NCBI RefSeq assembly: GCF_003674065.1
Contig: NZ_RDBE01000007.1
Location: 234,893-298,892, forward strand
Length of the DNA stretch: 64,000 nt
Direction of reading: 5' to 3'
From: Nocardioides mangrovicus
GTDB taxonomy: Bacteria > Actinomycetota > Actinomycetes > Propionibacteriales > Nocardioidaceae
Shown here: positions 1 to 64,000 of the stretch, piece after piece
Layout of the letters: each line of letters opens with the position of its first letter
Position numbering within the stretch: the stretch's first letter is position 1
Translations under genes and position numbers: made by a program
The notes under the pieces: generated by a model
The model's database searches: none
Told to the model about the DNA's origin: nothing
The model's input: only the letters and a program-made list of their open reading frames with translations

Positions 1-908
1 TCCAGCTCCTGGATGATCTTGCCGTTGCCGCGTACGGGCCCGTCGAGCTGCTGCAGGTTGCAGTTCACGACGAAGGTGAGGTTGTCGAGCTCCTCGCGCG
101 CGGCCAGCCCGATGGCGCCCAGCGACTCCGGCTCGCCCATCTCGCCGTCGCCGAGGAAGGCCCACACGTGCTGGTCGGAGGTGTCCTTGACGCCGCGGTT
201 GTGCAGGTAGCGGTTGAACCGCGCCTGGTAGATCGAGTTGAGCGCGGTGAGGCCCATCGAGACCGTCGGGAACTCCCAGAAGTCCGGCATCAGCCGCGGG
301 TGCGGGTAGGAGGAGAGCCCCTGCCCGACGCCGTGCTGCACCTCCTGGCGGAAGTGCGAGAGCTGCTGCTCGCTGAGCCGGCCCTCGAGGAAGGCGCGGG
401 CGTAGATGCCCGGGGAGCCGTGGCCCTGGATGTAGATCTGGTCGCCGCCGCCCGGGTGGTCCTTGCCGCGGAAGAAGTGGTTGAAGCCGACCTCGTACAG
501 CGACGCGCTGGACTGGTAGGTGGCGATGTGGCCGCCGACCTCGAGGCCCTTGCGGTTGGCGTCGGAGACCATGACCGCGGCGTTCCAGCGGATGAACGCC
601 CGGATCCGGCGCTCGATCTCCTCATCGCCCGGGAACCACGGCTCGCGCTCGGGCGGGATCGTGTTGATGTAGTCGGTGCTGCGCAGCGCGGGGACGCCGA
701 CCTGCTTCTCGCGGGCCGCCTCCAGCAGCCGCAGCATCACGTACCGCGCGCGCTCGCGTCCGCGGGTCTTGACCAGGTCGTCGAAGGAGTCGACCCACTC
801 GCTGGTCTCTTCGGGGTCGATGTCGGGCAGCTGGGTGGGCAGACCCTCGTGGATCACCGGGGTGGTGGTGACCGGGGGCCGACCTGAGGAGTCGTTGGTG
901 GCGCTCAC
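1..908 (-). CDS. aceE: Pyruvate dehydrogenase E1 component, homodimeric type (partial, C-terminus outside window)
   Basis: The visible 302 residues are the N-terminal part of the thiamine-diphosphate-dependent E1 subunit, which decarboxylates pyruvate and passes the acetyl group to the lipoyl E2. The translation contains the family stretches [37 protein letters not shown] and the TPP/Mg-binding [10 protein letters not shown] around residue 252. The start is the GTG at 908, because the ATG a few bases upstream runs into a stop at once. The gene runs off the left edge. It diverges from the DUF3052 gene across about 130 bp, which must hold both promoters. The aceE/DUF3052/ahpE neighbourhood matches the known mycobacterial order. 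Confidence 0.95.
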
Positions 909-1039
909 CTGTTCATCGTCGCACTTCGCCGCAGCCCGGAAAATCTACCCACCGGTAGTGCCGTGGGTTGCGTACAGTCGCCGCCTCCGGTGGACTGACC
1001 CCCAACATGACGGGGACAGCCGAAGGAGCGGACATCACA

Positions 1040-1471
1040 GTGGGCGGCGCGACGGCCGGGGGTACCGGGTCTACGGACACCTCGTTGGGACAGCGGCTGG
1101 GGCTGACCAAGGGCATGGTCGTCCAGGAGCTGGGCTGGGACGAGGATGTCGACGACCAGGTGCGGGTGGCCATCGAGGACACCATCGACGCCGACATGGT
1201 CGACGGCGACCACGGTGACGTGGTGGACGCGGTCGTGCTGTGGTGGCGCGACGACGACGGCGACCTCGTCGACGCGCTCGTCGACTCGCTGACCGACCTG
1301 GTGGCGGGCGGTGCGATCTGGCTGCTCTCACCCAAGGTCGGCCGCGACCACGCCGTCGATCCCGCCGACGTCGCCGAGGCCGCGCCGGTGGCGGGCCTCT
1401 CCACGACCTCCACCTTCCCGGTCAGCCGGGACTGGTCGGCCACCAAGCTGGTCGCCCCTAAGGGCCGTTAG
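1040..1471 (+). CDS. DUF3052 domain-containing protein
   Basis: A small acidic cytoplasmic protein of 143 residues. It has the DUF3052 signature LVQELGWDEDVDD-like segment (here VVQELGWDEDVDDQVR), then VVLWWRDDDGDLVDAL and WLLSPKVGRD. Members of the family, such as the mycobacterial protein next to ahpE, have no established biochemical role. The GTG at 1040 is chosen because AAGGAG lies 11 bases upstream; in-frame starts at 968 and 1007 would add residues with no family resemblance. It is followed after 7 bases by the acyl-CoA ligase, so the two are probably cotranscribed. Confidence 0.85.
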   Translation: MGGATAGGTGSTDTSLGQRLGLTKGMVVQELGWDEDVDDQVRVAIEDTIDADMVDGDHGDVVDAVVLWWRDDDGDLVDALVDSLTDLVAGGAIWLLSPKVGRDHAVDPADVAEAAPVAGLSTTSTFPVSRDWSATKLVAPKGR

Positions 1472-1478
1472 GCCAGGC

Positions 1479-3179
1479 GTGAACGACCTGCTCCTCGAAC
1501 GCGCCGCCGAGCGCGCCCGGGTCCCCGTCGTCTGGCTCAAGGTGCTGGTCGAGTCCGGCATCGTCCAGCTGTACAACCCGCTGACGCTGGTCCGGCTGGG
1601 GCAGACGCTCGCGCGCTGGGGGCTCGGCATCGCCGGCGGCTTCAGCGCCGTGGCGGTGCGGTTCCCCGACCGCGTCGGGATCGTCGACGAGCTCGGGGAG
1701 CTGACCTACGGCGAGATCGACCGCCGCAGCAACGCCCTGGCCGATGCGCTCGCGGGCCTGGGCGTGGGGGAGAAGGACGCGGTCGCGATCTTGGTGCGCA
1801 ACCACCGCGGCTTCCTCGACGCCGCCCTGGCCGCCGCCAAGCTGGGCGCCGACGCGCTGTACCTCAACACCGCCTTCGCCGCGCCGCAGCTCGGTGACGT
1901 CTGCGAGCGGGAGAACCCGGTCGTGGTCATCCACGACGAGGAGTTCGAGGAGCTGCTCGACAAGGCCGGCGTCGAGCAGCAGCGGGTGCTGGCGTGGACC
2001 GACAGCGACGCGCCCGAGCGGCCGACGCTGGAGAAGCTGATCGAGGAGGGCTCGCCCGAACCGCGGACGCCGCCGACACAGTCGGGGCGCTCGGTGATCC
2101 TCACCTCGGGCACCACCGGCACGCCCAAGGGCGCCCCGCGGGGCAACGCCCACATCGGTGCCGCGGTCGCGCTGCTCTCGCGGATGCCGCTCAAGGACGG
2201 CTGGCGCACGCACATCGCCGCGCCGCTGTTCCACACCTGGGGCTGGGCGCACCTGAACCTGGCCATGCTCCTGGGCAGCACCTGCGTCCTCACCCGCAAG
2301 TTCGAGCCCGAGAAGTGCCTGCAGGTGCTGCGCGACGAGCGCTGCGACTCCCTGGTCGTCATCCCGGTGATGATGCAGCGGATCCTCGGCCTGCCCGCCG
2401 AGACGCTCGACCGCTACAAGCTGCCGCGCCTCAAGGCCGTCGCGGCGTCGGGCTCGGCGCTGCCCGGCGACCTGGCCACCGACTGGATGGACCGCTTCGG
2501 CGAGACGCTCTACAACATCTACGGCTCCACCGAGGTGGCCTGGGTGAGCATCGCCCGCCCCGAGGACATGCGCGAGGCGCCCGGCACCGCCGGCAAGCCG
2601 CCGGTCGGTACGGAGGTCCGCCTCTACGACGACGACGGCCAGGAGGTGCCCCGCGGTGAGACCGGACGCATCTTCGTGGGCAACTCGATGCTGTTCGAGG
2701 GCTACAGCGGCGGTGGCGGTAAGGACACCATCGACGGGCTGATGAGCTCCGGCGACGTCGGCCGGTTCGACGAGGCCGGCCGGCTCTTCGTCGAGGGGCG
2801 CGACGACGAGATGATCGTCTCCGGCGGGGAGAACGTGTTCCCCCAGGAGGTCGAGGACGTCATCTCCCGTCACGAGGCGGTGAACGAGGTCGCGGCGATC
2901 GGCGTCGACGACGACGACTTCGGCAAGCGGCTGCGGGCGTTCGTGGTCCTCGTCGAGGGCAAGGACGCCAGCGAGGACGACATCAAGGCCCACGTGAAGG
3001 ACAACCTGGCGCGCTACAAGGTGCCGCGCGAGGTGGTCTTCCTCGACGAGCTGCCGCGCAACGCCACCGGCAAGGTGCTCAAGCGCGAGCTGGTCGACCG
3101 CGACGACGACACGGCTGAAGACACGGCTGGAGACACCACCGAGAACACCGCCGACGACGAGAGCTCCGGCGAGGGCTGA
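1479..3179 (+). CDS. Long-chain fatty-acid--CoA ligase (acyl-CoA synthetase, AMP-binding)
   Basis: An ANL-superfamily adenylating enzyme of 566 residues that activates a carboxylic acid with ATP and transfers it to CoA. The P-loop LTSGTTGTPKG lies near residue 208, the YGSTE motif near 348, SGDVGRFD in the hinge region, and the C-terminal catalytic lysine motif NATGKVLK near 528. The last 25 residues are an acidic Asp/Glu/Thr tail beyond the usual end. The GTG at 1479 sits just after the DUF3052 stop; a longer frame from 1311 overlaps that gene and is rejected. The chain length of the substrate cannot be read from the sequence; the N-terminal layout resembles mycobacterial FadD long-chain types. 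Confidence 0.88.
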   Translation: MNDLLLERAAERARVPVVWLKVLVESGIVQLYNPLTLVRLGQTLARWGLGIAGGFSAVAVRFPDRVGIVDELGELTYGEIDRRSNALADALAGLGVGEKDAVAILVRNHRGFLDAALAAAKLGADALYLNTAFAAPQLGDVCERENPVVVIHDEEFEELLDKAGVEQQRVLAWTDSDAPERPTLEKLIEEGSPEPRTPPTQSGRSVILTSGTTGTPKGAPRGNAHIGAAVALLSRMPLKDGWRTHIAAPLFHTWGWAHLNLAMLLGSTCVLTRKFEPEKCLQVLRDERCDSLVVIPVMMQRILGLPAETLDRYKLPRLKAVAASGSALPGDLATDWMDRFGETLYNIYGSTEVAWVSIARPEDMREAPGTAGKPPVGTEVRLYDDDGQEVPRGETGRIFVGNSMLFEGYSGGGGKDTIDGLMSSGDVGRFDEAGRLFVEGRDDEMIVSGGENVFPQEVEDVISRHEAVNEVAAIGVDDDDFGKRLRAFVVLVEGKDASEDDIKAHVKDNLARYKVPREVVFLDELPRNATGKVLKRELVDRDDDTAEDTAGDTTENTADDESSGEG

Positions 3180-3225
3180 CGGCCCCACCCTCCCGGGCGC
3201 CCTGCCATCCTCTAGGGTCCGCGCT

Positions 3226-3699
3226 GTGGAGCTGCACATCGGCGACCGGGCGCCGGATCTCGACCTGCCCGACCAGCACCGCAGTCGGTTCACGCTCTCG
3301 CAGTTCCGCGGTGACAAGTCGGTCCTGGTGGTGTTCTACCCGTTCGCGTTCAGCGGCGTGTGCACCGGGGAGCTCAACGGCTTCCGCGACCGGCTGGGCG
3401 AGTTCGAGACCGACACCTCGACCCTGCTGACGATCTCCTGCGACCCGGTCTTCGCCCAGCGCGCGTTCGCCGACCGCGACGCGCTGTTCTTCCCGCTCCT
3501 CTCGGACTTCTGGCCGCACGGCGAGGTCAGCCGCGGGTTCGGCGTCTTCGACGAGGCGGCCGGGCGTCCGAACCGCTCCTCGTTCCTGGTCGACGCCGAG
3601 GGCATCGTGCGCTGGAGCGTGCACAGCGCGATGGGAACCGCCCGCGATCTCGACGCCCACGCGGAGGCTGTGCGGGCCCTGCAACCGGCCCTGGACTAG
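3226..3699 (+). CDS. ahpE: 1-Cys peroxiredoxin, AhpE type
   Basis: A thioredoxin-fold peroxidase of 157 residues that reduces hydrogen peroxide and organic hydroperoxides. The segment FYPFAFSGVCTGEL carries the peroxidatic cysteine at residue 46, in the place of the PxxxT/SxxC motif, and no obvious resolving cysteine follows, as in one-cysteine AhpE proteins. The length matches the family. The GTG start at 3226 puts the usual short lead (VELHIGDRAPDL) in front of the fold. It follows the ligase by 46 bases and is closed by a strong terminator, so it ends the transcription unit that begins at the DUF3052 gene. Confidence 0.9.
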   Translation: MELHIGDRAPDLDLPDQHRSRFTLSQFRGDKSVLVVFYPFAFSGVCTGELNGFRDRLGEFETDTSTLLTISCDPVFAQRAFADRDALFFPLLSDFWPHGEVSRGFGVFDEAAGRPNRSSFLVDAEGIVRWSVHSAMGTARDLDAHAEAVRALQPALD

Positions 3700-3761
3700 A
3701 CATTTCGCGGCAGTTTGCGCGTTGCGCTTCTCCGCGGGCGGCGGGTGGTAGAAGATTCTTC

Positions 3762-3812
3762 TTGTCAGGACCGCTGGTGACCCGAGACGCCAGCGGTCCT
3801 GACAATTTTTTT
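3762..3812 (+). terminator. Strong intrinsic terminator after ahpE
   Basis: Two perfectly complementary 16-base arms (TTGTCAGGACCGCTGG at 3762 and its complement ending at 3805) with a 12-base loop are followed at once by seven T residues. This is a textbook Rho-independent terminator, which is uncommon in such GC-rich genomes. It separates the ahpE unit from the tRNA gene. The 62 bases between ahpE and the stem hold nothing recognisable. Confidence 0.93.
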
Positions 3813-3869
3813 GCCCTGATCCTGGTCTGGGTACTCTGCTCCCGCCCGGTCGCACTCTCCTCGCACCCG

Positions 3870-3941
3870 GGGCGCATAGCTCAGCGGTAGAGCGCTGCCC
3901 TTACAAGGCAGATGTCGCAGGTTCGAACCCTGCTGCGCCCA
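3870..3941 (+). tRNA. tRNA-Val (anticodon TAC)
   Basis: A full cloverleaf can be folded by eye: acceptor GGGCGCA pairs with TGCGCCC, D-stem GCTC/GAGC, anticodon stem CTGCC/GGCAG around the loop CTTACAA, and T-stem GCAGG/CCTGC around TTCGAAC. The anticodon TAC reads GUA valine codons. The discriminator base is A and CCA is not encoded. Total length is 72 bases. The last four bases are also the foot of the long hairpin that follows. Confidence 0.95.
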
Positions 3942-3967
3942 CTGAGCTCGCGAAGCGAGCTCAGTGG
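3938..3967 (+). terminator. 14-bp perfect hairpin overlapping the tRNA-Val 3' end
   Basis: The arms CCCACTGAGCTCGC and GCGAGCTCAGTGGG are fully complementary around a GAA loop. The left arm begins inside the tRNA acceptor stem. There is no T-run, so it may be a 3' processing or termination structure rather than a classical terminator. It would compete with acceptor-stem pairing in a long precursor. Confidence 0.6.
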
Positions 3968-3974
3968 GCAGGAG

Positions 3975-4201
3975 CCGAGGCGTCGCATCCCGACGTCTGT
4001 GCTCGACGCGCGGAGCGCGCACGCCGGAGGCGTCGAGATGCGACGCCTCGGCGAGACCACAGCGGCGCGCGAGTTCGGCGCGAGGTGGGGTACGGCGGGG
4101 TTGGTCTGAACGTTGGGCACGCGAAGATGCGACGCCTCGGCGGCACCCACGCGCAAAGATCGACGCCTCAGCCGCCCAGACGCGCGAGGACCCGACGCCT
4201 C
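3975..4201. repeat. Cluster of six CGACGCCTC repeats
   Basis: The nonamer CGACGCCTC or its complement occurs six times in about 225 bases, near 3977, 4027, 4041, 4130, 4161 and 4193. Three of these copies are extended to 15 bases (GATGCGACGCCTCGG at 4037 and 4126, and its complement at 3975). The pair at 4027/4041 forms a 9-bp stem with a five-base loop. The last copy overlaps the stop codon of the SnoaL-like gene. No protein-coding gene is visible between the tRNA hairpin and 4200. Confidence 0.75.
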
Positions 4202-4517
4202 AGCTGGCGAGCAGGGTGTGGTGCGTCGAGGCGATCAGACCCTCTCGGACGCGGTAGAGGCTCAGGCCCCGCATCGAGCCGCCGTCGGGCAGGGTGCCGG
4301 TCCACACCGCGGCCACCTCGTCGTCGTCGACCACCAGCGCGTCGATGACGTAGGCGACCAGGCCGCCGACCTTGGCGACCGCCTGGTCGTAGTCGGCCCG
4401 GACTCCCGCCGGACCGCGGCCCGGCGGGGTGTGCCCGTGGTCGGTGTAGTCCTCGCTCACGCAGCGCTCGAGGTCGTCGGGACGTCCTTCGAAGTAGCAG
4501 GCGTAGAACTCGCGCAC
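4200..4517 (-). CDS. SnoaL-like / ester cyclase family protein (NTF2 fold)
   Basis: A small protein of 105 residues of the NTF2-like type, with FYACYFEGRPDDLERCVSED then DYTDHGHTPPGRG-like and WTGTLPDGGSMRG stretches typical of SnoaL-like polyketide-cyclase or ester-cyclase relatives. The frame is open upstream for ten further codons (to a TAG) without a usual start, so the GTG at 4517 is taken. The protein is at the short end for the family. It diverges from the diiron oxygenase gene 139 bp away. The substrate is unknown; such proteins range from cyclases to plain binding proteins. Confidence 0.75.
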   Translation of the reverse strand: MREFYACYFEGRPDDLERCVSEDYTDHGHTPPGRGPAGVRADYDQAVAKVGGLVAYVIDALVVDDDEVAAVWTGTLPDGGSMRGLSLYRVREGLIASTHHTLLAS

Positions 4518-4601
4518 GGCGGCCTCGGCGTCCAGGTCCGGGTTCTAGCACCGGTGTGTGACCCGGACGTGACGCGCATGACCTTTCGTCGTGGTGGTGT
4601 C

Positions 4602-4634
4602 TGTGACACGGTGTATCTATTACAGTGTGTCACA
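4602..4634. promoter_or_regulatory. Palindromic operator upstream of the diiron oxygenase
   Basis: The arms TGTGACACGGTGTA and TACAGTGTGTCACA match at 12 of 14 positions when inverted and are separated by TCTAT. The size fits TetR-family operators. The spacing of the TGTGA/TCACA halves (about 23 bases apart) does not fit a CRP/GlxR site. It lies 22 bases before the AurF-type start codon and in the gap to the divergent SnoaL-like gene. No regulator gene is adjacent, so the cognate protein would be encoded elsewhere. Confidence 0.7.
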
Positions 4635-4656
4635 GGCTCGATCTGGAGGTGCTCCG

Positions 4657-5526
4657 ATGACGACCACGGCCCAACGACTGCTCGACTCCAGCGCCCAGCT
4701 CTCTTACGACCCGGCCGTCGAGGTCGACTGGGAGACCCCTCTCGACCCGGCTGATCACGGCGCGAGCCCGGAGTGGTCGACGCTCTACGGCACGCGCTAC
4801 TGGCAGGAGCTCAGCGAGGAGCAGCGCGTCGAGCTGACCCGGCAGGAGTCGGCCTGCGTGGCCAGCACCGGGATCTGGTTCGAGCTGATCTTGCAGCAGA
4901 TGATGATCCGCGACATCTACGCCATGGACCGCACCTCGGCGGAGTTCCAGTGGTCGCTCACCGAGATCGCCGACGAGTGCCGGCACTCGATCATGTTCGC
5001 CCGCGGCGCGGAGAAGCTGAACGCGCCGGCCTACCTGCCGCGGCGGGCCGTCATGGAGCTGGGCCGCATCTTCAAGACGCTGGCCTGGGGCGAGACCGCG
5101 TACGCGGCGATCCTGGTCGCCGAGGAGGTCCTCGACGTCATGCAGCGCGACTGGATGCGCGATGAGCGGGTGGCGCCCTTCGTGCGCACCATCAACAACA
5201 TCCACGTGGTCGAGGAGTCGCGCCACATGCGGTTCGCCCGCGACGAGGTGCTGCAGCGGATGGCGGGTGTCGGCGGCTTCCGCCGCCACACCAGCGCCGT
5301 CTCGATCGCGGCGGCGGCCTACTTCATCGTCACCAGCATGGTCAGCGACGAGGTGTACGCCCAGGCCGGCCTCGACGTCGAGCGGGCCAAGCGGGAGGCG
5401 TCGGCCAACGAGCACCACCACGCGCTGCTGCGTTCGAGCTGCCGCGGACTGATGGAGTTCCTCGACCGGGCCGGCCTGCTGACCCCGCCGGCGCGGCTGA
5501 TCTACGCCGCCGCCCATCTGATCTGA
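4657..5526 (+). CDS. AurF-type diiron oxygenase
   Basis: A 289-residue ferritin-like four-helix-bundle protein of the p-aminobenzoate N-oxygenase AurF / diiron oxygenase family. Iron-binding motifs are visible: QESACVASTGIWFELILQQ (Glu), EIADECRHSIMF with E107 and H110, and VVEESRHMRF with E186, E187 and H190. The start ATG at 4657 has GGAGGTG six bases upstream; the longer frame would run through the operator. It is 8 bases before a ferredoxin-reductase fusion, which could supply electrons. The palindrome upstream suggests repression until an inducer appears. The substrate cannot be read; AurF itself oxidises an arylamine, but many actinobacterial paralogues are uncharacterised. Confidence 0.88.
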   Translation: MTTTAQRLLDSSAQLSYDPAVEVDWETPLDPADHGASPEWSTLYGTRYWQELSEEQRVELTRQESACVASTGIWFELILQQMMIRDIYAMDRTSAEFQWSLTEIADECRHSIMFARGAEKLNAPAYLPRRAVMELGRIFKTLAWGETAYAAILVAEEVLDVMQRDWMRDERVAPFVRTINNIHVVEESRHMRFARDEVLQRMAGVGGFRRHTSAVSIAAAAYFIVTSMVSDEVYAQAGLDVERAKREASANEHHHALLRSSCRGLMEFLDRAGLLTPPARLIYAAAHLI

Positions 5527-5534
5527 GCCGCCCG

Positions 5535-6884
5535 ATGGCGTACGTCATCACGCAGAACTGCTGCAAGGACGCCTCCTGCGTGGCGGCCTGCCCGGTCAAC
5601 TGCATCCACCCGGTGCCCGACGAGGAGGGCTTCGCGGCCCAGCCGATGCTCTACGTCGACCCACGGGTCTGCATCGACTGCGGTGCCTGCGCCGACGCCT
5701 GCCCGGTGGACGCCGTCGTGCCCGCCGACGAGCTGGGACCGGCCGAGCAGGTCTACGCCGACCTCAACGCCGAGCACTTCGCCCAGCTGCCGCTGCAACC
5801 CGCGGCCACCCCGGTCACCACGCCGGCGCGCCCGACGTTCCGCGAGTGGGACCGCCCGACGTTCGACTGGTCGCTGCCCAGCGACTTCGGCGGCCTCGAC
5901 GTCGCGGTCGTCGGCACCGGACCGGCCGGCATGTACGCCGCCGAGCACCTGCTGCTCCACACCCGCTCGCGGGTGACGCTCTACGACCGGCTGCCCGTGC
6001 CGGGCGGCCTGGTGCGCTGGGGCGTCGCGCCCGACCACCCGGGCACCAAGCGCATCGGTCGCACCTTCGCCCGGCTCCACGACCACCCGCGGCTGCGGTT
6101 GCGGCTGGGCGTCGAGGTGGGCCGCGACGTGACGACCGCCGGCCTCGCCGCCCGGCACGACGCGGTGGTCTACGCCGTGGGCGCGGCCGAGGGGCGGCGG
6201 CTCGGCGTGCCGGGGGAGGACCTGCCCGGCAGCCTCACCGCACCGGAGGTGGTGGGCTGGTACAACGACCACCCCGAGGCCGACCCTGACCTGGTCCGGC
6301 TCGATCACGAGCGGGCGGTGGTCGTCGGCACCGGCAACGTGGCGCTCGACGTCGCGCGGGTGCTCACCGCCGACCCGGACGCGCTGGCTGCCACCAGTGC
6401 GGCGGCGTACGCCGTGAGGGCCCTGCGCGAGGGCCGGCTGCGCGAGGTGGTGGTGCTGGGCCGTCGGGGCGAGGAGCACGCGGCGTGGACCCGCCCGGAG
6501 CGGCTCGCGCTGGACCACCTGCCCGAGCAGCGCATCCGGTTCCGGTTCCATGCGAGCATCGCGCGGATCCTCGGCGAGGAGCGGGTGAGCGGTGTGGAGC
6601 TGACCGACGGCACGCGGATCGACGCCGGGCTCGTGGTCACCTCGATCGGCTACCTCGGTCACCCGGTGCCGGGGCTGCCCTTCGACGCCGAGACCCGCCG
6701 GGTGCCCCACGACGCCGGGCGGGTGCGCGGCCTGCCCGGTGCGTACGTCGTCGGCTGGGCCAAGCGCGGCGCGCGCGGCGGCATCGGCGACAACCGGGCG
6801 GACGCCGCTGAGACGATCCGCACACTGCTGCAGGACGCCGTGGGTGGCATGAGGGGGGTCGGCCCGGGTACCGCCGCGGTATGA
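5535..6884 (+). CDS. Ferredoxin-fused NADPH:ferredoxin reductase (FprB-like)
   Basis: The first 70 residues are a 7Fe/8Fe-type ferredoxin with CCKDASCVAACPVNC and CIDCGACADACPVD. The rest is an adrenodoxin-reductase-like flavoprotein with an FAD-binding GTGPAGMYAAEHLL near residue 127, PGGLVRWGVAPDHPGTK, the NADPH site GTGNVALDVARVL near 264, and the C-terminal GWAKRGARGGIGDN. At 449 residues it is clearly shorter than mycobacterial FprB, the loss being between the NADPH domain and the C-terminal FAD segment. It starts 8 bases after the diiron oxygenase and overlaps the dehydrogenase gene by ATGA, so it is probably the oxygenase's electron donor. Confidence 0.85.
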   Translation: MAYVITQNCCKDASCVAACPVNCIHPVPDEEGFAAQPMLYVDPRVCIDCGACADACPVDAVVPADELGPAEQVYADLNAEHFAQLPLQPAATPVTTPARPTFREWDRPTFDWSLPSDFGGLDVAVVGTGPAGMYAAEHLLLHTRSRVTLYDRLPVPGGLVRWGVAPDHPGTKRIGRTFARLHDHPRLRLRLGVEVGRDVTTAGLAARHDAVVYAVGAAEGRRLGVPGEDLPGSLTAPEVVGWYNDHPEADPDLVRLDHERAVVVGTGNVALDVARVLTADPDALAATSAAAYAVRALREGRLREVVVLGRRGEEHAAWTRPERLALDHLPEQRIRFRFHASIARILGEERVSGVELTDGTRIDAGLVVTSIGYLGHPVPGLPFDAETRRVPHDAGRVRGLPGAYVVGWAKRGARGGIGDNRADAAETIRTLLQDAVGGMRGVGPGTAAV

Positions 6885-7927
6885 CCACGACCGTTGCTGC
6901 CCTGTCCGTCCCCGAGGCCGGGGCGTCGTTCGAGTCCACCCAGCTCGAGCGGCGCGACCTGCGCCCCGACGACGTCCGCATCGACATCTCCTACGCCGGC
7001 GTCTGCCACTCCGACATCCACCAGGCGCGCGACGAGTGGGGCCAGGGCGTGTTCCCCATGACGCCGGGCCACGAGATCATCGGCACCGTGGCCGAGGTCG
7101 GCGACGAGGTGCACGACCACGCGGTCGGCGACACCGTGGGCGTCGGCTGCTTCGTGGACTCCTGCCTGGAGTGCGCGGCGTGCAAGGACGGCGAGGAGAT
7201 GTTCTGCGAGAAGGGCGTGGTGCAGACCTACGCCTCGCAGGGCTACGACGGCGAGACCACCTACGGCGGCTACAGCCGGCAGATCGTCGTGCGCGACCAC
7301 TTCGTGGTGAGGATCCCCGACGGCGTCGACCTGCCGGGCACCACGCCGCTGCTGTGCGCCGGCATCACCACCTACAACCCGCTCAAGCGCTACGGCGCCG
7401 GTCCCGGCGTCAAGGTCGGGGTCATCGGCATGGGCGGCCTGGGCCACGTCGCGGTCAAGATCGCCGCGGCGATGGGCGCCGAGGTCAGCGTGCTCTCGCG
7501 CACCGACGCCAAGGCCGAGGACGGGCAGACCTTCGGTGCCGCCCACTACTACGCCACCGGAGACGACGGCGTGCTCGACGACCTGGCCGGCACCTTCGAC
7601 CTGCTGCTCAACACCGTCGGCGACGGCGTGGACCTCGACGCCTTCCTCGGCACGCTAGGCCGCGGCGGGGTCATGGTGAACCTGGGCGCGCCGAGCGACG
7701 ACCTCGAGGTCGGGGCGTTCTCGCTGCTCACCCAGCGGCGCGCGGTGGCCGGCTCGATGGTGGGCGGCCTGGAGCAGACCCAGGAGATGCTCGACTTCTG
7801 CGCCGAGCACCACATCACCGCGACCATCGAGCTGATCGACGCCGACCAGGTCGACGACTACTACGACAAGGTGGTCGACGGCGACGTGCGCTACCGCGCC
7901 GTCATCGACGCCTCGACCATCTCTTGA
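6881..7927 (+). CDS. Zinc-dependent NAD(P) alcohol dehydrogenase (cinnamyl-alcohol/YahK type)
   Basis: A medium-chain dehydrogenase of 348 residues. Catalytic zinc ligands lie in AGVCHSDIH and GHEIIGTVAEVG, the structural zinc site in CLECAACKDGEEMFC, and the cofactor site in GVIGMGGLGHVAVKIA. The length and YDGETTYGGYS segment fit the AdhC/YahK/CAD subgroup, which reduces a wide range of aldehydes with NADPH. It shares ATGA with the reductase gene, so it belongs to the same operon and may handle the alcohol or aldehyde made by the diiron oxygenase; that link is inferred from position only. Confidence 0.88.
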   Translation: MTTTVAALSVPEAGASFESTQLERRDLRPDDVRIDISYAGVCHSDIHQARDEWGQGVFPMTPGHEIIGTVAEVGDEVHDHAVGDTVGVGCFVDSCLECAACKDGEEMFCEKGVVQTYASQGYDGETTYGGYSRQIVVRDHFVVRIPDGVDLPGTTPLLCAGITTYNPLKRYGAGPGVKVGVIGMGGLGHVAVKIAAAMGAEVSVLSRTDAKAEDGQTFGAAHYYATGDDGVLDDLAGTFDLLLNTVGDGVDLDAFLGTLGRGGVMVNLGAPSDDLEVGAFSLLTQRRAVAGSMVGGLEQTQEMLDFCAEHHITATIELIDADQVDDYYDKVVDGDVRYRAVIDASTIS

Positions 7928-7935
7928 CGATTCGC

Positions 7936-7958
7936 CCGGTGAAATCTAGTTTCATCGG
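7936..7958. promoter_or_regulatory. TGAAA-N5-TTTCA operator abutting the rpiR start
   Basis: CCGGTGAAA and TTTCATCGG are inverted copies (8 of 9) around TCTAG. The core TGAAA-N5-TTTCA is the type of site known for MurR/RpiR regulators of MurNAc catabolism. It ends one base before the GTG at 7959, so no ribosome-binding site can fit; the transcript must be leaderless or the start lies further in. Autoregulation of the whole operon is the natural reading. Confidence 0.7.
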
Positions 7959-8849
7959 GTGACCCCGCAGACGCAAGAATTCGTCGCGCCGGTGCTGCCG
8001 CGGCTGCGTGCGGAGCTGGACCGGCTGCCGCTGCAGGCTGCGCGGGTGGCGCAGGTGATCCTCGCAGACCCGCACGCCGTGGCCAGGATGTCGATCGCCG
8101 ACCTCGCCGAACGGGCCAGCACCAGCGAGGCTTCGGTGACCCGGCTGGCCCAGCGGCTGGGCCAGGGCGGCTTCCCCGAGCTGCGGATCGCGCTGGCCGC
8201 GGAGAGCGTCGGGGAGGCCGTACGGCCCACGATCACCGGCGACATCGACCTCGACGACGCCACCGCCACCGTCAAGGCCAAGGTGCTCGCCGACGTCGCG
8301 CGGTCGCTGCACGACACCGCCGCGGCCCTGGACGACGCCGCCGTCGACGCCGTCGCCGACGCGGTGGTGACCGCTCGGCGCACGCTGGTGCTGGGCATCG
8401 GCGCGTCGGGCACCGTGGCCACCGACCTGGCCCGCAAGCTCGAGCGCATCGGGCTGCCCGCGCTGGCGCTCACCGAGCACCACGACGCGATGACCACGTG
8501 TGTGGCGCTGACCTCGGCCGACGTCCTCGTCGCGGTCTCCCACTCCGGGGAGACGATCGACGTCGTCGGTCCCACCCAACGCGCCGCAGCCGCCGGTGCG
8601 GCCACGGTCGCGCTGACCTCGCGGCCCTCCTCGACCCTGGCCCGCGCCTGCGACCAGGTGCTGCTGAGCATCGCCGGCACCGAGACCGCCATGCGCCCGG
8701 CGGCGATGAGCAGTCGCGCCGCCCAGCTGTTCGTCGTCGACGTGCTGTTCGTGGCGGTCGTGCAGCGCGACTGGGAGCGGGCCGAGCCGCTGCTCTCGGC
8801 GTCGTGGGAGGCCGTGAGCGCGCGGCACCCGGACCGGAGGCGGGGATGA
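7959..8849 (+). CDS. MurR/RpiR-family transcriptional regulator
   Basis: A 296-residue regulator with an N-terminal RpiR helix-turn-helix (SIADLAERASTSEASVTRLAQRLGQGGFPELRIAL) and a C-terminal SIS sugar-phosphate-binding domain (VLGIGASGTVATDLARKLERIG, then VAVSHSGETIDVV). It heads an operon with murQ and a PTS permease, so the likely effector is N-acetylmuramic acid 6-phosphate. It overlaps murQ by ATGA. The operator directly in front of its start codon points to autorepression. Confidence 0.88.
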   Translation: MTPQTQEFVAPVLPRLRAELDRLPLQAARVAQVILADPHAVARMSIADLAERASTSEASVTRLAQRLGQGGFPELRIALAAESVGEAVRPTITGDIDLDDATATVKAKVLADVARSLHDTAAALDDAAVDAVADAVVTARRTLVLGIGASGTVATDLARKLERIGLPALALTEHHDAMTTCVALTSADVLVAVSHSGETIDVVGPTQRAAAAGAATVALTSRPSSTLARACDQVLLSIAGTETAMRPAAMSSRAAQLFVVDVLFVAVVQRDWERAEPLLSASWEAVSARHPDRRRG

Positions 8850-9787
8850 CCGGGCTGCGCGAGTCGCTGGGCTCGCTGGCCACCGAGGCCGTCGACCCGG
8901 CGTTCGAGGCCCTCGACGCCGTCGACACCCTCGAGGCCGCCCGCATGATGAACCAGGCCGACGCCGGCGTGGCCGCGGCCGTCGAGCGGGTGCTGCCGCA
9001 GGTCGCCCGCGCGGTGGACGAGGTGACGTCGAGGATGCGGCGCGGCGGCCGGCTGGTCTACGCCGGCGCCGGCACCGCAGGGCGACTGGGCGTGCTGGAT
9101 GCCAGCGAGTGCCCGCCGACCTTCGACACCGACCCGGCCTGCGTGGTCGGGCTCATCGCCGGTGGCGAGCGGGCGCTCACCACGGCCGTCGAGGGGGCCG
9201 AGGACAGCCGGGTCGAGGGGTTCCGCGTGGTCGACGAGCTCGCCGTCGACGAGCTCGACACGGTGGTGGGCATCTCGGCCAGCGGCCGCACGCCGTACGC
9301 GATCGGGGCGGTGGAGCGGGCTGCGGTGCGCGGCTGCTTCACGGTCGGGCTGGCCTGCAACGCCGGCTCCGACCTGGGCCGCGCGGCCGAGCTGGCGATC
9401 GAGGTGGTCGTCGGCCCCGAGGTGATCGCCGGCTCCACGAGGCTCAAGGCCGGCACCGCCCAGAAGCTGGTGCTCAACATGATCTCGACGCTGACCATGG
9501 TCCGGCTGGGCAAGACCTACCAGAACCTCATGGTCGACCTGCGGGCCACCAACGAGAAGCTCGCCGCCCGGTCCTGGCGGATCGTGCGCGAGGCCACCGG
9601 CGCCGCCGATGCGGACGTCGACCGTGCGCTGGCCGAGGCCGACGGCGAGGTCAAGACCGCGATCGCCGTGCTGCTCGGCGGCGTGGGGGCCGGCGAGGCG
9701 CGCCGGCGGCTGGACGCCCACGGGGGAGTGCTTCGAGACGCACTGACCGATCTCGGGACCCAAGGAGAACACCATGCCCACCACTGA
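8846..9787 (+). CDS. murQ: N-acetylmuramic acid 6-phosphate etherase
   Basis: A SIS-fold enzyme of 313 residues that cleaves the D-lactyl ether of MurNAc-6-phosphate to GlcNAc-6-phosphate and lactate in peptidoglycan recycling. Family stretches are clear: RLVYAGAGTAGRLGVLDASECPPTF, LIAGGERALTTAVEGAEDS, GISASGRTPYAIGA and STRLKAGTAQKLVLNMIST (the last two split around the active site). The ATG at 8846 overlaps the regulator stop. Its 3' end overlaps the PTS gene by 14 bases, implying translational coupling. The lactate released could be used by the lut genes further downstream. Confidence 0.95.
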   Translation: MTGLRESLGSLATEAVDPAFEALDAVDTLEAARMMNQADAGVAAAVERVLPQVARAVDEVTSRMRRGGRLVYAGAGTAGRLGVLDASECPPTFDTDPACVVGLIAGGERALTTAVEGAEDSRVEGFRVVDELAVDELDTVVGISASGRTPYAIGAVERAAVRGCFTVGLACNAGSDLGRAAELAIEVVVGPEVIAGSTRLKAGTAQKLVLNMISTLTMVRLGKTYQNLMVDLRATNEKLAARSWRIVREATGAADADVDRALAEADGEVKTAIAVLLGGVGAGEARRRLDAHGGVLRDALTDLGTQGEHHAHH

Positions 9788-11258
9788 CCTCGGCCCTCGG
9801 CTGCTGGCTGCCCTCGGGGGCGCCGGCAACGTCCGGGAGGTGGAGAACTGCATCACCCGGCTGCGGGTGAGCGTCGTCGACGCCGACCGCGTCGACGTCC
9901 CCACCCTGGAGACGACCGACGGCGTGCTCGGCGTCGTCGCCGGCCCGACCACCCAGATCGTGCTGGGCCCGGGGCTGGTGGACCGCACCGCCGACCAGCT
10001 GGAGGCCGCGCTGGCCGGCTCCGCCTCGTCGGCCGACCGGCTGGCCGCGCAGGGTGCCGCCATCAAGGCCGACCGCGCCGCGCGGAACGACACCCCGGTC
10101 AAGAACGCGCTGCGCCGGATCGCCAACATCTTCGTGCCGCTGATCCCCGCGCTCATCGCCTGCGGCATCATCGCCGGGCTCAACGGCCTGATCACCAACC
10201 TGGTCGCCAGTGGCGACGTCACCTGGCTCAAGGGCGTGCCGCCGCTGCTGGCGCCCCTCTCGAGCGGGTTCCTCTCGCTGATCGCGGTGTTCGTCGGCAT
10301 CAACACCGCCCGCGAGTTCGGCGGCACCCCGATCATCGGCGGCGCGGTCGCCGGGATCACCGTCTACGCCGGCGTCGTCGACGCGCACCCGTTCGGTCAG
10401 ACGCTCGCGCCCGGGCAGGGCGGTGTCATCGGCGCGCTGATGGCCGCCCTGCTGGCGGTCTACCTGGAGCGCTGGATCCGCAGCTGGTGCCCCGACGCCC
10501 TCTCGATGCTGGTGGTGCCCACCCTGACCGTGCTCATCACCGGGCTGGTGGCGCTCGCGGTGCTGATGAGCCTGGCCGGCTGGATCTCCACCGAGATCGC
10601 CCACGGGGTCACCTGGCTGCTCGCCCACGGCGGCCCGTTCACCGGGCTCGTGCTGGCCGGGCTGTTCCTGCCGATGGTGATGCTCGGGCTGCACCAGGCG
10701 CTCACGCCGATCCACGCCACGCTGATCCAGCAGGACGGCTTCACCGTCCTGATCCCCATCCTGGCCATGGCCGGCGCCGCCCAGGTGGGTGCGGCGGTCG
10801 CGATCTACCTGCGCCTCAAGCACAACGCCTCGATCCGCAAGACGATCCGCTCCGCCGTGCCGGCCGGGCTCCTCGGCGTCGGCGAGCCGCTGATCTACGG
10901 CGTCACGCTGCCGCTGGGCCGCCCGTTCGTCACCGCGTGCGGCGGCGCCGCCGTGTCCGGTGCCTTCATGTCGACCATGAACTCCATCGGCGTCTCGGTC
11001 GGCTCCAAGGCCATCGGCCCCAGCGGCTGGGCGCTCTACCCGCTGCTCGACGGCAACCACGGCATCGGCACCTCCGTCCTGGTCTACGCGATCGGCGAGG
11101 TGATCGCCTACGCCGCGGGGTTCGCGCTGACCTACTTCTTCGGCTTCAGCCGCGACCGCCTGGCCGAGCTGAACCGCAACGACACGGGCGAGGGCGGCCT
11201 GGTCGAGGCCGACGACGTGCCGGCGCAGCCAGGAGCGCGGGAGCCGGCGAAGGTCTAG
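9774..11258 (+). CDS. murP: PTS EIIBC permease, N-acetylmuramic acid type
   Basis: A 494-residue phosphotransferase permease. The EIIB domain has the phosphorylation site NCITRLR with Cys26, and the EIIC domain from about residue 110 has roughly ten membrane segments and the signature LGVGEPLIYGVTLPLG. There is no fused EIIA, so a separate glucose-type EIIA must serve it. The place after murQ makes MurNAc the probable substrate, imported as MurNAc-6-phosphate. The ATG at 9774 lies inside the end of murQ. Confidence 0.87.
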   Translation: MPTTDLGPRLLAALGGAGNVREVENCITRLRVSVVDADRVDVPTLETTDGVLGVVAGPTTQIVLGPGLVDRTADQLEAALAGSASSADRLAAQGAAIKADRAARNDTPVKNALRRIANIFVPLIPALIACGIIAGLNGLITNLVASGDVTWLKGVPPLLAPLSSGFLSLIAVFVGINTAREFGGTPIIGGAVAGITVYAGVVDAHPFGQTLAPGQGGVIGALMAALLAVYLERWIRSWCPDALSMLVVPTLTVLITGLVALAVLMSLAGWISTEIAHGVTWLLAHGGPFTGLVLAGLFLPMVMLGLHQALTPIHATLIQQDGFTVLIPILAMAGAAQVGAAVAIYLRLKHNASIRKTIRSAVPAGLLGVGEPLIYGVTLPLGRPFVTACGGAAVSGAFMSTMNSIGVSVGSKAIGPSGWALYPLLDGNHGIGTSVLVYAIGEVIAYAAGFALTYFFGFSRDRLAELNRNDTGEGGLVEADDVPAQPGAREPAKV

Positions 11259-11277
11259 GACCGCGGCCGGCGGTGGG

Positions 11278-11430
11278 GTGGTCTCGACGCGCTCGCTCCT
11301 TCGTCGCGTCGCTGCTCGACCACCGCCGGACGCCGGCGGGTGGGGGTTGCGGTCGGTCTTCTTGGCCACCGAGCTGGATTCGGTGGTCGAGCAGCAGGCG
11401 AGGCCTGGCGAGCCGCGCGTCGAGACCACC
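11278..11430. repeat. Imperfect inverted repeat of an interspersed GGTCTCGAC...GCTCGACCACC element
   Basis: A roughly 48-base arm that begins GTGGTCTCGACGCG and ends GCTGCTCGACCACCG is followed about 55 bases later by its inverted, diverged copy. Only the outer 15 bases of each arm are well kept. The 286-bp gap between murP and the next acyl-CoA ligase holds this element and a ribosome-binding site AGGAGG at 11531; no gene is visible. Similar GTCTCGA/GGTTGAGGAG sequences recur near 15.6 kb. Confidence 0.6.
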
Positions 11431-11544
11431 CGGCCGCGGCGGTCCGGCAGGGGTCTTCTCGGCCGCCGCACGGGCTGCTGCAACCCCTCGCCAACGTCGG
11501 CTGGCTAGGGTGACTCGCGTCACCACGGCAGGAGGAAGCAACCC

Positions 11545-13073
<1,529 letters not shown>

Positions 13074-13077
<4 letters not shown>

Positions 13078-13664
13078 GGTTCACCCTGGTCCCCAGCCCG
13101 CTGCTCGGTCCGGCGGTCTGGGCCTCGACGGCCGCTGCGTTGCGTGATCTGGGGCACGAGGCGGGGGTGTGCACGGTGGAGGAGCTCCCCGGTGATGCCG
13201 GCGTGCTGGTGCCGCACTCCAACGCCGGCTACTGGGTGGCCGGTCGCGGTCCGACGGTGTTCGTCGACGCCGCCCTGCCGCCACCCGGCGCCGTCCGCAC
13301 GCCGCTGGCCCCGCCCGGCCTGCGAACGTTCCTGGCGGGACTCGCCGACGACGACGGCCTGCTGCCGCCGTGGACCCGCTGGTGGGACGACGTCGACGCG
13401 CTGTTCCCCGACGCGCCCGCCCGGCGAGCCGTCGAGGCGGAGCAGCCCCGGCTGCCGCTGACCTGGTTCGACCAGGAGGTCGACGTTCCACCGGCGTGGG
13501 CCGAGGTGCCGTCGGCCTACCTGGCCTTCGGCGACACCTACGCCGAGGAGACCGCGCTCGCCCGGTCGTTGTCCTGGCCGGTGGTCGTGATCGACGGCGC
13601 CCACCTGCACATGCTGCACGACCCCGCGGGCGTCGCCGCCGCCATCGTTAGCCTCGCCCCATGA
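13074..13664 (+). CDS. Alpha/beta-hydrolase-like protein of unknown function
   Basis: A 196-residue protein with a probable hydrolase fold. VLVPHSNAGYW resembles a nucleophile elbow (Ser in HSNAG), LAFGDTYAEE could supply the acid, and IDGAHLHMLHDP the histidine. The usual lid and N-terminal strands are short. The only start near the preceding stop is TTG at 13074, which overlaps the ligase stop codon; no better start exists in frame. It overlaps the Nif3 gene by ATGA-like coupling at 13661. I do not recognise a specific activity. Confidence 0.6.
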
Positions 13665-14809
13665 CACCCCAGGGCACGACCGTCGGTGACGTCCTGGCCC
13701 TCATGGAGCGGTGGTACCCCGCCCGCTGGGCCGACGACTGGGACCGGGTGGGCCTGGTCTGCGGCGACCCCGCGGCCGAGGTCTCCCGGGTCGTGCTGGC
13801 GGTGGACCCGGTGGCCGCGGTGGTGGCCGAGACGGTCGAGGTCGAGGCGCAGCTGCTCATCACCCACCACCCGCTCTACCTCAAGGGCACCTCCAGCGTG
13901 GCCGCTACGACGCCCAAGGGCCGCGTGGTGCACACCCTGGTGAGCCACGGCTGCGCCCTGTTCGCGGCCCATACCAACGCCGACGCGCCGGCCGACGGCG
14001 TCTCCGAGGCGCTGGCACTGACGCTCGGCCTGGAGGACGTCCGCCCGCTCGATCCCGACGCCGCCGAGCCGCTGGACAAGCTCGTCGTCTACGTGCCCGC
14101 CGACCACGCCGAGCGGATCCGGCAGGTGCTGGCCGAGTGGGGCGCGGGCCGGATCGGCGACTACGACTCGGCCTCCTTCAGCAGCGACGGCGAGGGCCGG
14201 TTCCGGCCCCTGAGCGGTGCCCGCCCCGCGATCGGCACCATCGGCGAGCTCGAGACGGTCCCGGAGGTGCGCATCGAGGTGGTGCTGCCGCGCTTTCGGC
14301 GTCGCGACGTCGTCGAGGCGATGCTGGCCGCACATCCCTACGAGGAGCCGGCCTACGACGTCGTCGGGCTGGCCTCGCTCGACGAGCCGGCGCGCGGGTC
14401 GGGGCGGATCGGGGTGCTGCGCGACCCGATGTCGCTGCGGGAGTTCGCGGCCCTGGTCGACCAACGGCTGCGACCGACCGCGCACGGGGTGCGGGTGGCC
14501 GGCGAACCGGACCAGCCGGTGCGCACGGTGGCGCTGTGCGGGGGAGCGGGCGACTTCCTGCTCGACCGGGCCCGCGCGGCCGGCGCCGACGTCTACCTGA
14601 CCTCCGACCTGCGCCACCACCCGGCCAGCGAGCTGCGCGAGCATGCCGTTGATGGGGACCCCAGCACCGCGCTGGTCGACGTCGCGCACTGGGCGGCGGA
14701 GTGGACCTGGCTGCCCGTGCTGCAGCGCAAGCTCGTCGACGAGCTGGGCGATACGGTGGAGGTCCTGGTCAGCACCGCCGTGACCGACCCCTGGACCTTC
14801 CGAGCGTAG
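13661..14809 (+). CDS. Nif3-like dinuclear metal-centre hexameric protein
   Basis: A 382-residue Nif3/YbgI-family protein, cytoplasmic, known to form hexameric rings with two metals per subunit but of uncertain role. Metal-site stretches LLITHHPLYLKG, FAAHTNADAPADGVSE and LTSDLRHHPASE are visible, and an insertion between the halves carries the extra CutA1-like domain (AHPYEEPAYDVV) typical of longer members. It is followed by the coiled-coil zinc-ribbon gene, as in mycobacteria, where the two are neighbours. Confidence 0.9.
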   Translation: MTPQGTTVGDVLALMERWYPARWADDWDRVGLVCGDPAAEVSRVVLAVDPVAAVVAETVEVEAQLLITHHPLYLKGTSSVAATTPKGRVVHTLVSHGCALFAAHTNADAPADGVSEALALTLGLEDVRPLDPDAAEPLDKLVVYVPADHAERIRQVLAEWGAGRIGDYDSASFSSDGEGRFRPLSGARPAIGTIGELETVPEVRIEVVLPRFRRRDVVEAMLAAHPYEEPAYDVVGLASLDEPARGSGRIGVLRDPMSLREFAALVDQRLRPTAHGVRVAGEPDQPVRTVALCGGAGDFLLDRARAAGADVYLTSDLRHHPASELREHAVDGDPSTALVDVAHWAAEWTWLPVLQRKLVDELGDTVEVLVSTAVTDPWTFRA

Positions 14810-14818
14810 GAGCCCCAC

Positions 14819-15562
14819 CTGAAAGCCGATCCCGCCGCCCAGCGGACCCTGCTCGAGGTCCAGGAGCTCGACACCCGATCCGACGCGCTGCGCCACCAGA
14901 TGCGCACGTTGGCCGAGAAGCAGCAGGTGGGCGAGGCCGAGCAGCAGCGCCAGGAGCTCGACGACCGCTCCCGCGACCTGCGGATCGCCGTCGACGACCT
15001 CAGCGCCGAGCAGAAGCGCGCCGACCGCGACGTCGAGCAGGTGCGCACCCGCCGCGAGCGCGACCAGGGTCGCATCGACGCCGGCCAGATCAGCGACCCC
15101 AAGGCGCTGGAGCGGATGACCCACGAGCTGGAGTCGCTGCACCGGCGCATCGCCACCCTCGAGGACGAGGAACTGGAGGTGATGGCCCGCCTGGAGGACG
15201 CCCAGCTGGACCTGCGGCAGGTGACCGAAGAGCTCGCCGGGGTCGACCAGCGGCTCGAGGGCCTGCGCGCCACCCGCGACGAGAAGCTGGCCGTGCTCGA
15301 GAACGACCTCACCGCGGTGCACAGCGAGCGGGAGGCCATCGCCGGCGGCCTGCCGGAGGACCTGCTCGGGCTCTACGCGAAGCTGCGCGAGTCCAAGGGC
15401 GGCGTCGGCGCCGCCGAGCTGCGGCGCGGGGAGTGCGGCGGCTGCCGGCTCTCCCTCAACGCCGCCGACCTGCGCGACATCGCCGGCGCCCCCGAGGACG
15501 ACGTCGTGCGCTGCGAGGAGTGCCAGCGGATCCTGGTCAGGACGCCCGAGTCGGGTCTCTGA
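14819..15562 (+). CDS. Coiled-coil protein with C4 zinc ribbon
   Basis: A 247-residue protein that is mostly long heptad-rich helices (residues 10-180) and ends in a zinc ribbon, GECGGCRLSL ... VRCEECQRIL. Relatives next to Nif3 in actinobacteria are of unknown function. No ATG or GTG fits the conserved N-terminus (KADPAAQRTLLEVQELDTR); the CTG at 14819, with TAGGAG six bases upstream, is the best start. The first ATG at 14900 would drop 27 conserved residues. Confidence 0.78.
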   Translation: MKADPAAQRTLLEVQELDTRSDALRHQMRTLAEKQQVGEAEQQRQELDDRSRDLRIAVDDLSAEQKRADRDVEQVRTRRERDQGRIDAGQISDPKALERMTHELESLHRRIATLEDEELEVMARLEDAQLDLRQVTEELAGVDQRLEGLRATRDEKLAVLENDLTAVHSEREAIAGGLPEDLLGLYAKLRESKGGVGAAELRRGECGGCRLSLNAADLRDIAGAPEDDVVRCEECQRILVRTPESGL

Positions 15563-15578
15563 GCGCCACCACGACCCT

Positions 15579-15788
15579 CGCTGGTTGAGGAGGGCGCCCC
15601 GCGCCCGTCTCGACACCGAGGGGTTTTGGTCGCGCGGGTAGCGAAGTGGCTGGTGACGCGGGTAACGAGTGAGGTTGCTAGCGCAACCTCCTCAACCAGC
15701 GTCAGGACTGCGCGGCCTCCTCAACCAGCGTGAAGGTGGCGCGGCCTCCTCAACCAGCGTGAGGGTGGCGCAACCTCCCTAGCCAGCG
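15579..15788. repeat. Inverted and 29-bp tandem repeat array
   Basis: CGCTGGTTGAGGAGG at 15579 recurs inverted at 15687. Between them, GAGGTTGC and GCAACCTC (15671-15690) form a short stem. From 15683 a 29-base unit with the core CCTCCTCAACCAGCGT is repeated three times in tandem (15683, 15712, 15741), followed by a partial fourth copy at 15770. The last copy covers the final codons and stop of yaaA. There are no spacers, so it is not a CRISPR array. Confidence 0.8.
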
Positions 15789-16534
15789 CTGCTGGTGACG
15801 ACCACGTCCAGCTGGGCGCCCGCGCCCTCCACCGTCCAGCCCAGGTCGCGCCAGGCCTCGGCGAGGGCGGCGGGGGTGCGGGGGTCGGCGCCGGCGGCGA
15901 GCAGGTCGCGCACCAGGAGGCCCTTGGTGGCCTTGTTGAAGTGGCTGACCACCGACCGCTTCCCGTCGGTCTCCTGCAGCACGCGCACCGTGGCGGTGCG
16001 CAGTCCCGTCGGCTTCCAGAACGCCGCGTAGGTGCTGGAGCGCAGGTCGACCAGCAATCCGCCGCCGACCATCTCGCGCAGCACCGGGTCCAGGTGGGCG
16101 CGCCAGTGCGCGGCCACACCGCCCAGGCCGGGCAGCGTGACGCCGCCGGAGAGCCGGTAGGCGGGGATCCGCTCGTCGGGGCGCACGACCCCGAACAGCG
16201 ACGACGTCACGGCCAGCCGGCGAGTGGCGCGGCGCCGGGCGGTGGTGTCGAGGGTGGGCAGGTCGAGGTGCTCGTAGAGCACACCGGCGTAGACGCGGTC
16301 GGCGCGAGCGGTCGGTGCCGAGCGCAGCGAGGCGTTGCGGTCGACCTCGCCGGCCTGGCTCGGGCCCAGTCCGAGCACCTCGGCAGCCTCGGGTCGCTCG
16401 GCGCACAGCGAGACCAGCGCGTCGAGCACCTGCTCCCGCGGCGCGCGCAGCTGCTCGGGCCAGGACGCCGGGTCCAGCGGTCGTCCGCGGCTCGGGGCGG
16501 ACTTGCCCTCCGACGGCGGCAACAGGACCAGCAC
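15779..16534 (-). CDS. yaaA: Peroxide stress protein YaaA
   Basis: A 251-residue UPF0246/YaaA protein, of the family that lowers free iron and limits Fenton damage during peroxide stress in E. coli. It begins VLVLLPPSEGKSAPSRG and has VYAGVLYEHLDLPTL, SSLFGVVRPDERIPAYRLS, and FNKATKGLLVRDLL. The GTG at 16534 fits the family start; the longer upstream frame is antisense to the ribonuclease gene. The two divergent start codons are only 23 bases apart, so both messages are probably leaderless or nearly so. Its C-terminus is written by the 29-bp repeat. Confidence 0.9.
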   Translation of the reverse strand: MLVLLPPSEGKSAPSRGRPLDPASWPEQLRAPREQVLDALVSLCAERPEAAEVLGLGPSQAGEVDRNASLRSAPTARADRVYAGVLYEHLDLPTLDTTARRRATRRLAVTSSLFGVVRPDERIPAYRLSGGVTLPGLGGVAAHWRAHLDPVLREMVGGGLLVDLRSSTYAAFWKPTGLRTATVRVLQETDGKRSVVSHFNKATKGLLVRDLLAAGADPRTPAALAEAWRDLGWTVEGAGAQLDVVVTSSAG

Positions 16535-16557
16535 GAGTCGAACCCTAGGGTGGCGGT

Positions 16558-17991
16558 GTGGACGAGCGAGTAATGCGGGTCGCGCCCGGCGCGGCCGGGG
16601 CCGACGGTGCCGACTCCGACGACATCCGCCGCGGCATCGCGGCGATCCAGGCCGAGCAGCACCTGACGCCGGACTTCCCGGCCGACGTGCAGGCCGAGGC
16701 CGAACGGGCGGCGGCCCGCCTCTCATCAGGTGCGGGCCTGCCCGACCAGGATCTCACCGACCTGCCCTTCGTCACGCTGGACCCGGCGTCCTCGACCGAC
16801 CTGGACCAGGCGATGTTCCTCGAGCGCGACGGCGACGGCTTCGTCGTGCACTACGCCATCGCCGACCTCGCCGCGTTCGTCGAGCCCGGTGGCGCGCTCG
16901 ACGCCGAGACGCACCGGCGCGGGGAGACCCTGTACGGCGCGGACTCGCGCATCCCGCTGCACCCGCCGGTGATCTCCGAGGGCGCGGCCTCGCTCCTGCC
17001 CGACCAGGTGCGACCCGCGCTGGTGTGGACCCTCGGCTTGGACGCCGCGGGGGCGCTCACCAGCACCTCGCTGGTGCGGGCCCGGGTGCGCTCGCGCCAG
17101 AAGCTGGCCTACGAGACCGGGCAGGTGCCGCTGCTGGAGGAGATCGGGACGCTGCGGCTGCAGCAGGAGGCCGCTCGCGGCGGCGTCTCGCTGCCGATGC
17201 CCGAGCAGGAGGTGGTGCGCGACGGCGACCGGTGGCGGCTGACCTACCGCCAGCCCGCGCCGTCGGAGGCCTGGAACGCCCAGATCTCGCTGCTCACCGG
17301 CATCGCCGCGGCCTCGCTGATGGTCGAGCACCGGATCGGCATCCTGCGCACGCTGCCGCCGGCGCCGGACCACGCCGTCCGCCGGCTGCGCCGCACCGCG
17401 AAGGCGCTGGACGTGCCGTGGCCCGACGGCCAGGACTACCCGAGCTTCGTCCGCACGCTCGACCCGTCGAAGCCGAACCAGGCGGCGATGGTGGTGGCCT
17501 GCACGTCGCTGCTGCGCGGCGCCGGCTACGCCGCGTTCGACGGCAACCTGCCCGAGCAGCCCGAGCACGCCGCACTGGCCACCACCTACGCCCACGTGAC
17601 CGCCCCGCTGCGCCGGCTGGCCGACCGCTACGCGCTCGAGGTGTGCGTGTCGCTGTGCGCGGGCACCGACGTTCCGGAATGGGTGCGCACGGCGCTGCCC
17701 GAGCTGCCGAAGCAGATGGCCGACGCCGACCACCGGGCCCACGCCTACGAGCGGGCGGTGGTCGACCTGGTGGAGGCCGAGATCCTGCAGCCCGCGGTGG
17801 GTCGGAGCTTCACCGGGGTGGTGCTCGAGGCCGACCACGACGAGCCCACCAGGGGCGTGCTGCAGGTGGCCGAGCCGGCCGTCGAGGCACCGGTGAGCTC
17901 GACCCAGCCGCTGCCGGTGGGGGAGTCGGTGACGGCCACGCTGGCCAGCGCGGACCCGGCGACGCGCAAGGTCGCCTTCACCCTCCCCTGA
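16558..17991 (+). CDS. RNB-domain ribonuclease (RNase II/R family)
   Basis: A 477-residue actinobacterial member of the RNase II/R family of 3'-5' exoribonucleases. The catalytic acidic cluster lies in TLDPASSTDLDQAMFLE (residues about 74-90), with GETLYGADSRIPLHPPVISEGAASLLP, and YAHVTAPLRRLADRY downstream. It lacks the N-terminal cold-shock domains and has only a short C-terminal S1-like remnant, as usual for this group. The GTG at 16558 diverges from yaaA. Confidence 0.9.
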   Translation: MDERVMRVAPGAAGADGADSDDIRRGIAAIQAEQHLTPDFPADVQAEAERAAARLSSGAGLPDQDLTDLPFVTLDPASSTDLDQAMFLERDGDGFVVHYAIADLAAFVEPGGALDAETHRRGETLYGADSRIPLHPPVISEGAASLLPDQVRPALVWTLGLDAAGALTSTSLVRARVRSRQKLAYETGQVPLLEEIGTLRLQQEAARGGVSLPMPEQEVVRDGDRWRLTYRQPAPSEAWNAQISLLTGIAAASLMVEHRIGILRTLPPAPDHAVRRLRRTAKALDVPWPDGQDYPSFVRTLDPSKPNQAAMVVACTSLLRGAGYAAFDGNLPEQPEHAALATTYAHVTAPLRRLADRYALEVCVSLCAGTDVPEWVRTALPELPKQMADADHRAHAYERAVVDLVEAEILQPAVGRSFTGVVLEADHDEPTRGVLQVAEPAVEAPVSSTQPLPVGESVTATLASADPATRKVAFTLP

Positions 17992-18016
17992 CGCTGGGGC
18001 CGGCTGACGCTGGGGC

Positions 18017-18805
18017 CTAGCGGTGCACCGCGCTGCGGCCAGGTGCCTCGCTGTAGCGGTCGTGCAGCCGCACCGGCTCGGCCCGGCGCTCCCGGTTGCG
18101 CCGCGCCAGCAGGTTGAGCGACTCGACCGCGATCGCGAAGGCGATCGGGCCGTAGATCAGCGGCTTCTCGATGTGGACGTCGAAGCCCTCGGCCACCAGC
18201 GTCGTGCCGATCAGCACCAGGAAGGCCAGCGCCAGCATCTTCACCGTGGGGTGGGTGTTGACGAAGTCGCTGATGCGCCCGGCCAGCACCATCATCAGCC
18301 CGATCGAGATCATCACGGCGGCGATCATGATGGCGAGCTCGTCGACCATGCCGACCGCCGTGATCACCGAGTCCAGCGAGAACACCGCGTCGATGAGCAG
18401 GATCTGGACGATCACGCGCGCGAACGTCGAGCGGGGGCCGGCCTCCTCGTTGTTCTCCTCCTCGCCCTCGAGCTTGCCGTGGATCTCCGTAACGGCCTTG
18501 TAGATCAAGAACAGCCCGCCCACGATGAGGATCAGGTCGCGCCCGGAGAGCTCCAGCGCCTTCGCCGAGCCCAGCGAGATCCAGGTGGCGGTGAGCCCGA
18601 TGATCCACGAGGCCACCAGCAGCAAGATGATGCGCATCACCAGCGCGAGCGAGAGACCGACCAGGCGCGCCCGCTGCCGCTGGTGCTCGGGCAACCGGTT
18701 GGTCAGGATCGAGATGAACACGACGTTGTCGATGCCGAGCACGAGCTCCAGGGCGAACAGGGTCAAGAACGCGACCCACAGGTCAGGGCTCGTGAAGAAG
18801 TCCAT
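18017..18805 (-). CDS. TerC-family integral membrane protein
   Basis: A 262-residue inner-membrane protein with about seven hydrophobic segments. The family motifs ALELVLGIDNVVFISIL and LLIDAVFSLDSVITAVGM carry the paired acidic residues in membrane helices. Related proteins have been linked to tellurite resistance and to manganese export or metalation of exported enzymes. The central loop is acidic (EGEEENNEEAG). It lies 34 bases downstream of the CDP-glycerol transferase-like gene on the same strand, so the two may be cotranscribed. Confidence 0.9.
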   Translation of the reverse strand: MDFFTSPDLWVAFLTLFALELVLGIDNVVFISILTNRLPEHQRQRARLVGLSLALVMRIILLLVASWIIGLTATWISLGSAKALELSGRDLILIVGGLFLIYKAVTEIHGKLEGEEENNEEAGPRSTFARVIVQILLIDAVFSLDSVITAVGMVDELAIMIAAVMISIGLMMVLAGRISDFVNTHPTVKMLALAFLVLIGTTLVAEGFDVHIEKPLIYGPIAFAIAVESLNLLARRNRERRAEPVRLHDRYSEAPGRSAVHR

Positions 18806-18839
18806 GCCTGCTCAACGGCGACGGCGGCACAGCGGTTCC

Positions 18840-19958
18840 TCAGGCGGTGATGCGGGCGTCGAGGAGTCGGTCACGCAGCATCACCAGGTCGGCGACGGCG
18901 TCGAGGAAACGGTCGGTGCTGGCCCCCACGGCCAGGTCGTCGAAGTAGTGGCGTCGCACCGCCACCCGCGCCAGGTGGTGCTCGTCGTACTCCAGGCGCG
19001 AGGCGAACAGCGCGGTGAGCTCGGCGACGTCGCCGTGGTGCGAGGCGGTGTCGAGCACGTCGGCGCAACGGCTCAGCGGGATCTCGCGACGCAGCCGCTC
19101 GAGGTCGTGGTGGGGGTCGGTCAGGAAGATCGGCTGCTCGTTGCGCAGGTAGAGCCAGTCGGGACCGACCGAGGAGACGTCGGTGACCATCAGGTCGCAG
19201 CCGGGGAAGACGGCCAGGATGTCGCCGCCGGTGACGGCCACGTGGTCGGGTCCGGCCAGCATCTCGAGCACGTCGGCGTGGGCCCGCCGTACGCGCGGGG
19301 TGCGGCTGGTCACCACCTTCGGGTGCGGCTTGTAGACGACGCGGACGTCGGGCAGCGCCAGTGCGGCCCGAACGATGTCGCGGCCCAGCGTCGGCAGCGA
19401 GCCGTAGTCGTTGTAGTCGGCGTCGCCCTCCCAGGTCGGCGCGTAGAGCACCGTGCGGCGGGTGGTGGGCGGCAGCAGCGGAGCGGGATGCAGGTCGAGC
19501 TGGGGCCGCCCCACGCGTACCAGCCGGGAGGCGTCGAGCTCCATCAGCTCGGTGATGTAGCGCTCGACCGCGGCCGGCCCGGCGACGAAGACCCGGTCGT
19601 AGGCCTTGGCGCAGTTGCTGGCCATGCTCTGCTTGTCGCTCTCGCCGTGGTTGACGTGCACGTGCAGCATCCGGCTGCTGATCAGCGAGTTGAAGTTGAG
19701 CGGGGAGTTGTTGCAGTACAACGCGATCTTGGGGTCCAGCCGCTCGTAGAGCTCGGTGAGGTCGGTCAGCGACTCGGCCAGCAGCACCGGCAGCGACGTC
19801 CGGCCGCGCAGGATCTCCGCCGACGCCGGCTCGCGGGTCACCACCACCACCGGCCGGTGCTCGTGCAGCACCTCGAGCACCGGTAGCCAGGAGCTGAGCT
19901 GGTAGGTGCGCGTGGGGTCGTCGGCGAAGTACGCGACGACCTCGGCGGGCGGGATCAC
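18840..19958 (-). CDS. CDP-glycerol glycerophosphotransferase family protein
   Basis: A 372-residue GT-B-like protein related to TagB/TagF teichoic-acid polymerases. Key stretches are LHVHVNHGESDKQSM, VLYAPTWEGDADYNDYGS, VVYKPHPKVVTSR and LMVTDVSSVGPDWLYL, with the conserved HG and S/T-S pairs. It would transfer glycerol phosphate or a related unit in the cell envelope; the exact acceptor is unknown. The GTG at 19958 is the only reasonable start before the divergent gene; it has no clear ribosome-binding site, so a leaderless message is possible. The divergent gap is only 40 bp. Confidence 0.82.
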   Translation of the reverse strand: MIPPAEVVAYFADDPTRTYQLSSWLPVLEVLHEHRPVVVVTREPASAEILRGRTSLPVLLAESLTDLTELYERLDPKIALYCNNSPLNFNSLISSRMLHVHVNHGESDKQSMASNCAKAYDRVFVAGPAAVERYITELMELDASRLVRVGRPQLDLHPAPLLPPTTRRTVLYAPTWEGDADYNDYGSLPTLGRDIVRAALALPDVRVVYKPHPKVVTSRTPRVRRAHADVLEMLAGPDHVAVTGGDILAVFPGCDLMVTDVSSVGPDWLYLRNEQPIFLTDPHHDLERLRREIPLSRCADVLDTASHHGDVAELTALFASRLEYDEHHLARVAVRRHYFDDLAVGASTDRFLDAVADLVMLRDRLLDARITA

Positions 19959-19998
19959 CGCAGGAGTGTACGAGCGGCGGATGACGTAGAAAGGAACG

Positions 19999-20778
19999 GT
20001 GCCTCGCGACCGGCTGCCGCTGACCCGTGCCGACCTGCCCGATGCGCTGACGCCGCAGACGCTGCGCGAGCTGCCGATGTCGACGCTGCGCCGGCTCGCC
20101 CGTCCCGACAACGGGATCCTCACACCCGAGGAGCAGACCGCGTTCGACGCGATGCTGCACGACGTGATGCGCCAGGCCGCGAGCCGGGTCTCGGACCGGA
20201 TGCACCCGGAGTGGGCGACGGTGCGTGAGGCCAGCCGCCGCGGCGGGACCGGCCGCTCGCCCCGGGTCGACGCGCAGCTGCGCCGTCTGGCCCAGCGCAT
20301 CGACGCCCAGGTCGACGCCGCCGAGGCGCTCGCGCCCGGAGTCGACTGGTCCTTCGCCGGGGGCGACGAGGAGCCGGACGCTCCCGCAGTGCCGGAGACG
20401 CCGGCGCAGCCGGCTCCCGACGACAACACCGACGACCACGCAGACGAGGACGCGGGCACCATCTCCGACCTGGAGGACCGGCTCACCGAGCAGGTCGAGC
20501 TGGTGCAGGTGATGTCGGAGATCGCCGACGTCAGCAAGCGCACGTACGCCCTGGAGCAGCAGCGCGACCTGCAGAGCACACGCACCGTCTTCTTCGGTTT
20601 CGTGGTCTCGGTGGCGGTGCTGGTGGCCGGCTGGGCGCCCATCGTCGCCGCCGACGACTGGACCGAGCGGTGGTGGGTGCTCGGGCTCACCCTGGCCACC
20701 TGCGTCGCCGCCGCACTGGTCTACGCCCTGGTGCGGCGCTGGCAGCAGCGTCACCCGGCTCCCGAGACCGACGAGTAA
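19999..20778 (+). CDS. Hypothetical protein with C-terminal membrane hairpin
   Basis: A 259-residue protein I do not recognise. It starts GTG with GAAAGGAA upstream. Residues 1-115 are soluble and helical, 120-150 are a Pro/Asp-rich acidic linker, 150-190 form a probable coiled coil (SDLEDRLTEQVELVQVMSEI), and two hydrophobic segments follow near 195-213 and 225-245. It diverges from the glycerophosphotransferase-like gene with 40 bp between starts, which suggests joint regulation and perhaps a cell-envelope role. Confidence 0.65.
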   Translation: MPRDRLPLTRADLPDALTPQTLRELPMSTLRRLARPDNGILTPEEQTAFDAMLHDVMRQAASRVSDRMHPEWATVREASRRGGTGRSPRVDAQLRRLAQRIDAQVDAAEALAPGVDWSFAGGDEEPDAPAVPETPAQPAPDDNTDDHADEDAGTISDLEDRLTEQVELVQVMSEIADVSKRTYALEQQRDLQSTRTVFFGFVVSVAVLVAGWAPIVAADDWTERWWVLGLTLATCVAAALVYALVRRWQQRHPAPETDE

Positions 20779-20830
20779 CCAGAACGACCCCTACGGGTGC
20801 GGGTGGGGCTGGTGTGTCGGGTACGGGCCG

Positions 20831-22021
20831 ATGATGAAGGCAGTCACCTGGCATGGCAAACGCGACGTCCGCGTGGAGGAGGTGCCCGACCCGCGCATCG
20901 AGCAGCCGACCGATGCGGTGGTGCGCATGACCTCCAGCGGCCTGTGCGGCTCCGACCTCCACCTCTACGAGACGCTCGGGCCATTCATGGGCGAGGGTGA
21001 CGTGCTGGGCCACGAGCCGATGGGTGTGGTCGAGGAGGTAGGTCCCGACGCTGGCGATCTGGCGGTGGGCGACCGGGTGGTGCTGCCGTTCCAGATCTGC
21101 TGCGGCGCCTGCTGGATGTGCAACCAGGGTCTGTACACCCAGTGCGAGACCACGCAGGTGCGCGACCAGGGTATGGGGGCCGCGCTCTTCGGGTTCAGCA
21201 AGCTCTACGGCGAGGTGCCGGGAGCGCAGGCGGAGCTCCTGCGGGTGCCGCAGGCGCAGTTCATGCCCATCAAGGTGCCGCCGGGTCCGCCCGACGAGCG
21301 CTTCTTGTTCCTCTCCGACGTACTGCCGACCGCCTGGCAGTCGGTCGCCTACGCCGACGTGCCCGACGACGGCACCCTGCTCGTCCTGGGACTGGGGCCG
21401 ATCGGGGAGATGGCCTGTCGCATCGCCTCGCACCAGGGCGCGCGGGTGCTGGCGGTCGACCTGGTGCCCGAGCGGCTGGCCCGGGCGCAGGCGTGGGGGG
21501 TGGAGACGATCGACCTGCAGCAGGTCGACGACGTCGGTGAGGAGGTCCGCTCGCGCACCCAGGGCCGTGGCGCCGACGCCGTCGTCGACGCGGTCGGCAT
21601 GGAGGCGCACGGCTCGCGCATCGCCGAGCTCGGGCAGAAGCTCTTCAACGCACTGCCCTCGGCCATCAGCGCGCCGGTGATGGACAAGGTCGGGCTGGAC
21701 CGGATGTCGGCGATCTACACCGCCATCGACGCCGTGCGCCGCGGCGGCACCGTGTCGCTGATCGGGGTCTACGGCGGTCAGAGCGACCCGATGCCGATCC
21801 TGACGATGTTCGACAAGCAGCTGCAGCTGCGGATGGGCCAGGCCAACGTCAAGCGCTGGGTCGACGACATCATGCCGCTGCTGCTCGACGACGCCGACCC
21901 GCTCGGCACCGAGCAGTTCGCCACCCACCGGGTGCCGCTCTCGCAGGCCCCTGAGGCCTACGAGGCGTTCCAGAAGAAGACCGACGGCACCATCAAGGTC
22001 GTCTTCGACCCGGCGGCCTGA
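20831..22021 (+). CDS. Zinc-dependent dehydrogenase (formaldehyde/threonine dehydrogenase-like MDR)
   Basis: A medium-chain dehydrogenase of 396 residues. Catalytic zinc ligands are in SGLCGSDLHLYE and GHEPMGVVEEVG, the structural zinc cluster in CCGACWMCNQGLYTQC, and the cofactor site in LVLGLGPIGEMACRIA. The long insertion MDKVGLDRMSAIYTAIDAVRRGG is typical of the glutathione-independent formaldehyde dehydrogenase-like branch. Two ATG codons stand together; MKAVTW from 20834 is the usual N-terminus. It abuts the iron redox gene. Confidence 0.88.
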   Translation: MMKAVTWHGKRDVRVEEVPDPRIEQPTDAVVRMTSSGLCGSDLHLYETLGPFMGEGDVLGHEPMGVVEEVGPDAGDLAVGDRVVLPFQICCGACWMCNQGLYTQCETTQVRDQGMGAALFGFSKLYGEVPGAQAELLRVPQAQFMPIKVPPGPPDERFLFLSDVLPTAWQSVAYADVPDDGTLLVLGLGPIGEMACRIASHQGARVLAVDLVPERLARAQAWGVETIDLQQVDDVGEEVRSRTQGRGADAVVDAVGMEAHGSRIAELGQKLFNALPSAISAPVMDKVGLDRMSAIYTAIDAVRRGGTVSLIGVYGGQSDPMPILTMFDKQLQLRMGQANVKRWVDDIMPLLLDDADPLGTEQFATHRVPLSQAPEAYEAFQKKTDGTIKVVFDPAA

Positions 22022-22988
22022 GTGCGGCTCCCGACGCCGCGTGGCCCGCTGAGCGCGCACGCCGTCGACGTGCTGCGCGGATCCCTCGCGCCGCAACCGG
22101 ACGTCCCCATGGCCGAGGTCACCGACGCCGACGCCCAGCTGGCCCTCTGGCTGCTCTACGAGGTGCACTACCGCGGTTTCGACGACGTCGACCCGGCGCG
22201 CGAGTGGGACCCGTCGGTGCTCGCCTTCCGAGCCCGGCTGGAGGCTCCGTTCGAGCAGGCGCTGCGCCGTCTCGCGGCAGCGGTCACCGGGGCGGGGTGC
22301 AACACCGGCGACGTCGCCGAGCAGCTGTTCGCGATGGCGGACGAGGTAGACGGGCCGTCGCTGGCGGGGTACCTGCACCGCCACGCGACCCGCGCAGGTG
22401 CTGCAGTTCCTGCGCACCCGGAGCATCTACCACCTCAAGGAGTCCGACCCGCAGGCCTTCGTGCTGCCGCGCCTCGAGGGCGCGGCCAAGGTGGCGCTCG
22501 CCGAGCTGCTCTACGACGAGTTCGGCGGCGGTCGGCCCTCGCAGCTGCACGCCGCCTTGTACGGCGACGCCCTGCAGGCCGCCGGCCTCGACCGCGAGTA
22601 CGGCACCTACCTGGACGAGGTCTCCGCGCTCACGCTCGCCGTCAGCAACGCGATGTCGCTGTTCTGCCTGCATCGACGGCTGCGCGGGGCGGCGATGGGT
22701 CATCTGGCGATGTTCGAGATCACCAGCTCGGTGCCGTGCCGACGGATCGCGGCCGGGATCGAGCGCGTCGGCCTGCCCCCGGCAGCCTCCGCGTACTTCC
22801 ACGAGCACGTGGAGGCCGATGCCGTGCACGAGCAGGTCGCGGCCCGCGACATCTGCGGGTCGCTGGTCGCGGCCGAGCCCGGCCAGCGCACCGAGGTGCT
22901 GCTCGGGGCGGCCACGTGCCTGGTGCTCGACGACCTGGCGGCGCGCGAGCAGCTGGGCACCTGGCTGGGCACGGAGACCGCCGCGTGA
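22022..22988 (+). pseudogene. Iron-containing redox enzyme, frameshifted
   Basis: The product would be a heme-oxygenase-like iron-containing redox enzyme of about 320 residues. The first part (to RHATR at 22393) and the second part (QVLQFLRTRSIYHLKESDP from 22395) match one protein in two frames. At 22391-22397 the sequence reads CGC-G-CAG where a codon such as GAG is expected, consistent with loss of two bases. Frame two has normal codon use to its stop at 22988, where the next gene overlaps by GTGA. This is either a true frameshift or a sequencing error. Confidence 0.75.
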
Positions 22989-23191
22989 GCGCGCCCGACG
23001 TCAGCGGCGATCGCGTGGAGGTCCGGGCCTGTCCCAGGGGTCCGTGGCTGGTGCGCGGAGCGACGGTGGTGCGCGACGCCGCCGGCGTCGAGCACGTCCC
23101 GACGCGGCCGGTGGTGGCGGTGTGCCGCTGCCGGAAGACCTCGCGGGGCCCCTGGTGCGACGGCACGCACAAGTCGATCCCCGGCTACTGA
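22985..23191 (+). CDS. CDGSH iron-sulfur domain protein
   Basis: A 68-residue protein with the mitoNEET-type motif VCRCRKTSRGPWCDGTHK, which binds a 2Fe-2S cluster through three cysteines and one histidine. The GTG at 22985 overlaps the stop of the iron redox enzyme, and the two families are common neighbours in actinobacteria, so it may be the redox partner of that enzyme. It is shorter than 70 residues but complete. Confidence 0.88.
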   Translation: MSAPDVSGDRVEVRACPRGPWLVRGATVVRDAAGVEHVPTRPVVAVCRCRKTSRGPWCDGTHKSIPGY

Positions 23192-23198
23192 GGCCGCG

Positions 23199-23816
23199 AT
23201 GTCGACGATGGCGTTCGGCGCCCTGCAGATCGCGTTCGACGAGCACGTGCTGCGTCCCCGGCCGTGGACGCTGGCCCAGTCCCAGTGGGCACAGCAGCTG
23301 CTGGCCGCAGCGCCGACCGGCCCCGTGCTGGAGCTGTGCTGCGGTGCCGGCCAGATCGGCCTGGCCGCGGTGGCGGGCACCACCCGCTCGCTGGTGTGCG
23401 TCGACCTCGAGGCGACGGCCGTGGCGTTCTGCCGGGCCAACGCGGCCGCGGCCGGCCTGACCGACCGCGTCGAGGTGCGCCACGGCGCGATGGACGAGGT
23501 CGTCGGCGCCGAGGAGCGGTTCGCGCTCGTCATCGCCGACCCACCCTGGGTGCCCTCGACCCAGACCGCCCGCTTCCCCGAGGACCCGCTCCTGGCCATC
23601 GACGGTGGCGACGACGGCCTGGCCGTCGCTCGCACCTGCCTCCAGGTGGTCGGCACACATCTGGCGCCCGGTGGCAGCGCGGTGCTCCAGGTGGGCACCG
23701 AGGCGCAGCTGGACCTGCTGGACCTGCCGGCGGGGGAGGCGGGTCTGGCGCTGCTGGAGCGGCGGGTGCTCGACGGCGGGGTGCTGGGCCGCTTCGGCCT
23801 TCCGGGCTCAGGGTGA
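23199..23816 (+). CDS. Class I SAM methyltransferase (HemK-like)
   Basis: A 205-residue Rossmann methyltransferase. VLELCCGAGQIGLAA is motif I, and ADPPWVPS is an NPPY-like catalytic motif seen in methyltransferases acting on amides or bases. It follows the CDGSH gene by 7 bases and ends the unit before the palindromes. The C-terminus trails off in a Gly/Leu-rich tail. Substrate unknown. Confidence 0.78.
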   Translation: MSTMAFGALQIAFDEHVLRPRPWTLAQSQWAQQLLAAAPTGPVLELCCGAGQIGLAAVAGTTRSLVCVDLEATAVAFCRANAAAAGLTDRVEVRHGAMDEVVGAEERFALVIADPPWVPSTQTARFPEDPLLAIDGGDDGLAVARTCLQVVGTHLAPGGSAVLQVGTEAQLDLLDLPAGEAGLALLERRVLDGGVLGRFGLPGSG

Positions 23817-23822
23817 CGGCTC

Positions 23823-23883
23823 GTTCACCATGGCACCATGGTGAACGGCCACTTCCCACGACGTAGGACCTGTGGGAAGCGGC
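23823..23883. promoter_or_regulatory. Two adjacent palindromes upstream of lutABC
   Basis: GTTCACCATGG and CCATGGTGAAC are perfect inverted arms (11 bp) around CA at 23823-23846. Directly after, GCCACTTCCCAC (23848) and GTGGGAAGCGGC (23872) are inverted at 11 of 12 bases with a 12-base centre. A hybrid of both half-sites, GTTCACCGTGGGAAGT, follows at 23885. No T-run is present, so operators for the lut operon are more likely than a terminator. Confidence 0.6.
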
Positions 23884-23932
23884 AGTTCACCGTGGGAAGT
23901 CGGAGCCAGCTGTGGCGCGGGACGGAGGTGCG

Positions 23933-24646
23933 GTGAGGGTCGGTCTTCTGGTCACCTGCCTCAACGACGCGCTCTTCCCGGACGCCGGGAAGGCCGTGGT
24001 GACGCTGCTGCGCCGGCTCGGTGTCGACGTCGACTTCCCGCCGGGCCAGACGTGCTGCGGCCAGCCGATGGTCAATACCGGCTACCTCGACGAGGCCGTG
24101 CCCGCGGTGCGGGCCACCGTCGAGGCGTTCGCCGGCTACGACGCGGTGGTGGTGCCGTCGGGCTCGTGCGCGGGCTCGGTGCGTCACCAGCACGGGATCG
24201 TCGCGCGCCGGGCCGGTGATCCCGGGTTGGCCGTGCTGGCGGACCGGACCTACGAGCTGAGCGAGTTCCTGGTCGACGTCCTCGGGGTCACCGACGTCGG
24301 CGCCAGCTTCCCGCACCGCGTGACCTACCACCCCACCTGCCACTCGCTGCGGATGCTGGGCGTCGGCGACCGGCCACGGCGCCTGCTGGAGCAGGTGCGC
24401 GGGCTGACGCTGCTCGACCTGCCGGCCGCCGAGGAGTGCTGCGGGTTCGGCGGCACGTTCGCGGTCAAGAACGCCGACACCTCGGTGTCGATGGGAAGCG
24501 ACAAGGTGCGCCACGTGCTCGGCACGGGCGCCGAGTACCTGGTGGCCGGCGACTCCTCGTGCCTGATGCACCTGGGTGGCCTGCTGCGGCGGCAACGGGC
24601 CGGCGTGCGGACGGCCCACCTGGCCGAGATCCTGGCCGCCACGTGA
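23933..24646 (+). CDS. lutA: L-lactate utilisation protein LutA (Fe-S oxidoreductase)
   Basis: A 237-residue protein with two cysteine-rich CCG domains: FPPGQTCCGQPMVNTGY near residue 43 and AAEECCGFGGTFAVK near 170. With LutB and LutC it makes the iron-sulfur complex that oxidises L-lactate to pyruvate. The GTG at 23933 follows GGAGG by four bases; the alternative GTG at 23912 adds seven unrelated residues. It overlaps lutB by GTGA. Confidence 0.9.
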   Translation: MRVGLLVTCLNDALFPDAGKAVVTLLRRLGVDVDFPPGQTCCGQPMVNTGYLDEAVPAVRATVEAFAGYDAVVVPSGSCAGSVRHQHGIVARRAGDPGLAVLADRTYELSEFLVDVLGVTDVGASFPHRVTYHPTCHSLRMLGVGDRPRRLLEQVRGLTLLDLPAAEECCGFGGTFAVKNADTSVSMGSDKVRHVLGTGAEYLVAGDSSCLMHLGGLLRRQRAGVRTAHLAEILAAT

Positions 24647-26064
24647 GCACGTTCCTCGGCACACCGCCGTTCCCGCAGGCCGCGCGGACGGCGCTGGCCG
24701 ACCCCCAGCTGCGGCAGAACCTCGCCCACGCCACCCACACCATCCGCGACAAGCGCGCCCGCGTGGTGGCGGAGGTCGAGGACTGGGAGGCGCTGCGGCA
24801 GGCCGGTGCCGCGATCAAGGACCACACCCTCGCGCACCTGCCGGACTACCTCGAGCAGCTCGAGGCCGCGCTCACCGCCGCCGGTGCCGTCGTGCACTGG
24901 GCCCGCGACGCCGCCGAGGCCAACGCGGTGGTGGCCGCGGTCGCGAAGGCGCACGACGTCGACGAGGTGGTCAAGGTCAAGTCGATGGTCACCCAGGAGA
25001 TCGGCCTGAACGAGGCCCTCGCCGCGGAGGGCATCGCGGCCTGGGAGACCGACCTGGCCGAGCTGATCGTCCAGCTCGGCGACGACCTGCCCAGCCACAT
25101 CCTGGTGCCGGCCATCCACCGCAACCGGGCCGAGATCCGGCGTATCTTCGCCGACCGGATGGCCGCCGCAGGTCGTCCGGCCCCCGACGACCTGACCGAC
25201 GAGCCGGCCGAGCTCGCGGCCGCCGCTCGGCTGCACCTGCGCGAGAAGTTCCTCCGCGCCAAGGTCGGCGTCTCGGGCGCGAACTTCGCGGTAGCCGAGT
25301 CCGGGACGCTGGTGGTGGTCGAGTCCGAGGGCAACGGCCGCATGTGCCTGACGCTGCCCGAGGTGCTGGTCAGCGTGGTCGGCATCGAGAAGGTGGTGCC
25401 GAGCTTCGCCGACCTCGACGTGCTCCTGCGCCTGCTGCCGCGCTCGTCGACGGGGGAGCGGATGAACCCCTACACCTCCATGTGGTCCGGCGTGCGGTCC
25501 GGTGACGGACCGCAGGAGGTGCACGTCGTGCTGCTCGACAACGGCCGCACGAACGCGCTGGCCGACGACGTCGGCCGCACGGCGCTGCGCTGCATCCGCT
25601 GCTCGGCCTGCCTGAACGCCTGCCCGGTCTACGAGCGCGTCGGCGGCCACGCCTACGGCTCGGTCTACCCCGGTCCGATCGGCGCGATCCTCAACCCGCT
25701 GATGCGCGGCGTCGGCACCGACCCGCAGGTGGACTCCCTTCCCTACGCCTCCTCGCTGTGCGGGCGGTGCGAGGAGGTCTGCCCGGTGGCGATCCCGATC
25801 CCGGAGATCCTGGTCGACCTGCGGGCCCAGGTCGTCGATGCGCACCGCGGATCGGTGACGCCGAAGCCCGAGGCGATCGCGATGAAGGGCGCCGCGAAGG
25901 CGTTCGGGTCCGGCCGTCGGCTGGGTCTGAGCGAACGGCTCACCGGCCTCGCCCTGGGCCTCGCGCGGCGGCTGCCGCTCGTCTCGGCCTGGACCGGCAC
26001 TCGCGACCTGCCGCCGGCACCGCGGCAGTCCTTCCGGGAGTGGTGGCGCGATGACCGCCCGTGA
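24643..26064 (+). CDS. lutB: Lactate utilisation iron-sulfur protein LutB
   Basis: A 473-residue protein with the LUD domain in the first half (VKVKSMVTQEIGLNEAL, GANFAVAESGTLVVVESEGN) and two 4Fe-4S motifs in the second (CIRCSACLNACPVY and CGRCEEVCPVAIPIPE). The C-terminal 80 residues are the usual LutB extension. It is the central electron-carrying subunit of the lactate dehydrogenase complex. Starts and stops overlap with lutA and lutC. Confidence 0.93.
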   Translation: MSTFLGTPPFPQAARTALADPQLRQNLAHATHTIRDKRARVVAEVEDWEALRQAGAAIKDHTLAHLPDYLEQLEAALTAAGAVVHWARDAAEANAVVAAVAKAHDVDEVVKVKSMVTQEIGLNEALAAEGIAAWETDLAELIVQLGDDLPSHILVPAIHRNRAEIRRIFADRMAAAGRPAPDDLTDEPAELAAAARLHLREKFLRAKVGVSGANFAVAESGTLVVVESEGNGRMCLTLPEVLVSVVGIEKVVPSFADLDVLLRLLPRSSTGERMNPYTSMWSGVRSGDGPQEVHVVLLDNGRTNALADDVGRTALRCIRCSACLNACPVYERVGGHAYGSVYPGPIGAILNPLMRGVGTDPQVDSLPYASSLCGRCEEVCPVAIPIPEILVDLRAQVVDAHRGSVTPKPEAIAMKGAAKAFGSGRRLGLSERLTGLALGLARRLPLVSAWTGTRDLPPAPRQSFREWWRDDRP

Positions 26065-26629
26065 GGAGGTGCTGGCACGCGTGCGGGCGGCGGTGCGTGA
26101 CGCCGCGTCCGTCGAGCGGCCGACCCCGGTGCCCGGCGCGGCTGGTGGCGTCGAGCTGTTCTGCGAGCGGGTGGCCGACTACCGGGCCGTCGTCGAGCAG
26201 TGCACCGCCGACGAGCTGCCGGCCCGGGTCGCGGCGGCCCTGAGCGGGCTGACCTACGTCGTCCCCGACGGCCTGTGGCTCGACCTGCCCGACGGCGTCC
26301 GCGACGAGCCCACCCTCAGTGCCGCCGAGCTCGACGGCATCGACGCGGTGGTCACCGCCGCGGCGGTCGGCATCGCCGAGACCGGCACGATCGTGCTCGA
26401 CCACGGTCCCGGCCAGGGTCGCCGCGCGCTCACGCTGGTGCCCGACCACCACCTGTGTCTCGTGCGCGCCGACCAGGTCGTGCCCGACGTACCCGACGCC
26501 GTCGCGCGCCTGGATCCATCGCGCCCGCTCACCTGGATCTCCGGCCCCAGCGCCACCAGCGACATCGAGCTGACCAGGGTGGAGGGGGTCCACGGACCCC
26601 GCCACCTCCACGTCGTCGTGGTCGGATAG
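26051..26629 (+). CDS. lutC: Lactate utilisation protein LutC
   Basis: A 192-residue LUD-domain protein, the third subunit of the LutABC complex. AVGIAETGTIVLDHGPGQGRR and the C-terminal SGPSATSDIELTRVEGVHGP are the family signatures. The ATG at 26051 lies 14 bases inside lutB. The MurNAc etherase upstream releases lactate, so the two catabolic operons may feed one another, though they are regulated apart. Confidence 0.92.
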   Translation: MTAREEVLARVRAAVRDAASVERPTPVPGAAGGVELFCERVADYRAVVEQCTADELPARVAAALSGLTYVVPDGLWLDLPDGVRDEPTLSAAELDGIDAVVTAAAVGIAETGTIVLDHGPGQGRRALTLVPDHHLCLVRADQVVPDVPDAVARLDPSRPLTWISGPSATSDIELTRVEGVHGPRHLHVVVVG

Positions 26630-26743
26630 CGGCTGCCAGGTCGCCGTTCTGCTCGAGGTTGGCCGGCTCTCATCCTCGAGCTGTTCGCGAAGGCGAGTGC
26701 TGCGACGGCTGGTGAGGGTGGCGTACGACTCCGGAAGGGCTCA

Positions 26744-27271
26744 ATGCCGTCTACTCTTCGAGACGTGCGGGCCGGACCTGGGTACGCCACCTCCGTGGTG
26801 GCGGTGACGATCGGCACGATGCTGTCGACCGGGTGTGGTGCGACGCACGGGTCTGAGCCCGGTGGCGCGAGGACGTCGATAGCCGCTGTGACGCGCGAGT
26901 CCCAGCCACATGGTGCGACAGGACCGCGTGCCGCAGTCGCCGGCTTCCTGAAGGCCCTGGAGCGACACGATGTTGCTGGCATGCGCCAGCTGATGACCCC
27001 GATGGCGCAGCGCAACGAGTCGATCCCGGACGGCCTGCTCACCACCATGCCCACGCTCACCGCTTTTCGATTCTCCCATCACGTCGTCCACGAGAATCCT
27101 CGATCGAATGCCTCGCCTGCCGGATCGATCGCCTCGATCCGTTACACCACCGCGTTGACACCCTCGGCGGGCTTCGACAACGACAGCACCGACGGCGGGT
27201 CGTACGACATCCTCGTCTCGGAGACTCCTGGTCGACGATGGCTGGTCGCCGAGCTCGGCGGCTGCTGCTGA
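26744..27271 (+). CDS. Putative lipoprotein, NTF2-like
   Basis: A 175-residue exported protein with a short hydrophobic lead and a likely lipobox (MLSTGCG, Cys near residue 31). The mature part AAVAGFLKALERHDVAGMRQLM then an Asn/Ser-rich region resembles small actinobacterial lipoproteins with an NTF2-like fold. Codon use is less GC-biased than in lutABC. An internal GTG near 26798 would shorten the lead and is also possible. Function unknown. Confidence 0.55.
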   Translation: MPSTLRDVRAGPGYATSVVAVTIGTMLSTGCGATHGSEPGGARTSIAAVTRESQPHGATGPRAAVAGFLKALERHDVAGMRQLMTPMAQRNESIPDGLLTTMPTLTAFRFSHHVVHENPRSNASPAGSIASIRYTTALTPSAGFDNDSTDGGSYDILVSETPGRRWLVAELGGCC

Positions 27272-27338
27272 CGCGACGGCATACCTCCGCGGATGGTGAC
27301 GGGTGGAAATGCACCAGGGGGCCGCCGGCTCCCCGTGA

Positions 27339-27371
27339 GTGCGGACGGCCCGCAGGCCGAGAACGGTGCCC
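27339..27371. repeat. Degenerate copy of the rnpB 3' end (candidate older attachment site)
   Basis: GTGCGGACGG, then AGGCCG and GAACGGTGCCC, line up with the left boundary of the island at 31324 (GTGCGGACGG, AGGCCG, GAACGGTGCCC) with a five-base gap in the middle. The shared right flank GAACGGTGCCC is absent from rnpB itself, so the two copies look like left ends of related insertions. The 154 bp from 27272 to 27425 hold nothing else. Confidence 0.45.
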
Positions 27372-27425
27372 ACCCTCGCACCCGTCGGCGTTGCCTCCGG
27401 GGCTCGGGCAGCCCGTCGCGGTGCG

Positions 27426-27818
27426 TCAGGGAATGCTGGTGATCCGGTCGGCTTCGATGGTGACCACGAGCCGCGTCTGCTCCCGGCCGCCGTACCACGC
27501 ATACGGCTTCCCGGTGTACTTGTGCGCCAGCGCGTCGATCGACTCCTCGCCGCCCTCGCTGGTCATCTCCACCACACGGCCACGTACCTGGGTGTAGGCG
27601 ACCGGATGAGCTGGGTCGGACACCGCGACGGCCACCCGTGTGTCCCGCTCCAGGTTGCGAGCCTTCTGCATCCCCTCGACGATGTTGATGACGAGGTTGC
27701 GGCCGTCCGTGTCGACCCAGGTCTGCGTGAGCTGCGGCGAGCCGTCGGGCATCACGGTGGCCACGTAGCAAAGCGCGGGGGTCCTCAGCAGGGCCACCAG
27801 TTCCTCGGACAGTTCCAC
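27426..27818 (-). CDS. PPOX-class F420/FMN-dependent enzyme
   Basis: A 130-residue split-barrel flavin or F420-binding protein: LLRTPALCYVATVMPDGSPQ, VINIVEGMQKARNLERDTRVAV and YTQVRGRVVEM. Such PPOX-class proteins reduce diverse substrates or bind deazaflavin in actinobacteria. The inner GTG at 27818 is chosen because AGAGGAG stands eight bases before it, whereas the outer GTG at 27836 has none. It stands alone on its strand. Confidence 0.82.
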   Translation of the reverse strand: MELSEELVALLRTPALCYVATVMPDGSPQLTQTWVDTDGRNLVINIVEGMQKARNLERDTRVAVAVSDPAHPVAYTQVRGRVVEMTSEGGEESIDALAHKYTGKPYAWYGGREQTRLVVTIEADRITSIP

Positions 27819-27925
27819 GTCGACTGCTCCTCTCACCGCTCCCAGGGTCTCACCACGCTACTCAGCCTTGCCGAGATCGCGGCGTGCTCGCTCGCGACGT
27901 CGTCGCCCGGAGGGCGGCGGTGCAG

Positions 27926-28485
27926 CTACCGGGGTCGGCGGTCCAGTCCCAACCGGCCCCTGGTGGCCACGATGAGGACGCCGACTGCGGCGGTGGCGGC
28001 GACGAGGAGGACCAGTGACGTCTGGTGCTCGTCGTCGAGGGCGGGGAACACGCTCGGCCAGACCAGCGAGAACCGAGCGTCTGCCCGAGACCGGTGCCCT
28101 CGTGAGTCGCCACGACGACCTTCCCGACCGCGACGCCAGCTCCTGCACACGCGATCGAGGTCCGCACCCGACCCACGGTGTCGTCCACAACGACCCGGTA
28201 CACCGCGACCATCACCGCGAGCGAGGTCACCCCCACGGCGTCGGCCAACCCCGCCAGCGCACCCACCGGCTCAGCCACGGCAATCAGTGCGGGGAGCCGA
28301 CGAGACCGCAGCCGGGCCAACGCCGCAGCCTGGGCGAGCACCAACGCCAGTCCGGTGGCCCAGCCGAACGACCCGACGCCCGGTACCCGGGCGCCGGGCT
28401 CGCCGGTTGTGAGCACGGGAGCGACCAGCAGACCGAGCATGGCGGGCGCCGCGCACACCAGAGCGGATCTGGGTCTGCGAGTCAC
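27926..28485 (-). pseudogene. Multi-span membrane protein, probably frameshifted
   Basis: From the GTG at 28485 the translation runs through several hydrophobic segments (ALVCAAPAMLGLLVAPVL, GWATGLALVLAQAAALARL, GVTSLAVMVAVYRVVV) to EGTGLGQTLG near 28085. There the coding pattern moves to another frame, RFSLVWPSVFPALDDEHQ then SLVLLVAATAAVGVLIVATRG, ending at 27926. The first frame reads on to 27862 only as Ser/Pro-rich nonsense. The layout resembles membrane sensor domains of signalling proteins. Nothing is visible from 28486 to 28682. Confidence 0.5.
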
Positions 28486-28682
28486 ACCGCCGACCCGAGA
28501 GGTGCGACCGCTGGGCGGGGACGTCCGCCCGAGCCTGCCGCGGCAGCCGATCGAGTAGCTCTGTCCACCCGTGGTGCGGCGCGGGAGCGGTCGCGCCAGC
28601 CGCCCGTCGCCTCCGCCCAGAACCCCGGTCACCGCCGTGGCGGAGAGTCGGCTCGACCGTTGAGCGACAGGGGGTGAGCGGG

Positions 28683-31004
28683 TCACCCCAGCTTGTCGAC
28701 CGCCTGCTTGAACTTCGAGTCCGCCTTGTGCTGGTACATCCGTCGGTCGGCGGCGTGGAGGAGGGCATCGCACCGGTCGCCGTCGTGGGGTGAGGTGCTG
28801 ATGCCGATGCTGACCGAGACGTCGAACCTGCGAAGAGCGTTGCGCAGGTCGATGTCGAGCTGGTCGGCCAGATGTGTGGCTCGGGCGATCGCAGAGCTGC
28901 TCTCGAGGTCGTCGAGCACCAGGAGGAACTCGTCGCCACCGATGCGTGCGGCGGTGGCGCCGACGATCGACGAGAGCTCGTCGCCTACCAGTGCCAGCAC
29001 GGTGTCGCCGGCGGTGTGACCGTGCTGATCGTTCACCTGCTTGAAGTCGTCGACGTCGAGGTAGAGCAGGGCGACGCTGCCATGCGAGTCCTGCGCTCGC
29101 TCGAGCATCTCCTCCAGGACGGCGAAAGCGCGACGCCGGTTCAGCAACCCGGTCATCGAGTCAGTGAACGCCAGCTTCTCGAGCTCGGCCGAGTAGGCGT
29201 CGGCGCGCAGCCGCTCCGCCTGCAGTGCGAGCTCGGCCTCCACCTTCGCGGTGACGTCGTTCTGGATGCCGATGTATTGGCAGACCCGACCGCTGTCGTC
29301 TCGGATGGGCGCGAAATGGATCTCGTTCCACCAGGGCTCATCCGATCCCGCTCGATAGTTCAGGATCGTCTCCTCGTACTGGCGACCCTGGGCGACGGCC
29401 TCGCTGATGCGTCTGACGGCCGCTCGATCGGTGGCAGGGCCTTGCATGAACCTGCAGTTCGTACCGAGTACCTGATCGGCCCGCCGGCCCGACAGGCGTT
29501 CGAATGCTGAGTTCACGTAGACGAGGGGGTGGTCCGGGCGGGTCATGTCGACGATGGACACCCCGTTGGTCGTGGCCTCGAGAGCCCGGCGAAGCTGTGG
29601 AAGAGCGATGAGCGGGTCATCGGTACGACGTGTGGGCGCTGCCTCCCGCTCTGGGTCGGCTGCGTCGACATCGTTCGTCGGGTCAGACCCCTCACCGCGA
29701 CGATCACGGACGCCGCCTCCGGGGTGGTCGAGACGTGGGGAGGACGAGAGGCTGTCGTGCTCCGAGCGAGGCTCGACCGGCGACACGCGCGAGAGGAGCG
29801 CCTCCGCGGCCGAAGAGACGATCTCGCGGTCATAGCTCAACGCGAACTCGAATCGTCGCTCCGATTCGTCGCCGCTGTCGCCGAGGTCGCGAGCCAGGAG
29901 AGCCGCGGCGAAGTGTGGCGCGAGCACGACCACATCCCATTCCTCGGCCAGCGCGTCGTCGGCTCGCATGTCAGCACCGCGCACGCCCGGCGCGGGTTCG
30001 TGGGGGAGGTCTTGGCCGATCGCGGCGACGAACCCGAGCCTCTCCGCGAGAGCGCTGTAGCGCTGAGCGGTAGAAGGGGTGAACTGCCGGGCGTGCTGGA
30101 ACGTAGCGACGACGACGCACGTCGACCCCCGCTGCAGTGCCTCCTGCTCGAGGTGCTTGCTGATCTCGACCAGGAGCGGTTTGGTCGACCGACGCAGCTG
30201 CGTGCCATCGGGCAGACATGCGAAGGGCGACTCTGCGGGGGCGGTGTTCGGTCGCGAACCCCACGTGATGGGAGCGGCGGGCAGACCGGGGTGAAGATCG
30301 GCCGCGGGTCGCCCGAACAGCCAGCCCTGGCCCAGGCGAGCCCCCAGGGCACGAGCGATGTGCAGGTGCTCCTCGTTCTCGATCCCCTCGGCCAGGATGA
30401 TCGCACCCGTGCGCTGGGCGTAGGCGTTCACGGCGTTCATGATCCTCGCGATGGCCGGACCGGGCCGCCGCTGCACCAGGCTGAGGTCCAGCTTGATGAT
30501 GTCGGGCTGCAGCAAGGGCATGAACGCCAGCGACATGTCGTCGGCACCGACATCGTCCAGCGCGATTCGCCAGCCCGCCTGCCGCAGCCTGCGCACGGAT
30601 GCGAGCAGCTCGGCCGGCCGAGCACTGATCGCGCGTTCAGTGATCTCCAGGACGACGCGCAGCTCCCGCGGCGCGAAACGGGCCAGCGCGATCAGCTCAT
30701 CCAGTGGCTCTGCCTCGAGAACGGCCGGTTCCACGTTGACGAAGAGAGCGACCCCCTCCGGCCAGTCCATCGATGCGGCCTGGCGCACGGCCGTGCTGCG
30801 GCAGAGCTGGTCCAAGCTCGCGAGCAGCCCATGCTCGGCGGCAGCCGCGAAGAGGACGTCAGGACGCTCGAGCGGCCCGGCAGGTCCTCGGCTCAAGGCC
30901 TCGTACGCGACCACCGCGCCATCGTCGAGATCGACGACCGGCTGGAACACGGTGTGGACCGATCGCGAGTCCACCACCGCTGCGATGTCGGGCTTGCTCG
31001 GCAC
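28683..31004 (-). CDS. EAL-DICT-LOV(PAS)-GGDEF signalling protein (cyclic-di-GMP turnover, blue-light sensor)
   Basis: A 773-residue cytoplasmic protein. Residues 15-245 are an EAL phosphodiesterase domain (EAL at 35-37, FVNVEPAVLE, LEITERA, DDVGADD, AEGIEN). Residues about 270-420 resemble the DICT sensory domain that often follows EAL. Residues about 480-600 are a LOV-type PAS domain with the flavin-adduct motif GTNCRFMQGPATD, Cys517. A diguanylate cyclase follows with an intact GGDEF at 689-693. The GTG at 31004 has GGAGG seven bases upstream. It is likely to make or break cyclic-di-GMP in response to blue light; which activity dominates cannot be seen. Confidence 0.88.
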   Translation of the reverse strand: MPSKPDIAAVVDSRSVHTVFQPVVDLDDGAVVAYEALSRGPAGPLERPDVLFAAAAEHGLLASLDQLCRSTAVRQAASMDWPEGVALFVNVEPAVLEAEPLDELIALARFAPRELRVVLEITERAISARPAELLASVRRLRQAGWRIALDDVGADDMSLAFMPLLQPDIIKLDLSLVQRRPGPAIARIMNAVNAYAQRTGAIILAEGIENEEHLHIARALGARLGQGWLFGRPAADLHPGLPAAPITWGSRPNTAPAESPFACLPDGTQLRRSTKPLLVEISKHLEQEALQRGSTCVVVATFQHARQFTPSTAQRYSALAERLGFVAAIGQDLPHEPAPGVRGADMRADDALAEEWDVVVLAPHFAAALLARDLGDSGDESERRFEFALSYDREIVSSAAEALLSRVSPVEPRSEHDSLSSSPRLDHPGGGVRDRRGEGSDPTNDVDAADPEREAAPTRRTDDPLIALPQLRRALEATTNGVSIVDMTRPDHPLVYVNSAFERLSGRRADQVLGTNCRFMQGPATDRAAVRRISEAVAQGRQYEETILNYRAGSDEPWWNEIHFAPIRDDSGRVCQYIGIQNDVTAKVEAELALQAERLRADAYSAELEKLAFTDSMTGLLNRRRAFAVLEEMLERAQDSHGSVALLYLDVDDFKQVNDQHGHTAGDTVLALVGDELSSIVGATAARIGGDEFLLVLDDLESSSAIARATHLADQLDIDLRNALRRFDVSVSIGISTSPHDGDRCDALLHAADRRMYQHKADSKFKQAVDKLG

Positions 31005-31078
31005 CGGGAGGCCTCCGCGTGGGTACGTCGCGGCTCGCGACTGCACGCGAACCGACGACCCAGGACGAGTCGCTTTTG

Positions 31079-31396
31079 TCATAGTTCCATCGCTCGGGCA
31101 GCGAGGTTGACGGATTCGCGGACAGCAGCCTTTGGGGTGGGCCACGTCATGGCGGCGATCGGGTGCGCGCTATTGATCGCGAGAGGGAGGGCGTCGGCGA
31201 TGAGGTGCACAACGTCTAGGGGAGTGACCCCCTCGACGCGGAAGGGGCTTTGCATCAGCACATGGCGCAGGATGCGTGCCGCAGCGGTGAATGGAACGCG
31301 TTTTCGCAGCTCAGAGCCGGTCAGTGCGGACGGGCTGGCCTGTAGGCCGGGAACGGTGCCCGCCTCAACAACCACCAACACCCATGACCACCACAA
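31079..31396 (-). CDS. Hypothetical protein spanning the left island boundary
   Basis: An open frame of 105 codons whose last part (FTAAARILRHVLMQSPFRVEG, then PLDVVHLIADALPLAINSAHP when split) looks protein-like, while its start is a translation of the attachment core and island end. It stops in ATGA just before a possible upstream start (31082) of the EAL protein. The true start may have been cut by the insertion. I do not recognise it and the call is weak. Confidence 0.3.
   Translation of the reverse strand: MWWSWVLVVVEAGTVPGLQASPSALTGSELRKRVPFTAAARILRHVLMQSPFRVEGVTPLDVVHLIADALPLAINSAHPIAAMTWPTPKAAVRESVNLAARAMEL
31326..31351. repeat. Left attachment site (26-bp copy of the rnpB 3' end)
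   Basis: The 26 bases starting GCGGACGGGCTGGCCTG are identical to 56532-56557, which is the last part of rnpB. To the left lies older chromosome, to the right island sequence (AACGGTGCCC). This is the duplicate left by site-specific integration, with rnpB kept whole at the other end. Confidence 0.88.
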
Positions 31397-31449
31397 CGCT
31401 CTGACCTGCGGAAACGCGGAATCGAGCGACGGTGGTCAACGGGCAGAAA

Positions 31450-31481
31450 TGAAAAAGTTGTGCACAGTATGTGCGCAGTAG
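31450..31481. repeat. Left arm repeat, likely integrase arm-type site
   Basis: TGAAAAAGTTGTGCACAGTA continues into TGTGCGCAGTAG; 31 of 32 bases match 56460-56491 in the same orientation. Within it TGTGCACAGTA and TGTGCGCAGTA are 11-base tandem units. Its place about 100 bases inside the attachment core fits an arm-type integrase binding site. Confidence 0.7.
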
Positions 31482-31507
31482 CCGCCCCAGTCTCGCTGTA
31501 GCTGACT

Positions 31508-31942
31508 CAAGCGGCCACCGCCGAAGACTTGGTGGCTGACGCCTTCGTCGTCGCGCTGCGCCGACTAGACGCGGTGCCCCTCCGGGAGGGTGACGCCCGG
31601 GCCTGGCTCATCGCCGCCGTGCGGCGGCTGGCCCAAATGGGCGGCGCCGTAACAGCACCCGTGAGGAGTATCGGCGCGCTGCCGTAGGCGATGAATGGCA
31701 TGCCCGTGCAGGGGCGTCCGCCGAGGACATCGCCACCGAGCAAGACGCTTGGCCTTCGCGACCTCGCAACGTTGTCGGAGTCGTCTCGCGACGTGCTGCT
31801 GCAGGTGGCCTGGGAGGGACTCACCCCTGACCAGGCCGCACGGATGCTCGGTGTCAGCCGCAGCATGTCGGCGTGCGGCTGCACCGGGTCCGCCGCCCTC
31901 TCGAACAACTCTCCCGCCTCGACCGCCCCCTCACCGCTCTAG
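31508..31942 (+). pseudogene. ECF RNA polymerase sigma factor remnant
   Basis: Pieces of one ECF sigma factor lie in three frames: region 2 as TAEDLVADAFVVALRRLDAV from 31514, then a middle piece EEYRRAAVGDEWHARAGASA, and region 4 as LSESSRDVLLQVAWEGLTP and DQAARMLGVSRS ending near 31870. At least two frameshifts and the lack of an N-terminus show it is dead. It stands directly upstream of the gene that would have been its partner. Confidence 0.65.
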
Positions 31943-31952
31943 GGAGCCACCA

Positions 31953-32477
31953 ATGACCGATCTGCTGACCCGCCTCACCGCCGCACAACCCACCGTCGCC
32001 GCGCTGCCAGACACCGCCGACGGTTCGCTCGCCTACCTCAACTCCTTGGTGCGCGGCTCCAGCTCCCACGCCGAGGCGATGTACAGCGCGCTGGTCGAGC
32101 TGGCCGCCTCGCACACCCTGCCAGCCCGGACACTGGCCGCGGCTTACGACGCCCTTGCGACCCTTGACCACGCCAGCACCGACGACGTCGACATCGACGG
32201 GCGCCCGGCAATAAAGGTCAGCTACGACCAGCAGTTGACGCGCAGCACCGATGTCTACGTCTTCGACCGAGCCACCGGACAGGAGCTCTCAACATACGAC
32301 CACAGCCCGCAGGCTGACTTCGTCTCGACCACCACCCTGGCCGAAGTCGTCGACGCCGTACCGGCCCGCGTCATGGCCGAGTGCGTAGCAGCCTCTCGCC
32401 AGGGCGCCCACTGCGTCTTGTCTTGGGGACGGGCACTGCTGCGCACGCAGTCGGGCTGTCCAGATTGGACGGGCTGA
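31953..32477 (+). CDS. Sigma-factor-associated protein fragment
   Basis: A 174-residue frame starting ATG with AGGGAG upstream. SHAEAMYSALVELAASHTLPA followed by DIDGRPAIKVSYDQQLTR and VYVFDRATGQELSTYDHSP (split) resembles the C-terminal half of CU044_5270-type proteins encoded next to ECF sigma factors. The normal N-terminal membrane part is missing, and the last 30 residues look like read-through. Probably part of the same decayed pair. Confidence 0.45.
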   Translation: MTDLLTRLTAAQPTVAALPDTADGSLAYLNSLVRGSSSHAEAMYSALVELAASHTLPARTLAAAYDALATLDHASTDDVDIDGRPAIKVSYDQQLTRSTDVYVFDRATGQELSTYDHSPQADFVSTTTLAEVVDAVPARVMAECVAASRQGAHCVLSWGRALLRTQSGCPDWTG

Positions 32478-32573
32478 TCAGCGGGCCGGGTGGCGTCGTC
32501 TCCTACCTCACGTATCAGCGCAACTGGGAAAGGTGATGGTGGAAATGTTCGCGACCTGACCGTTAGTCGCTGA

Positions 32574-32891
32574 CTAGTCCCGTCCGGTGAGCTGCTCGAC
32601 GACACGCAGCAATCGCTGGTCTCCATCCCGAGCCGCGTTTGCCTGCAGGCGTTGCAAGCGGGTACGCACAAGCGACGCCTCGAACTCTTGAAACTCGGGG
32701 ATCCCGATCAGCAGGTCGTAGGCGGCAGCGGCCGAAGCCCTGCTGGACTCAGCCCACGATGTTGAACCACCGACCGAGTTCAAGGCCGTGCTGGTCAAGA
32801 ACTGATCCAGCACGAGAATCGCCGATCGCAGCTCGCCCATCAGGGCTTCATCTCGCCAGCGTTCAGCCACAGGGTGTCGCAAACATGGCAT
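32574..32891 (-). CDS. Hypothetical protein
   Basis: A 105-residue helical protein (RWRDEALMGELRSAILVLDQ, then YDLLIGIPEFQEFEASLVR) with no family I recognise. The ATG at 32891 has a GGGAGG almost touching it; a frame open to 32972 adds 27 residues of poor quality. From 32892 to 33457 I see no convincing gene. Confidence 0.5.
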   Translation of the reverse strand: MPCLRHPVAERWRDEALMGELRSAILVLDQFLTSTALNSVGGSTSWAESSRASAAAAYDLLIGIPEFQEFEASLVRTRLQRLQANAARDGDQRLLRVVEQLTGRD

Positions 32892-33457
32892 TCCCTCCCA
32901 ATGGAGCCACAAGCCGACACCATACCTACGGAGCAACCCCCTCGATGTGTGACAAGCCTCCTCATTTCGCAATCAGAGGATGGTGTCTATGGTGGGCGAT
33001 GAGACTGCCCCGCGGTGTCTGTGGCGGTGACGACGTGAGTGCGGTAGTTGGTGGACGCAGGCCGCAGTCTCGGCGACTGGGATGGCTTGATGAATAAGGT
33101 TTCTGCGGCGTTAGCCGGCGGTGTGGACCACTTGCGGTAACCCGGTGTGGTGCGCAGGTTCGCTGGGACGGCGTCTCTCGCGCGGCTGTCGTGCGACATC
33201 AGGACAGAGATGTGGTGTTCGATGGAGCGACTCGGCCTGGTCGAATTGCTTGACAGCAACTAGTCGTGGACATGTGGGTGGAGTGACTGTGCCTGCGAGG
33301 GCAAACGGCGGTGACTCGGGTATCCACCGTGTGGATGGCTGAGAGGAGCGAGGCCCCAGCCGCTTGGTGGGGGCTCCGCTTGTCAAGACCGCGGTGGCTC
33401 AACTTGGATCGTAAGCAGGCTTCCGGATCTCACCGCTGCTTTTGCGAGGTGCAATCG

Positions 33458-33595
33458 GTGACCACGACCTATACGCAGCGACGGTGCCGCGCTCGTTGGC
33501 GGCTGACCGAGCACCGCATCGTGACCGTAGCCGACGAGACAGATTCGGAATGTCTCGACTGCGGCAAGATCGTCACAGATCGCTCCACGCGCTAG
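33458..33595 (+). CDS. Small zinc-ribbon-like protein
   Basis: A 45-residue protein, VTTTYTQRRCRARWRLTEHR followed by a Cys pair in ECLDCGKIV. One Cys, one His and a CxxC knuckle fit a small metal-binding ribbon found in actinobacterial accessory regions. The GTG at 33458 has GAGG about nine bases upstream. It faces a second small Cys-rich gene on the other strand. Confidence 0.4.
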   Translation: MTTTYTQRRCRARWRLTEHRIVTVADETDSECLDCGKIVTDRSTR

Positions 33596-33611
33596 AGCAG
33601 TGTGTGAACCG

Positions 33612-33788
33612 CTAGATGTCGAGCGGGCCGACGTCGGACCCACCACCGGTGTTGGTCTCGCAGCGTTGGTTGGTGCAGATCCGGCGATCGTGGACGGCGC
33701 GGTCCTGGTGTTGGACCGGGGCACCGGCGATGTGGCGCACCCGGACCTCGGACCCGCACACGCGGCAGGGCGGCTGATTGTCGCTCAT
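33612..33788 (-). CDS. Small CxxC zinc-ribbon protein (58 aa)
   Basis: The minus strand reads MSDNQPPCRVCGSEVRVRHI then RRICTNQRCETNTGGGSDVG, a 58-residue protein with two cysteine pairs (CRVC and CTNQRC) typical of a zinc ribbon. Codon third positions are GC-rich, as expected for real coding. It converges on the small gene at 33458. The function is unknown; such proteins often bind nucleic acid. Confidence 0.6.
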   Translation of the reverse strand: MSDNQPPCRVCGSEVRVRHIAGAPVQHQDRAVHDRRICTNQRCETNTGGGSDVGPLDI

Positions 33789-33832
33789 CTCGCCAGTCTG
33801 ACGGAGCCGACAAGCGTTCGATCCATTGAATG

Positions 33833-33886
33833 GCTGAGTACGTGCTCGATCGGCAGCACACGCTGCCGGCCGAGCACGTACTCAGC
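33833..33886. repeat. 54-base two-tier hairpin
   Basis: The outer arms GCTGAGTACGTGCTCG and CGAGCACGTACTCAGC are perfect 16-bp complements. Inside, CGGCAGC and GCTGCCG form a second 7-bp stem around ACAC, separated from the outer stem by a two-base bulge on each side. There is no T-run. The structure stands upstream of the small minus-strand zinc-ribbon gene. The 237 bases to 34123 hold no gene I can support. Confidence 0.75.
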
Positions 33887-34123
33887 GTGAAGACACGTGA
33901 TCGAACATCTCTGCGCCGCCGCTGCGACACCACCGGTCGGTGAGTACCTCAGCGTCGCCGTGGCTGGGCAGGTGACCAGAGTCGAGGCAAGTGCTCGAAG
34001 GGGGACGGTGGCGTCTTGGCCCAGCAGTACGCCTAGACGCCAAAGCCTTGGTAGTTCTGATGTGGAGTCCGCGCCGGGACGCGAACGAGAGAAGCGTTCT
34101 GGAGCGGCGGGCTTAGCTCGGTG

Positions 34124-34456
34124 CTACTGCAGGGTCGGCCAGGACCCAGAGCGGATGAAGGACGCGGTGGACCCACGGCGATCGGGGGCACCAAGAGTGA
34201 AGAAGTGCAGACCGTCGTGGGTGATGCGAACCCGCTGACCCTTTGCGGCTAACGCGGCAGCGCGTGATCGCCACGTGTCGTCCTCCGTGAGGCCGTCGAG
34301 GACGCTGGGGTTGTGAACCTCCAGGTCGATGTCGTCGCCGAGATGGCGCATGGTGGCACTGGAGCGTCGTCCGTCAGAGCGGTGAATCCACACATGGACC
34401 TCGACGCGCTCAGTGCATCGTGGCACTGACACGTCGTGGCGCGCATCGCTGGTCAC
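34124..34456 (-). CDS. Hypothetical protein coupled to the LuxR gene
   Basis: A 110-residue protein, beta-rich in the first half (VEVHVWIHRSDGRRSSATM, GDDIDLEVHNP) and ending VRITHDGLHFFTLG. The GTG at 34456 overlaps the stop of the LuxR gene as GTGA, which supports the start and shows translational coupling. No recognised family. Confidence 0.55.
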   Translation of the reverse strand: MTSDARHDVSVPRCTERVEVHVWIHRSDGRRSSATMRHLGDDIDLEVHNPSVLDGLTEDDTWRSRAAALAAKGQRVRITHDGLHFFTLGAPDRRGSTASFIRSGSWPTLQ

Positions 34457-34854
34457 GGCTGCATTCCCTCGAAGCGGGCATGGCGCCTGGGTGGCCGCTG
34501 GGGTTCGTGAAGGTCGGGGCGGAATCCGTTCTCGATCGCCCAGACAATGGCTTCGCTGCGCGTGTGTAGGCCTAGCTTGGCGTAGCCGTTACGGATCGCG
34601 GTCTTCACGGTGTTGACGGCAATGTGGAGCCGATTGGCGATCTCAATGTTGCTCAACGCGTGCGCAATCAGCCGTAACACGTCAGCTTCGCGGCGGGTGA
34701 GTCCCAGATCTCGGCCCGGCCAGTCGGCTCGGTGGGCGTCTTCCAGGGTTGGCTCCACATCAGCTCGGGACACGTCTGAAGCTGGGGCGCGGTAGCGGGA
34801 CAGGTCGGCCAGGTAGGTCACCGGAAAGCACTCCAGCAGGTGGGGCATCCACAA
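34453..34854 (-). CDS. LuxR-type HTH response-regulator fragment
   Basis: The C-terminal 65 residues are a clear LuxR/NarL DNA-binding domain: LGLTRREADVLRLIAHALSN followed by EIANRLHIAVNTVKTAIRNG. The preceding VLLWMPHLLECFPVTYLADL resembles the end of a receiver domain. The frame has no usual start beyond the TTG at 34854; upstream, AVLVSQADASRIGLPLLKQI in another frame (to 35017) looks like the missing receiver part, so the gene is probably frameshifted near 34,880. Confidence 0.6.
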   Translation of the reverse strand: MWMPHLLECFPVTYLADLSRYRAPASDVSRADVEPTLEDAHRADWPGRDLGLTRREADVLRLIAHALSNIEIANRLHIAVNTVKTAIRNGYAKLGLHTRSEAIVWAIENGFRPDLHEPQRPPRRHARFEGMQP

Positions 34855-35017
34855 CAGGACGCTGGTGGCGAAACGCGTCGCCGGGCATGCGACGCGTGGT
34901 AAGAGATTCGATCTGCTTGAGAAGTGGCAAACCGATTCGAGACGCGTCGGCTTGGGAGACGAGGACAGCGTGGTGGCAAGAATCTAACGGGGGGCGGCAA
35001 CATTCTGTGTCCCTCAC

Positions 35018-35603
35018 CCCGACCCGGGCTAGACCGAGTCAAGTCTGTTGGTCTCAACAGAGTGCCTCAGCCGACCTGCCAGCAGGTTCGGTTATCGGCT
35101 CACAAGAGCATGAGAATCGCTCATCAGGGTGCCAGGGGTCGGCGCGCAGTCGAACCACCTGGGTGGGTCCCCGGCAGGCCAGCCGTGGCTCGCCAGGGAA
35201 CCGGGTTGCTTATTGGCCCATACCCCCACCCCCGGAATCGAGCCTTGGACTCCAACGGCTCCTGTCAGCAACGGAGCCGGACCTCTCGCAGCACAGCGGA
35301 CGATCGGACTCAAGACACTCCCGTTGCATCTGTACGGGTTACGTCTAAACAAGCCCGACCCCCGACGGACGGGCGTTCGCGTCAGAGGCTCGGCCCCGCC
35401 CACGCTCGCGGCGTCGATTGTCCGCGTCTTCACCCCCCCGGGGGGCAGCGGCTCAAAGTTGAGAGGCCGATCCGTGTCGCAATGTCGAGCGAAGTTCGCG
35501 GCGCCGATGGCGGGTCCGATCAAGACCGCAAACGCCGTGCGAGACCACCACTGCCCGGGCCGTCGTAGTCATGGCAGGTGTTCTGTCGACGTAGCGTGCG
35601 GGC
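35018..35603. other. Intergenic region without a recognisable gene
   Basis: About 590 bases in which frames exist on both strands but none shows a protein family, consistent codon bias or a convincing start. A stretch near 35235 (minus strand GGCTCGATTCCGG) looks a little like a tRNA T-arm but no cloverleaf can be built. Confidence 0.5.
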
Positions 35604-36000
35604 GTGAGCTTTGCGCCGGACTGGTGGGAGTCGGAGAATCCCCGCTTCGAAGACGGTGCGGGCGGTTGTCTTTTGCGAGTAGTACGCGCTGAAGCTTGAT
35701 GACCTCAACAGCGACTTTCGTGAGATCTGTGCAGAGGTCTACGAATGCCGCTCGGGAAGTTGGGCGCTTGTGGGGTATCAAGATGACGTTCGCTGGCCGA
35801 AGGTAGGTGAATCCGGTGGCGCAGGCTGGCAGCCCTATCGGATGTGGTCGTTCGGCCGCGAAGGACCTAACACGCCGGTCGCGCTGCGGTGGTGCGGTCG
35901 CGTCGACACTCTCGTCACCGATGTCGAGGGGTGGTGGTTGCTGGCGAGACCAGTACAGGAACCTCCGGATTTTGACGATTGGCCCATTCCGCAGTGGTAG
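35604..36000 (+). pseudogene. Hypothetical protein with a frameshift
   Basis: From the GTG at 35604 the frame reads SFAPDWWESENPRFEDGAGG and stops soon after. Moving one base near 35,680, the text continues as YALKLDDLNSDFREICAEVY, then VGYQDDVRWPKVGESGG and ends in PDFDDWPIPQW at 36000. The two parts read like one acidic, Trp-rich protein of about 130 residues. I know no family for it. Confidence 0.45.
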
Positions 36001-36044
36001 ACGGTTGGAGGCAAGAACCGGATACACCTCCTGGTCGACCACTG

Positions 36045-36390
36045 GTGAGGGGACGCGTCCTGGCGTGGTTCTGGATCGCGGGCTGGACGACGCTGAACTA
36101 TCTGCTGTCGGTTCATGCGGTCTCGGGGGTTTGGGGGGTGGTTAGGTCTGCTGGTGTGGGCGGCAAACTTCCCGTGGTCGTCGGTGTGGAGCGCCGTCCC
36201 CGCTGTCTTGTTCTCAGTCGTTCCGGTCCTTGACGGCTACCCGGGAAGTTGGTTGTGGTGTTTGATGACAATCGTTCCGGCAGCGTTGTGCCAATCAGCG
36301 ACAGTGGCGTGGATTTTTTGGGCTGTATCCCGCGCGAGACGATGGAGCCGACAGCCCGTCGCACGCAGCGTCAGGTCGGCTCGGCGTTAG
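36045..36390 (+). pseudogene. Small membrane protein, frameshifted
   Basis: RGRVLAWFWIAGWTTLNYLL from the GTG at 36045 changes frame near 36,120 to FGGWLGLLVWAANFPWSSVW, followed by two further hydrophobic stretches and a basic C-terminus. The FPWS motif and three to four spans resemble small actinobacterial membrane proteins of unknown role. Whole-length translation is broken, so it is probably inactive. Confidence 0.4.
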
Positions 36391-36607
36391 TTCTGGGTCG
36401 TGTGCTGCCCTCGGCTAGCTGTAGTAGAGCGCTGCAATTAAGAGGGCATTTCGGTTCGGGATACGCATAGAGTCGGTCCCGCGGGCCGAGTGCTAGGCGG
36501 GTAATGATCGCCCAGCAATACACCTGCGGTTGCGGGTGCTGGCCGTGGCGCCAAGGGAGCGCCGCACCGGCCCGGCAGGGCCTGAGGTCAAACGTTGGGA
36601 TGCCCGA

Positions 36608-36835
36608 ATGCATGAGGGCAGGATGGACCCCGGACCCCCCGAAGACCCGCTTGTCGCCCCGATCGAAGCTTTGCTTGGTCGAGGTGCGGTTGCTATTGGG
36701 ATGCGCGAGCTGCAGTTGAGGGGTCGTCTGGATGCTCGGTCTGCGGTAGCCATCTGCGCATGTATCAGTGACGGAGACGCCTGGCGCTGGGTGATCTACG
36801 AGTCCACCGACGGCGCTCTGGCGTGGTACCGATAG
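36608..36835 (+). CDS. Hypothetical small protein
   Basis: A 75-residue frame: MDPGPPEDPLVAPIEALLGR, GMRELQLRGRLDARSAVAIC, and a Trp-rich end WRWVIYESTDGALAWYR. A second ATG at 36623 has GAGGGCAGG before it and may be the true start. Coding quality is fair; family unknown. The 200 bases after it, to the LysE gene, show nothing. Confidence 0.4.
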   Translation: MHEGRMDPGPPEDPLVAPIEALLGRGAVAIGMRELQLRGRLDARSAVAICACISDGDAWRWVIYESTDGALAWYR

Positions 36836-37035
36836 ACGACACAGGTTGGCCCTCGAGAGCATCTGGCGACCGAGGTGGGAGGACCGCTGCTGGAACGGGA
36901 TGTGGCGAGCTGCCGAACGACCTGTCGTCTCCGGGCGGGAGGGTGCGGTAGGAATGCGGGGTGGTCGGTGGGGCGCTTCCAATGGCCTGGTGAACGGTCC
37001 GAGCCAGCGTGCGCAGAGACGGTGGAGCTGCGCGG

Positions 37036-37644
37036 CTAGTGGTGTGTGGTGGCGAGCTTTGCGCCAAGAGCGAGGTAGCCGAGCGCGAAGGTGCGTCGGA
37101 TCCGGCGCAGCAGACCGGGTTGACCGATGACGTGGGTGCGCATGGCGCTGGCGAACAGGCCGTAGGCGGTGAAGACGACGAAGGTCATGGCCATGAACGC
37201 AGCGCTCATGGCCAGCATCTGGGTGGTCGGCGATCCGTGGGCTCGATCCACGAATTGCGGTAGGAACGCGAAGAAGAACAAGGTCAGCTTGGGGTTGAGC
37301 AGGTTGGCCAGGACGGCGTTGCCGATGGTGCGCCAGGCGGGAGCCGGGTCGGTCGCCTCGAGGTCCAGTGCGCCGTTGTCGTGCCAGGTCGACCAGGCCA
37401 TGTAGAGCAGGTACAGCAGCCCAGCGGCCTTCAACACGTCGAAGGCCAGACCACCGGCGCGCAGCATCGCTGCCGTGCCGGTCATCGCGGCCGCCAGGTG
37501 CGGCACGATGCCGAGCGTGCAGCCGAAGGCTGTGATGACCGACAGTCGGCGGCCACCGCGCAGCCCGGCTGCGATGGTTAGAACGGCTCCGGTGCCGGGC
37601 GTCGCGACGATGACGAACGAGGTCAGGAAGAACGCGACGCCCAC
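37036..37644 (-). CDS. LysE/RhtB-family amino-acid exporter
   Basis: A 202-residue membrane protein with about six hydrophobic segments. FVIVATPGTGAVLTIAAGLR is the family signature near the N-terminus, and VLANLLNPKLTLFFFAFLPQ the second conserved region. It would export amino acids or related small molecules. The GTG at 37644 fits the family start; the TTG further upstream adds eight unlikely residues. This is one of few intact genes in the left part of the island. Confidence 0.88.
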   Translation of the reverse strand: MGVAFFLTSFVIVATPGTGAVLTIAAGLRGGRRLSVITAFGCTLGIVPHLAAAMTGTAAMLRAGGLAFDVLKAAGLLYLLYMAWSTWHDNGALDLEATDPAPAWRTIGNAVLANLLNPKLTLFFFAFLPQFVDRAHGSPTTQMLAMSAAFMAMTFVVFTAYGLFASAMRTHVIGQPGLLRRIRRTFALGYLALGAKLATTHH

Positions 37645-37849
37645 AGGTGGATCCTGCTCCTGGTGCAACCGCCTCGGCGAGTACCCGTCTCACGGAGCCG
37701 ACGTCGAGGCGCCGAGCGGGGTCGGGGCCGGAAGTCGGGGGTCGGGGTTCGGGGGTTGGGCCAGGTCTTCACCGTGGTGCGGTTTGCCTCGACGCGTCGC
37801 GACCGTGCCCGTGGTGGTGCCGAGGGCGCAGAGTGGAGATGATGCCAAC

Positions 37850-38656
37850 GTGGGTATCCGCGACTGGCGTAGGAAGCGCAAGATGGCCGACCCCGTGCGT
37901 GGGGAGTTCCGTGTCAGCGGGTCCTACCATCCCCGGCACCAGGCGGACTCGAACTTCGCGGACATGCTGACCGGTGTGGTGGTCGCCGACGGTGTGCCGC
38001 CCACTGCGACCGAGCACATGGATCACCATGGTCTCGGCTATAGCAACCGGGTCCTCCCGGTCCTGGTCGACCGAGCCGATCCGAGCGTGTCGGTGGTGTT
38101 GTGGAAGGAGGTGCGTCCCGTGGACTTTCAAGCCCAGGCTCGACAAGCCGCTCGCAACCAAGCACAACGCATGGCCGGCGAGACACCGACGACATCACCC
38201 ACGACGTCACCCACGACGCCCGGCTACCCTGAACCTGCGGTGACGGTGGTCAATAGCCTCCACGACCTACCTCCATGGCTCAGCGCGGCGGTCGAGAACG
38301 CGCTGGACGGACACGGCGACGGCCATGGCGACGAGGCGCAGAACGTGGAGATACACCTCGGCGACGTCGCGGGTGCGGTCTCACCAGCAGTCGGACGAGC
38401 GGCTCACTCGACGCTCATGGGCGTGACCGACGTGCCCGCACCCGCCTATGCCCTTCCGGGACCGACCGCATCGCTGACCGACCTCACCTTGCAGCTGCGA
38501 AGAGCCGACGGTTCGACCTACACCGCGCAGACTCGTATGGGGTTCCGCTCGGCGCAGCGTCGCGCCGAGCTGGCGGTCATCGGCTCCACCATCCCTGTGC
38601 TCGTCGATCCCGAGGACGAGCAGCACGTGAGCATCGACATCTCAGCCTGGACGTGA
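37850..38656 (+). CDS. Hypothetical protein, island cargo
   Basis: A 268-residue soluble protein with two similar halves: an N-terminal part with RVLPVLVDRADPSVSVVLWK and a C-terminal part with GSTIPVLVDPEDEQHVSID. Each has the pattern PVLVD followed by acidic residues and a beta strand. Between them is a Thr/Pro/Ser-rich linker (TPTTSPTTSPTTPG). This internal duplication suggests two copies of a small beta domain. The GTG at 37850 is preceded by GGAG at a long distance. Function unknown. Confidence 0.55.
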   Translation: MGIRDWRRKRKMADPVRGEFRVSGSYHPRHQADSNFADMLTGVVVADGVPPTATEHMDHHGLGYSNRVLPVLVDRADPSVSVVLWKEVRPVDFQAQARQAARNQAQRMAGETPTTSPTTSPTTPGYPEPAVTVVNSLHDLPPWLSAAVENALDGHGDGHGDEAQNVEIHLGDVAGAVSPAVGRAAHSTLMGVTDVPAPAYALPGPTASLTDLTLQLRRADGSTYTAQTRMGFRSAQRRAELAVIGSTIPVLVDPEDEQHVSIDISAWT

Positions 38657-38880
38657 AGTAGTCAGCGCACCTGCGCAGGGACGGCCGACCTCCGGCTCGG
38701 AAGACGCGAGCGCGGCTGACGCATCGCCGATCTTCACTTCGCACTGCAGGTCTGATCGCAACAGACGCCGGACTTGAGCCGAGTCGCGATTGCGCCCCGA
38801 ATCCTGGGAGACCGCCCCGGGCTAGCGCGCCCGGTCGGCTGACCAAAAGCGCAGCCAGGGCCCTGATCGAGACCATACGT

Positions 38881-39108
38881 GTGCGGATTGCCTGCGTGAT
38901 CGAGGATGGCGTTCACCCTCGCGACCTGGTGGGACTCAGCCGGCGGCTCATCGACGTCGACCGCGAGCTGCGCGCGCTCGAGATGACAGTCGACGCGACT
39001 GCTTCCGCGTCCGCCGACGACGACGCGGCGTTCGACCCCAGGACGATCTCGAAGAGAAGCCGTAGCAGGGCGACGCTCCGCCTTTCGCCGCCACTCGAGC
39101 AGGGGTAG
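38881..39108 (+). CDS. Hypothetical small protein
   Basis: A 75-codon frame from GTG 38881, with GVHPRDLVGLSRRLIDVDRE then a short acidic stretch ADDDAAFDP. It may be real but lacks a clear ribosome-binding site. The gaps 38657-38880 and 39109-39314 hold nothing else I can name. Confidence 0.3.
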   Translation: MRIACVIEDGVHPRDLVGLSRRLIDVDRELRALEMTVDATASASADDDAAFDPRTISKRSRSRATLRLSPPLEQG

Positions 39109-39314
39109 GTGTGTCACCTCCTACGCGGCGGCGACGTGAGCATCTTGAGGTGGCGGTATCGCGGCTCTCGAACTGTGGCGTCAGCCCCGGCGCGCGGATG
39201 GTCTGAACTGCCCGTCTGCTAGCCCCTAGTGGTCAACTTGCTGCGTTTTGGACCGGTGTGGGCGTTTCTCTGTCTTACTTCCCCTTAATCCACTCTTAGA
39301 GACATTGAGGAACT

Positions 39315-40499
39315 GTGAAGACGATCGTCTACCGAGCCGGGGTCGCTTCGTTCGGCGCGGCCCTGGTTCTGGCCGCGGGATCGGCCATCGTGCCCGCCGA
39401 CGCTGCCGCACCGTATGGCGATGCCAACCTGGTGCTCGGAAGCGGCAACTCGCTGAGCACCGTGTCGGCAGCGGACGGCACGACGACGCAGGTCGCCACC
39501 GGCCTCTCAAGCTCGTACGGGGGTGTCGCTACCGACGCTGCCGGCAACCTCTACTACGCCGAGCCGACGGATGTCTTGAAGTTCCCCGTCGGTGGCGGAG
39601 CAGCCACCACCGTGGCGTCGGGATTCAGCGGCGTCAATGGCATCGCGGTCGACACCGCGGGCAACCTCTACGTCGCCGACTACTCCGCGAGTTCCTTGAT
39701 CAAGGTGCCAGCCGACGGCTCGGCTCAGACCACGCTGATCACCGGGCAGTCGATTGCCGGCGTGGCCGTCGACTCGACCGCGGGGGTCGTGTACGCGGCG
39801 ACCACCTCGGGCGCTTCGATCATCTCGGTGCCGGTCGCCGGTGGTGCGGCGTCGACGGTCGCCACCAACCTCGGTTTCACCACCGGTGTGGCACTGGCTC
39901 CCGACGGGAGCCTGTACGCCAGCGACTACTTTAATGGCCCCGTTTATCACGTCGTCAACGGAGTCGCGACCACGGTGGGCAGCTTCAACGACCCCCACAG
40001 CGTGGGGGTCGACGCTGCCGGCAACCTCTACGTCGTCGAGGAACAGAACAGCGATGTCGTCGAGGTCCCCGCCGACGGATCAGCGAACCGCATCGTTGCC
40101 ACTGGGACGAACGGCGCTCGGGGGCTTGCGGTCAGCCACTCTCAGGCCGCTGCGACGACACCAACGACGCCCGTCACCCAGCCGACCCAGCTGCCGGCCA
40201 AGGTGTTCGGCATCTCCGCACACCACCGCGCTCACCACAAGCTGCGCGTCAAGGCTGCTGGACTGGCCGCCGGCGAGCAGTACCGGATCACCCTGGGCAA
40301 GCACCTCGTGGCCACCGGCACAGCCACCAGCTCGGGCGAGGTCAGCGTGAAGGTCAAGATCCCCGCCTGTACCTACCGCGGCCACCGCGTGCTGCGCATC
40401 ACCGGCAGACAGACCAACCGCACGGCCACCGCGAAGGTGCGCGTCTCACGCCACCGCTCGGCCGCCTGCGGCAGCCCCCGCTACGGATACGGGGCCTAG
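39315..40499 (+). CDS. Secreted NHL-repeat beta-propeller protein
   Basis: A 394-residue exported protein. The first 31 residues form a Sec signal peptide ending near VPADAAAP. Residues 40-280 contain about six NHL-type repeats, seen as VATDAAGNLYYAE, VAVDSTAGVVYAA, VALAPDGSLYASD and VGVDAAGNLYVVEEQ, which build a propeller. After a Thr/Pro linker, residues 300-390 are basic and Ig-like. GAGGAACT precedes the GTG. Probably an extracellular binding or lyase-like protein; no active site is evident. Confidence 0.78.
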   Translation: MKTIVYRAGVASFGAALVLAAGSAIVPADAAAPYGDANLVLGSGNSLSTVSAADGTTTQVATGLSSSYGGVATDAAGNLYYAEPTDVLKFPVGGGAATTVASGFSGVNGIAVDTAGNLYVADYSASSLIKVPADGSAQTTLITGQSIAGVAVDSTAGVVYAATTSGASIISVPVAGGAASTVATNLGFTTGVALAPDGSLYASDYFNGPVYHVVNGVATTVGSFNDPHSVGVDAAGNLYVVEEQNSDVVEVPADGSANRIVATGTNGARGLAVSHSQAAATTPTTPVTQPTQLPAKVFGISAHHRAHHKLRVKAAGLAAGEQYRITLGKHLVATGTATSSGEVSVKVKIPACTYRGHRVLRITGRQTNRTATAKVRVSRHRSAACGSPRYGYGA

Positions 40500-40859
40500 C
40501 ACCCTCGTCGTGCGGTGGGGGTCGACCGCACTCCCACCGCACGGCTGCGCACGCCATAATCCCGACGAACTCACGCACGTCATCGGACTCAAGCGCAACG
40601 CCAGCGGCGGCCAAGAAAAGCGCCGCGTCCACAAGCCCCGCCATCACGACGCACAGCCGCCCAGCCGCTGCGGGATGGTCCGTCGCGCTGTCGCCTCCGC
40701 CCGCATCTCAATCTCGACCGCGCAATCGGTCTCGGTGGCACGACACTCGCTTCAACGCGCAGCTACGCCAAGGCCCGTGGCTGGAAGATGGTCGGTGAGT
40801 TCACCGACGACGGCGTCTTCGCGACGCTTGCCTGCAACCAATGATACGCAAGTAGCGAG
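40500..40859. other. Region with gene debris, no intact gene
   Basis: Short readable pieces only. TRSYAKARGWKMVGEFTDDG before the stop at 40843 faintly resembles the start of a serine recombinase, but the frame is short and unsupported. No ribosome-binding site or start is convincing. Confidence 0.4.
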
Positions 40860-41210
40860 TCACGAGCGGTGCCGGGCAACGTTGATCACGTGTCCGTCAG
40901 GACTGCGTACGAAAAAGCGACGAATGCCCCACGGCTCGTCGGTGATCGGGTGCACGATCTCATAGCCGCGGCGGCGTGCCTCGTCGTAGGCAGCATCGAC
41001 ATCATCGACTTTTATGGTCATCACGGAGTCTTCGGGTGCCGTCTCATCTCGCGTCACCACCTGCACGCAAGCGCCTGAATCTTCGCAGACAAACCGCGCA
41101 ACCCATCCTTGATTCATTTCTCGCTGAGCTAGCCCGAGGAACGCGAAGAATTCTCCGGCCCGTGCAGCGTCGTCGGTGTGCAGGTTGGGGATAACTTGCA
41201 GTGCTTTCAT
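40860..41210 (-). CDS. VOC-superfamily (glyoxalase/bleomycin-resistance-like) protein
   Basis: A 116-residue protein starting MKALQVIPNLHTDDAARAGE, with FFAFLGL and the C-terminal WGIRRFFVRSPDGHVINVA typical of the VOC fold. Such proteins bind metal or sequester small toxic molecules; the partner is unknown. The ATG at 41210 is preferred to an outer start at 41276 that adds basic nonsense. The region 41211-41585 after it shows no gene. Confidence 0.82.
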   Translation of the reverse strand: MKALQVIPNLHTDDAARAGEFFAFLGLAQREMNQGWVARFVCEDSGACVQVVTRDETAPEDSVMTIKVDDVDAAYDEARRRGYEIVHPITDEPWGIRRFFVRSPDGHVINVARHRS

Positions 41211-41585
41211 CGACAGAGTCTGACACCACAGGTGGTGCTGACGAGGGGGCTTTTGCGCACGTGCGCGTCGCCTCACGCAACCACGTTGCGGTGGTGACGT
41301 ATGAATCTGTAGACCATGAAGTAGTCGCGGGGTTTAGCAGTGAGCGCGAAAGTGGACTCCTGGGCCCTCTGAACTGCGGGAACTCAAAGTCGCCGTAAGT
41401 AGTAGTCCACGGTCAAACACGGCTCGTCTGCTACATCAGTGGTACGGGAGCTTATGCCGGTCGGTGATGCTCTCGCGTGTTAGGCCGAGTTTGAACGCTT
41501 AGGTGGGCTCACCCAGATGAGGGTGGCTCGGATCGCCGGGCCATGCCTATCGCGCCCGAGTGCTGGCTGCACCGAGGATGGCCCG

Positions 41586-42338
41586 ATGAACCGATTCCAG
41601 GAGGGTGAAGAGGCGTGGATCGAACGGCTGGGAGACCTGCGGAACTACGTTCGCCAGGAGTTGATTGCCCGCCAACTTGAGGAACACGTGGCGCGGAGCG
41701 CGAATGTGCTCGACATCGGATGCGGGCAAGGCACCCAGGCGATTAGGCTGGCGCAGCGCGACTGCGGGGTCGTGGGCGTAGATCCCTCACGCGAGTTGCT
41801 CGAACGACTCTCATCGGATGCCGCCATCAAGGGTGTTGACGTCGAGATCCACCAGGGCCGCCTCGAGGATTTGGGCCAAGTGATCGGAGACCGCACCTTC
41901 GATCTCGTCTGCGCCCACGGAGTCCTGATGTATCTTGACGACCCGCTCCAAGCGGTCGGACTTCTCGCCAAGCAGGTCGCTCCGGGTGGCCGGTTGTCGA
42001 TTACATTTCGCAATGCAGGAGCCCTGGCCTTTCGGCCCGGCATGCGTGGCCAGTGGGCGGCGGCTCTCGCCGCTTTTGAGTCGGGGAATTACGTCAACGA
42101 GCTCGGGGTCCGTGCAGCAGCACAGCACCTCGACGAAGTCGTCACCGCTATCGAGCACCACGGGATGGGAGTCGAACGGTGGTACGGCGTGCGGGTGTTC
42201 ACCGATCCACGCCCGGCCCGAGAGCCATTACCTGACGCGGTGGTGCTTGACGCCTTGCTCGCCGTCGAGCAACAGGCTGGCACACGAGACCCGTACCGCC
42301 AGCTGGCATCCCAGCTCCACGTCGTCGCCAAACGATGA
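41586..42338 (+). CDS. SAM-dependent methyltransferase
   Basis: A 250-residue class I methyltransferase. VLDIGCGQGTQAIRLAQRDC is motif I, VVGVDPSRELLERL motif II, and FDLVCAHGVLMYLDDPLQ motif IV region; GGRLSITFRNAGALAFRPGM follows. The C-terminal YGVRVFTD and ASQLHVVAKR resemble CmoM/SmtA-type enzymes acting on small molecules or tRNA. The ATG at 41586 is preferred to an upstream start. It is intact within a decayed neighbourhood. Confidence 0.82.
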   Translation: MNRFQEGEEAWIERLGDLRNYVRQELIARQLEEHVARSANVLDIGCGQGTQAIRLAQRDCGVVGVDPSRELLERLSSDAAIKGVDVEIHQGRLEDLGQVIGDRTFDLVCAHGVLMYLDDPLQAVGLLAKQVAPGGRLSITFRNAGALAFRPGMRGQWAAALAAFESGNYVNELGVRAAAQHLDEVVTAIEHHGMGVERWYGVRVFTDPRPAREPLPDAVVLDALLAVEQQAGTRDPYRQLASQLHVVAKR

Positions 42339-42348
42339 GCGCCTCGCC

Positions 42349-42540
42349 ATCGTTCCCGCGCCGATCGCGGTCGTGTTCGACAACGGGTCCTGCTTCCACG
42401 GCGAGACCTACCGGTCCGCGCTCACCGTCGAGAATCGACTCCTGCGCCTCGTCCGCACGCGTGTCCGATTACCCCACTCACGCCGTGCCGATGTCCGCGG
42501 GCTGATCGAGGCCAGCAACCTTCGAGCGAAGCGCTGCCTT
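42349..42540 (+). pseudogene. Transposase integrase-core remnant
   Basis: IAVVFDNGSCFHGETYRSAL followed by LLRLVRTRVRLPHS matches the start of the DDE integrase core of IS3/IS481-type transposases (the D-N-G and the R-T-R spacing). Only about 60 residues survive and no ends of an insertion sequence can be found. Confidence 0.5.
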
Positions 42541-42600
42541 CCGCCAGGCAAAAGACGCGCGAGAAGGATCGGCACGTATGCTACAAAGGTCTGTAGATAA

Positions 42601-42626
42601 AAGGCCGCCTTCGGGCGGTCTTTCTG
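42601..42626 (+). terminator. Intrinsic terminator before the relaxase gene
   Basis: AAGGCCGCC, loop TTCG, GGCGGTCTTTCT: a seven-base-pair GC stem with one G-T pair and a short T-rich tail. It separates the methyltransferase and transposase debris from the relaxase gene. Confidence 0.75.
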
Positions 42627-42669
42627 CATTCTATGGGTCATTGACGGTTATTTATAGGTGGTCGCGGAA

Positions 42670-45444
42670 ATGCATGGTGGGATGAAGGTGTACCGGGGGT
42701 CGGCGGCTGCGGCGCGCTCGTATGTGGAGGCGGATCGCTCGCGTGCGGATGACTACTACCTGGCTGAGGGCACCGGGCTGGCGGAGCGTTACGTCGCCAC
42801 CGCTGGCGGCGCTGGCGCGGGTGTGAAGGTGCTGGTGGGGGAGGGGGAACCTTCGTCGGTGGGTGGGGGTAGGTCGGTTGTGCGGCGCCCGTCGATGGAC
42901 GGGGATGCCTATGAGCGGTGGGTGGCCGGCTACGACGTCGACGCTGACGAGCTCGGTGTCGCGAAGGGTCGGCTGCGGGCTGATGGGCAGGGGGTTCGTT
43001 TCGTCGAGGTCGTGATTAACGGTCCGAAGACGTGGTCGCTGGCGGCGGCGGTGCACCCCGAGATCGCGGCCGCCTACGACGCCGCCCAGCAGCGTGCCGC
43101 GACCGAGCTGATCGGCTGGGTGACAGAGCACGCGACGACCCGGGTGGGTCCGCGGGGACGTCAGGTGCAGGTGCCGGTGGAGCAGCTGGAAGCGGTCGTG
43201 GTGCGGCATCACACCTCACGTGCTGGTGACCCGCACCGGCATCTGCATCTGCAGATCAACGCCCGCGTCTGGGCTGCTGGTGGCTGGCGCGGAATCCACA
43301 CCGTCGGGGTCCGCGACAGCCTCGAGGCCATCAACGGCATCGGCCACGCCGCGGTCATGGCCGACCCACAGTTCCGGGCCGTCGTGGCCGCCCACGGCTA
43401 CACCGTCGACACCGAGTCCGGAGAGATTGCTGAGCTGGCCCGTTACGTCGGGGCGTTCAGCGCCCGCACGGCGCAGATCGGCCGCAACGTCGACCGCTAC
43501 GAAGCCGAGTGGCGCACCGACCACCCTGGTGAGGAACCCGGTGGGCGATTACGGCGGACGTGGGACGCCCGGGCGTGGGCTGACGCCCGCCCGGACAAGG
43601 TCGTTCCCCGCGACGGCTCCGAACTGGCGCAGCGGTGGGTTGAGGAGCTGACCGAGCTCGGGTTTGCTGTCCCGGAACGCTCCGGGAACGTTGTGGTCGG
43701 GGTTGCGTCGTCGCCGGTGGGTGCGCTCGATCGGGACGAGTTGGTCGATCGTGCGATCAGCCGGTTGGGGGCTCGGCGCTCGGCGTGGAACGCCGCCGAC
43801 GTGCGCGGTGAGGTCGAGCAGCTCATCGCCCGATCCGGTGTCGTCGTCGACGGGGTGGTGCGGCGTGAGCTAGCCGAGGACCTCACCGCCCGCACGCTCC
43901 AACACTGCGTTCGGTTGTTGGATCGTGATGATGTTCCCGAGCACATCCGGTCTCTGACCTCGCCGCGGGTGCTGGCGGTCGAGACGGACATCGAGGCACG
44001 GCTCTCGGCTCGCACCCGCGCGAATGCGATCTGCGCCGACCTCGACACCATCCCCGAGGCGGCTGCCCTGGATCCGGCGCAGCGAGCGGCGGCGGCCGTG
44101 ATCGCCGGCACCGACCGGCTCGTGGTCCTCGAGGGCGCAGCTGGTGCGGGCAAGACGGCCATGCTCGCCGCCGTCCGCACCCATCTCGACCAACAACGCC
44201 ACCATCAGCGATCGGGTCGTCTGGGTCAGCATGGTCGGCTGGTGGTGGTGACCCCGACGCTGAAGGCCGCCCAGGTTGCGGACGCGGAGGTGGGTTGCGA
44301 GGCGTTCTCCGCAGCCTGGCTGATCCACCAGCACGGATACCGCTGGGACACCGACGGCCACTGGACCCGCCACCACGATGCCGAGCCCGCGCCCGGCGCG
44401 CGACTTAGGTGGGACGACGTGCTGGTGGTCGATGAGGCCGGGATGCTCGACCAAGACACCGCCCACGCGCTGCTCACCGTCGCCGACGACGCCCATTGCT
44501 CGATCGCGTTGGTAGGGGACCGTCATCAGCTGCCCGCGGTGGGGCGTGGGGGAGTGCTCGACCTGGCCGCCCGGTGGGCCGAACCCCGCACAGTCCTCAC
44601 CCTCGACACCGTTCACCGCTTCGCCGATCCCGACTACGCCGCTCTCACGTTGTTGATGCGCACGGGGGAACGTTCAGGTGAGGTCTTCGCCCGGCTCCTC
44701 GAACGCGGCGACATTGTCATCCACGCCAGTGAGGCCGAGCGACGCCAAGCCCTCGCTGATATCGGTTCCAGCGCGAACGTTCTGCTGGTCGCTGACGGGC
44801 GTGAGCAGGTCGCCGAGCTCAACGCCTTGGTGCGCGCAGCCGCCGGTCGCATCCATACCGTCGACCCTGGCCTGCCCGGCGCGATGACTGGCACTGGTGA
44901 GCGGCTGACGGTGGGTGACCGTGTGGCGACCCGACGCAACGCCCCTGACCTCGGTGTCGCCAATCGCGACACCTGGACCATCACCGCCACCAGCCCCAAC
45001 GGCGGCCTGACCGTCGAGTCCGGCCGACGCCGCGCAGTTCTCCCACCCGACTACGTCACCAAGCATGTCGAGCTGGCCTACGCTACTACCGTTTACGGAG
45101 CCCAAGGAACCACCGTCAACAGCGCACACTTCGCGCTCAGCGACCAGAGCGGCGCGGCGTCGGCCTACGTCGCCATGACCCGCGCCCGCCGCCACAACAC
45201 CGCCCACCTGGTCGCCGACACCCTCGACGACGCGCGACAGCAATGGGTCGACGTCTTCAACCGCGACCGCGCCGACCTCGGCCCTGGTCGGGCCCGCACG
45301 GTCGCCCTCGATGGCCTCGACCGCTACGGACCCACCCGCGCGCTGCAGGCGCCACCCGGTGGCGCAACAGGCAGAACACGCCACCGCGCTGTTCCCGACC
45401 CGCCATGGCCACACCGACCGTCTATCGCCGGCCCTTCCCAATGA
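42670..45444 (+). CDS. MobF-family conjugative relaxase with C-terminal helicase (TrwC/TraI-like)
   Basis: About 924 residues. The N-terminal 300 are an HUH relaxase: a Tyr-Tyr pair in SRADDYYLAEGTGLA, and the metal-binding histidines in HHTSRAGDPHRHLHLQINAR. The C-terminal part is a superfamily 1 helicase: Walker A EGAAGAGKTAML, Walker B VVDEAGML, GDRHQLPAVGRGG, and YATTVYGAQGTTV. It would nick and unwind the island for transfer. The last 30 residues look like read-through: another frame (VAQQAEHATALFPTRHGHTD) continues the family C-terminus, so the end is probably frameshifted near 45,350. Start uncertain among 42658, 42670 and 42682. Confidence 0.88.
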   Translation: MHGGMKVYRGSAAAARSYVEADRSRADDYYLAEGTGLAERYVATAGGAGAGVKVLVGEGEPSSVGGGRSVVRRPSMDGDAYERWVAGYDVDADELGVAKGRLRADGQGVRFVEVVINGPKTWSLAAAVHPEIAAAYDAAQQRAATELIGWVTEHATTRVGPRGRQVQVPVEQLEAVVVRHHTSRAGDPHRHLHLQINARVWAAGGWRGIHTVGVRDSLEAINGIGHAAVMADPQFRAVVAAHGYTVDTESGEIAELARYVGAFSARTAQIGRNVDRYEAEWRTDHPGEEPGGRLRRTWDARAWADARPDKVVPRDGSELAQRWVEELTELGFAVPERSGNVVVGVASSPVGALDRDELVDRAISRLGARRSAWNAADVRGEVEQLIARSGVVVDGVVRRELAEDLTARTLQHCVRLLDRDDVPEHIRSLTSPRVLAVETDIEARLSARTRANAICADLDTIPEAAALDPAQRAAAAVIAGTDRLVVLEGAAGAGKTAMLAAVRTHLDQQRHHQRSGRLGQHGRLVVVTPTLKAAQVADAEVGCEAFSAAWLIHQHGYRWDTDGHWTRHHDAEPAPGARLRWDDVLVVDEAGMLDQDTAHALLTVADDAHCSIALVGDRHQLPAVGRGGVLDLAARWAEPRTVLTLDTVHRFADPDYAALTLLMRTGERSGEVFARLLERGDIVIHASEAERRQALADIGSSANVLLVADGREQVAELNALVRAAAGRIHTVDPGLPGAMTGTGERLTVGDRVATRRNAPDLGVANRDTWTITATSPNGGLTVESGRRRAVLPPDYVTKHVELAYATTVYGAQGTTVNSAHFALSDQSGAASAYVAMTRARRHNTAHLVADTLDDARQQWVDVFNRDRADLGPGRARTVALDGLDRYGPTRALQAPPGGATGRTRHRAVPDPPWPHRPSIAGPSQ

Positions 45445-45453
45445 CTCGATTTG

Positions 45454-45990
45454 ATGGCTCTACACGTTCGAGTGGAGCAGGGGAGTGCGGTGGGTTATCG
45501 CGGGAATAGTCGAGTAGTGGGTACCTTGCGCTGGTCGACGTCGTGCGCGGTCGGATGGTGCCTTGTGTTCGCCTGCCTGCACCTCTATTGGGCAGTCGGT
45601 GGGTCCGTGGGTTTGTCTTCTTCGGCCGGCCAAGAGCTGGCAACGACGCGGCCCGTCGTGTTCGTCGTCGCGGGACTCTATGGAGTCGCGGTGCTTCTCG
45701 TCTGTGGTGGTGTTCTAGCGGTTGCCGTAGCTCGAGATTGCCTCGGAGCCCGCCGGCTACTCCTGCTCCAGACGCTGGCTGGACTCCTTGGTGCCGGGCT
45801 GCTCCTGCGCGGGGTTCTGTTGGAGGGCGTACTCCTTGCGGATCTCGGCGGGGTCCGGGAGCAGGTAGGACCGCTTGAGACGCGGTGGAGCCTCGCAATC
45901 TGGAATCCTTGGTTCGCTCTCGGCGGTGTCGTCTTCCTGACACACACATGGGTGTGCAGGCGCAAAGCGTTAATCAAACGCGTGTCTTAA
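45454..45990 (+). CDS. DUF3995-type membrane protein
   Basis: A 178-residue protein with four hydrophobic segments. CLVFACLHLYWAVGGSVGLS is the family start, and SLAIWNPWFALGGVVFLTHT the end. DUF3995 proteins have no known function. It follows the relaxase after a few bases but reads as an independent gene; basic residues close the C-terminus. Confidence 0.72.
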   Translation: MALHVRVEQGSAVGYRGNSRVVGTLRWSTSCAVGWCLVFACLHLYWAVGGSVGLSSSAGQELATTRPVVFVVAGLYGVAVLLVCGGVLAVAVARDCLGARRLLLLQTLAGLLGAGLLLRGVLLEGVLLADLGGVREQVGPLETRWSLAIWNPWFALGGVVFLTHTWVCRRKALIKRVS

Positions 45991-46111
45991 TCCCCGATAG
46001 CGGACCTCGGCATCGGCCTTAGCTGAGTCATAATCGCCACGGACGAAAAAGGGGACAACTAGTTCCGCTTGAACTGCGACTTCGAGTGGCCAAGAACCTA
46101 GAGGGCCGGCC

Positions 46112-46744
46112 TCACGACGTCGGCGGCGCTCCGAGGTCGCCGGCATGTAGGCCGAGTTCTTGCTCCGCCACGTCCACCGCCATCCGCATGACGCTGGCCG
46201 GAAAGCGTGGGTCGGCGTTGAGGTCGGCACTGAGGCCGTCGATGACGGCCAAGATCTTGAGCGACACCATCTGCGAGTCGCAGGCCCCAAACTCGTTGCT
46301 GCCCACTCCGTCATCGATGAGCTGAGCCACTGTGTCGCGCCAGTGATCGCCTTGAAGGATGACCCGATCACGCAGGGTGGGTCGGTATCGAGCCAGGTGT
46401 CGCGCGTTGAGCCATAGCCGGTTCACGTCGTGGAACTCCGGTGACAGAGCACGCGTCAGGAATCGGGCCATCCGCTCCAAGGCCGAACTGGTGTCGTCTG
46501 GCGGTATGAGGGTCAACAGCTCGGCCTCGGCGACCGTGCCGAAGGTCTCGGCCACGAGGTCTTCGGCGACAGGGAAGTAGTGACCGACGAGACCTGGTCT
46601 GACGTCGAGCAGATCCGCCACGCGACGCAGCGTGATGCACTCCAGTCCCTCAATGAGCGCGACCTTGGCTGCGGCCTCCACGATCTCCGCGCGGCGCTCT
46701 TGAGGAGCCTTGCGAACTCGGGGTCCAGCACCTCTTGACGCCAT
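46112..46744 (-). CDS. TetR/AcrR-family transcriptional regulator
   Basis: A 210-residue repressor. The N-terminal HTH is APQERRAEIVEAAAKVALIE followed by ITLRRVADLLDVRPGLVGHY; the C-terminal part resembles the BetI-type (TetR_C_6) ligand domain. The ATG at 46744 is preferred over an outer start at 46840 with a basic lead. It diverges from the peptide-transport operon with 123 bp between and is its likely repressor. Confidence 0.87.
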   Translation of the reverse strand: MASRGAGPRVRKAPQERRAEIVEAAAKVALIEGLECITLRRVADLLDVRPGLVGHYFPVAEDLVAETFGTVAEAELLTLIPPDDTSSALERMARFLTRALSPEFHDVNRLWLNARHLARYRPTLRDRVILQGDHWRDTVAQLIDDGVGSNEFGACDSQMVSLKILAVIDGLSADLNADPRFPASVMRMAVDVAEQELGLHAGDLGAPPTS

Positions 46745-46867
46745 GCGTCGAGATGTTATTGGGTAAGCGACCAACAAGCAACGACGCTTGCTCCGTCGAT
46801 CCGTGGAGGTCTCCATGAGCAGGCGCAACGTCGGCCGCATCGCATTGCGAACGCTGCGAGGTCACCG
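46745..46867. promoter_or_regulatory. Divergent control region, TetR / ABC operon
   Basis: This 123-bp gap must hold both promoters. CAAGC and GCTTG at 46775-46790 form a small palindrome with a six-base centre, a candidate operator. No clear -35/-10 pair stands out. Confidence 0.4.
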
Positions 46868-48544
46868 TTGATCGCACGCCCTTTGGACAGGCGCCAGGTG
46901 CTCCGATCAGCGTTAGCCCTCGGAGCCGGCTCGATGGCCGCACCGGGTCTCGCCGCCTGCGGCAGTCCGGCCGCCGAGGCTCGCTTTGCCTCGACGACCT
47001 CCTCGCCGCCGGCCTCCTCTCGACAGGGCGGTCTGCTACGGGTGGGACCACTGGGTGACGGCGGGAACTACGACCCCACGACCAACCTGTTCGACTACCC
47101 GCAGATGCCGCTCAGCTCGATCTTTGAGGGGCTCACGTCGTACCCCATCGGTCGCACCCAATGGCGGCCGCTGCCACAGCTGGCCACCGCCGTGGTCAAG
47201 AGCGCCGACCAGCTGACCTACCGCTTCCAGGTGCGCGAGGGAGTGCAGTTCCACGGCGGCTTCGGCGAGCTGACCGCCGCCGACGTGAAGTACTCCTTCG
47301 AGCGTGCCGCCGGGCTGATACCCCTGTACCCGGGCGCCCCGAAGGCCAGCGTGTCCTACTACGGCTCCGACTTCGCCGGTCTACAGGGCGTGACCACGAC
47401 AGGCAGGTACACCGGTGAGATCCACTTCGCCGAGCCGTTCGTGCCGTTCGAGACGATCACGATGCCCTTCGCTACGAGTGGGTGGATCACCTCCGAGAAG
47501 GCGATCGCTGAGCACGGAGCGCAGGCGGGTCTGCATCCGATCGGCACCGGGCCGTATGAGGTGGTGAGCTACGAGGCCAACTCACACATGACCCTGCGAC
47601 GGTTCGCGGGCTACCACGGCCACAACCGGATGCTCGGCGCGCGCAACGCCTTCGACGAGATCGAGCTGCTCCTCAGTCCCAGCAACGGACGCTCGACGGG
47701 CCAGGCCCTCACCGTTCCCATCGAGAGCGGCGAGGTCGACTTCACCGACACCCTGGGTGCCCTCGACGTCGGCCTGCTCGCCGGCGACCGGTCCTACACC
47801 GCCTACCGCGCCCAGCAGCCACTCAACTACTTCTTCCTCGCGATGGACGTCAGGCACCGGGGGCTGGAGGACGCACGGGTGCGCCGGGCGATCCGCACGG
47901 CGCTGGATGTCGACGAGATCAACCTGGCAAACCGGGTGCTGGCCTCGTCGCGGCTGCAGGCCCCGGTCCCGCCGCAGCTCGAAACCGGCTTCTGGGCTGC
48001 CGCCCCCACCCGTCGCCGCGACCTCGCAGCGGCTCGTGCCCTGCTGCGCGAGGCGCGGGCGGAGAGCCTGAGTCTCACCATCGCTACGCCCAACATCGCC
48101 TTCACCTCTGGCGATCCCACTGCGGTCATGCAGGTGATCCAGTCCAACCTGAAGGACGTCGGCATCGACGTCGAGGTCGTACAGACCGCTCCGGACAGCT
48201 TCGTCACCGACCCCGGACGCGGAGCGCTGCTGTGGGCCAACTTCGCCGGAGCGCCAGACCCCTATTACCAGCTCGAGTGGTTCGCCTGCGACCAGATTGG
48301 AGTGTGGAACTACGCCGCGTGGTGCGACAAGACCTACTCCTCGATGCTGCAGCAGCTCGGGACCACCACCGATCCGATCCGGCGGCAAACCATCGCCGAG
48401 CAGATGCAGTCGCGCATGGACGCATCATGCACGACGGTGTTCGCATCCGAGGCGGTCAACTTCGCGCTGAGCCGCGCTGGTGTCCACGCCGCGTTCGACG
48501 GCAACGGGAACGCCCAGCTCCACGGCTTCTACCGGACACGCTGA
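46868..48544 (+). CDS. ABC transporter substrate-binding protein, oligopeptide family (SBP_bac_5)
   Basis: A 558-residue lipoprotein. Twin arginines in LDRRQVLRSALALGAG and a lipobox ending LAAC with Cys31 suggest Tat export and lipid anchoring. The mature protein has the family 5 pattern: QLATAVVKSADQLTYRFQVR, VKYSFERAAG, GTGPYEVVSYE and the C-terminal ANFAGAPDPYYQLEWF. It would bind peptides or peptide-like ligands. The start is TTG 46868, with no strong ribosome-binding site. It shares its last base with the next start (TGATG overlap). Confidence 0.88.
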   Translation: MIARPLDRRQVLRSALALGAGSMAAPGLAACGSPAAEARFASTTSSPPASSRQGGLLRVGPLGDGGNYDPTTNLFDYPQMPLSSIFEGLTSYPIGRTQWRPLPQLATAVVKSADQLTYRFQVREGVQFHGGFGELTAADVKYSFERAAGLIPLYPGAPKASVSYYGSDFAGLQGVTTTGRYTGEIHFAEPFVPFETITMPFATSGWITSEKAIAEHGAQAGLHPIGTGPYEVVSYEANSHMTLRRFAGYHGHNRMLGARNAFDEIELLLSPSNGRSTGQALTVPIESGEVDFTDTLGALDVGLLAGDRSYTAYRAQQPLNYFFLAMDVRHRGLEDARVRRAIRTALDVDEINLANRVLASSRLQAPVPPQLETGFWAAAPTRRRDLAAARALLREARAESLSLTIATPNIAFTSGDPTAVMQVIQSNLKDVGIDVEVVQTAPDSFVTDPGRGALLWANFAGAPDPYYQLEWFACDQIGVWNYAAWCDKTYSSMLQQLGTTTDPIRRQTIAEQMQSRMDASCTTVFASEAVNFALSRAGVHAAFDGNGNAQLHGFYRTR

Positions 48545-49506
48545 TGCTGACCTACATCATCAAGCGGCTGGCGCTCGCCCTCCTGGTCCTCGTTCTGGTC
48601 ACGGTCTTGCTGGTGATCCTCGTGCAGCTCGTGCCCGGGGATCCCGCCCGCGCCATCCTGGGCAACCACGCCACCCCGGACCTGATCGCCCAGGTGCGCG
48701 CGAACCTGGGGTTGGACCGGTCCGTGCCGCACCAGGCCTGGGACTTCCTGAGCCACGCCGTGCGCGGTGACCTGGGCGACGACTACCTGACGGGGCAGCC
48801 CGTGACCTCGGAGCTGGGTGCCTCGCTGGTCGACACGGCAGTGCTCACCCTCGCCAGTGTCGTGCTCGCGCTGGTGGTCGGAATTCCGGCGGGGATCGTG
48901 GCGGCCAACCGACCCGGCGGGATGGTCGACGCAGTGATTCGCGCCGTCTCCGTGGTGCTGCTGAGCATGCCCCCCTACGTGGTGGCGCTGCTGCTCCTGC
49001 TCTGGTTCGCCGTCGACAACCACGTCCTGCCCGCACTGGGTGCCGGGGACCTGTCGCAACCCGGCGACTACCTGCAGCACCTCGTGCTGCCGGCGATCGC
49101 GTTGGCCGTGTTCTGGTGGGCCTACCTGGCACGTTTGGTCCGCGCCAGCATGCTCGAGGTGCTGTCGCAGCCCTACGTGCGCACGGCGCGCGCCTACGGT
49201 CTGCCGCCCCGCGTAGTCACCCTGCGAGTCGCCCTGAAGAACGCGCTGATGCCGGTGACCGCGCTCACCGGGCTGCTGCTGGGCTACGTGCTGGCCGGGA
49301 CGGTGTACGTCGAGGTCATCTTCAACCGGCCGGGGATCGGCAGCCTGGCAATCTCCGCGGTGGCGACCCGCGACTGGCCGGTGGTCAGGGCGATCATCCT
49401 CGTCTACGCGGCCGCCTTCGTGATCGGCGGCCTGCTCGCCGACCTCGCGTACCGGGTGCTCGATCCCCGGCTGCGGCTGGAGGACGGGTCGGGGGTGTTC
49501 GTCTGA
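48544..49506 (+). CDS. ABC transporter permease, DppB type
   Basis: A 320-residue permease with six spans. Features: N-terminal YIIKRLALALLVLVLVTVLL, LVPGDPARAILG, the coupling EAA loop near YVRTARAYGLPPRVVTLRVA, and VEVIFNRPGIGSLAISAV. It partners the DppC-type permease. The ATG overlaps the preceding stop. Confidence 0.92.
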   Translation: MLTYIIKRLALALLVLVLVTVLLVILVQLVPGDPARAILGNHATPDLIAQVRANLGLDRSVPHQAWDFLSHAVRGDLGDDYLTGQPVTSELGASLVDTAVLTLASVVLALVVGIPAGIVAANRPGGMVDAVIRAVSVVLLSMPPYVVALLLLLWFAVDNHVLPALGAGDLSQPGDYLQHLVLPAIALAVFWWAYLARLVRASMLEVLSQPYVRTARAYGLPPRVVTLRVALKNALMPVTALTGLLLGYVLAGTVYVEVIFNRPGIGSLAISAVATRDWPVVRAIILVYAAAFVIGGLLADLAYRVLDPRLRLEDGSGVFV

Positions 49507-50447
49507 TGGCCGTCGTCCAACCCAGCGCCGTCGGCGGCGTGCCGGCAGCCGCCATCGCCGCGCCGGAGCGCCGCTGGCGAGACCTGCTGCGGCAGGTGAT
49601 GGGCCGTCCCAGTGCGGCGGCCGCCGTCGTGGTCGTCCTCCTCCTTGTTGCGGCGGCGCTGTTGGCGCCCGTGCTGACCCCCTACGACCCCACGCACATC
49701 GACGTCTTCGCCCGACTGCAGGGACCCTCTATTCGCCACTGGCTCGGCACCGACTCGCTGGGTCGCGACAACCTCACCCGGACCCTGTACGGCACCCGGG
49801 TCGCCCTCGTCATCGCCGTGCCCTCGGTGGTCGGGGCCTTCGTCGTCGGCGGGGTGCTCGGCCTGCTCGGGGGCTACCTCGGTGGCTGGCTCGACCGGGT
49901 GCTGGTGGTGGTCTTCGACGCCTTGGTCTCCTTCCCTTCGGTCATCCTGGGCCTCGCGCTGCTGACCCTCCTCGGACCCTCGGTGGCCAGCGTCATCCTT
50001 GTGATCGCCACCGCGCTTGTGCCCTACTACGGGCGGCTCGTCCGAGCCCAGACGCTCGCCGAGCGTGAGGTGGGCTACGCCAGGACCGAGCGTGCGCTGG
50101 GTGCCTCCCGCACCCGGGTGCTCCTGCGCCACCTCGTGCCCAACGTCGTGCCGACGCTGCTCACGGTGGTGGCCATGGACGTGCCCGGCGCCGTGGTCGA
50201 CGCCGCCGGCCTCGCCTTCCTCGGGCTGGGCGTGCAGGCACCCACCCCCGACTGGGGGGTCATGCTCAACGACGGCTTCACCAACATCGCCGGCTCGCCG
50301 TGGGGCGTGGTCGGACCGATCCTCGCGCTGGTGGTGATGACCAGCGCCTTCCTGGTGCTGGGCGAGTCGGTCCGCGCGGTGCTCGACCCGCGGGGGCCGG
50401 CCCCACGCCGCTCACGCCAGTGGACCTTCCGGAAGGCGAGCCGATGA
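49506..50447 (+). CDS. ABC transporter permease, DppC type
   Basis: A 313-residue permease. The N-terminal cytoplasmic lead ends at the first span (VVVVLLLVAAALLAPVL); HWLGTDSLGRDNLTRTLYGT and the EAA loop YARTERALGASRTRVLLRHL are the DppC hallmarks. It overlaps both neighbours by one to four bases, so the whole transporter is translated as one unit. Confidence 0.92.
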   Translation: MAVVQPSAVGGVPAAAIAAPERRWRDLLRQVMGRPSAAAAVVVVLLLVAAALLAPVLTPYDPTHIDVFARLQGPSIRHWLGTDSLGRDNLTRTLYGTRVALVIAVPSVVGAFVVGGVLGLLGGYLGGWLDRVLVVVFDALVSFPSVILGLALLTLLGPSVASVILVIATALVPYYGRLVRAQTLAEREVGYARTERALGASRTRVLLRHLVPNVVPTLLTVVAMDVPGAVVDAAGLAFLGLGVQAPTPDWGVMLNDGFTNIAGSPWGVVGPILALVVMTSAFLVLGESVRAVLDPRGPAPRRSRQWTFRKASR

Positions 50448-52558
50448 CCAGTACCACAGCCACAGTGGATCTCACGCTCAGCGTGAGCGACCTCTCCGTC
50501 CGCTACGACAGCGGCACATCCTCTCGCCTGGCCCTGGATCGGGTGAGCCTGGAGATCGGGGCCGGGGAGATCCTCGGGATCGTGGGGGAGTCCGGCAGCG
50601 GCAAGTCCACGCTGACCAGCGCCATCACGGGGTTGCTGCCCGCCAACGGCCAGGTGGTCGGTGGCTGCATCAGGCTGCAGGGCCGCGACCTGGGCGCGCT
50701 CGACCCCGACGAGCTCAGGTCCGTGCGCGGCTCGCAGGTGGCCGTCGTGTTCCAGGACCCGACGACGAGCCTCAACCCGCGGCTGCCCGTCGGCGCCCAG
50801 CTCGAGCAGGTGCTCGACGCCCACGGCGCGGCGCGCGGCGCCGACCGGACGTCGCTCCTGGCCTCGAGGCTCGCCGAGGTCGGCCTCGCCGACCCCGAGC
50901 GCGCCCTGACCCGCTACCCGCACGAGTTCTCCGGCGGCATGCGGCAGCGCGTCATGATCGCCATGGCGCTGCTGCTGGAGCCCGCGCTCGTCATCGCCGA
51001 CGAGGCCACCTCGGCGCTCGACCTGACGCTCGAGGCCCAGATCCTTGAGCTCCTGCTCCGACTGCGGGACGAGCGCGGCACCTCGCTGATGTTCATCTCC
51101 CACGACCTCGGCGTGGTCTCACAGCTGTGCGACCGGGTAGCCGTCATGTACGCCGGACGTGTCATCGAGGAGACCTCCGGGACAGCGGTCCTGGCCAGCC
51201 CGGCGCATCCCTACACGCAGGCGCTCGACGCGGCCACACCCACGGCGAGCTCGCAGCGCCGACGCCTGGCCTCGGTACCGGGGCGCATGCCCGATCTGAC
51301 CGCGCCGGCCACCTCCTGCAGCTTCGCCCCGCGCTGCCTGCACGCCGCCGAGGTCTGCGAGACCCTGTCTCCCGAGCTGCTGACCACCTCCACCGGTCGG
51401 GCGCGCTGCCTCGTCTACGACCCCGAGCACCAGTCGACCTGGAAGCGTGAGCCCGTCGTCGCGGATTGGCAGCCCACCGAGGCCGCGGCTGAACCCCGGG
51501 GTCCCGCCGTGTCGAGCGAGGAGCCCCCGCTGGTCCTGGTTGACGACCTGGCCGTGCACTTCGGTGGGACCAGGGGCCGGTGGCGCCGGCACCGGACCAC
51601 GATCAGGGCCGTCGACGGCGTCTCGTTGCGGGTGCACCGTGGGCAGATCCTGGGAGTGGTGGGGGAGTCCGGGTCGGGCAAGACCACGCTGGGGCAGGCG
51701 ATGGTGGACCTGCTGCGACCCACCCGCGGGTCGGTCGTGTTCGACGGCACCGCCACCAGCTCGCTCTCGGGTGCGGCCCGGCGAGGATTCCGGCGTCGGG
51801 TGCAGATGATCTTCCAGGACGCCTACGCCAGCCTCTCACCGCGCATGCGCGTGAGCGAGCAGGTGACCGAGCCCTACCTCATCCACCGCGTGCCGGGCTC
51901 GGAGCGTCGCTCGGCCGAGGAGCTACTGGCATCAGTCAACCTTCCTGCCTCGGTCGCGCGGCTGGTTCCGTCCGCGCTGTCCGGGGGGCAGGCCAGGAGG
52001 GTCGGCGTCGCCCGAGCCCTCGCCGGTGGTCCGGACCTGATCGTGGCCGACGAGCCCACCTCGGGGCTGGACCAGTCGGCAGCCTCGGCGGTGCTCAACC
52101 TTCTCACCGACCTCCGGGATCGCACCGGGGTCTCGGTGGTCCTCATCAGCCACAGCCTCCCGCAGGTCAAGGCGGTGGCCGACGCAATCTGTGTCATGTA
52201 CTTCGGCCAGGTGGTGGAGCAGGGTCCGGTGGACGTGGTCACCCGCGATCCGGGTCATCCCTACACCCAGGCGCTGCTCGCCCTGGCCCCGGATCGCGAG
52301 CCTGGTCGGCGGTTGGCGCGGCGCCGCCTCCTCGTGGCGGGCGAGGTGCCCTCGTGGGGGGACCCACCAACCGGCTGCCGCTTCCACCCGCGCTGCGCCT
52401 TCGCCCGCGACGTGTGCCGAACCACCACGCCCCCGCAGGTCCAGCTGTCCGACGCAGGCCACACCGCGGCCTGCCACTTCGCCGACCTGGTCGCAGCCGG
52501 ACAGCTGGAGCCGACGCGGCCGGCACCGGTCGCCGCAGGCACCGCCGCCACGCCCTGA
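50444..52558 (+). CDS. Fused double ABC ATPase, peptide transporter (DppD-DppF fusion)
   Basis: A 704-residue protein with two complete nucleotide-binding domains in one chain. First: Walker A GESGSGKST (48-56), signature EFSGGMRQRV, Walker B LVIADEATSALD, and the C-terminal oligopeptide extension with Cys residues (CSFAPRC). Second, from about residue 365: Walker A GESGSGKTT, signature LSGGQARRV, Walker B LIVADEPTSGLD, ending HPRCAFARDVC. In classical systems these are two genes. The fusion is common in actinobacteria. The ATG overlaps the permease stop. Confidence 0.92.
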   Translation: MTSTTATVDLTLSVSDLSVRYDSGTSSRLALDRVSLEIGAGEILGIVGESGSGKSTLTSAITGLLPANGQVVGGCIRLQGRDLGALDPDELRSVRGSQVAVVFQDPTTSLNPRLPVGAQLEQVLDAHGAARGADRTSLLASRLAEVGLADPERALTRYPHEFSGGMRQRVMIAMALLLEPALVIADEATSALDLTLEAQILELLLRLRDERGTSLMFISHDLGVVSQLCDRVAVMYAGRVIEETSGTAVLASPAHPYTQALDAATPTASSQRRRLASVPGRMPDLTAPATSCSFAPRCLHAAEVCETLSPELLTTSTGRARCLVYDPEHQSTWKREPVVADWQPTEAAAEPRGPAVSSEEPPLVLVDDLAVHFGGTRGRWRRHRTTIRAVDGVSLRVHRGQILGVVGESGSGKTTLGQAMVDLLRPTRGSVVFDGTATSSLSGAARRGFRRRVQMIFQDAYASLSPRMRVSEQVTEPYLIHRVPGSERRSAEELLASVNLPASVARLVPSALSGGQARRVGVARALAGGPDLIVADEPTSGLDQSAASAVLNLLTDLRDRTGVSVVLISHSLPQVKAVADAICVMYFGQVVEQGPVDVVTRDPGHPYTQALLALAPDREPGRRLARRRLLVAGEVPSWGDPPTGCRFHPRCAFARDVCRTTTPPQVQLSDAGHTAACHFADLVAAGQLEPTRPAPVAAGTAATP

Positions 52559-52614
52559 GCGATCCCTCCCACCCGCGTCCCGCACGTCCCGTCCCCTCTT
52601 GGCATAGGAGCCCC

Positions 52615-54609
52615 ATGTCCTCGGTCTGGACCCACCGCATCGAGCACGGTGTCCGCATCCCCATGCGCGACGGCACCCTGCTCTCCGCCGACCTCTACCT
52701 GCCCGACGGGGAGGGCCCGTGGCCGCTGGTGCTGGAGTACCAGCCCTACCGCAAGGACGAGGTCGACTCCGAGAAGCGCTTCTACACAGGCCTGCCGGAG
52801 CACGGGTATGTCGTCGCGCGCCTCGACGTCCGCGGCACCGGTGCCTCACCCGGGACGGTCAGCGATGAGTACGTCGAGCAGGAGCAGCAGGACGGGTACG
52901 ACGCCGTCGAGTGGCTCGCCGAGCAGCCGTTCTGCGACGGCAATGTCAACATGATGGGCATCTCCTACGGGGGCTTCACCGCGCTGCAGGTCGCCGCCAC
53001 CCAGCCGCCGCACCTGCGCTCGGTGATCCCCATGCACTTCACCGACGACCGCTACCGCGACGACTGCCACTACGTGGGCGGGCACCCCCGGATGTACTAC
53101 GACATCGGCTTCTACGGCACCTTCATGGTCGCCTACAACGCACTCCCGCCCGACCCGTCCTGGGCCGAGGACTGGGCCGAGGTCTGGCAGCAGCACCTCG
53201 AGGGCGACGAGCCGTACCTGCTCACGTGGCTGAGCAACCAGACGGACGGTCCGTACTGGCGCCACGGCTCCGTCGGCGACATCGCGGAAGACATCCGCTG
53301 CCCGGTCTTCATGATCGGCGGCTGGGGCGACGGGTACCGCAACGCGCCGCTGCGCCTCTACGAGAAGCTGACCGTGCCGGCCCGGGTGCTGATGGGCCCC
53401 TGGAACCACGCCGTGCCGGACTCCGCCGTCCCGGGTCCGCGGATCGACCACCTGCACGAGGTGGTGCGCTGGCTCGACCACTGGTGCGGTCGCGAGGGCG
53501 GGGACGCCGGGCTCGACCCGGCGCCCGTCGTCGTCTACGAGCAGCACTTCGAGCCACCGGTGGACGCCGACCGCACCCTGCAGCCCGGCTGCTGGCGGGC
53601 TGAGCGCAGCTGGCCGCCGGCCGGTGCTGCGACGACCACGCTGCACCTGGGAGAGGACGGCACCCTGGCCGCGGACGCCCCCGACCCGGGGCAGGACACG
53701 CTTGTCTACGACGCGACCGTGGGCACCCACGGCGGACTCTGGTCGGCGGGGGTGGCGTTCGGACTGCCCGGCGACCAGCGGCCCGACGAGGCCCGCTCGG
53801 CGGTCTACACCACGGAGCCCCTGACCGAGGACCTCCACCTCCTGGGCCGGGCCACGCTCACCTTGCACGTCTCGACGAGCGCCACAGTGATCGGTTTCGT
53901 CGCCAACCTCAACGACGTTGCTCCCGACGGGTCGTCACAGCTGGTGGCCAAGGGAGTCCTAAACGCGACCCGGCGCGAGTCGCTCAGCACCCCGCAGCCA
54001 CTCGAGCCCGGCCGGATCTACGAGTTACAGATCGAGATTGACACCACGTCGTGGCGCTTCCAGCGCGGTCACCGTCTTCGGATCGCCGTCGCCAACGCCG
54101 ACTGGCCGAATATGTGGCCCACGCCCGAACCCGCCACCAGCCTCCTGCATTGCGGTACCGGACACCTCTCCCGTCTGGAGATCCCCACCGCGCCAGCCAC
54201 GCCCGAGGTCGAAGCGCCCGTCTTCCGGGCGGCACCCGACGAGCCCGAGCCCCATCTCTCGCTCGCCCACGCACCGACGTGGCGCGTCGAGCGCGACGCG
54301 CTGAGCCGGCAGACGTGGGTGCGCTACCACTTCGACTACGCCGAGCGGGTCAACGCCCACACTGTCGTCGAGCGCAGCTACGACTTCGAGACCCACGTCG
54401 ACCCCGACGACCCCGCCCGTGCGAGCGCACACGGCGCGCACACCAGCACCATCCGTCGAGAGGGCACGACGACCGTCGCGGTCGCCGGGACGACAATCAC
54501 CGGCTCACCCACCCACTTCCACCTCACCACCCAAGTGCAGGTCCACGTCAACGGAGTTCATCGAGCTGCCCGCAACTGGACAATCTCTATCCCGCGAGAG
54601 CTGTGCTAA
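52615..54609 (+). CDS. CocE/NonD-family hydrolase (S15 X-Pro peptidase-like)
   Basis: A 664-residue alpha/beta-hydrolase. The nucleophile is Ser117 in MMGISYGGFTAL, the acid probably the Asp in GGWGDGYRNAPLR, and the base the His in GPWNHAVPDS. The C-terminal 250 residues form the jelly-roll domain of the family (TLHVSTSATVIGFVANLNDV). Members cleave acyl esters, beta-lactam-like acids or X-Pro peptides. There is no signal peptide. It starts 56 bases after the transporter with AGGAG before the ATG, so it probably acts on the imported compound in the cytoplasm. Confidence 0.88.
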   Translation: MSSVWTHRIEHGVRIPMRDGTLLSADLYLPDGEGPWPLVLEYQPYRKDEVDSEKRFYTGLPEHGYVVARLDVRGTGASPGTVSDEYVEQEQQDGYDAVEWLAEQPFCDGNVNMMGISYGGFTALQVAATQPPHLRSVIPMHFTDDRYRDDCHYVGGHPRMYYDIGFYGTFMVAYNALPPDPSWAEDWAEVWQQHLEGDEPYLLTWLSNQTDGPYWRHGSVGDIAEDIRCPVFMIGGWGDGYRNAPLRLYEKLTVPARVLMGPWNHAVPDSAVPGPRIDHLHEVVRWLDHWCGREGGDAGLDPAPVVVYEQHFEPPVDADRTLQPGCWRAERSWPPAGAATTTLHLGEDGTLAADAPDPGQDTLVYDATVGTHGGLWSAGVAFGLPGDQRPDEARSAVYTTEPLTEDLHLLGRATLTLHVSTSATVIGFVANLNDVAPDGSSQLVAKGVLNATRRESLSTPQPLEPGRIYELQIEIDTTSWRFQRGHRLRIAVANADWPNMWPTPEPATSLLHCGTGHLSRLEIPTAPATPEVEAPVFRAAPDEPEPHLSLAHAPTWRVERDALSRQTWVRYHFDYAERVNAHTVVERSYDFETHVDPDDPARASAHGAHTSTIRREGTTTVAVAGTTITGSPTHFHLTTQVQVHVNGVHRAARNWTISIPRELC

Positions 54610-54850
54610 CCCGAAGCCGCTTCACCGTTGTTGACAAGGCCAGGTGCGGACGGCGGGGTCACCACTCGCGCGTCTCGACGGCCACGACACGTCCAGGCTG
54701 ATATGACGGGTCTGGCCAGACGGCTCCGAGATCAAGCAGGGCCGTTGCGCCGGCAGTCAGGCGGCGGTGAGCACGGACAACGTGATTTTCGTCTTCCGTC
54801 AGGACAGGCACTCTGCATCCGGGTGCTATCGCCGCACATTGGAGGCAACC

Positions 54851-55084
54851 GTGGACGTCACGACTTCGCGCACGCGCGACCTCGACCAGCACAGCGATGG
54901 TGAGCTGCTCACGCTGGCCGAAGTAGCCGACTTCCTGCGAGTTCCGGTCAACACCTTGCGCTACTGGCGACAGATCGGTCGCGGACCGCGCTTCTTCAAA
55001 ATGGGTCGACACCTGGTCACGAGCGCGGCCGACCTGCGAACCTGGGTGCAGAGCCAGAAGGACGGGGCATCGCCGGTCGCGTGA
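54851..55084 (+). CDS. Excisionase / MerR-like HTH protein
   Basis: A 77-residue DNA-binding protein: LLTLAEVADFLRVPVNTLRY followed by WRQIGRGPRFFKMGRHLVTS, the pattern of excisionase-type helix-turn-helix proteins. The GTG at 54851 has GGAGG five bases upstream. It stands just before the integrase and would direct excision of the island. Confidence 0.88.
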   Translation: MDVTTSRTRDLDQHSDGELLTLAEVADFLRVPVNTLRYWRQIGRGPRFFKMGRHLVTSAADLRTWVQSQKDGASPVA

Positions 55085-55135
55085 GCATCGGCTGGGCCGA
55101 CTGCGACGCGTCCATCGGCATCCTTGAGGAGAGTC

Positions 55136-56296
55136 ATGGCCAGCATTCGCAAGCGCAGCGTCAGCTGGACTAACTCCAACGGGCGCGTACGAGGCGCCTC
55201 CCGCTACGAGGCGCATTTCCGTGACCGCGCCGGCCAGCAGCACCGGCGCATGTTCGCGCTCAAGAAGGAAGCGCAGCAGTGGCTGGATGAGCAGACAGCT
55301 GGGTTGGTCGTCGGACAGTGGGCCGATCCGCAGGCCGGCAAGGAGTCGTTGGCCGCGTTCGCGGAGCGCTGGCGCCAGCGACAGGTGCACGCGCCGACGA
55401 CCGAGGCCGCGTTCGAGACCAGTCTTCGAAACCACATCTACCCGGTGCTCGGCCCAGTGCGGCTGGACTCCATCACCTCTGCCGACGTCCAGAGACTGGT
55501 CAAGCAGTGGAGCTTGACGGCTGCGCCGTCGACCGTTCGGCAGCGCTACACGGTGCTGTCCATAGTGCTCAGAGCAGCCGTACGGGAGCGGGTCATCGCC
55601 GTGACACCGTGCGAACGGATCAAGCTGCCCAAGGTGGCACCGGCCTCGAGCCTGGTGCCCATCTCTACAGCAACGGTCCTCGCCCTGCGTGGGGAGATCG
55701 CAGCTCGCTACAGCGCACTGATCACGGTCGGCGCCGGGACCGGAATGCGTCGGGGAGAGCTCCTCGGTCTGACGCTGGACCGGGTCTCGTTCGACTTTGC
55801 AACGATCCGGGTGGATCGCCAGCTGGTTCGAGCCTCAGTCGGTGACGAAGTCCGGTTCGCCTCACCCAAGACCGACGCCTCGGTCCGAACCATCCCCGTC
55901 GCGGACGTCGTCCTCGACGCCATCCGGGCGCACCTCGAGACGTTCGGCACTCACTCTTCGGGCCTGGTGTTCTCCTCTGCGATCGGCACGCCGCTTCGAA
56001 CGAGCACCCTGTGGACCGCCTGGCGGGCGGCAGCGCGACGCGTCGGTACAACGGCCACCCCACACGACCTGCGTCACTACTACGCCTCCCTGCAGATCCA
56101 GGGCGGCACCTCCATCAAGGCGTTGCAGGCGCTACTGGGCCACAAATCGGCCGTCGAGACATGGGACACCTACGGCCACCTCATGGGCGACGAGGACACC
56201 CGATCGCGGACAGTGGTGCAGTCCGCCTTTGAGGGCCCCGCTGTCAGAGGCGTCGGTACGGAGCCCATCCCGTTACGACCTCCGAACCCTCGCTGA
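55136..56296 (+). CDS. Tyrosine recombinase (phage-type integrase)
   Basis: A 386-residue integrase with an N-terminal arm-binding domain (about 1-60), a SAM-like core-binding domain (70-165) and a C-terminal catalytic domain. Active-site residues are all present: R205 in GTGMRRGEL, K245 in SPKTDAS, H310 and R313 in TPHDLRHYYAS, H336 in LLGHKS, and Y346 in DTYGHL. The ATG has TTGAGGAGAG upstream. It lies between the excisionase and the right attachment site, about 235 bases from rnpB, and is expected to recombine at the rnpB 3' end. Confidence 0.95.
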   Translation: MASIRKRSVSWTNSNGRVRGASRYEAHFRDRAGQQHRRMFALKKEAQQWLDEQTAGLVVGQWADPQAGKESLAAFAERWRQRQVHAPTTEAAFETSLRNHIYPVLGPVRLDSITSADVQRLVKQWSLTAAPSTVRQRYTVLSIVLRAAVRERVIAVTPCERIKLPKVAPASSLVPISTATVLALRGEIAARYSALITVGAGTGMRRGELLGLTLDRVSFDFATIRVDRQLVRASVGDEVRFASPKTDASVRTIPVADVVLDAIRAHLETFGTHSSGLVFSSAIGTPLRTSTLWTAWRAAARRVGTTATPHDLRHYYASLQIQGGTSIKALQALLGHKSAVETWDTYGHLMGDEDTRSRTVVQSAFEGPAVRGVGTEPIPLRPPNPR

Positions 56297-56459
56297 GACG
56301 GACATCGCCAACCGCTACGGCGGAGACGTCCGCGTGCGTCCGCAGACGTGCTCGCGAGGGCCGGGCGATGGGTCGGCGGCCGCCGACGCCGGGGCCGACG
56401 TGCCGCCTCTGGGACCCGCCGGAAACTGCCTGTTCGAGCCGGCTGGCGAGGGCACCGAG

Positions 56460-56491
56460 TGAAAAAGTTGTGCACAGTATGTGCACAGTAG
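56460..56491. repeat. Right arm repeat, likely integrase arm-type site
   Basis: TGAAAAAGTTGTGCACAGTA continues into TGTGCACAGTAG. It matches 31450-31481 at 31 of 32 bases and contains two exact TGTGCACAGTA units in tandem. It lies 41 bases inside the right attachment core. Confidence 0.7.
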
Positions 56492-56530
56492 AGGCCTCCG
56501 AAATGCGTTTGCCCAGGTCAGAGGCCTAAA

Positions 56531-56940
56531 AGCGGACGGGCTGGCCTGTAGGCCGGGTTCTGTCCCCGGGGCCGTTGCCGGCGCCCGGTGGGCGACCATC
56601 CATCTACGACGACCGTTGCCGGCCGCCTCCTGCAGTCCACCCGCGGACGATGAGGCGGGCCGCCTCGTCCGCGCGGACCCTCCGGGGAGGGTCCTTCTTG
56701 ACCTTGCTCCAGGCGGGGTTTGCCGAGCCGCGACGGTCGCCCGCCGCGCTGGTGGTCTCTTACACCACCGTTTCACCCTGACCGCTGCCGTGAGGCAGTG
56801 GCGGTCTGTTCTCTGTGGCACTGTCCCGCGGGTTTCCCCGGGTGGGTGTTACCCACCGCCCTGCCCTGTGGAGCCCGGACCTTCCTCGACGTCCGCCCCC
56901 GTGGGGGTGTGCGCCGCGGTCGCCCGGCCAGCCCATCCGC
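56531..56940 (-). ncRNA. rnpB: RNase P RNA (bacterial type A), with right attachment site at its 3' end
   Basis: The minus strand begins CGGATGGGCTGGCCGGGCG and ends CAGGCCAGCCCGTCCG, so the two ends pair as helix P1. The conserved parts GAGGAAGGTCCGGGCTCC, CACAGAGAACAGACCGCC and AGGGTGAAACGGTG are present. It is the catalytic RNA that trims tRNA 5' ends. Bases 56532-56557 are the integration core shared with 31326-31351, so the gene was restored on insertion. A short TTTT lies just past the 3' end. Confidence 0.93.
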
Positions 56941-56973
56941 ACGAGCAGGATAGGCCCTTGAGAGGGTGGGTGC

Positions 56974-57777
56974 GTGCCTGACATCGCGGTGATCGGCGGC
57001 TCCGGCTTCTACACCTTCCTCGACGACCCCGACGACCTGCGCGTGGCGACGCCCTACGGCGAGGTCGCGGTCTCCGTGGGGAACGTGGCCGGGCGTGAGG
57101 TGGCCTTCCTGCCGCGCCACGGCGCGCACCACGAGTACCCGCCGCACGGGGTGAACTACCGCGGCAACCTGTGGGCGCTGGGTTCCCTCGGGGTCCGGCA
57201 GGTGCTCGGCCCGTGCGCCGTGGGCAGCCTGCGGCCCGAGCTGGGCCCCGGCACCCTGGTGCTACCCGACCAGCTGGTCGACCGCACCAGCGGCCGCGTC
57301 CAGACCTACATCGAGGCCGGGGCCTCGCACGCACCCTTCGCCGACCCGTACTGCCCACGGATCGCCGAGCACGTGCTGGCCGGTGAGCCGGAGGTGGTCG
57401 GTGGCGGCACGATGGTGGTGGTCGAGGGTCCTCGCTTCAGCACCCGCGCCGAGTCGCAGTGGTTCGCCGCCCAGGGCTGGTCGCTGGTGAACATGACCGG
57501 GCACCCCGAGGCCGTCCTGGCCCGCGAGCTCGGCCTCTGCTACTCCGCGCTGGCGCTGGTGACCGACCTCGACGCCGGCCTGGAGGTGGGCGAGGGCGTC
57601 GGCCAGGCCGAGGTCTTCCGGATCTTCGCCGAGAACATCGAGCGGCTCAAGGCGCTGCTGGGCCGTGTGATCGCCGACCTGCCCGACCCGGCCGGCTGCA
57701 CCTGCTCGAGCTGGATGGACGGCGTCGAGCTCGCCTACGAGCTGCCCGCCGAGCTGCCGTCGTCGGAGCGCTCGTGA
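56974..57777 (+). CDS. S-methyl-5'-thioadenosine phosphorylase family (purine nucleoside phosphorylase)
   Basis: A 267-residue phosphorylase. IAVIGGSGFYTFLDD, FLPRHGAHHEYPPHGVNYRG, and VVVEGPRFSTRAESQWF with VNMTGHPEAVLARELGLCYS are typical of the MTAP/PNP family. It cleaves methylthioadenosine (or a related nucleoside) with phosphate. The start is GTG 56974, after the rnpB promoter region. It overlaps the epimerase by GTGA. Confidence 0.9.
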   Translation: MPDIAVIGGSGFYTFLDDPDDLRVATPYGEVAVSVGNVAGREVAFLPRHGAHHEYPPHGVNYRGNLWALGSLGVRQVLGPCAVGSLRPELGPGTLVLPDQLVDRTSGRVQTYIEAGASHAPFADPYCPRIAEHVLAGEPEVVGGGTMVVVEGPRFSTRAESQWFAAQGWSLVNMTGHPEAVLARELGLCYSALALVTDLDAGLEVGEGVGQAEVFRIFAENIERLKALLGRVIADLPDPAGCTCSSWMDGVELAYELPAELPSSERS

Positions 57778-58793
57778 AGGTGCTGCTCACCGGCAGCGCC
57801 GGGTTCATCGGCGGCGCCGTCTCGCGTCGGCTGCTCGAGCGGGGCCACGAGGTGGTCGGCCTCGACGCGCTCATCCCCGAGGCGCACGGAGCCGGCGCCG
57901 TCGTGCCCGAGGGCACGGTCCTCGGCGATCTGCGCGAGCCGCGGGCCTGGGAGCACCTGCTCGACGACGTCGATGCGGTCTGCCACCAGGCGGCGATGGT
58001 GGGCGCCGGTGCGAGCGTGGCCGACCTACCCTCCTACGCCGACCACAACGACCACGGCACCGCGCAGCTGCTGGCGGCGATGAGTCGCCACGGGGTCTCC
58101 CGGATCGTCTTCGCCTCCTCGATGGTGGTCTACGGCGAGGGCCGCTACGCGTGCGAGGAGCACGGGCTGCGCAGCACCGGCGTCCGTCCGGTGGCCGACC
58201 TCGAGGCCGGCCGCTTCGACCACGCCTGCGACCTGTGCGGCCGGCCGCTGCAGTGGCGCACGGTGCCCGAGGACGCGCCGCTGGACCCGCGCAGCAGCTA
58301 CGCCGCGAGCAAGCTCGCCACCGAGCACTACGCCCGCGCCTGGGTGCGGCAGGCGCCCGGGGATGCGACCGCGCTGCGTTACCACAACGTCTACGGCCCG
58401 GGCATGCCGCGCGACACCCCGTACTCCGGCGTCGCGGCGATCTTCCGCTCCGCGATGGAGCGCGGCGAGGCGCCCCGGGTCTTCGAGGACGGCGCCCAGC
58501 AGCGCGACTTCGTGCACGTCGACGACATCGCCCTGGCCAACGTGCTGGCCCTGGAGCAGCAGGGCGAGGGCTACCGCGCCTACAACGTCTGCTCGGGACG
58601 GCCGGTGACCATCGCCGAGGTGGCGCGCGTGCTCACCGGGCGGGAGCCGACGGTGACCGGGGAGTACCGCCTCGGCGACGTCCGCCACGTGGTCGCCTCC
58701 CCAGAGCTCGCCGCGAGGGAGCTGGGCTTCCGGGCGCAGGTGATGCCCGAGGACGGGCTCGAGGACTTCCGCACGGCCCCGCTCCGGGGGTAG
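57774..58793 (+). CDS. NAD-dependent sugar epimerase/dehydratase
   Basis: A 339-residue extended short-chain reductase. The cofactor motif GSAGFIGGAVSRRLLERGHE is at the N-terminus, the catalytic motif YAASK with the upstream SSMVVYGEG, and RYHNVYGPGM and FVHVDDIALANVLALE follow. An insertion with CDLCGRPLQW (a Cys pair) is not usual. It probably makes or modifies a nucleotide sugar for the adjoining glycosyltransferases. Its stop lies within the long hairpin. Confidence 0.88.
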   Translation: MKVLLTGSAGFIGGAVSRRLLERGHEVVGLDALIPEAHGAGAVVPEGTVLGDLREPRAWEHLLDDVDAVCHQAAMVGAGASVADLPSYADHNDHGTAQLLAAMSRHGVSRIVFASSMVVYGEGRYACEEHGLRSTGVRPVADLEAGRFDHACDLCGRPLQWRTVPEDAPLDPRSSYAASKLATEHYARAWVRQAPGDATALRYHNVYGPGMPRDTPYSGVAAIFRSAMERGEAPRVFEDGAQQRDFVHVDDIALANVLALEQQGEGYRAYNVCSGRPVTIAEVARVLTGREPTVTGEYRLGDVRHVVASPELAARELGFRAQVMPEDGLEDFRTAPLRG

Positions 58794-58853
58794 TCCAGAC
58801 CGAGTAGCACCGATGTCGACTTCCGGACCGGTGCTACTCGGTCTGGACTACCC
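58788..58853. terminator. 25-bp perfect inverted repeat between convergent genes
   Basis: The left arm starts at 58788 (GGGTAGTCCAGACCGAGTAG) and continues to 58812; the right arm 58829-58853 is its exact complement. The loop is 16 bases. The TAG stop of the epimerase is inside the left arm, and the convergent gene stops at 58859, six bases beyond the right arm. It can act as a bidirectional terminator despite lacking T-runs. Confidence 0.8.
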
Positions 58854-58858
58854 GGGCT

Positions 58859-60184
58859 CTACCAGCCGGTCTGGAGGAGGTGCTGCACCAGGAGGGCGAC
58901 GACCAGCTGGAGCACCAGGCCTCGTCGCCGCCAGGACTCGGGCAGGAGGGCCACCGAGAGCAGCAGCCAGGGCTCGAAGGGCAGCCAGATCCGCTCGACC
59001 TCGGCCCGGCTCATCTGCGAGAGGTCGACCAGCACCACCATGGCGACGCCGGCCAGGGCCAGGGTCGCCACCACCCGGGTCGCGGGGTCGCGCACCAGAG
59101 TGCGAGCGCGGGCCAGCAGCAGTCCCAGCCCGGCGCCTAGGAGCGGGCCGGCCGAGAACACCAGCGCGCCGAGGTTGGCCCACATCCAGTACGAGGGCGG
59201 GCGCCGCGAGGCGACCCCCTCGTAGTAGCGGATGTGGATCGCCTTCAGGGCTTGCAGGTAGTCGAAGCCGAGCAGGGCGAAGACCCCGACGACGCCGAGA
59301 GCCACGACGGCGGTGATCGGCAGCGGCCACCACGACCTCGCGAGCCACAGCACCGCCAGGCACAGCACGCCCATGACGGGCAGGCCGTAGGAGAGCATGA
59401 CCAGCGCGCCGAGCAGCAGTCCGGCCACCACGGACCAGCCGGCCCGCGCAGCCCACGAGGTCCGCGTCGCCGCCACCGCGAGCGCGGCGACTCCCCACGC
59501 GGCGCAGGTGCCGAACAGCGCATCGGCCGAGACCGCCGACCACACCGCGGCCGGCCCGAACACCAGGAACGGCGCGGCCCGGCGTGCGGCGTCCTCGGCG
59601 TCGAGCACGCGCAGGGTGCACAGCACCGCCGCCGGCGTGGTGGCCACCAGCACCACCAGCACCCATCCGGCGCCGATCCCGGTGTCGAACCCCAGTCGTA
59701 CCAACAGCCAGAAGAACAACGTCGCCCCGGGAGGATGGCCTGCCACGTGGACGGTCCAGTTGTGCGGGGTACGCGCGTAGGTGATCCGGCTGACCCAGTC
59801 GGGCAGTACCGCGGCGAAGTCGGGGTAGCGGCGGGCGGTGTTCATGTACTCGTAGTGGCTGTCGAGGATCGCGCCCATCCCGTGGGGACCGTCGACGTAG
59901 GCGAGCGCCACCATCCAGGCGAGCGCCGCCACGAAGGACCACGCCAGCAGCGCCCGCCACGAGGCCCGCTGGGCCAGGTCGACCGCACGCCACGAGGCCA
60001 GTGCGGCCAGGAGCAGGGCCGGCGCCGTGCCCGGTCCGAGGCGGGGCAGCCACTCGGCGTGCAGCGGCGGAAAGCTGTTCACGTGCACGTTCCAGCCGCT
60101 GACCGCGGGCACCAGCATGGCCGCCGCGGCGAGCAGGAACGCCACCACCAGACCGACGACTGGCAGCCGGTGGGAGCGGGTCAC
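58859..60184 (-). CDS. Multi-span membrane protein, GT-C glycosyltransferase-like
   Basis: A 441-residue protein with about ten to twelve hydrophobic segments. The periplasmic loop after the second span has HYEYMNTARRYPDF, and HVAGHPPGATLFFWLLVRLG follows, like polyprenyl-phosphate-dependent mannosyltransferases of the GT-C fold. No signature gives the sugar. The GTG at 60184 begins the first span; the longer frame overlaps the divergent GT2 gene. It converges on the epimerase. Confidence 0.72.
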   Translation of the reverse strand: MTRSHRLPVVGLVVAFLLAAAAMLVPAVSGWNVHVNSFPPLHAEWLPRLGPGTAPALLLAALASWRAVDLAQRASWRALLAWSFVAALAWMVALAYVDGPHGMGAILDSHYEYMNTARRYPDFAAVLPDWVSRITYARTPHNWTVHVAGHPPGATLFFWLLVRLGFDTGIGAGWVLVVLVATTPAAVLCTLRVLDAEDAARRAAPFLVFGPAAVWSAVSADALFGTCAAWGVAALAVAATRTSWAARAGWSVVAGLLLGALVMLSYGLPVMGVLCLAVLWLARSWWPLPITAVVALGVVGVFALLGFDYLQALKAIHIRYYEGVASRRPPSYWMWANLGALVFSAGPLLGAGLGLLLARARTLVRDPATRVVATLALAGVAMVVLVDLSQMSRAEVERIWLPFEPWLLLSVALLPESWRRRGLVLQLVVALLVQHLLQTGW

Positions 60185-60248
60185 CGGGCGAGCGTAGGGG
60201 TGGCCCGCAAGGATTCTGTAACCGTTGAGGTGAGGTTGAAGGCTCGTC

Positions 60249-60926
60249 GTGTCTCTACCCTTACCTCTCGTGAGCAGCTGTGACGTGGTGATCCCTTGCC
60301 GAGACGAGGCCGGTGCCCTGCCGGCGCTGCTCTCCCAGGTACCCGAGGAGTTCGGGGTGGTCGTCGTCGACAACGGCTCCACCGACGGCACCGGCGAGGT
60401 CGCCTCGGCCCACGGTGCGCGCGTCGTGCGCGAGGAGCGGCCCGGCTACGGCGCCGCCGTCCACGCCGGTCTGGAGGCAGCCAGCGCCGACCTGGTGGCC
60501 GTGCTCGACGGCGACGGCTCGATGGACCCGCGTGAGCTGCCCGCGATGGTGCGCCGCGTCGAGAGCGGGGAGGCCGACCTGGTGTGCGGCCGGCGGCGTC
60601 CGGTCGGCCGGGGCGTGTGGCCCTGGCACGCCCGGGCCGGCAACGTCGCGGTGCTGTGGTGGCTGCGGCGTCGCACCGGTCTCGCGGTGCACGACATCGC
60701 CCCGATGCGCGTGGCCCGTCGCGCCGCGTTGCTCGAGCTCGGCGTCGAGGACCGGCGCTTCGGCTACCCGGTCGAGCTGTTGACCCGTGCCCAGCGCGCC
60801 GGTTGGCGCATGGTCGAGGTCGACGTCAGCTACCGGCCTCGGGCCGCCGGCACGCGCTCGAAGGTCTCCGGCTCGGTGCGAGGCAGTCTGCGGGCCGCCC
60901 GCGACTTCGCGCGGGTGCTGCCATGA
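60249..60926 (+). CDS. Glycosyltransferase family 2
   Basis: A 225-residue GT-A enzyme. VVIPCRDEAGALPALLSQVP is the start of the fold, VVVDNGSTDGTGEVA and VAVLDGDGSMDPRELP hold the nucleotide and metal (DGD) site, and GYPVELLTRAQRAGWRMVEV follows. It resembles dolichyl- or polyprenyl-phosphate glycosyltransferases. A GTG at 60270 is an alternative start. It overlaps the next gene by ATGA, opening a six-gene chain. Confidence 0.87.
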   Translation: MSLPLPLVSSCDVVIPCRDEAGALPALLSQVPEEFGVVVVDNGSTDGTGEVASAHGARVVREERPGYGAAVHAGLEAASADLVAVLDGDGSMDPRELPAMVRRVESGEADLVCGRRRPVGRGVWPWHARAGNVAVLWWLRRRTGLAVHDIAPMRVARRAALLELGVEDRRFGYPVELLTRAQRAGWRMVEVDVSYRPRAAGTRSKVSGSVRGSLRAARDFARVLP

Positions 60927-61549
60927 CCCCGCTGGTGCTGGCCAAGGCGCCGGTGCCCGGCCGGGTCAAGACACGCCTGGGGGCCGACGTCGGCGCCGAC
61001 GTCGCCGCCGACCTTGCCGCCGCCGCCCTGCTCGACACCCTCGACCTGGTCGAGGACGCCCTGGGTCGTGGGGTGGTCGCGCTGGACGGAGAGCTCGCCG
61101 AGGCCAGCCGGGGCGAGGAGCTGACGGTAGCCCTGGCCGGGTGGCGGGTCGTCCCGCAGCGCGGCGACGAGCTGGGGGAGCGGATCGCCCACGCGCACGC
61201 CGACGTCGACGACGTCGTGGTGCAGGTGGGCATGGACACCCCGCACCTGAGCCCCGAGCAGCTGCGGGAGACCGCCGACCGGCTGCGGGAGGCCGACGCC
61301 GTCCTCGGCCCCGCCGAGGACGGCGGCTGGTGGGTGCTGGCGCTCAACGACCCCGGTCACGCCGCGCTGGTGCGCGACGTGCCGACCTCGCGGGTCGACA
61401 CCGGCCGGCTCACCCTCGAGGCGCTCTCGCGCGAGATCGTCGTCGCGCTCGGGCCGCACAGCTACGACGTCGACACGATCGACGACGCCCGGCGCAGCGC
61501 CGACGACGCGCCGCACACCCGTTTCGCTCACACCTGGCGGTCGCGATGA
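60923..61549 (+). CDS. DUF2064 / TIGR04282 glycosyltransferase-like protein
   Basis: A 208-residue nucleotidyltransferase-like protein: LVLAKAPVPGRVKTRLGADV at the N-terminus, VVQVGMDTPHLSPEQLRE, and GPAEDGGWWVLALND. The family is related to CofC-type GT-A folds and often stands beside GT2 genes. Reaction unknown. It overlaps both neighbours. Confidence 0.87.
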   Translation: MTPLVLAKAPVPGRVKTRLGADVGADVAADLAAAALLDTLDLVEDALGRGVVALDGELAEASRGEELTVALAGWRVVPQRGDELGERIAHAHADVDDVVVQVGMDTPHLSPEQLRETADRLREADAVLGPAEDGGWWVLALNDPGHAALVRDVPTSRVDTGRLTLEALSREIVVALGPHSYDVDTIDDARRSADDAPHTRFAHTWRSR

Positions 61550-62193
61550 ACCGGTGCTCTCCGGGCGCGCTGTTCGCCGCCGCGCTGCGTGGTCACGACG
61601 TCGAGCTGCTGGAGGAGGCGGCCCCGAGCCGCCCGCTGGCCGCCTGGCGCTGGATGCACGCCACGGCCTCGGACCAGGTGGTGCTCGAGGCCTGCGAGGG
61701 CACCACGCTCGACGTGGGCTGCGGGCCGGGCCGGATGGCCGCGGAGCTCACCGGCCGAGGCGTGCCCGCGCTGGGCATCGACGTCGTGCCCGAGGCCGTG
61801 GCGCAGACGCGCGCCCGCGGCGCCACCGCGCTCGAGCGCGACGTCTTCGACCCCGTGCCGGGCAGCTGGCGCACCGTGCTGCTGGCCGACGGCAACATCG
61901 GCATCGGCGGCGACCCGGTCCGCCTCCTCGGACGCGCGGCCGACCTGCTCGAGCCCGGGGGCAAGGTGGTCGCCGACCTCGCCGCCGCAGGCCTGGCCAG
62001 CGGCGTCCGCACCCACTGGCTCTCGGGTCGCGGCATGGTCTCGACGCCGTTCACCTGGGCGGTCGTCGGCCCCGGGGAGATCGCGCTCCTGGCCCACCGG
62101 GTCGGGTTGTCGCTGGAGCGGATCGAGCGGTCCGGCGACCGCTGCTTCGCCGTGCTGAGGAAGTCCGATGATGGCGCTGCGTCCACCGCGTGA
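61546..62193 (+). CDS. Class I SAM-dependent methyltransferase
   Basis: A 215-residue methyltransferase. LDVGCGPGRMAAELTGRGVP is motif I and LGIDVVPEAVAQTRARGA motif II; LEPGGKVVADLAAAG follows. It overlaps the DUF2064 gene by ATGA and the next gene by 26 bases, so it is translated in the chain. It may methylate the sugar product of this operon. Confidence 0.87.
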   Translation: MNRCSPGALFAAALRGHDVELLEEAAPSRPLAAWRWMHATASDQVVLEACEGTTLDVGCGPGRMAAELTGRGVPALGIDVVPEAVAQTRARGATALERDVFDPVPGSWRTVLLADGNIGIGGDPVRLLGRAADLLEPGGKVVADLAAAGLASGVRTHWLSGRGMVSTPFTWAVVGPGEIALLAHRVGLSLERIERSGDRCFAVLRKSDDGAASTA

Positions 62194-63334
62194 GTCCGAC
62201 TTCACCTCGCACCTGCGCAGCCCGGCTGTCGCGGCGCGGGTCGGCACCGTGCTGGGGATCTGCTTCGGCCTGTGCTTCCTGACCGGACTGGTCAGCCACT
62301 GGAGCCAGGACCCGAACCCGTGGTTCTTCGTGCCCACCCGACCCACCTGGGGCTACCGCCTCACCCAGGGGCTGCACGTCGCCTCCGGCACGGCCGCGAT
62401 CCCGCTGCTGCTGATCAAGCTCTGGACCGTCTACCCGAAGCTCTTTGCCGAGACCCCCTGGCGCGACCTGCGGCGACTGGTGCTGACCGGGCTGGAGCGT
62501 GCCTCGATCGGCGTGCTGGTGGCCGCCGGGGTCTTCGAGCTCGCGACCGGGCTGCTCAACACCACGCAGTGGTACCCGTGGCAGTTCCACTTCCGTGCCA
62601 CCCACTACGCCGTCGGCTGGCTGGCCGTGGGGTCGTTGCTGGTGCACGTGGCGGTGAAGCTGCCGATCATCCGCGACGCGTGGCGCAGCGACGTGGAGTC
62701 GACCGCCCAGGACCGACCCACCACGGCCGTCGCGTCCAGCGGCATCACCCGCCGCGGCCTGGTGGTGACGGCCTACCTCAGCGCCGCGGTGGCGGTCGTG
62801 GCCAGCGCGGGCTCCACCGTGCCGCTGCTGCGCCGGGTCTCGGTCTTCGGCGTGCGGTCCGGCGGCGGGCCGCAGGGGGTGCCGATCAACAAGTCCGCCC
62901 GGGCGGCGCGGGTCACCGCCCTGGCCACCTCCGCCGACTACGCGCTGGAGCTGGTGAACGGCGACCGCACCGTCCGGCTGACGGTGGCCGAGCTGGTGGC
63001 GCTTCCGCGGCACACCTCGGGGCTGCCGATCGCCTGCGTGGAGGGCTGGAGCGCGCACGGCACCTGGGACGGCGTGCGCATGCGCGACCTGATGGACATG
63101 GTGGGAAGACCCGCGGGCGCCGACGTCGTCGTGCGGTCGCTGCAGCCCAGCGGCCCCTACCGCGCGACCCTGCTCCCACACTCCTTCGTCGAGGACGACC
63201 TCACGCTGCTGGCCACCCACCTCGACGGCGAGCGGTTGAGCCTCGACCACGGCTTCCCGTGCCGGGTCATCGCGCCCAACCGCCCCGGCGTCCTGCAGAC
63301 CAAGTGGGTCCACCGGCTCGAGGTGCGCGCATGA
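62168..63334 (+). CDS. Membrane-anchored molybdopterin-dependent oxidoreductase
   Basis: A 388-residue protein. The first 230 residues have four to five hydrophobic segments with histidines (SHWSQDPNPWFFVP, THYAVGWLAVGSLLVHVAVK), like a cytochrome b-type anchor. The rest is a sulfite-oxidase-type molybdopterin domain with the Cys ligand in LPIACVEGWSAHGTWDGVRM. It probably passes electrons between the membrane pool and an unknown substrate. Two ATG codons stand together at 62168 and 62171. Confidence 0.85.
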   Translation: MMALRPPRESDFTSHLRSPAVAARVGTVLGICFGLCFLTGLVSHWSQDPNPWFFVPTRPTWGYRLTQGLHVASGTAAIPLLLIKLWTVYPKLFAETPWRDLRRLVLTGLERASIGVLVAAGVFELATGLLNTTQWYPWQFHFRATHYAVGWLAVGSLLVHVAVKLPIIRDAWRSDVESTAQDRPTTAVASSGITRRGLVVTAYLSAAVAVVASAGSTVPLLRRVSVFGVRSGGGPQGVPINKSARAARVTALATSADYALELVNGDRTVRLTVAELVALPRHTSGLPIACVEGWSAHGTWDGVRMRDLMDMVGRPAGADVVVRSLQPSGPYRATLLPHSFVEDDLTLLATHLDGERLSLDHGFPCRVIAPNRPGVLQTKWVHRLEVRA

Positions 63335-63771
63335 GGTACGTCGTCGGCGCGGTCGGGGTCCTGGCGGGTCTGTACGGCGCCTGGGAGCTGCTGCGGGTCG
63401 GCCTCGCCAACCTGCTCGCCGCGGTCTGGTGGCTGGCCGGCGGGGTGATCGTCCACGACGGCTTCGTGGGCCCGGCACTGCTGGTGGCGGCGGTCGTGGT
63501 GATGGCGGTGGTGCCGTCGCGCGTGCGGGGCCCGGTCGTCGCGGGGCTGGTCGTGCTGGGCACGGTCACCGTCACCGCCGTCCCGGTGCTGACGCGCTTC
63601 GGTGCCCGGGCCGACAACCCCACGCTGCTCGACCGGAACTACACCGTGGGCTGGCTCGTGTTCGCGGTGCTCGTGGTCGCCGCCACCGGTGTCGGGGTGG
63701 CCCGGCGGCTGCGGGAGCCGGCCGCCGCCGACGGTGTCGACGTGGTGCGCGAGCCCCACGACGAGCGCTAG
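63331..63771 (+). CDS. Hypothetical membrane protein
   Basis: A 146-residue protein with four hydrophobic segments (GAVGVLAGLYGAWELL, ALLVAAVVVMAVVP, VVAGLVVLGTVTVTAVPVL, VGWLVFAVLVVAATGVGVA). It overlaps the oxidoreductase gene by ATGA, so it is probably a partner subunit or assembly factor. Its stop overlaps that of the convergent gene by two bases. Confidence 0.75.
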   Translation: MRYVVGAVGVLAGLYGAWELLRVGLANLLAAVWWLAGGVIVHDGFVGPALLVAAVVVMAVVPSRVRGPVVAGLVVLGTVTVTAVPVLTRFGARADNPTLLDRNYTVGWLVFAVLVVAATGVGVARRLREPAAADGVDVVREPHDER

Positions 63772-64000
63772 CCCAGCCGCGTCACCGAGACGTCGACGAA
63801 CATGTGGCTCGAGGCGCTGCCGGAGTAGATGCCGCCCAGCGGCTTGACGTCGCCGTAGTCGCGGCCGGCGGCGACGACGACGTGGTAGTCGCCCACGTCG
63901 GCGTCGTTGGTGGGGTCGAAGCCGTGCCAGCCCTCGTCCCACCACGACACCCAGGCGTGCGACTCCCCGGCCACGGTCTCACCGACCGGGGCCTCGGGGT
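63768..64000 (-). CDS. Transglutaminase-like protein, C-terminal part
   Basis: The last 77 residues of a protein whose start lies beyond the window. ESHAWVSWWDEGWHGFDPTN carries the His and Asp of a transglutaminase/papain-like catalytic triad, followed by VAAGRDYGDVKPLGGIYSG. The cysteine would lie outside the window. Such proteins often act as small cytoplasmic peptidases in actinobacteria. Confidence 0.82.
   Translation of the reverse strand, partial: PEAPVGETVAGESHAWVSWWDEGWHGFDPTNDADVGDYHVVVAAGRDYGDVKPLGGIYSGSASSHMFVDVSVTRLG

Follow-up and report, generated by a model that had tools for sequence, protein, structure and literature searches.

A 25-kb island at the 3′ end of the RNase P RNA gene of Nocardioides mangrovicus, a predicted integrative mobilizable element with relatives among elements and phages

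Results

Within the N. mangrovicus window (the whole stretch of DNA analysed, 64,000 nucleotides), the region 31326–56557 (25,206 bp, core to core) is very probably a mobile element that has integrated into the chromosome; the class that describes it best is that of an integrative mobilizable element (IME), with the 3′ end of rnpB as its site. The initial annotation had placed an island there, and this placement is borne out by the position of related integrases beside rnpB, by the recurrence of the same ends in other genomes and by phages that carry rnpB cores without rnpB. The features are collected in Table 1.

Table 1. Features of the island and its borders
Feature	Position	Strand	Remarks
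Decayed proximal end of a second rnpB element, adjoining the outer side of the distal core	31277..31319	-	
Distal att core, copy of rnpB 3′ end	31326..31351	-	exact repeat
Left part, low GC, few ORFs with family matches	31352..42600		
Conserved 18-nt motif CTCTGACCTGCGGAAACG, distal copy	31399..31416	+	18/18
Distal arm site, two tandem 11-nt repeats of TACTGTGCACA type	31450..31481	-	
Candidate extra motif copy inside the island, weak	41364..41390	+	15/18; profile E 0.43
MobF (TrwC-type) relaxase-helicase	42658..45444	+	HUH and Walker A motifs present
TetR-type regulator, divergent from importer genes	46112..46840	-	
Cargo: peptide-type ABC importer (SBP, two permeases, fused ATPases) and S15/CocE-type peptidase	46868..54609	+	
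Xis-like HTH_17/MerR-type protein	54767..55084	+	matches PHROG 'excisionase and transcriptional regulator' family
Tyrosine integrase, rnpB-targeting group	55124..56296	+	residues R, K, HxxR, H, Y kept
Proximal arm site	56460..56491	-	31/32 nt identical to distal arm site, same orientation
Element hairpin directly 3′ of rnpB	56492..56527	-	-19.9 kcal/mol, z -4.3
Conserved motif CTCTGACCTGCGGAAACG, proximal copy, inverted relative to distal	56506..56523	-	16/18
rnpB-proximal att core, final 25 nt of the gene and one further base	56532..56557	-	contains P1 3′ strand
rnpB, RNase P RNA class A, full-length	56533..56935	-	RF00010 243.1 bits, model 1-367

The island is bounded by a 26-bp direct repeat, GCGGACGGGCTGGCCTGTAGGCCGGG, whose two copies are identical, the second being the 3′ end of rnpB and one further base. 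The repeat is not widespread, as the initial annotation required of it: these are the only two exact copies in the 4.1-Mb assembly. No third core was found in the window at up to three mismatches, and 100 shuffles likewise gave none; the best further core-like match (20/26) turned out to be the 5′ strand of helix P1 itself. The core encloses the dyad GGCC-TACA-GGCC; in RNase P RNA it covers the 3′ strand of helix P1 as well as the segment preceding that strand. Over most of its length the island has a GC content of about 0.63–0.70, compared with about 0.70–0.75 in the DNA before 28 kb and after 57 kb; the transporter and peptidase block at about 49–54 kb is host-like (GC 0.72), which counts against the IME reading.

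The single rnpB gene of this genome is left whole by the island, with a full-length model match and a P1 that is still paired. P1 has at least 13 pairs in all 23 of the genus rnpB genes compared. Wobble pairs, counted as a sign of a foreign P1 strand, did not set apart rnpB genes with an element end (5 of 9) from those without (3 of 14; Fisher p 0.18; G011, with a short rnpB match, left out). The hairpin that follows rnpB was rejected as a general feature of such elements, since z is spread across the seven element-bearing loci folded (below -4 in three, about -2 in two, -1.2 and 0.2 in the others); none of the six empty loci folded gave z below -1.5.

Both proteins expected beside rnpB were recovered, namely a tyrosine integrase with all active-site residues, the likelier start of which is the ATG at 55136 behind GAGGAG, and an excisionase-like protein. 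A search of 341 family genomes placed the same integrase group beside rnpB elsewhere, as the initial annotation had invited one to look for: rnpB lies within 1.5 kb of 18 of the 30 best integrase loci, including the top 14 by score. Among ten relatives from genome_contigs, rnpB adjoins the five integrases with 52–64% identity to that of the window, and none was present in the stretch examined for the five at 45% or less. In the integrase tree the rnpB-adjacent group was clustered (6 changes versus a shuffled mean of 12.9); it did not form a single clade, none of 200 bootstrap trees having one change. The window's own subgroup of eight rows is rnpB-adjacent throughout, with support of 100/100, and a five-member clade at 41–44% identity to the window integrase has no member within 1.5 kb of rnpB. 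In this tree the group 'between rnpB cores' included G155 and G219, in which rnpB or a core lies about 5–7 kb away on the same contig; G303, with two cores whose places were unlisted, stood under 'other', and G039 and G107 were left out as rows repeating loci.

Just inside both cores lies a second direct repeat, the arm sites, each preceded on the core side by an 18-nt motif in inverted orientation; the initial annotation had overlooked both features. This layout of core, inverted motif on either side and tandem 11-nt arm repeats is common to the related elements. Profiles built from other ends, without the window, matched the window at E 6.8e-14 for the distal end and E 7.7e-20 for the proximal one. 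When the distal profile was run on 37 stretches, 14 ends outside its building set, the window's included, scored E < 1e-8; ends outside the family (G506, G557 and G593) matched the profiles weakly. The window thus shows all features of the rnpB-targeting group, as we define it in this analysis: an integrase beside rnpB, a second core, and motif and arm repeats at both ends.

The initial annotation had taken rnpB for a much less common target than tRNA or tmRNA ends. It is not rare in the present lineage, where the core pattern is found in 231 family genomes and occurs at least twice in 37 of them, although not every such case is an element. A recognizable rnpB end was present in 18 of 22 regions examined, and a second exact copy in nine, the window included; these copies are 24–38 bp long and delimit elements of 8.7–25.2 kb. 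Matches to the integrase, the Xis-like protein and MobF occur together on the rnpB side in G188, G191, G013, G016 and G018, and between two cores in G163, G170 and G202; in G191, where the three adjoin rnpB, the two rnpB cores are 207 kb apart. The set as a whole spans less than 1 kb to 207 kb and includes tandem arrays and phages.

When viral contigs were scanned, neither the exact 20-nt core of the window nor its TATGAG variant had a match, and a less specific core gave seven. Five of these were not counted as attP, since RNase P RNA is present (whole in four, cut by the contig end in one); the remaining two contigs, L137 (cmscan RNase P score 23 bits) and L139, carry the core without rnpB. 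The same is true of the Arthrobacter phages TripleJ and Kukla. TripleJ encodes an integrase 36% identical to that of the window and has an rnpB 3′-end core 15 bp past the integrase stop, in which 33 nt are equal to the rnpB end of genome G342; the same 34 nt are found in Kukla. No RNase P was called by cmscan in the TripleJ stretch at E 0.01, as expected of a bare core. On sequence comparison, what began as one island belongs to a family of rnpB-end elements and phages.

One expectation of the initial annotation failed. It held that in relatives lacking the island the sequence before 31326 should join rnpB directly; the junction of 31325 to rnpB was found in none of 24 genus genomes searched. 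In the best empty locus (G003), the RNB-domain gene found at 16.6–18.0 kb of the window is joined to rnpB and MTAP. The intervening 18.0–31.3 kb mostly match genes that are placed elsewhere in relatives. What precedes 31326 is not the ancestral flank of rnpB and ends instead in the decayed end of another rnpB element, recognized by a profile without the core (E 0.053 in 64 kb) and a 16/18 motif at 31299, which we read as the probable scar of a tandem array.

This scar raises the question of whether the 25-kb stretch is itself composite, consisting of at least two tandem rnpB elements, one of which is now without its integrase, leaving a fused unit bounded by the outer cores. The decayed proximal end just beyond the distal core fits such a history and has counterparts in G163 and G311, and a tandem array exists in G506, where three cores lie 17.0 and 18.5 kb apart and the first two are each followed by their own integrase. 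If the extra motif at 41364 marked a border, the right part would measure 15 kb, the usual size; however, that match is weak, no recognizable core lies near 41.3 kb, and the near-identity of the arm sites is expected of the two ends of one element. We therefore regard a composite origin as possible but doubtful.

As to its class, the island combines an integrase and direct-repeat att ends with a relaxase of its own, the MobF protein that had been noted inside it (115.5 bits against the NCBIfam NF041492 cut-off of 100), and lacks a complete conjugation machinery by a Pfam scan of the 18 ORFs wholly inside it and a genome-wide search for PF12846; this combination is expected of an IME, which would in addition excise and be mobilized by a helper. 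No T4SS families were found among the 18 ORFs, and PF12846, the VirB4-type ATPase, had no match in the genome, whereas 10 of 14 control genomes match; a self-transfer system without PF12846 may exist. Phage structural or packaging genes, which would mark a prophage, were absent from 10 island ORFs compared with PHROGs and from the 18 scanned with Pfam; the PHROG matches were confined to integrase, excisionase, regulator, helicase, methyltransferase and beta-propeller families. PADLOC gave partial matches only and no defence system. The left part encodes matches to a LuxR-type regulator, a LysE-type exporter, an NHL-repeat protein, a glyoxalase and a methyltransferase.

The low GC of the left 10 kb and the few family matches there, together with the broken integrase genes of several rnpB-adjacent relatives (G016, G191, G013 and G311), would suit a degenerate genomic island with intact ends, dead for transfer and excision. 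The window's integrase, Xis-like and MobF frames, however, are open and keep their expected motifs, and at either end the core and the arm site are close to perfect, making degeneration rather unlikely. An actinomycete AICE or a full self-transferring ICE is highly improbable: a MobF relaxase with helicase domain alongside integrase and Xis would suit it, and the 207-kb spacing in G191 would leave room for a full transfer set, but the FtsK/SpoIIIE-type translocase (FtsK/TraB) and Rep initiator expected of an AICE and the T4SS families of an ICE are missing among the 18 inner ORFs, and the genome is without PF12846.

Discussion

Returning to the IME reading, we infer the following model for protein–site pairing, strand crossing, excision and transfer. 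The integrase would recombine chromosomal rnpB with a copy of its 3′ end carried by the element, and at each end it probably bridges the core and the tandem 11-nt arm repeats. Insertion leaves one 26-bp copy on rnpB and the other at 31326, so that P1 still forms. Excision is probably favoured by the Xis-like protein, which would act close to the inverted CTCTGACCTGCGGAAACG motif. MobF could then nick the circle so released, and the conjugation machinery of a helper, invoked because the genome gave no match to a VirB4-type ATPase, could carry it.

RNase P RNA is essential and its gene is single-copy here, so an element that exchanges the 3′ end of this gene whenever it enters or leaves has to maintain P1 pairing with the 5′ strand of the host. 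Such pairing would act as a natural host-range filter, and the island offers a clean system for asking how elements keep their target gene intact. The two cultured phages make the rnpB-targeting set testable, the family adds integrases with a defined site for actinomycete genome engineering, and rnpB emerges as a target class overlooked by searches restricted to tRNA and tmRNA genes. A broader proposition, which we consider unlikely, is that rnpB P1 stands beside tRNA and tmRNA as a third class of structural-RNA att site in Actinomycetes, serving mobilizable elements, an element of 207 kb, mini-elements that lack an integrase, and temperate phages, and that the element alters the expression or 3′ processing of RNase P, since it provides the P1 3′ strand and, sometimes, a strong hairpin after the gene. 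If this were true, integration would affect an essential ribozyme and would not be neutral towards it.

Several known systems resemble the island in part. Like the genomic islands collected by TIGER/Islander, it has an integrase adjoining a structural-RNA gene, but the target here is rnpB; the site classes given there are tRNA/tmRNA, coding and intergenic, and rnpB is unnamed (PMC12424338). Restoration of tRNA and tmRNA ends by the island is described in PMC4383910. With the actinobacterial ICEs that carry a MobF/TrwC relaxase it shares an integrase and a TrwC-domain relaxase, but no T4SS or FtsK-type translocase was seen among its scanned ORFs; for the Frankia elements of that survey, tRNA genes were the usual sites, as opposed to rnpB here (PMC3218068). 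The Arthrobacter phages TripleJ and Kukla have a comparable integrase (36% identity) and an rnpB 3′-end core, but they are phages, their core sequence is another, and rnpB is their site by prediction from sequence. One precedent for rnpB in print was found, a PICI of Clostridium novyi sensu lato, in which a tyrosine integrase likewise targets the RNase P RNA gene (PMC8473940); further papers that bring up rnpB treat it as a marker, list it or cite it. The Clostridium island belongs to another phylum, is described as splitting rnpB, and has the gene content of a phage satellite, with cas14a and a SaPI-type repressor; we liken the two by target and not by integrase kinship.

Duplication of the rnpB 3′ end

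The island is bounded by an exact 26-bp repeat (the core), whose right-hand copy is the end of rnpB, since Rfam places the complete gene there. Exact repeat and Rfam placement thus agree with the initial annotation, which had put identical copies at 31326 and, as the rnpB 3′ end, at 56532. Copies elsewhere would speak against an island; the whole 4.1-Mb genome contains two exact copies only, both at the island ends, and no further site with up to three mismatches was found in the 64-kb window. ARAGORN identified one tRNA gene in the window, at 3870, and none near either island end.

The core contains the 3′ strand of rnpB helix P1. Comparison of 23 rnpB genes of the genus (G011, giving a short match, was excluded) revealed at least 13 paired P1 positions in all 23, both with and without an element, and the pairs vary on both strands across genomes (C-G, U-A and an altered block in G022). 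Since pair changes occur on both sides, the comparison indicates that selection keeps P1 paired, and such a need for pairing would explain why the element must bring a host-fitting copy. In the window, rnpB is full-length with a P1 of 14 pairs, including one G-U, consistent with the proposal that the duplicated end keeps rnpB whole.

Features of the island and its flanks in the window
Feature	Position	Strand	Evidence or remark
RNB-domain gene	16558-17991		
Short repeat family	~23819-23901		~82 bp
EAL-DICT-PAS-GGDEF protein	28683-31145		820 aa, just left of the island
Core repeat, distal	31326-31351		exact, 26 bp
Motif, distal	31399	+	18/18
Arm site, distal	31450		31/32 nt identical to proximal arm site
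Weak additional motif	41364-41390		15/18
MobF relaxase-helicase	42658-45444		Pfam, NCBIfam, PHROGs
Xis-like HTH protein	54767-55084		Pfam, NCBIfam, PHROGs
Tyrosine integrase	55124-56296		Pfam, NCBIfam, PHROGs
Arm site, proximal	56460		31/32 nt identical to distal arm site
Motif, proximal	56506	-	16/18
Core repeat, proximal	56532-56557		exact, 26 bp
rnpB, class A RNase P RNA, complete	56533-56935	minus	Rfam
Short repeat family	58788-58858		~65 bp

Mobility genes and cargo

Family profiles identified the integrase beside rnpB, the neighboring Xis-like protein and the internal MobF, in line with the initial annotation. The integrase contains the R, K, HxxR, H and Y motifs of its active site, and MobF contains the HUH and Walker A motifs. 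Between MobF and Xis lies a block encoding a TetR regulator, a peptide-type ABC importer and an S15/CocE-type peptidase. Because the Xis-MobF distance is 9.3 kb here versus 0.2-1.2 kb in eight relatives with Int, Xis and MobF all present (G188, G191, G013, G016, G018, G163, G170 and G202; the MobF match of G013 is split into four pieces), this cargo seems to have been inserted into the mobility module. The left 10 kb of the island holds few ORFs with a family match. T4SS, FtsK-type and Rep families were absent from the 18 Pfam-scanned ORFs wholly inside the island, and VirB4-type PF12846 had no match anywhere in the genome.

Architecture of the element ends

Aligned element ends from the family share the order arm site, motif, rnpB core, inverted motif and arm repeats, the second arm repeats having the same orientation as the first. 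Each arm site is a tandem pair of 11-nt repeats, of the TACTGTGCACA type in the window and of the AGTCCGCA type in many other elements, and the conserved 18-nt motif, CTCTGACCTGCGGAAACG, is inverted on opposite sides of the core. Control sequence (172 kb from 10 loci) contained no motif site scoring at least 15/18, and profiles built without the window found both of its ends (distal E 6.8e-14, proximal E 7.7e-20). When 37 stretches from 35 genomes were scanned, the distal profile at E <1e-8 recovered all eight ends of its building set and 14 others (G015, G188, G176, G013, G140, G170, G163, G167, G202, G191, G039, G000 (the window's own genome), G045 and G122, the last matching part of the profile). 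The proximal profile without core (E <0.001) matched 9 of 24 genus rnpB loci, seven of them in the training set and two, the window and G017, outside it. Outside the family, matches of the ends were weak, at ~1e-5 for G506 and reaching little past the core in G557 and G593.

Inside the island, the weak additional motif lies ~50 nt from TGGTCTACAG, which resembles part of the core; this inner motif is perhaps an old element end.

Distribution of the integrase and the core

Scanning of genome contigs yielded 10 integrase relatives: five, from Nocardioides and Marmoricola records, are 52-64% identical and all adjoin rnpB, and five with at most 45% identity had no rnpB within the stretch examined. 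The integrase matched at 1e-30 or better in 162 of 341 family genomes. Related integrases recur beside rnpB: pattern search and cmscan placed rnpB within up to 1.5 kb at 18 of the 30 best family loci, comprising the top 14 by score and four of the next 16; among the remaining 12, the integrases of G163, G170, G202 and G107 sit between two rnpB cores. On an integrase tree of 38 rows (21 rnpB-adjacent), this label changes six times versus 12.9 in shuffles. The window's subgroup of eight rows is entirely rnpB-adjacent (support 100/100), and a clade of five rows (41-44% identity) has no rnpB within 1.5 kb. Rows from G016, G191, G013, G140 and G107 have internal stop codons.

The integrase side of rnpB was inspected in 22 regions, some of them spanning just a few kb; four gave no match to the rnpB-end pattern. 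A second exact copy of the rnpB end, 24-38 bp long and 8,741-25,206 bp distant, was present in 9 of the other 18 (the window, G307, G311, G246, G279, G185, G335, G289 and G018), and the shared part begins with CCCGG in seven of these. Sought independently of the integrase, the core pattern occurs in 231 of the 341 family genomes, with at least two copies in 37; the reversed control pattern matched once each in six. Not every one of the 37 has an element, because both copies in G111 are parts of whole rnpB genes, and the extra copies in G193 and G206 are ~0.6-1 Mb distant on the same contig. In an even class-wide sample, the pattern was found in 72 of 394 genomes (control, one match each in 10). 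Nine genomes outside the family carry it more than once (G344, G349, G352, G366, G381, G390, G506, G557 and G593), and the three inspected (G506, G557 and G593) all have an integrase between cores. G506 holds a tandem array with cores at 899, 17,933 and 36,448 of the stretch and an integrase right after each of the first two.

Core spacings of other sizes were also observed. Two rnpB cores with a matching distal end lie 207 kb apart in one family genome (G191:C1:2993537 to 3200911), with Int (one stop inside the frame), Xis and MobF beside rnpB, possibly delimiting a very large rnpB-integrated element. Core pairs with element-type ends are spaced by 0.86 kb (G122, L133), 1.5 kb (G176, L131) and 2.4 kb (G167, L130); no integrase match fell within these short spans, which are candidate mini-elements or deletion remnants.

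Cores in phages and viral contigs

Seven IMG/VR contigs contain the core CCCGGCCTACAGGCCRRCYC. In L137 and L139 no rnpB accompanies it, and regulator and integrase genes lie next to it; these integrases are 76% and 57% identical, respectively, to one rnpB-adjacent integrase of G506. In the cultured Arthrobacter phage TripleJ, RNase P RNA end-like sequence starts 15 bp past the integrase stop, with 33 nt identical to the rnpB end of G342; Arthrobacter phage Kukla has 34 nt identical to those of TripleJ. These rnpB-less viral cores look like candidate att sites of the excised form, which the model leads one to expect.

RNase P RNA genes, whole in L138:2876-3257, L140:7979-8360, L142:7965-8346 and L143:1235-1616 and cut by the contig end in L141:1-213, were found in the other five of the seven IMG/VR contigs; they score 110-140 bits, lie among tRNA genes and represent a phage-encoded RNase P RNA. 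A compact stretch resembling RNase P RNA (L150:853-1073, record 93852-94072) lies unannotated between two tRNA-Pro genes of the cultured 195-kb Microbacterium phage A3Wally; its 72 bits fall short of the gathering score (100). Phages Zooman and Big4 gave core query matches as in A3Wally.

History of the left boundary

In the empty locus of G003, the RNB-domain gene is followed by ~0.65 kb, rnpB, MTAP and onward, colinear with both outer flanks of the window, where this RNB-domain gene occupies 16.6-18.0 kb. The adjacent TerC-family segment at 18.1-18.8 kb lies close to rnpB in G013 and G014 as well, 18.9-26.6 kb mostly matches genes located elsewhere in relatives, and 27-31.3 kb has short or weak matches only. 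A match to the core-less proximal-end profile (E 0.053 in 64 kb) covers 31277-31319, immediately beyond the distal core, and has the sole expected place and orientation; G311 and G163 have the same outside-core proximal end, better preserved. We read this stretch as the scar of an earlier tandem rnpB element, and the outer left flank is accordingly not the ancestral attB flank. The initial expectation that the sequence before 31326 joins rnpB directly was not upheld across 24 genomes of the genus; in G003 the RNB-domain gene side joins instead.

Of 16 genus regions, 13 have the RNB-domain gene 5′ of rnpB, and G003, G023 and the window have it 3′ of rnpB; MTAP lies 5′ of rnpB in both G003 and the window. 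This order is a local rearrangement. The EAL-DICT-PAS-GGDEF protein had no match in 24 genus rnpB loci. Both short repeat families recur at ~10 other genome sites (roughly 77-93% identity), the right-hand one being palindromic because both strands match.

Comparison with known systems

In Clostridium novyi sensu lato, rnpB is described as the target of a PICI (PMC8473940). We found no other clear rnpB target in print, subscription journals being mostly uncovered, and a wider description may exist; rnpB is unnamed in a TIGER/Islander note (PMC12424338). The initial view of rnpB as an unusual attachment site does not fit this lineage, given the 37 multi-core family genomes, not all of which have elements. 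The integration mechanism is the familiar one of islands in tRNA and tmRNA genes; what sets this case apart is that rnpB is the target, how the ends are built and how widely the site is used in Actinomycetes.
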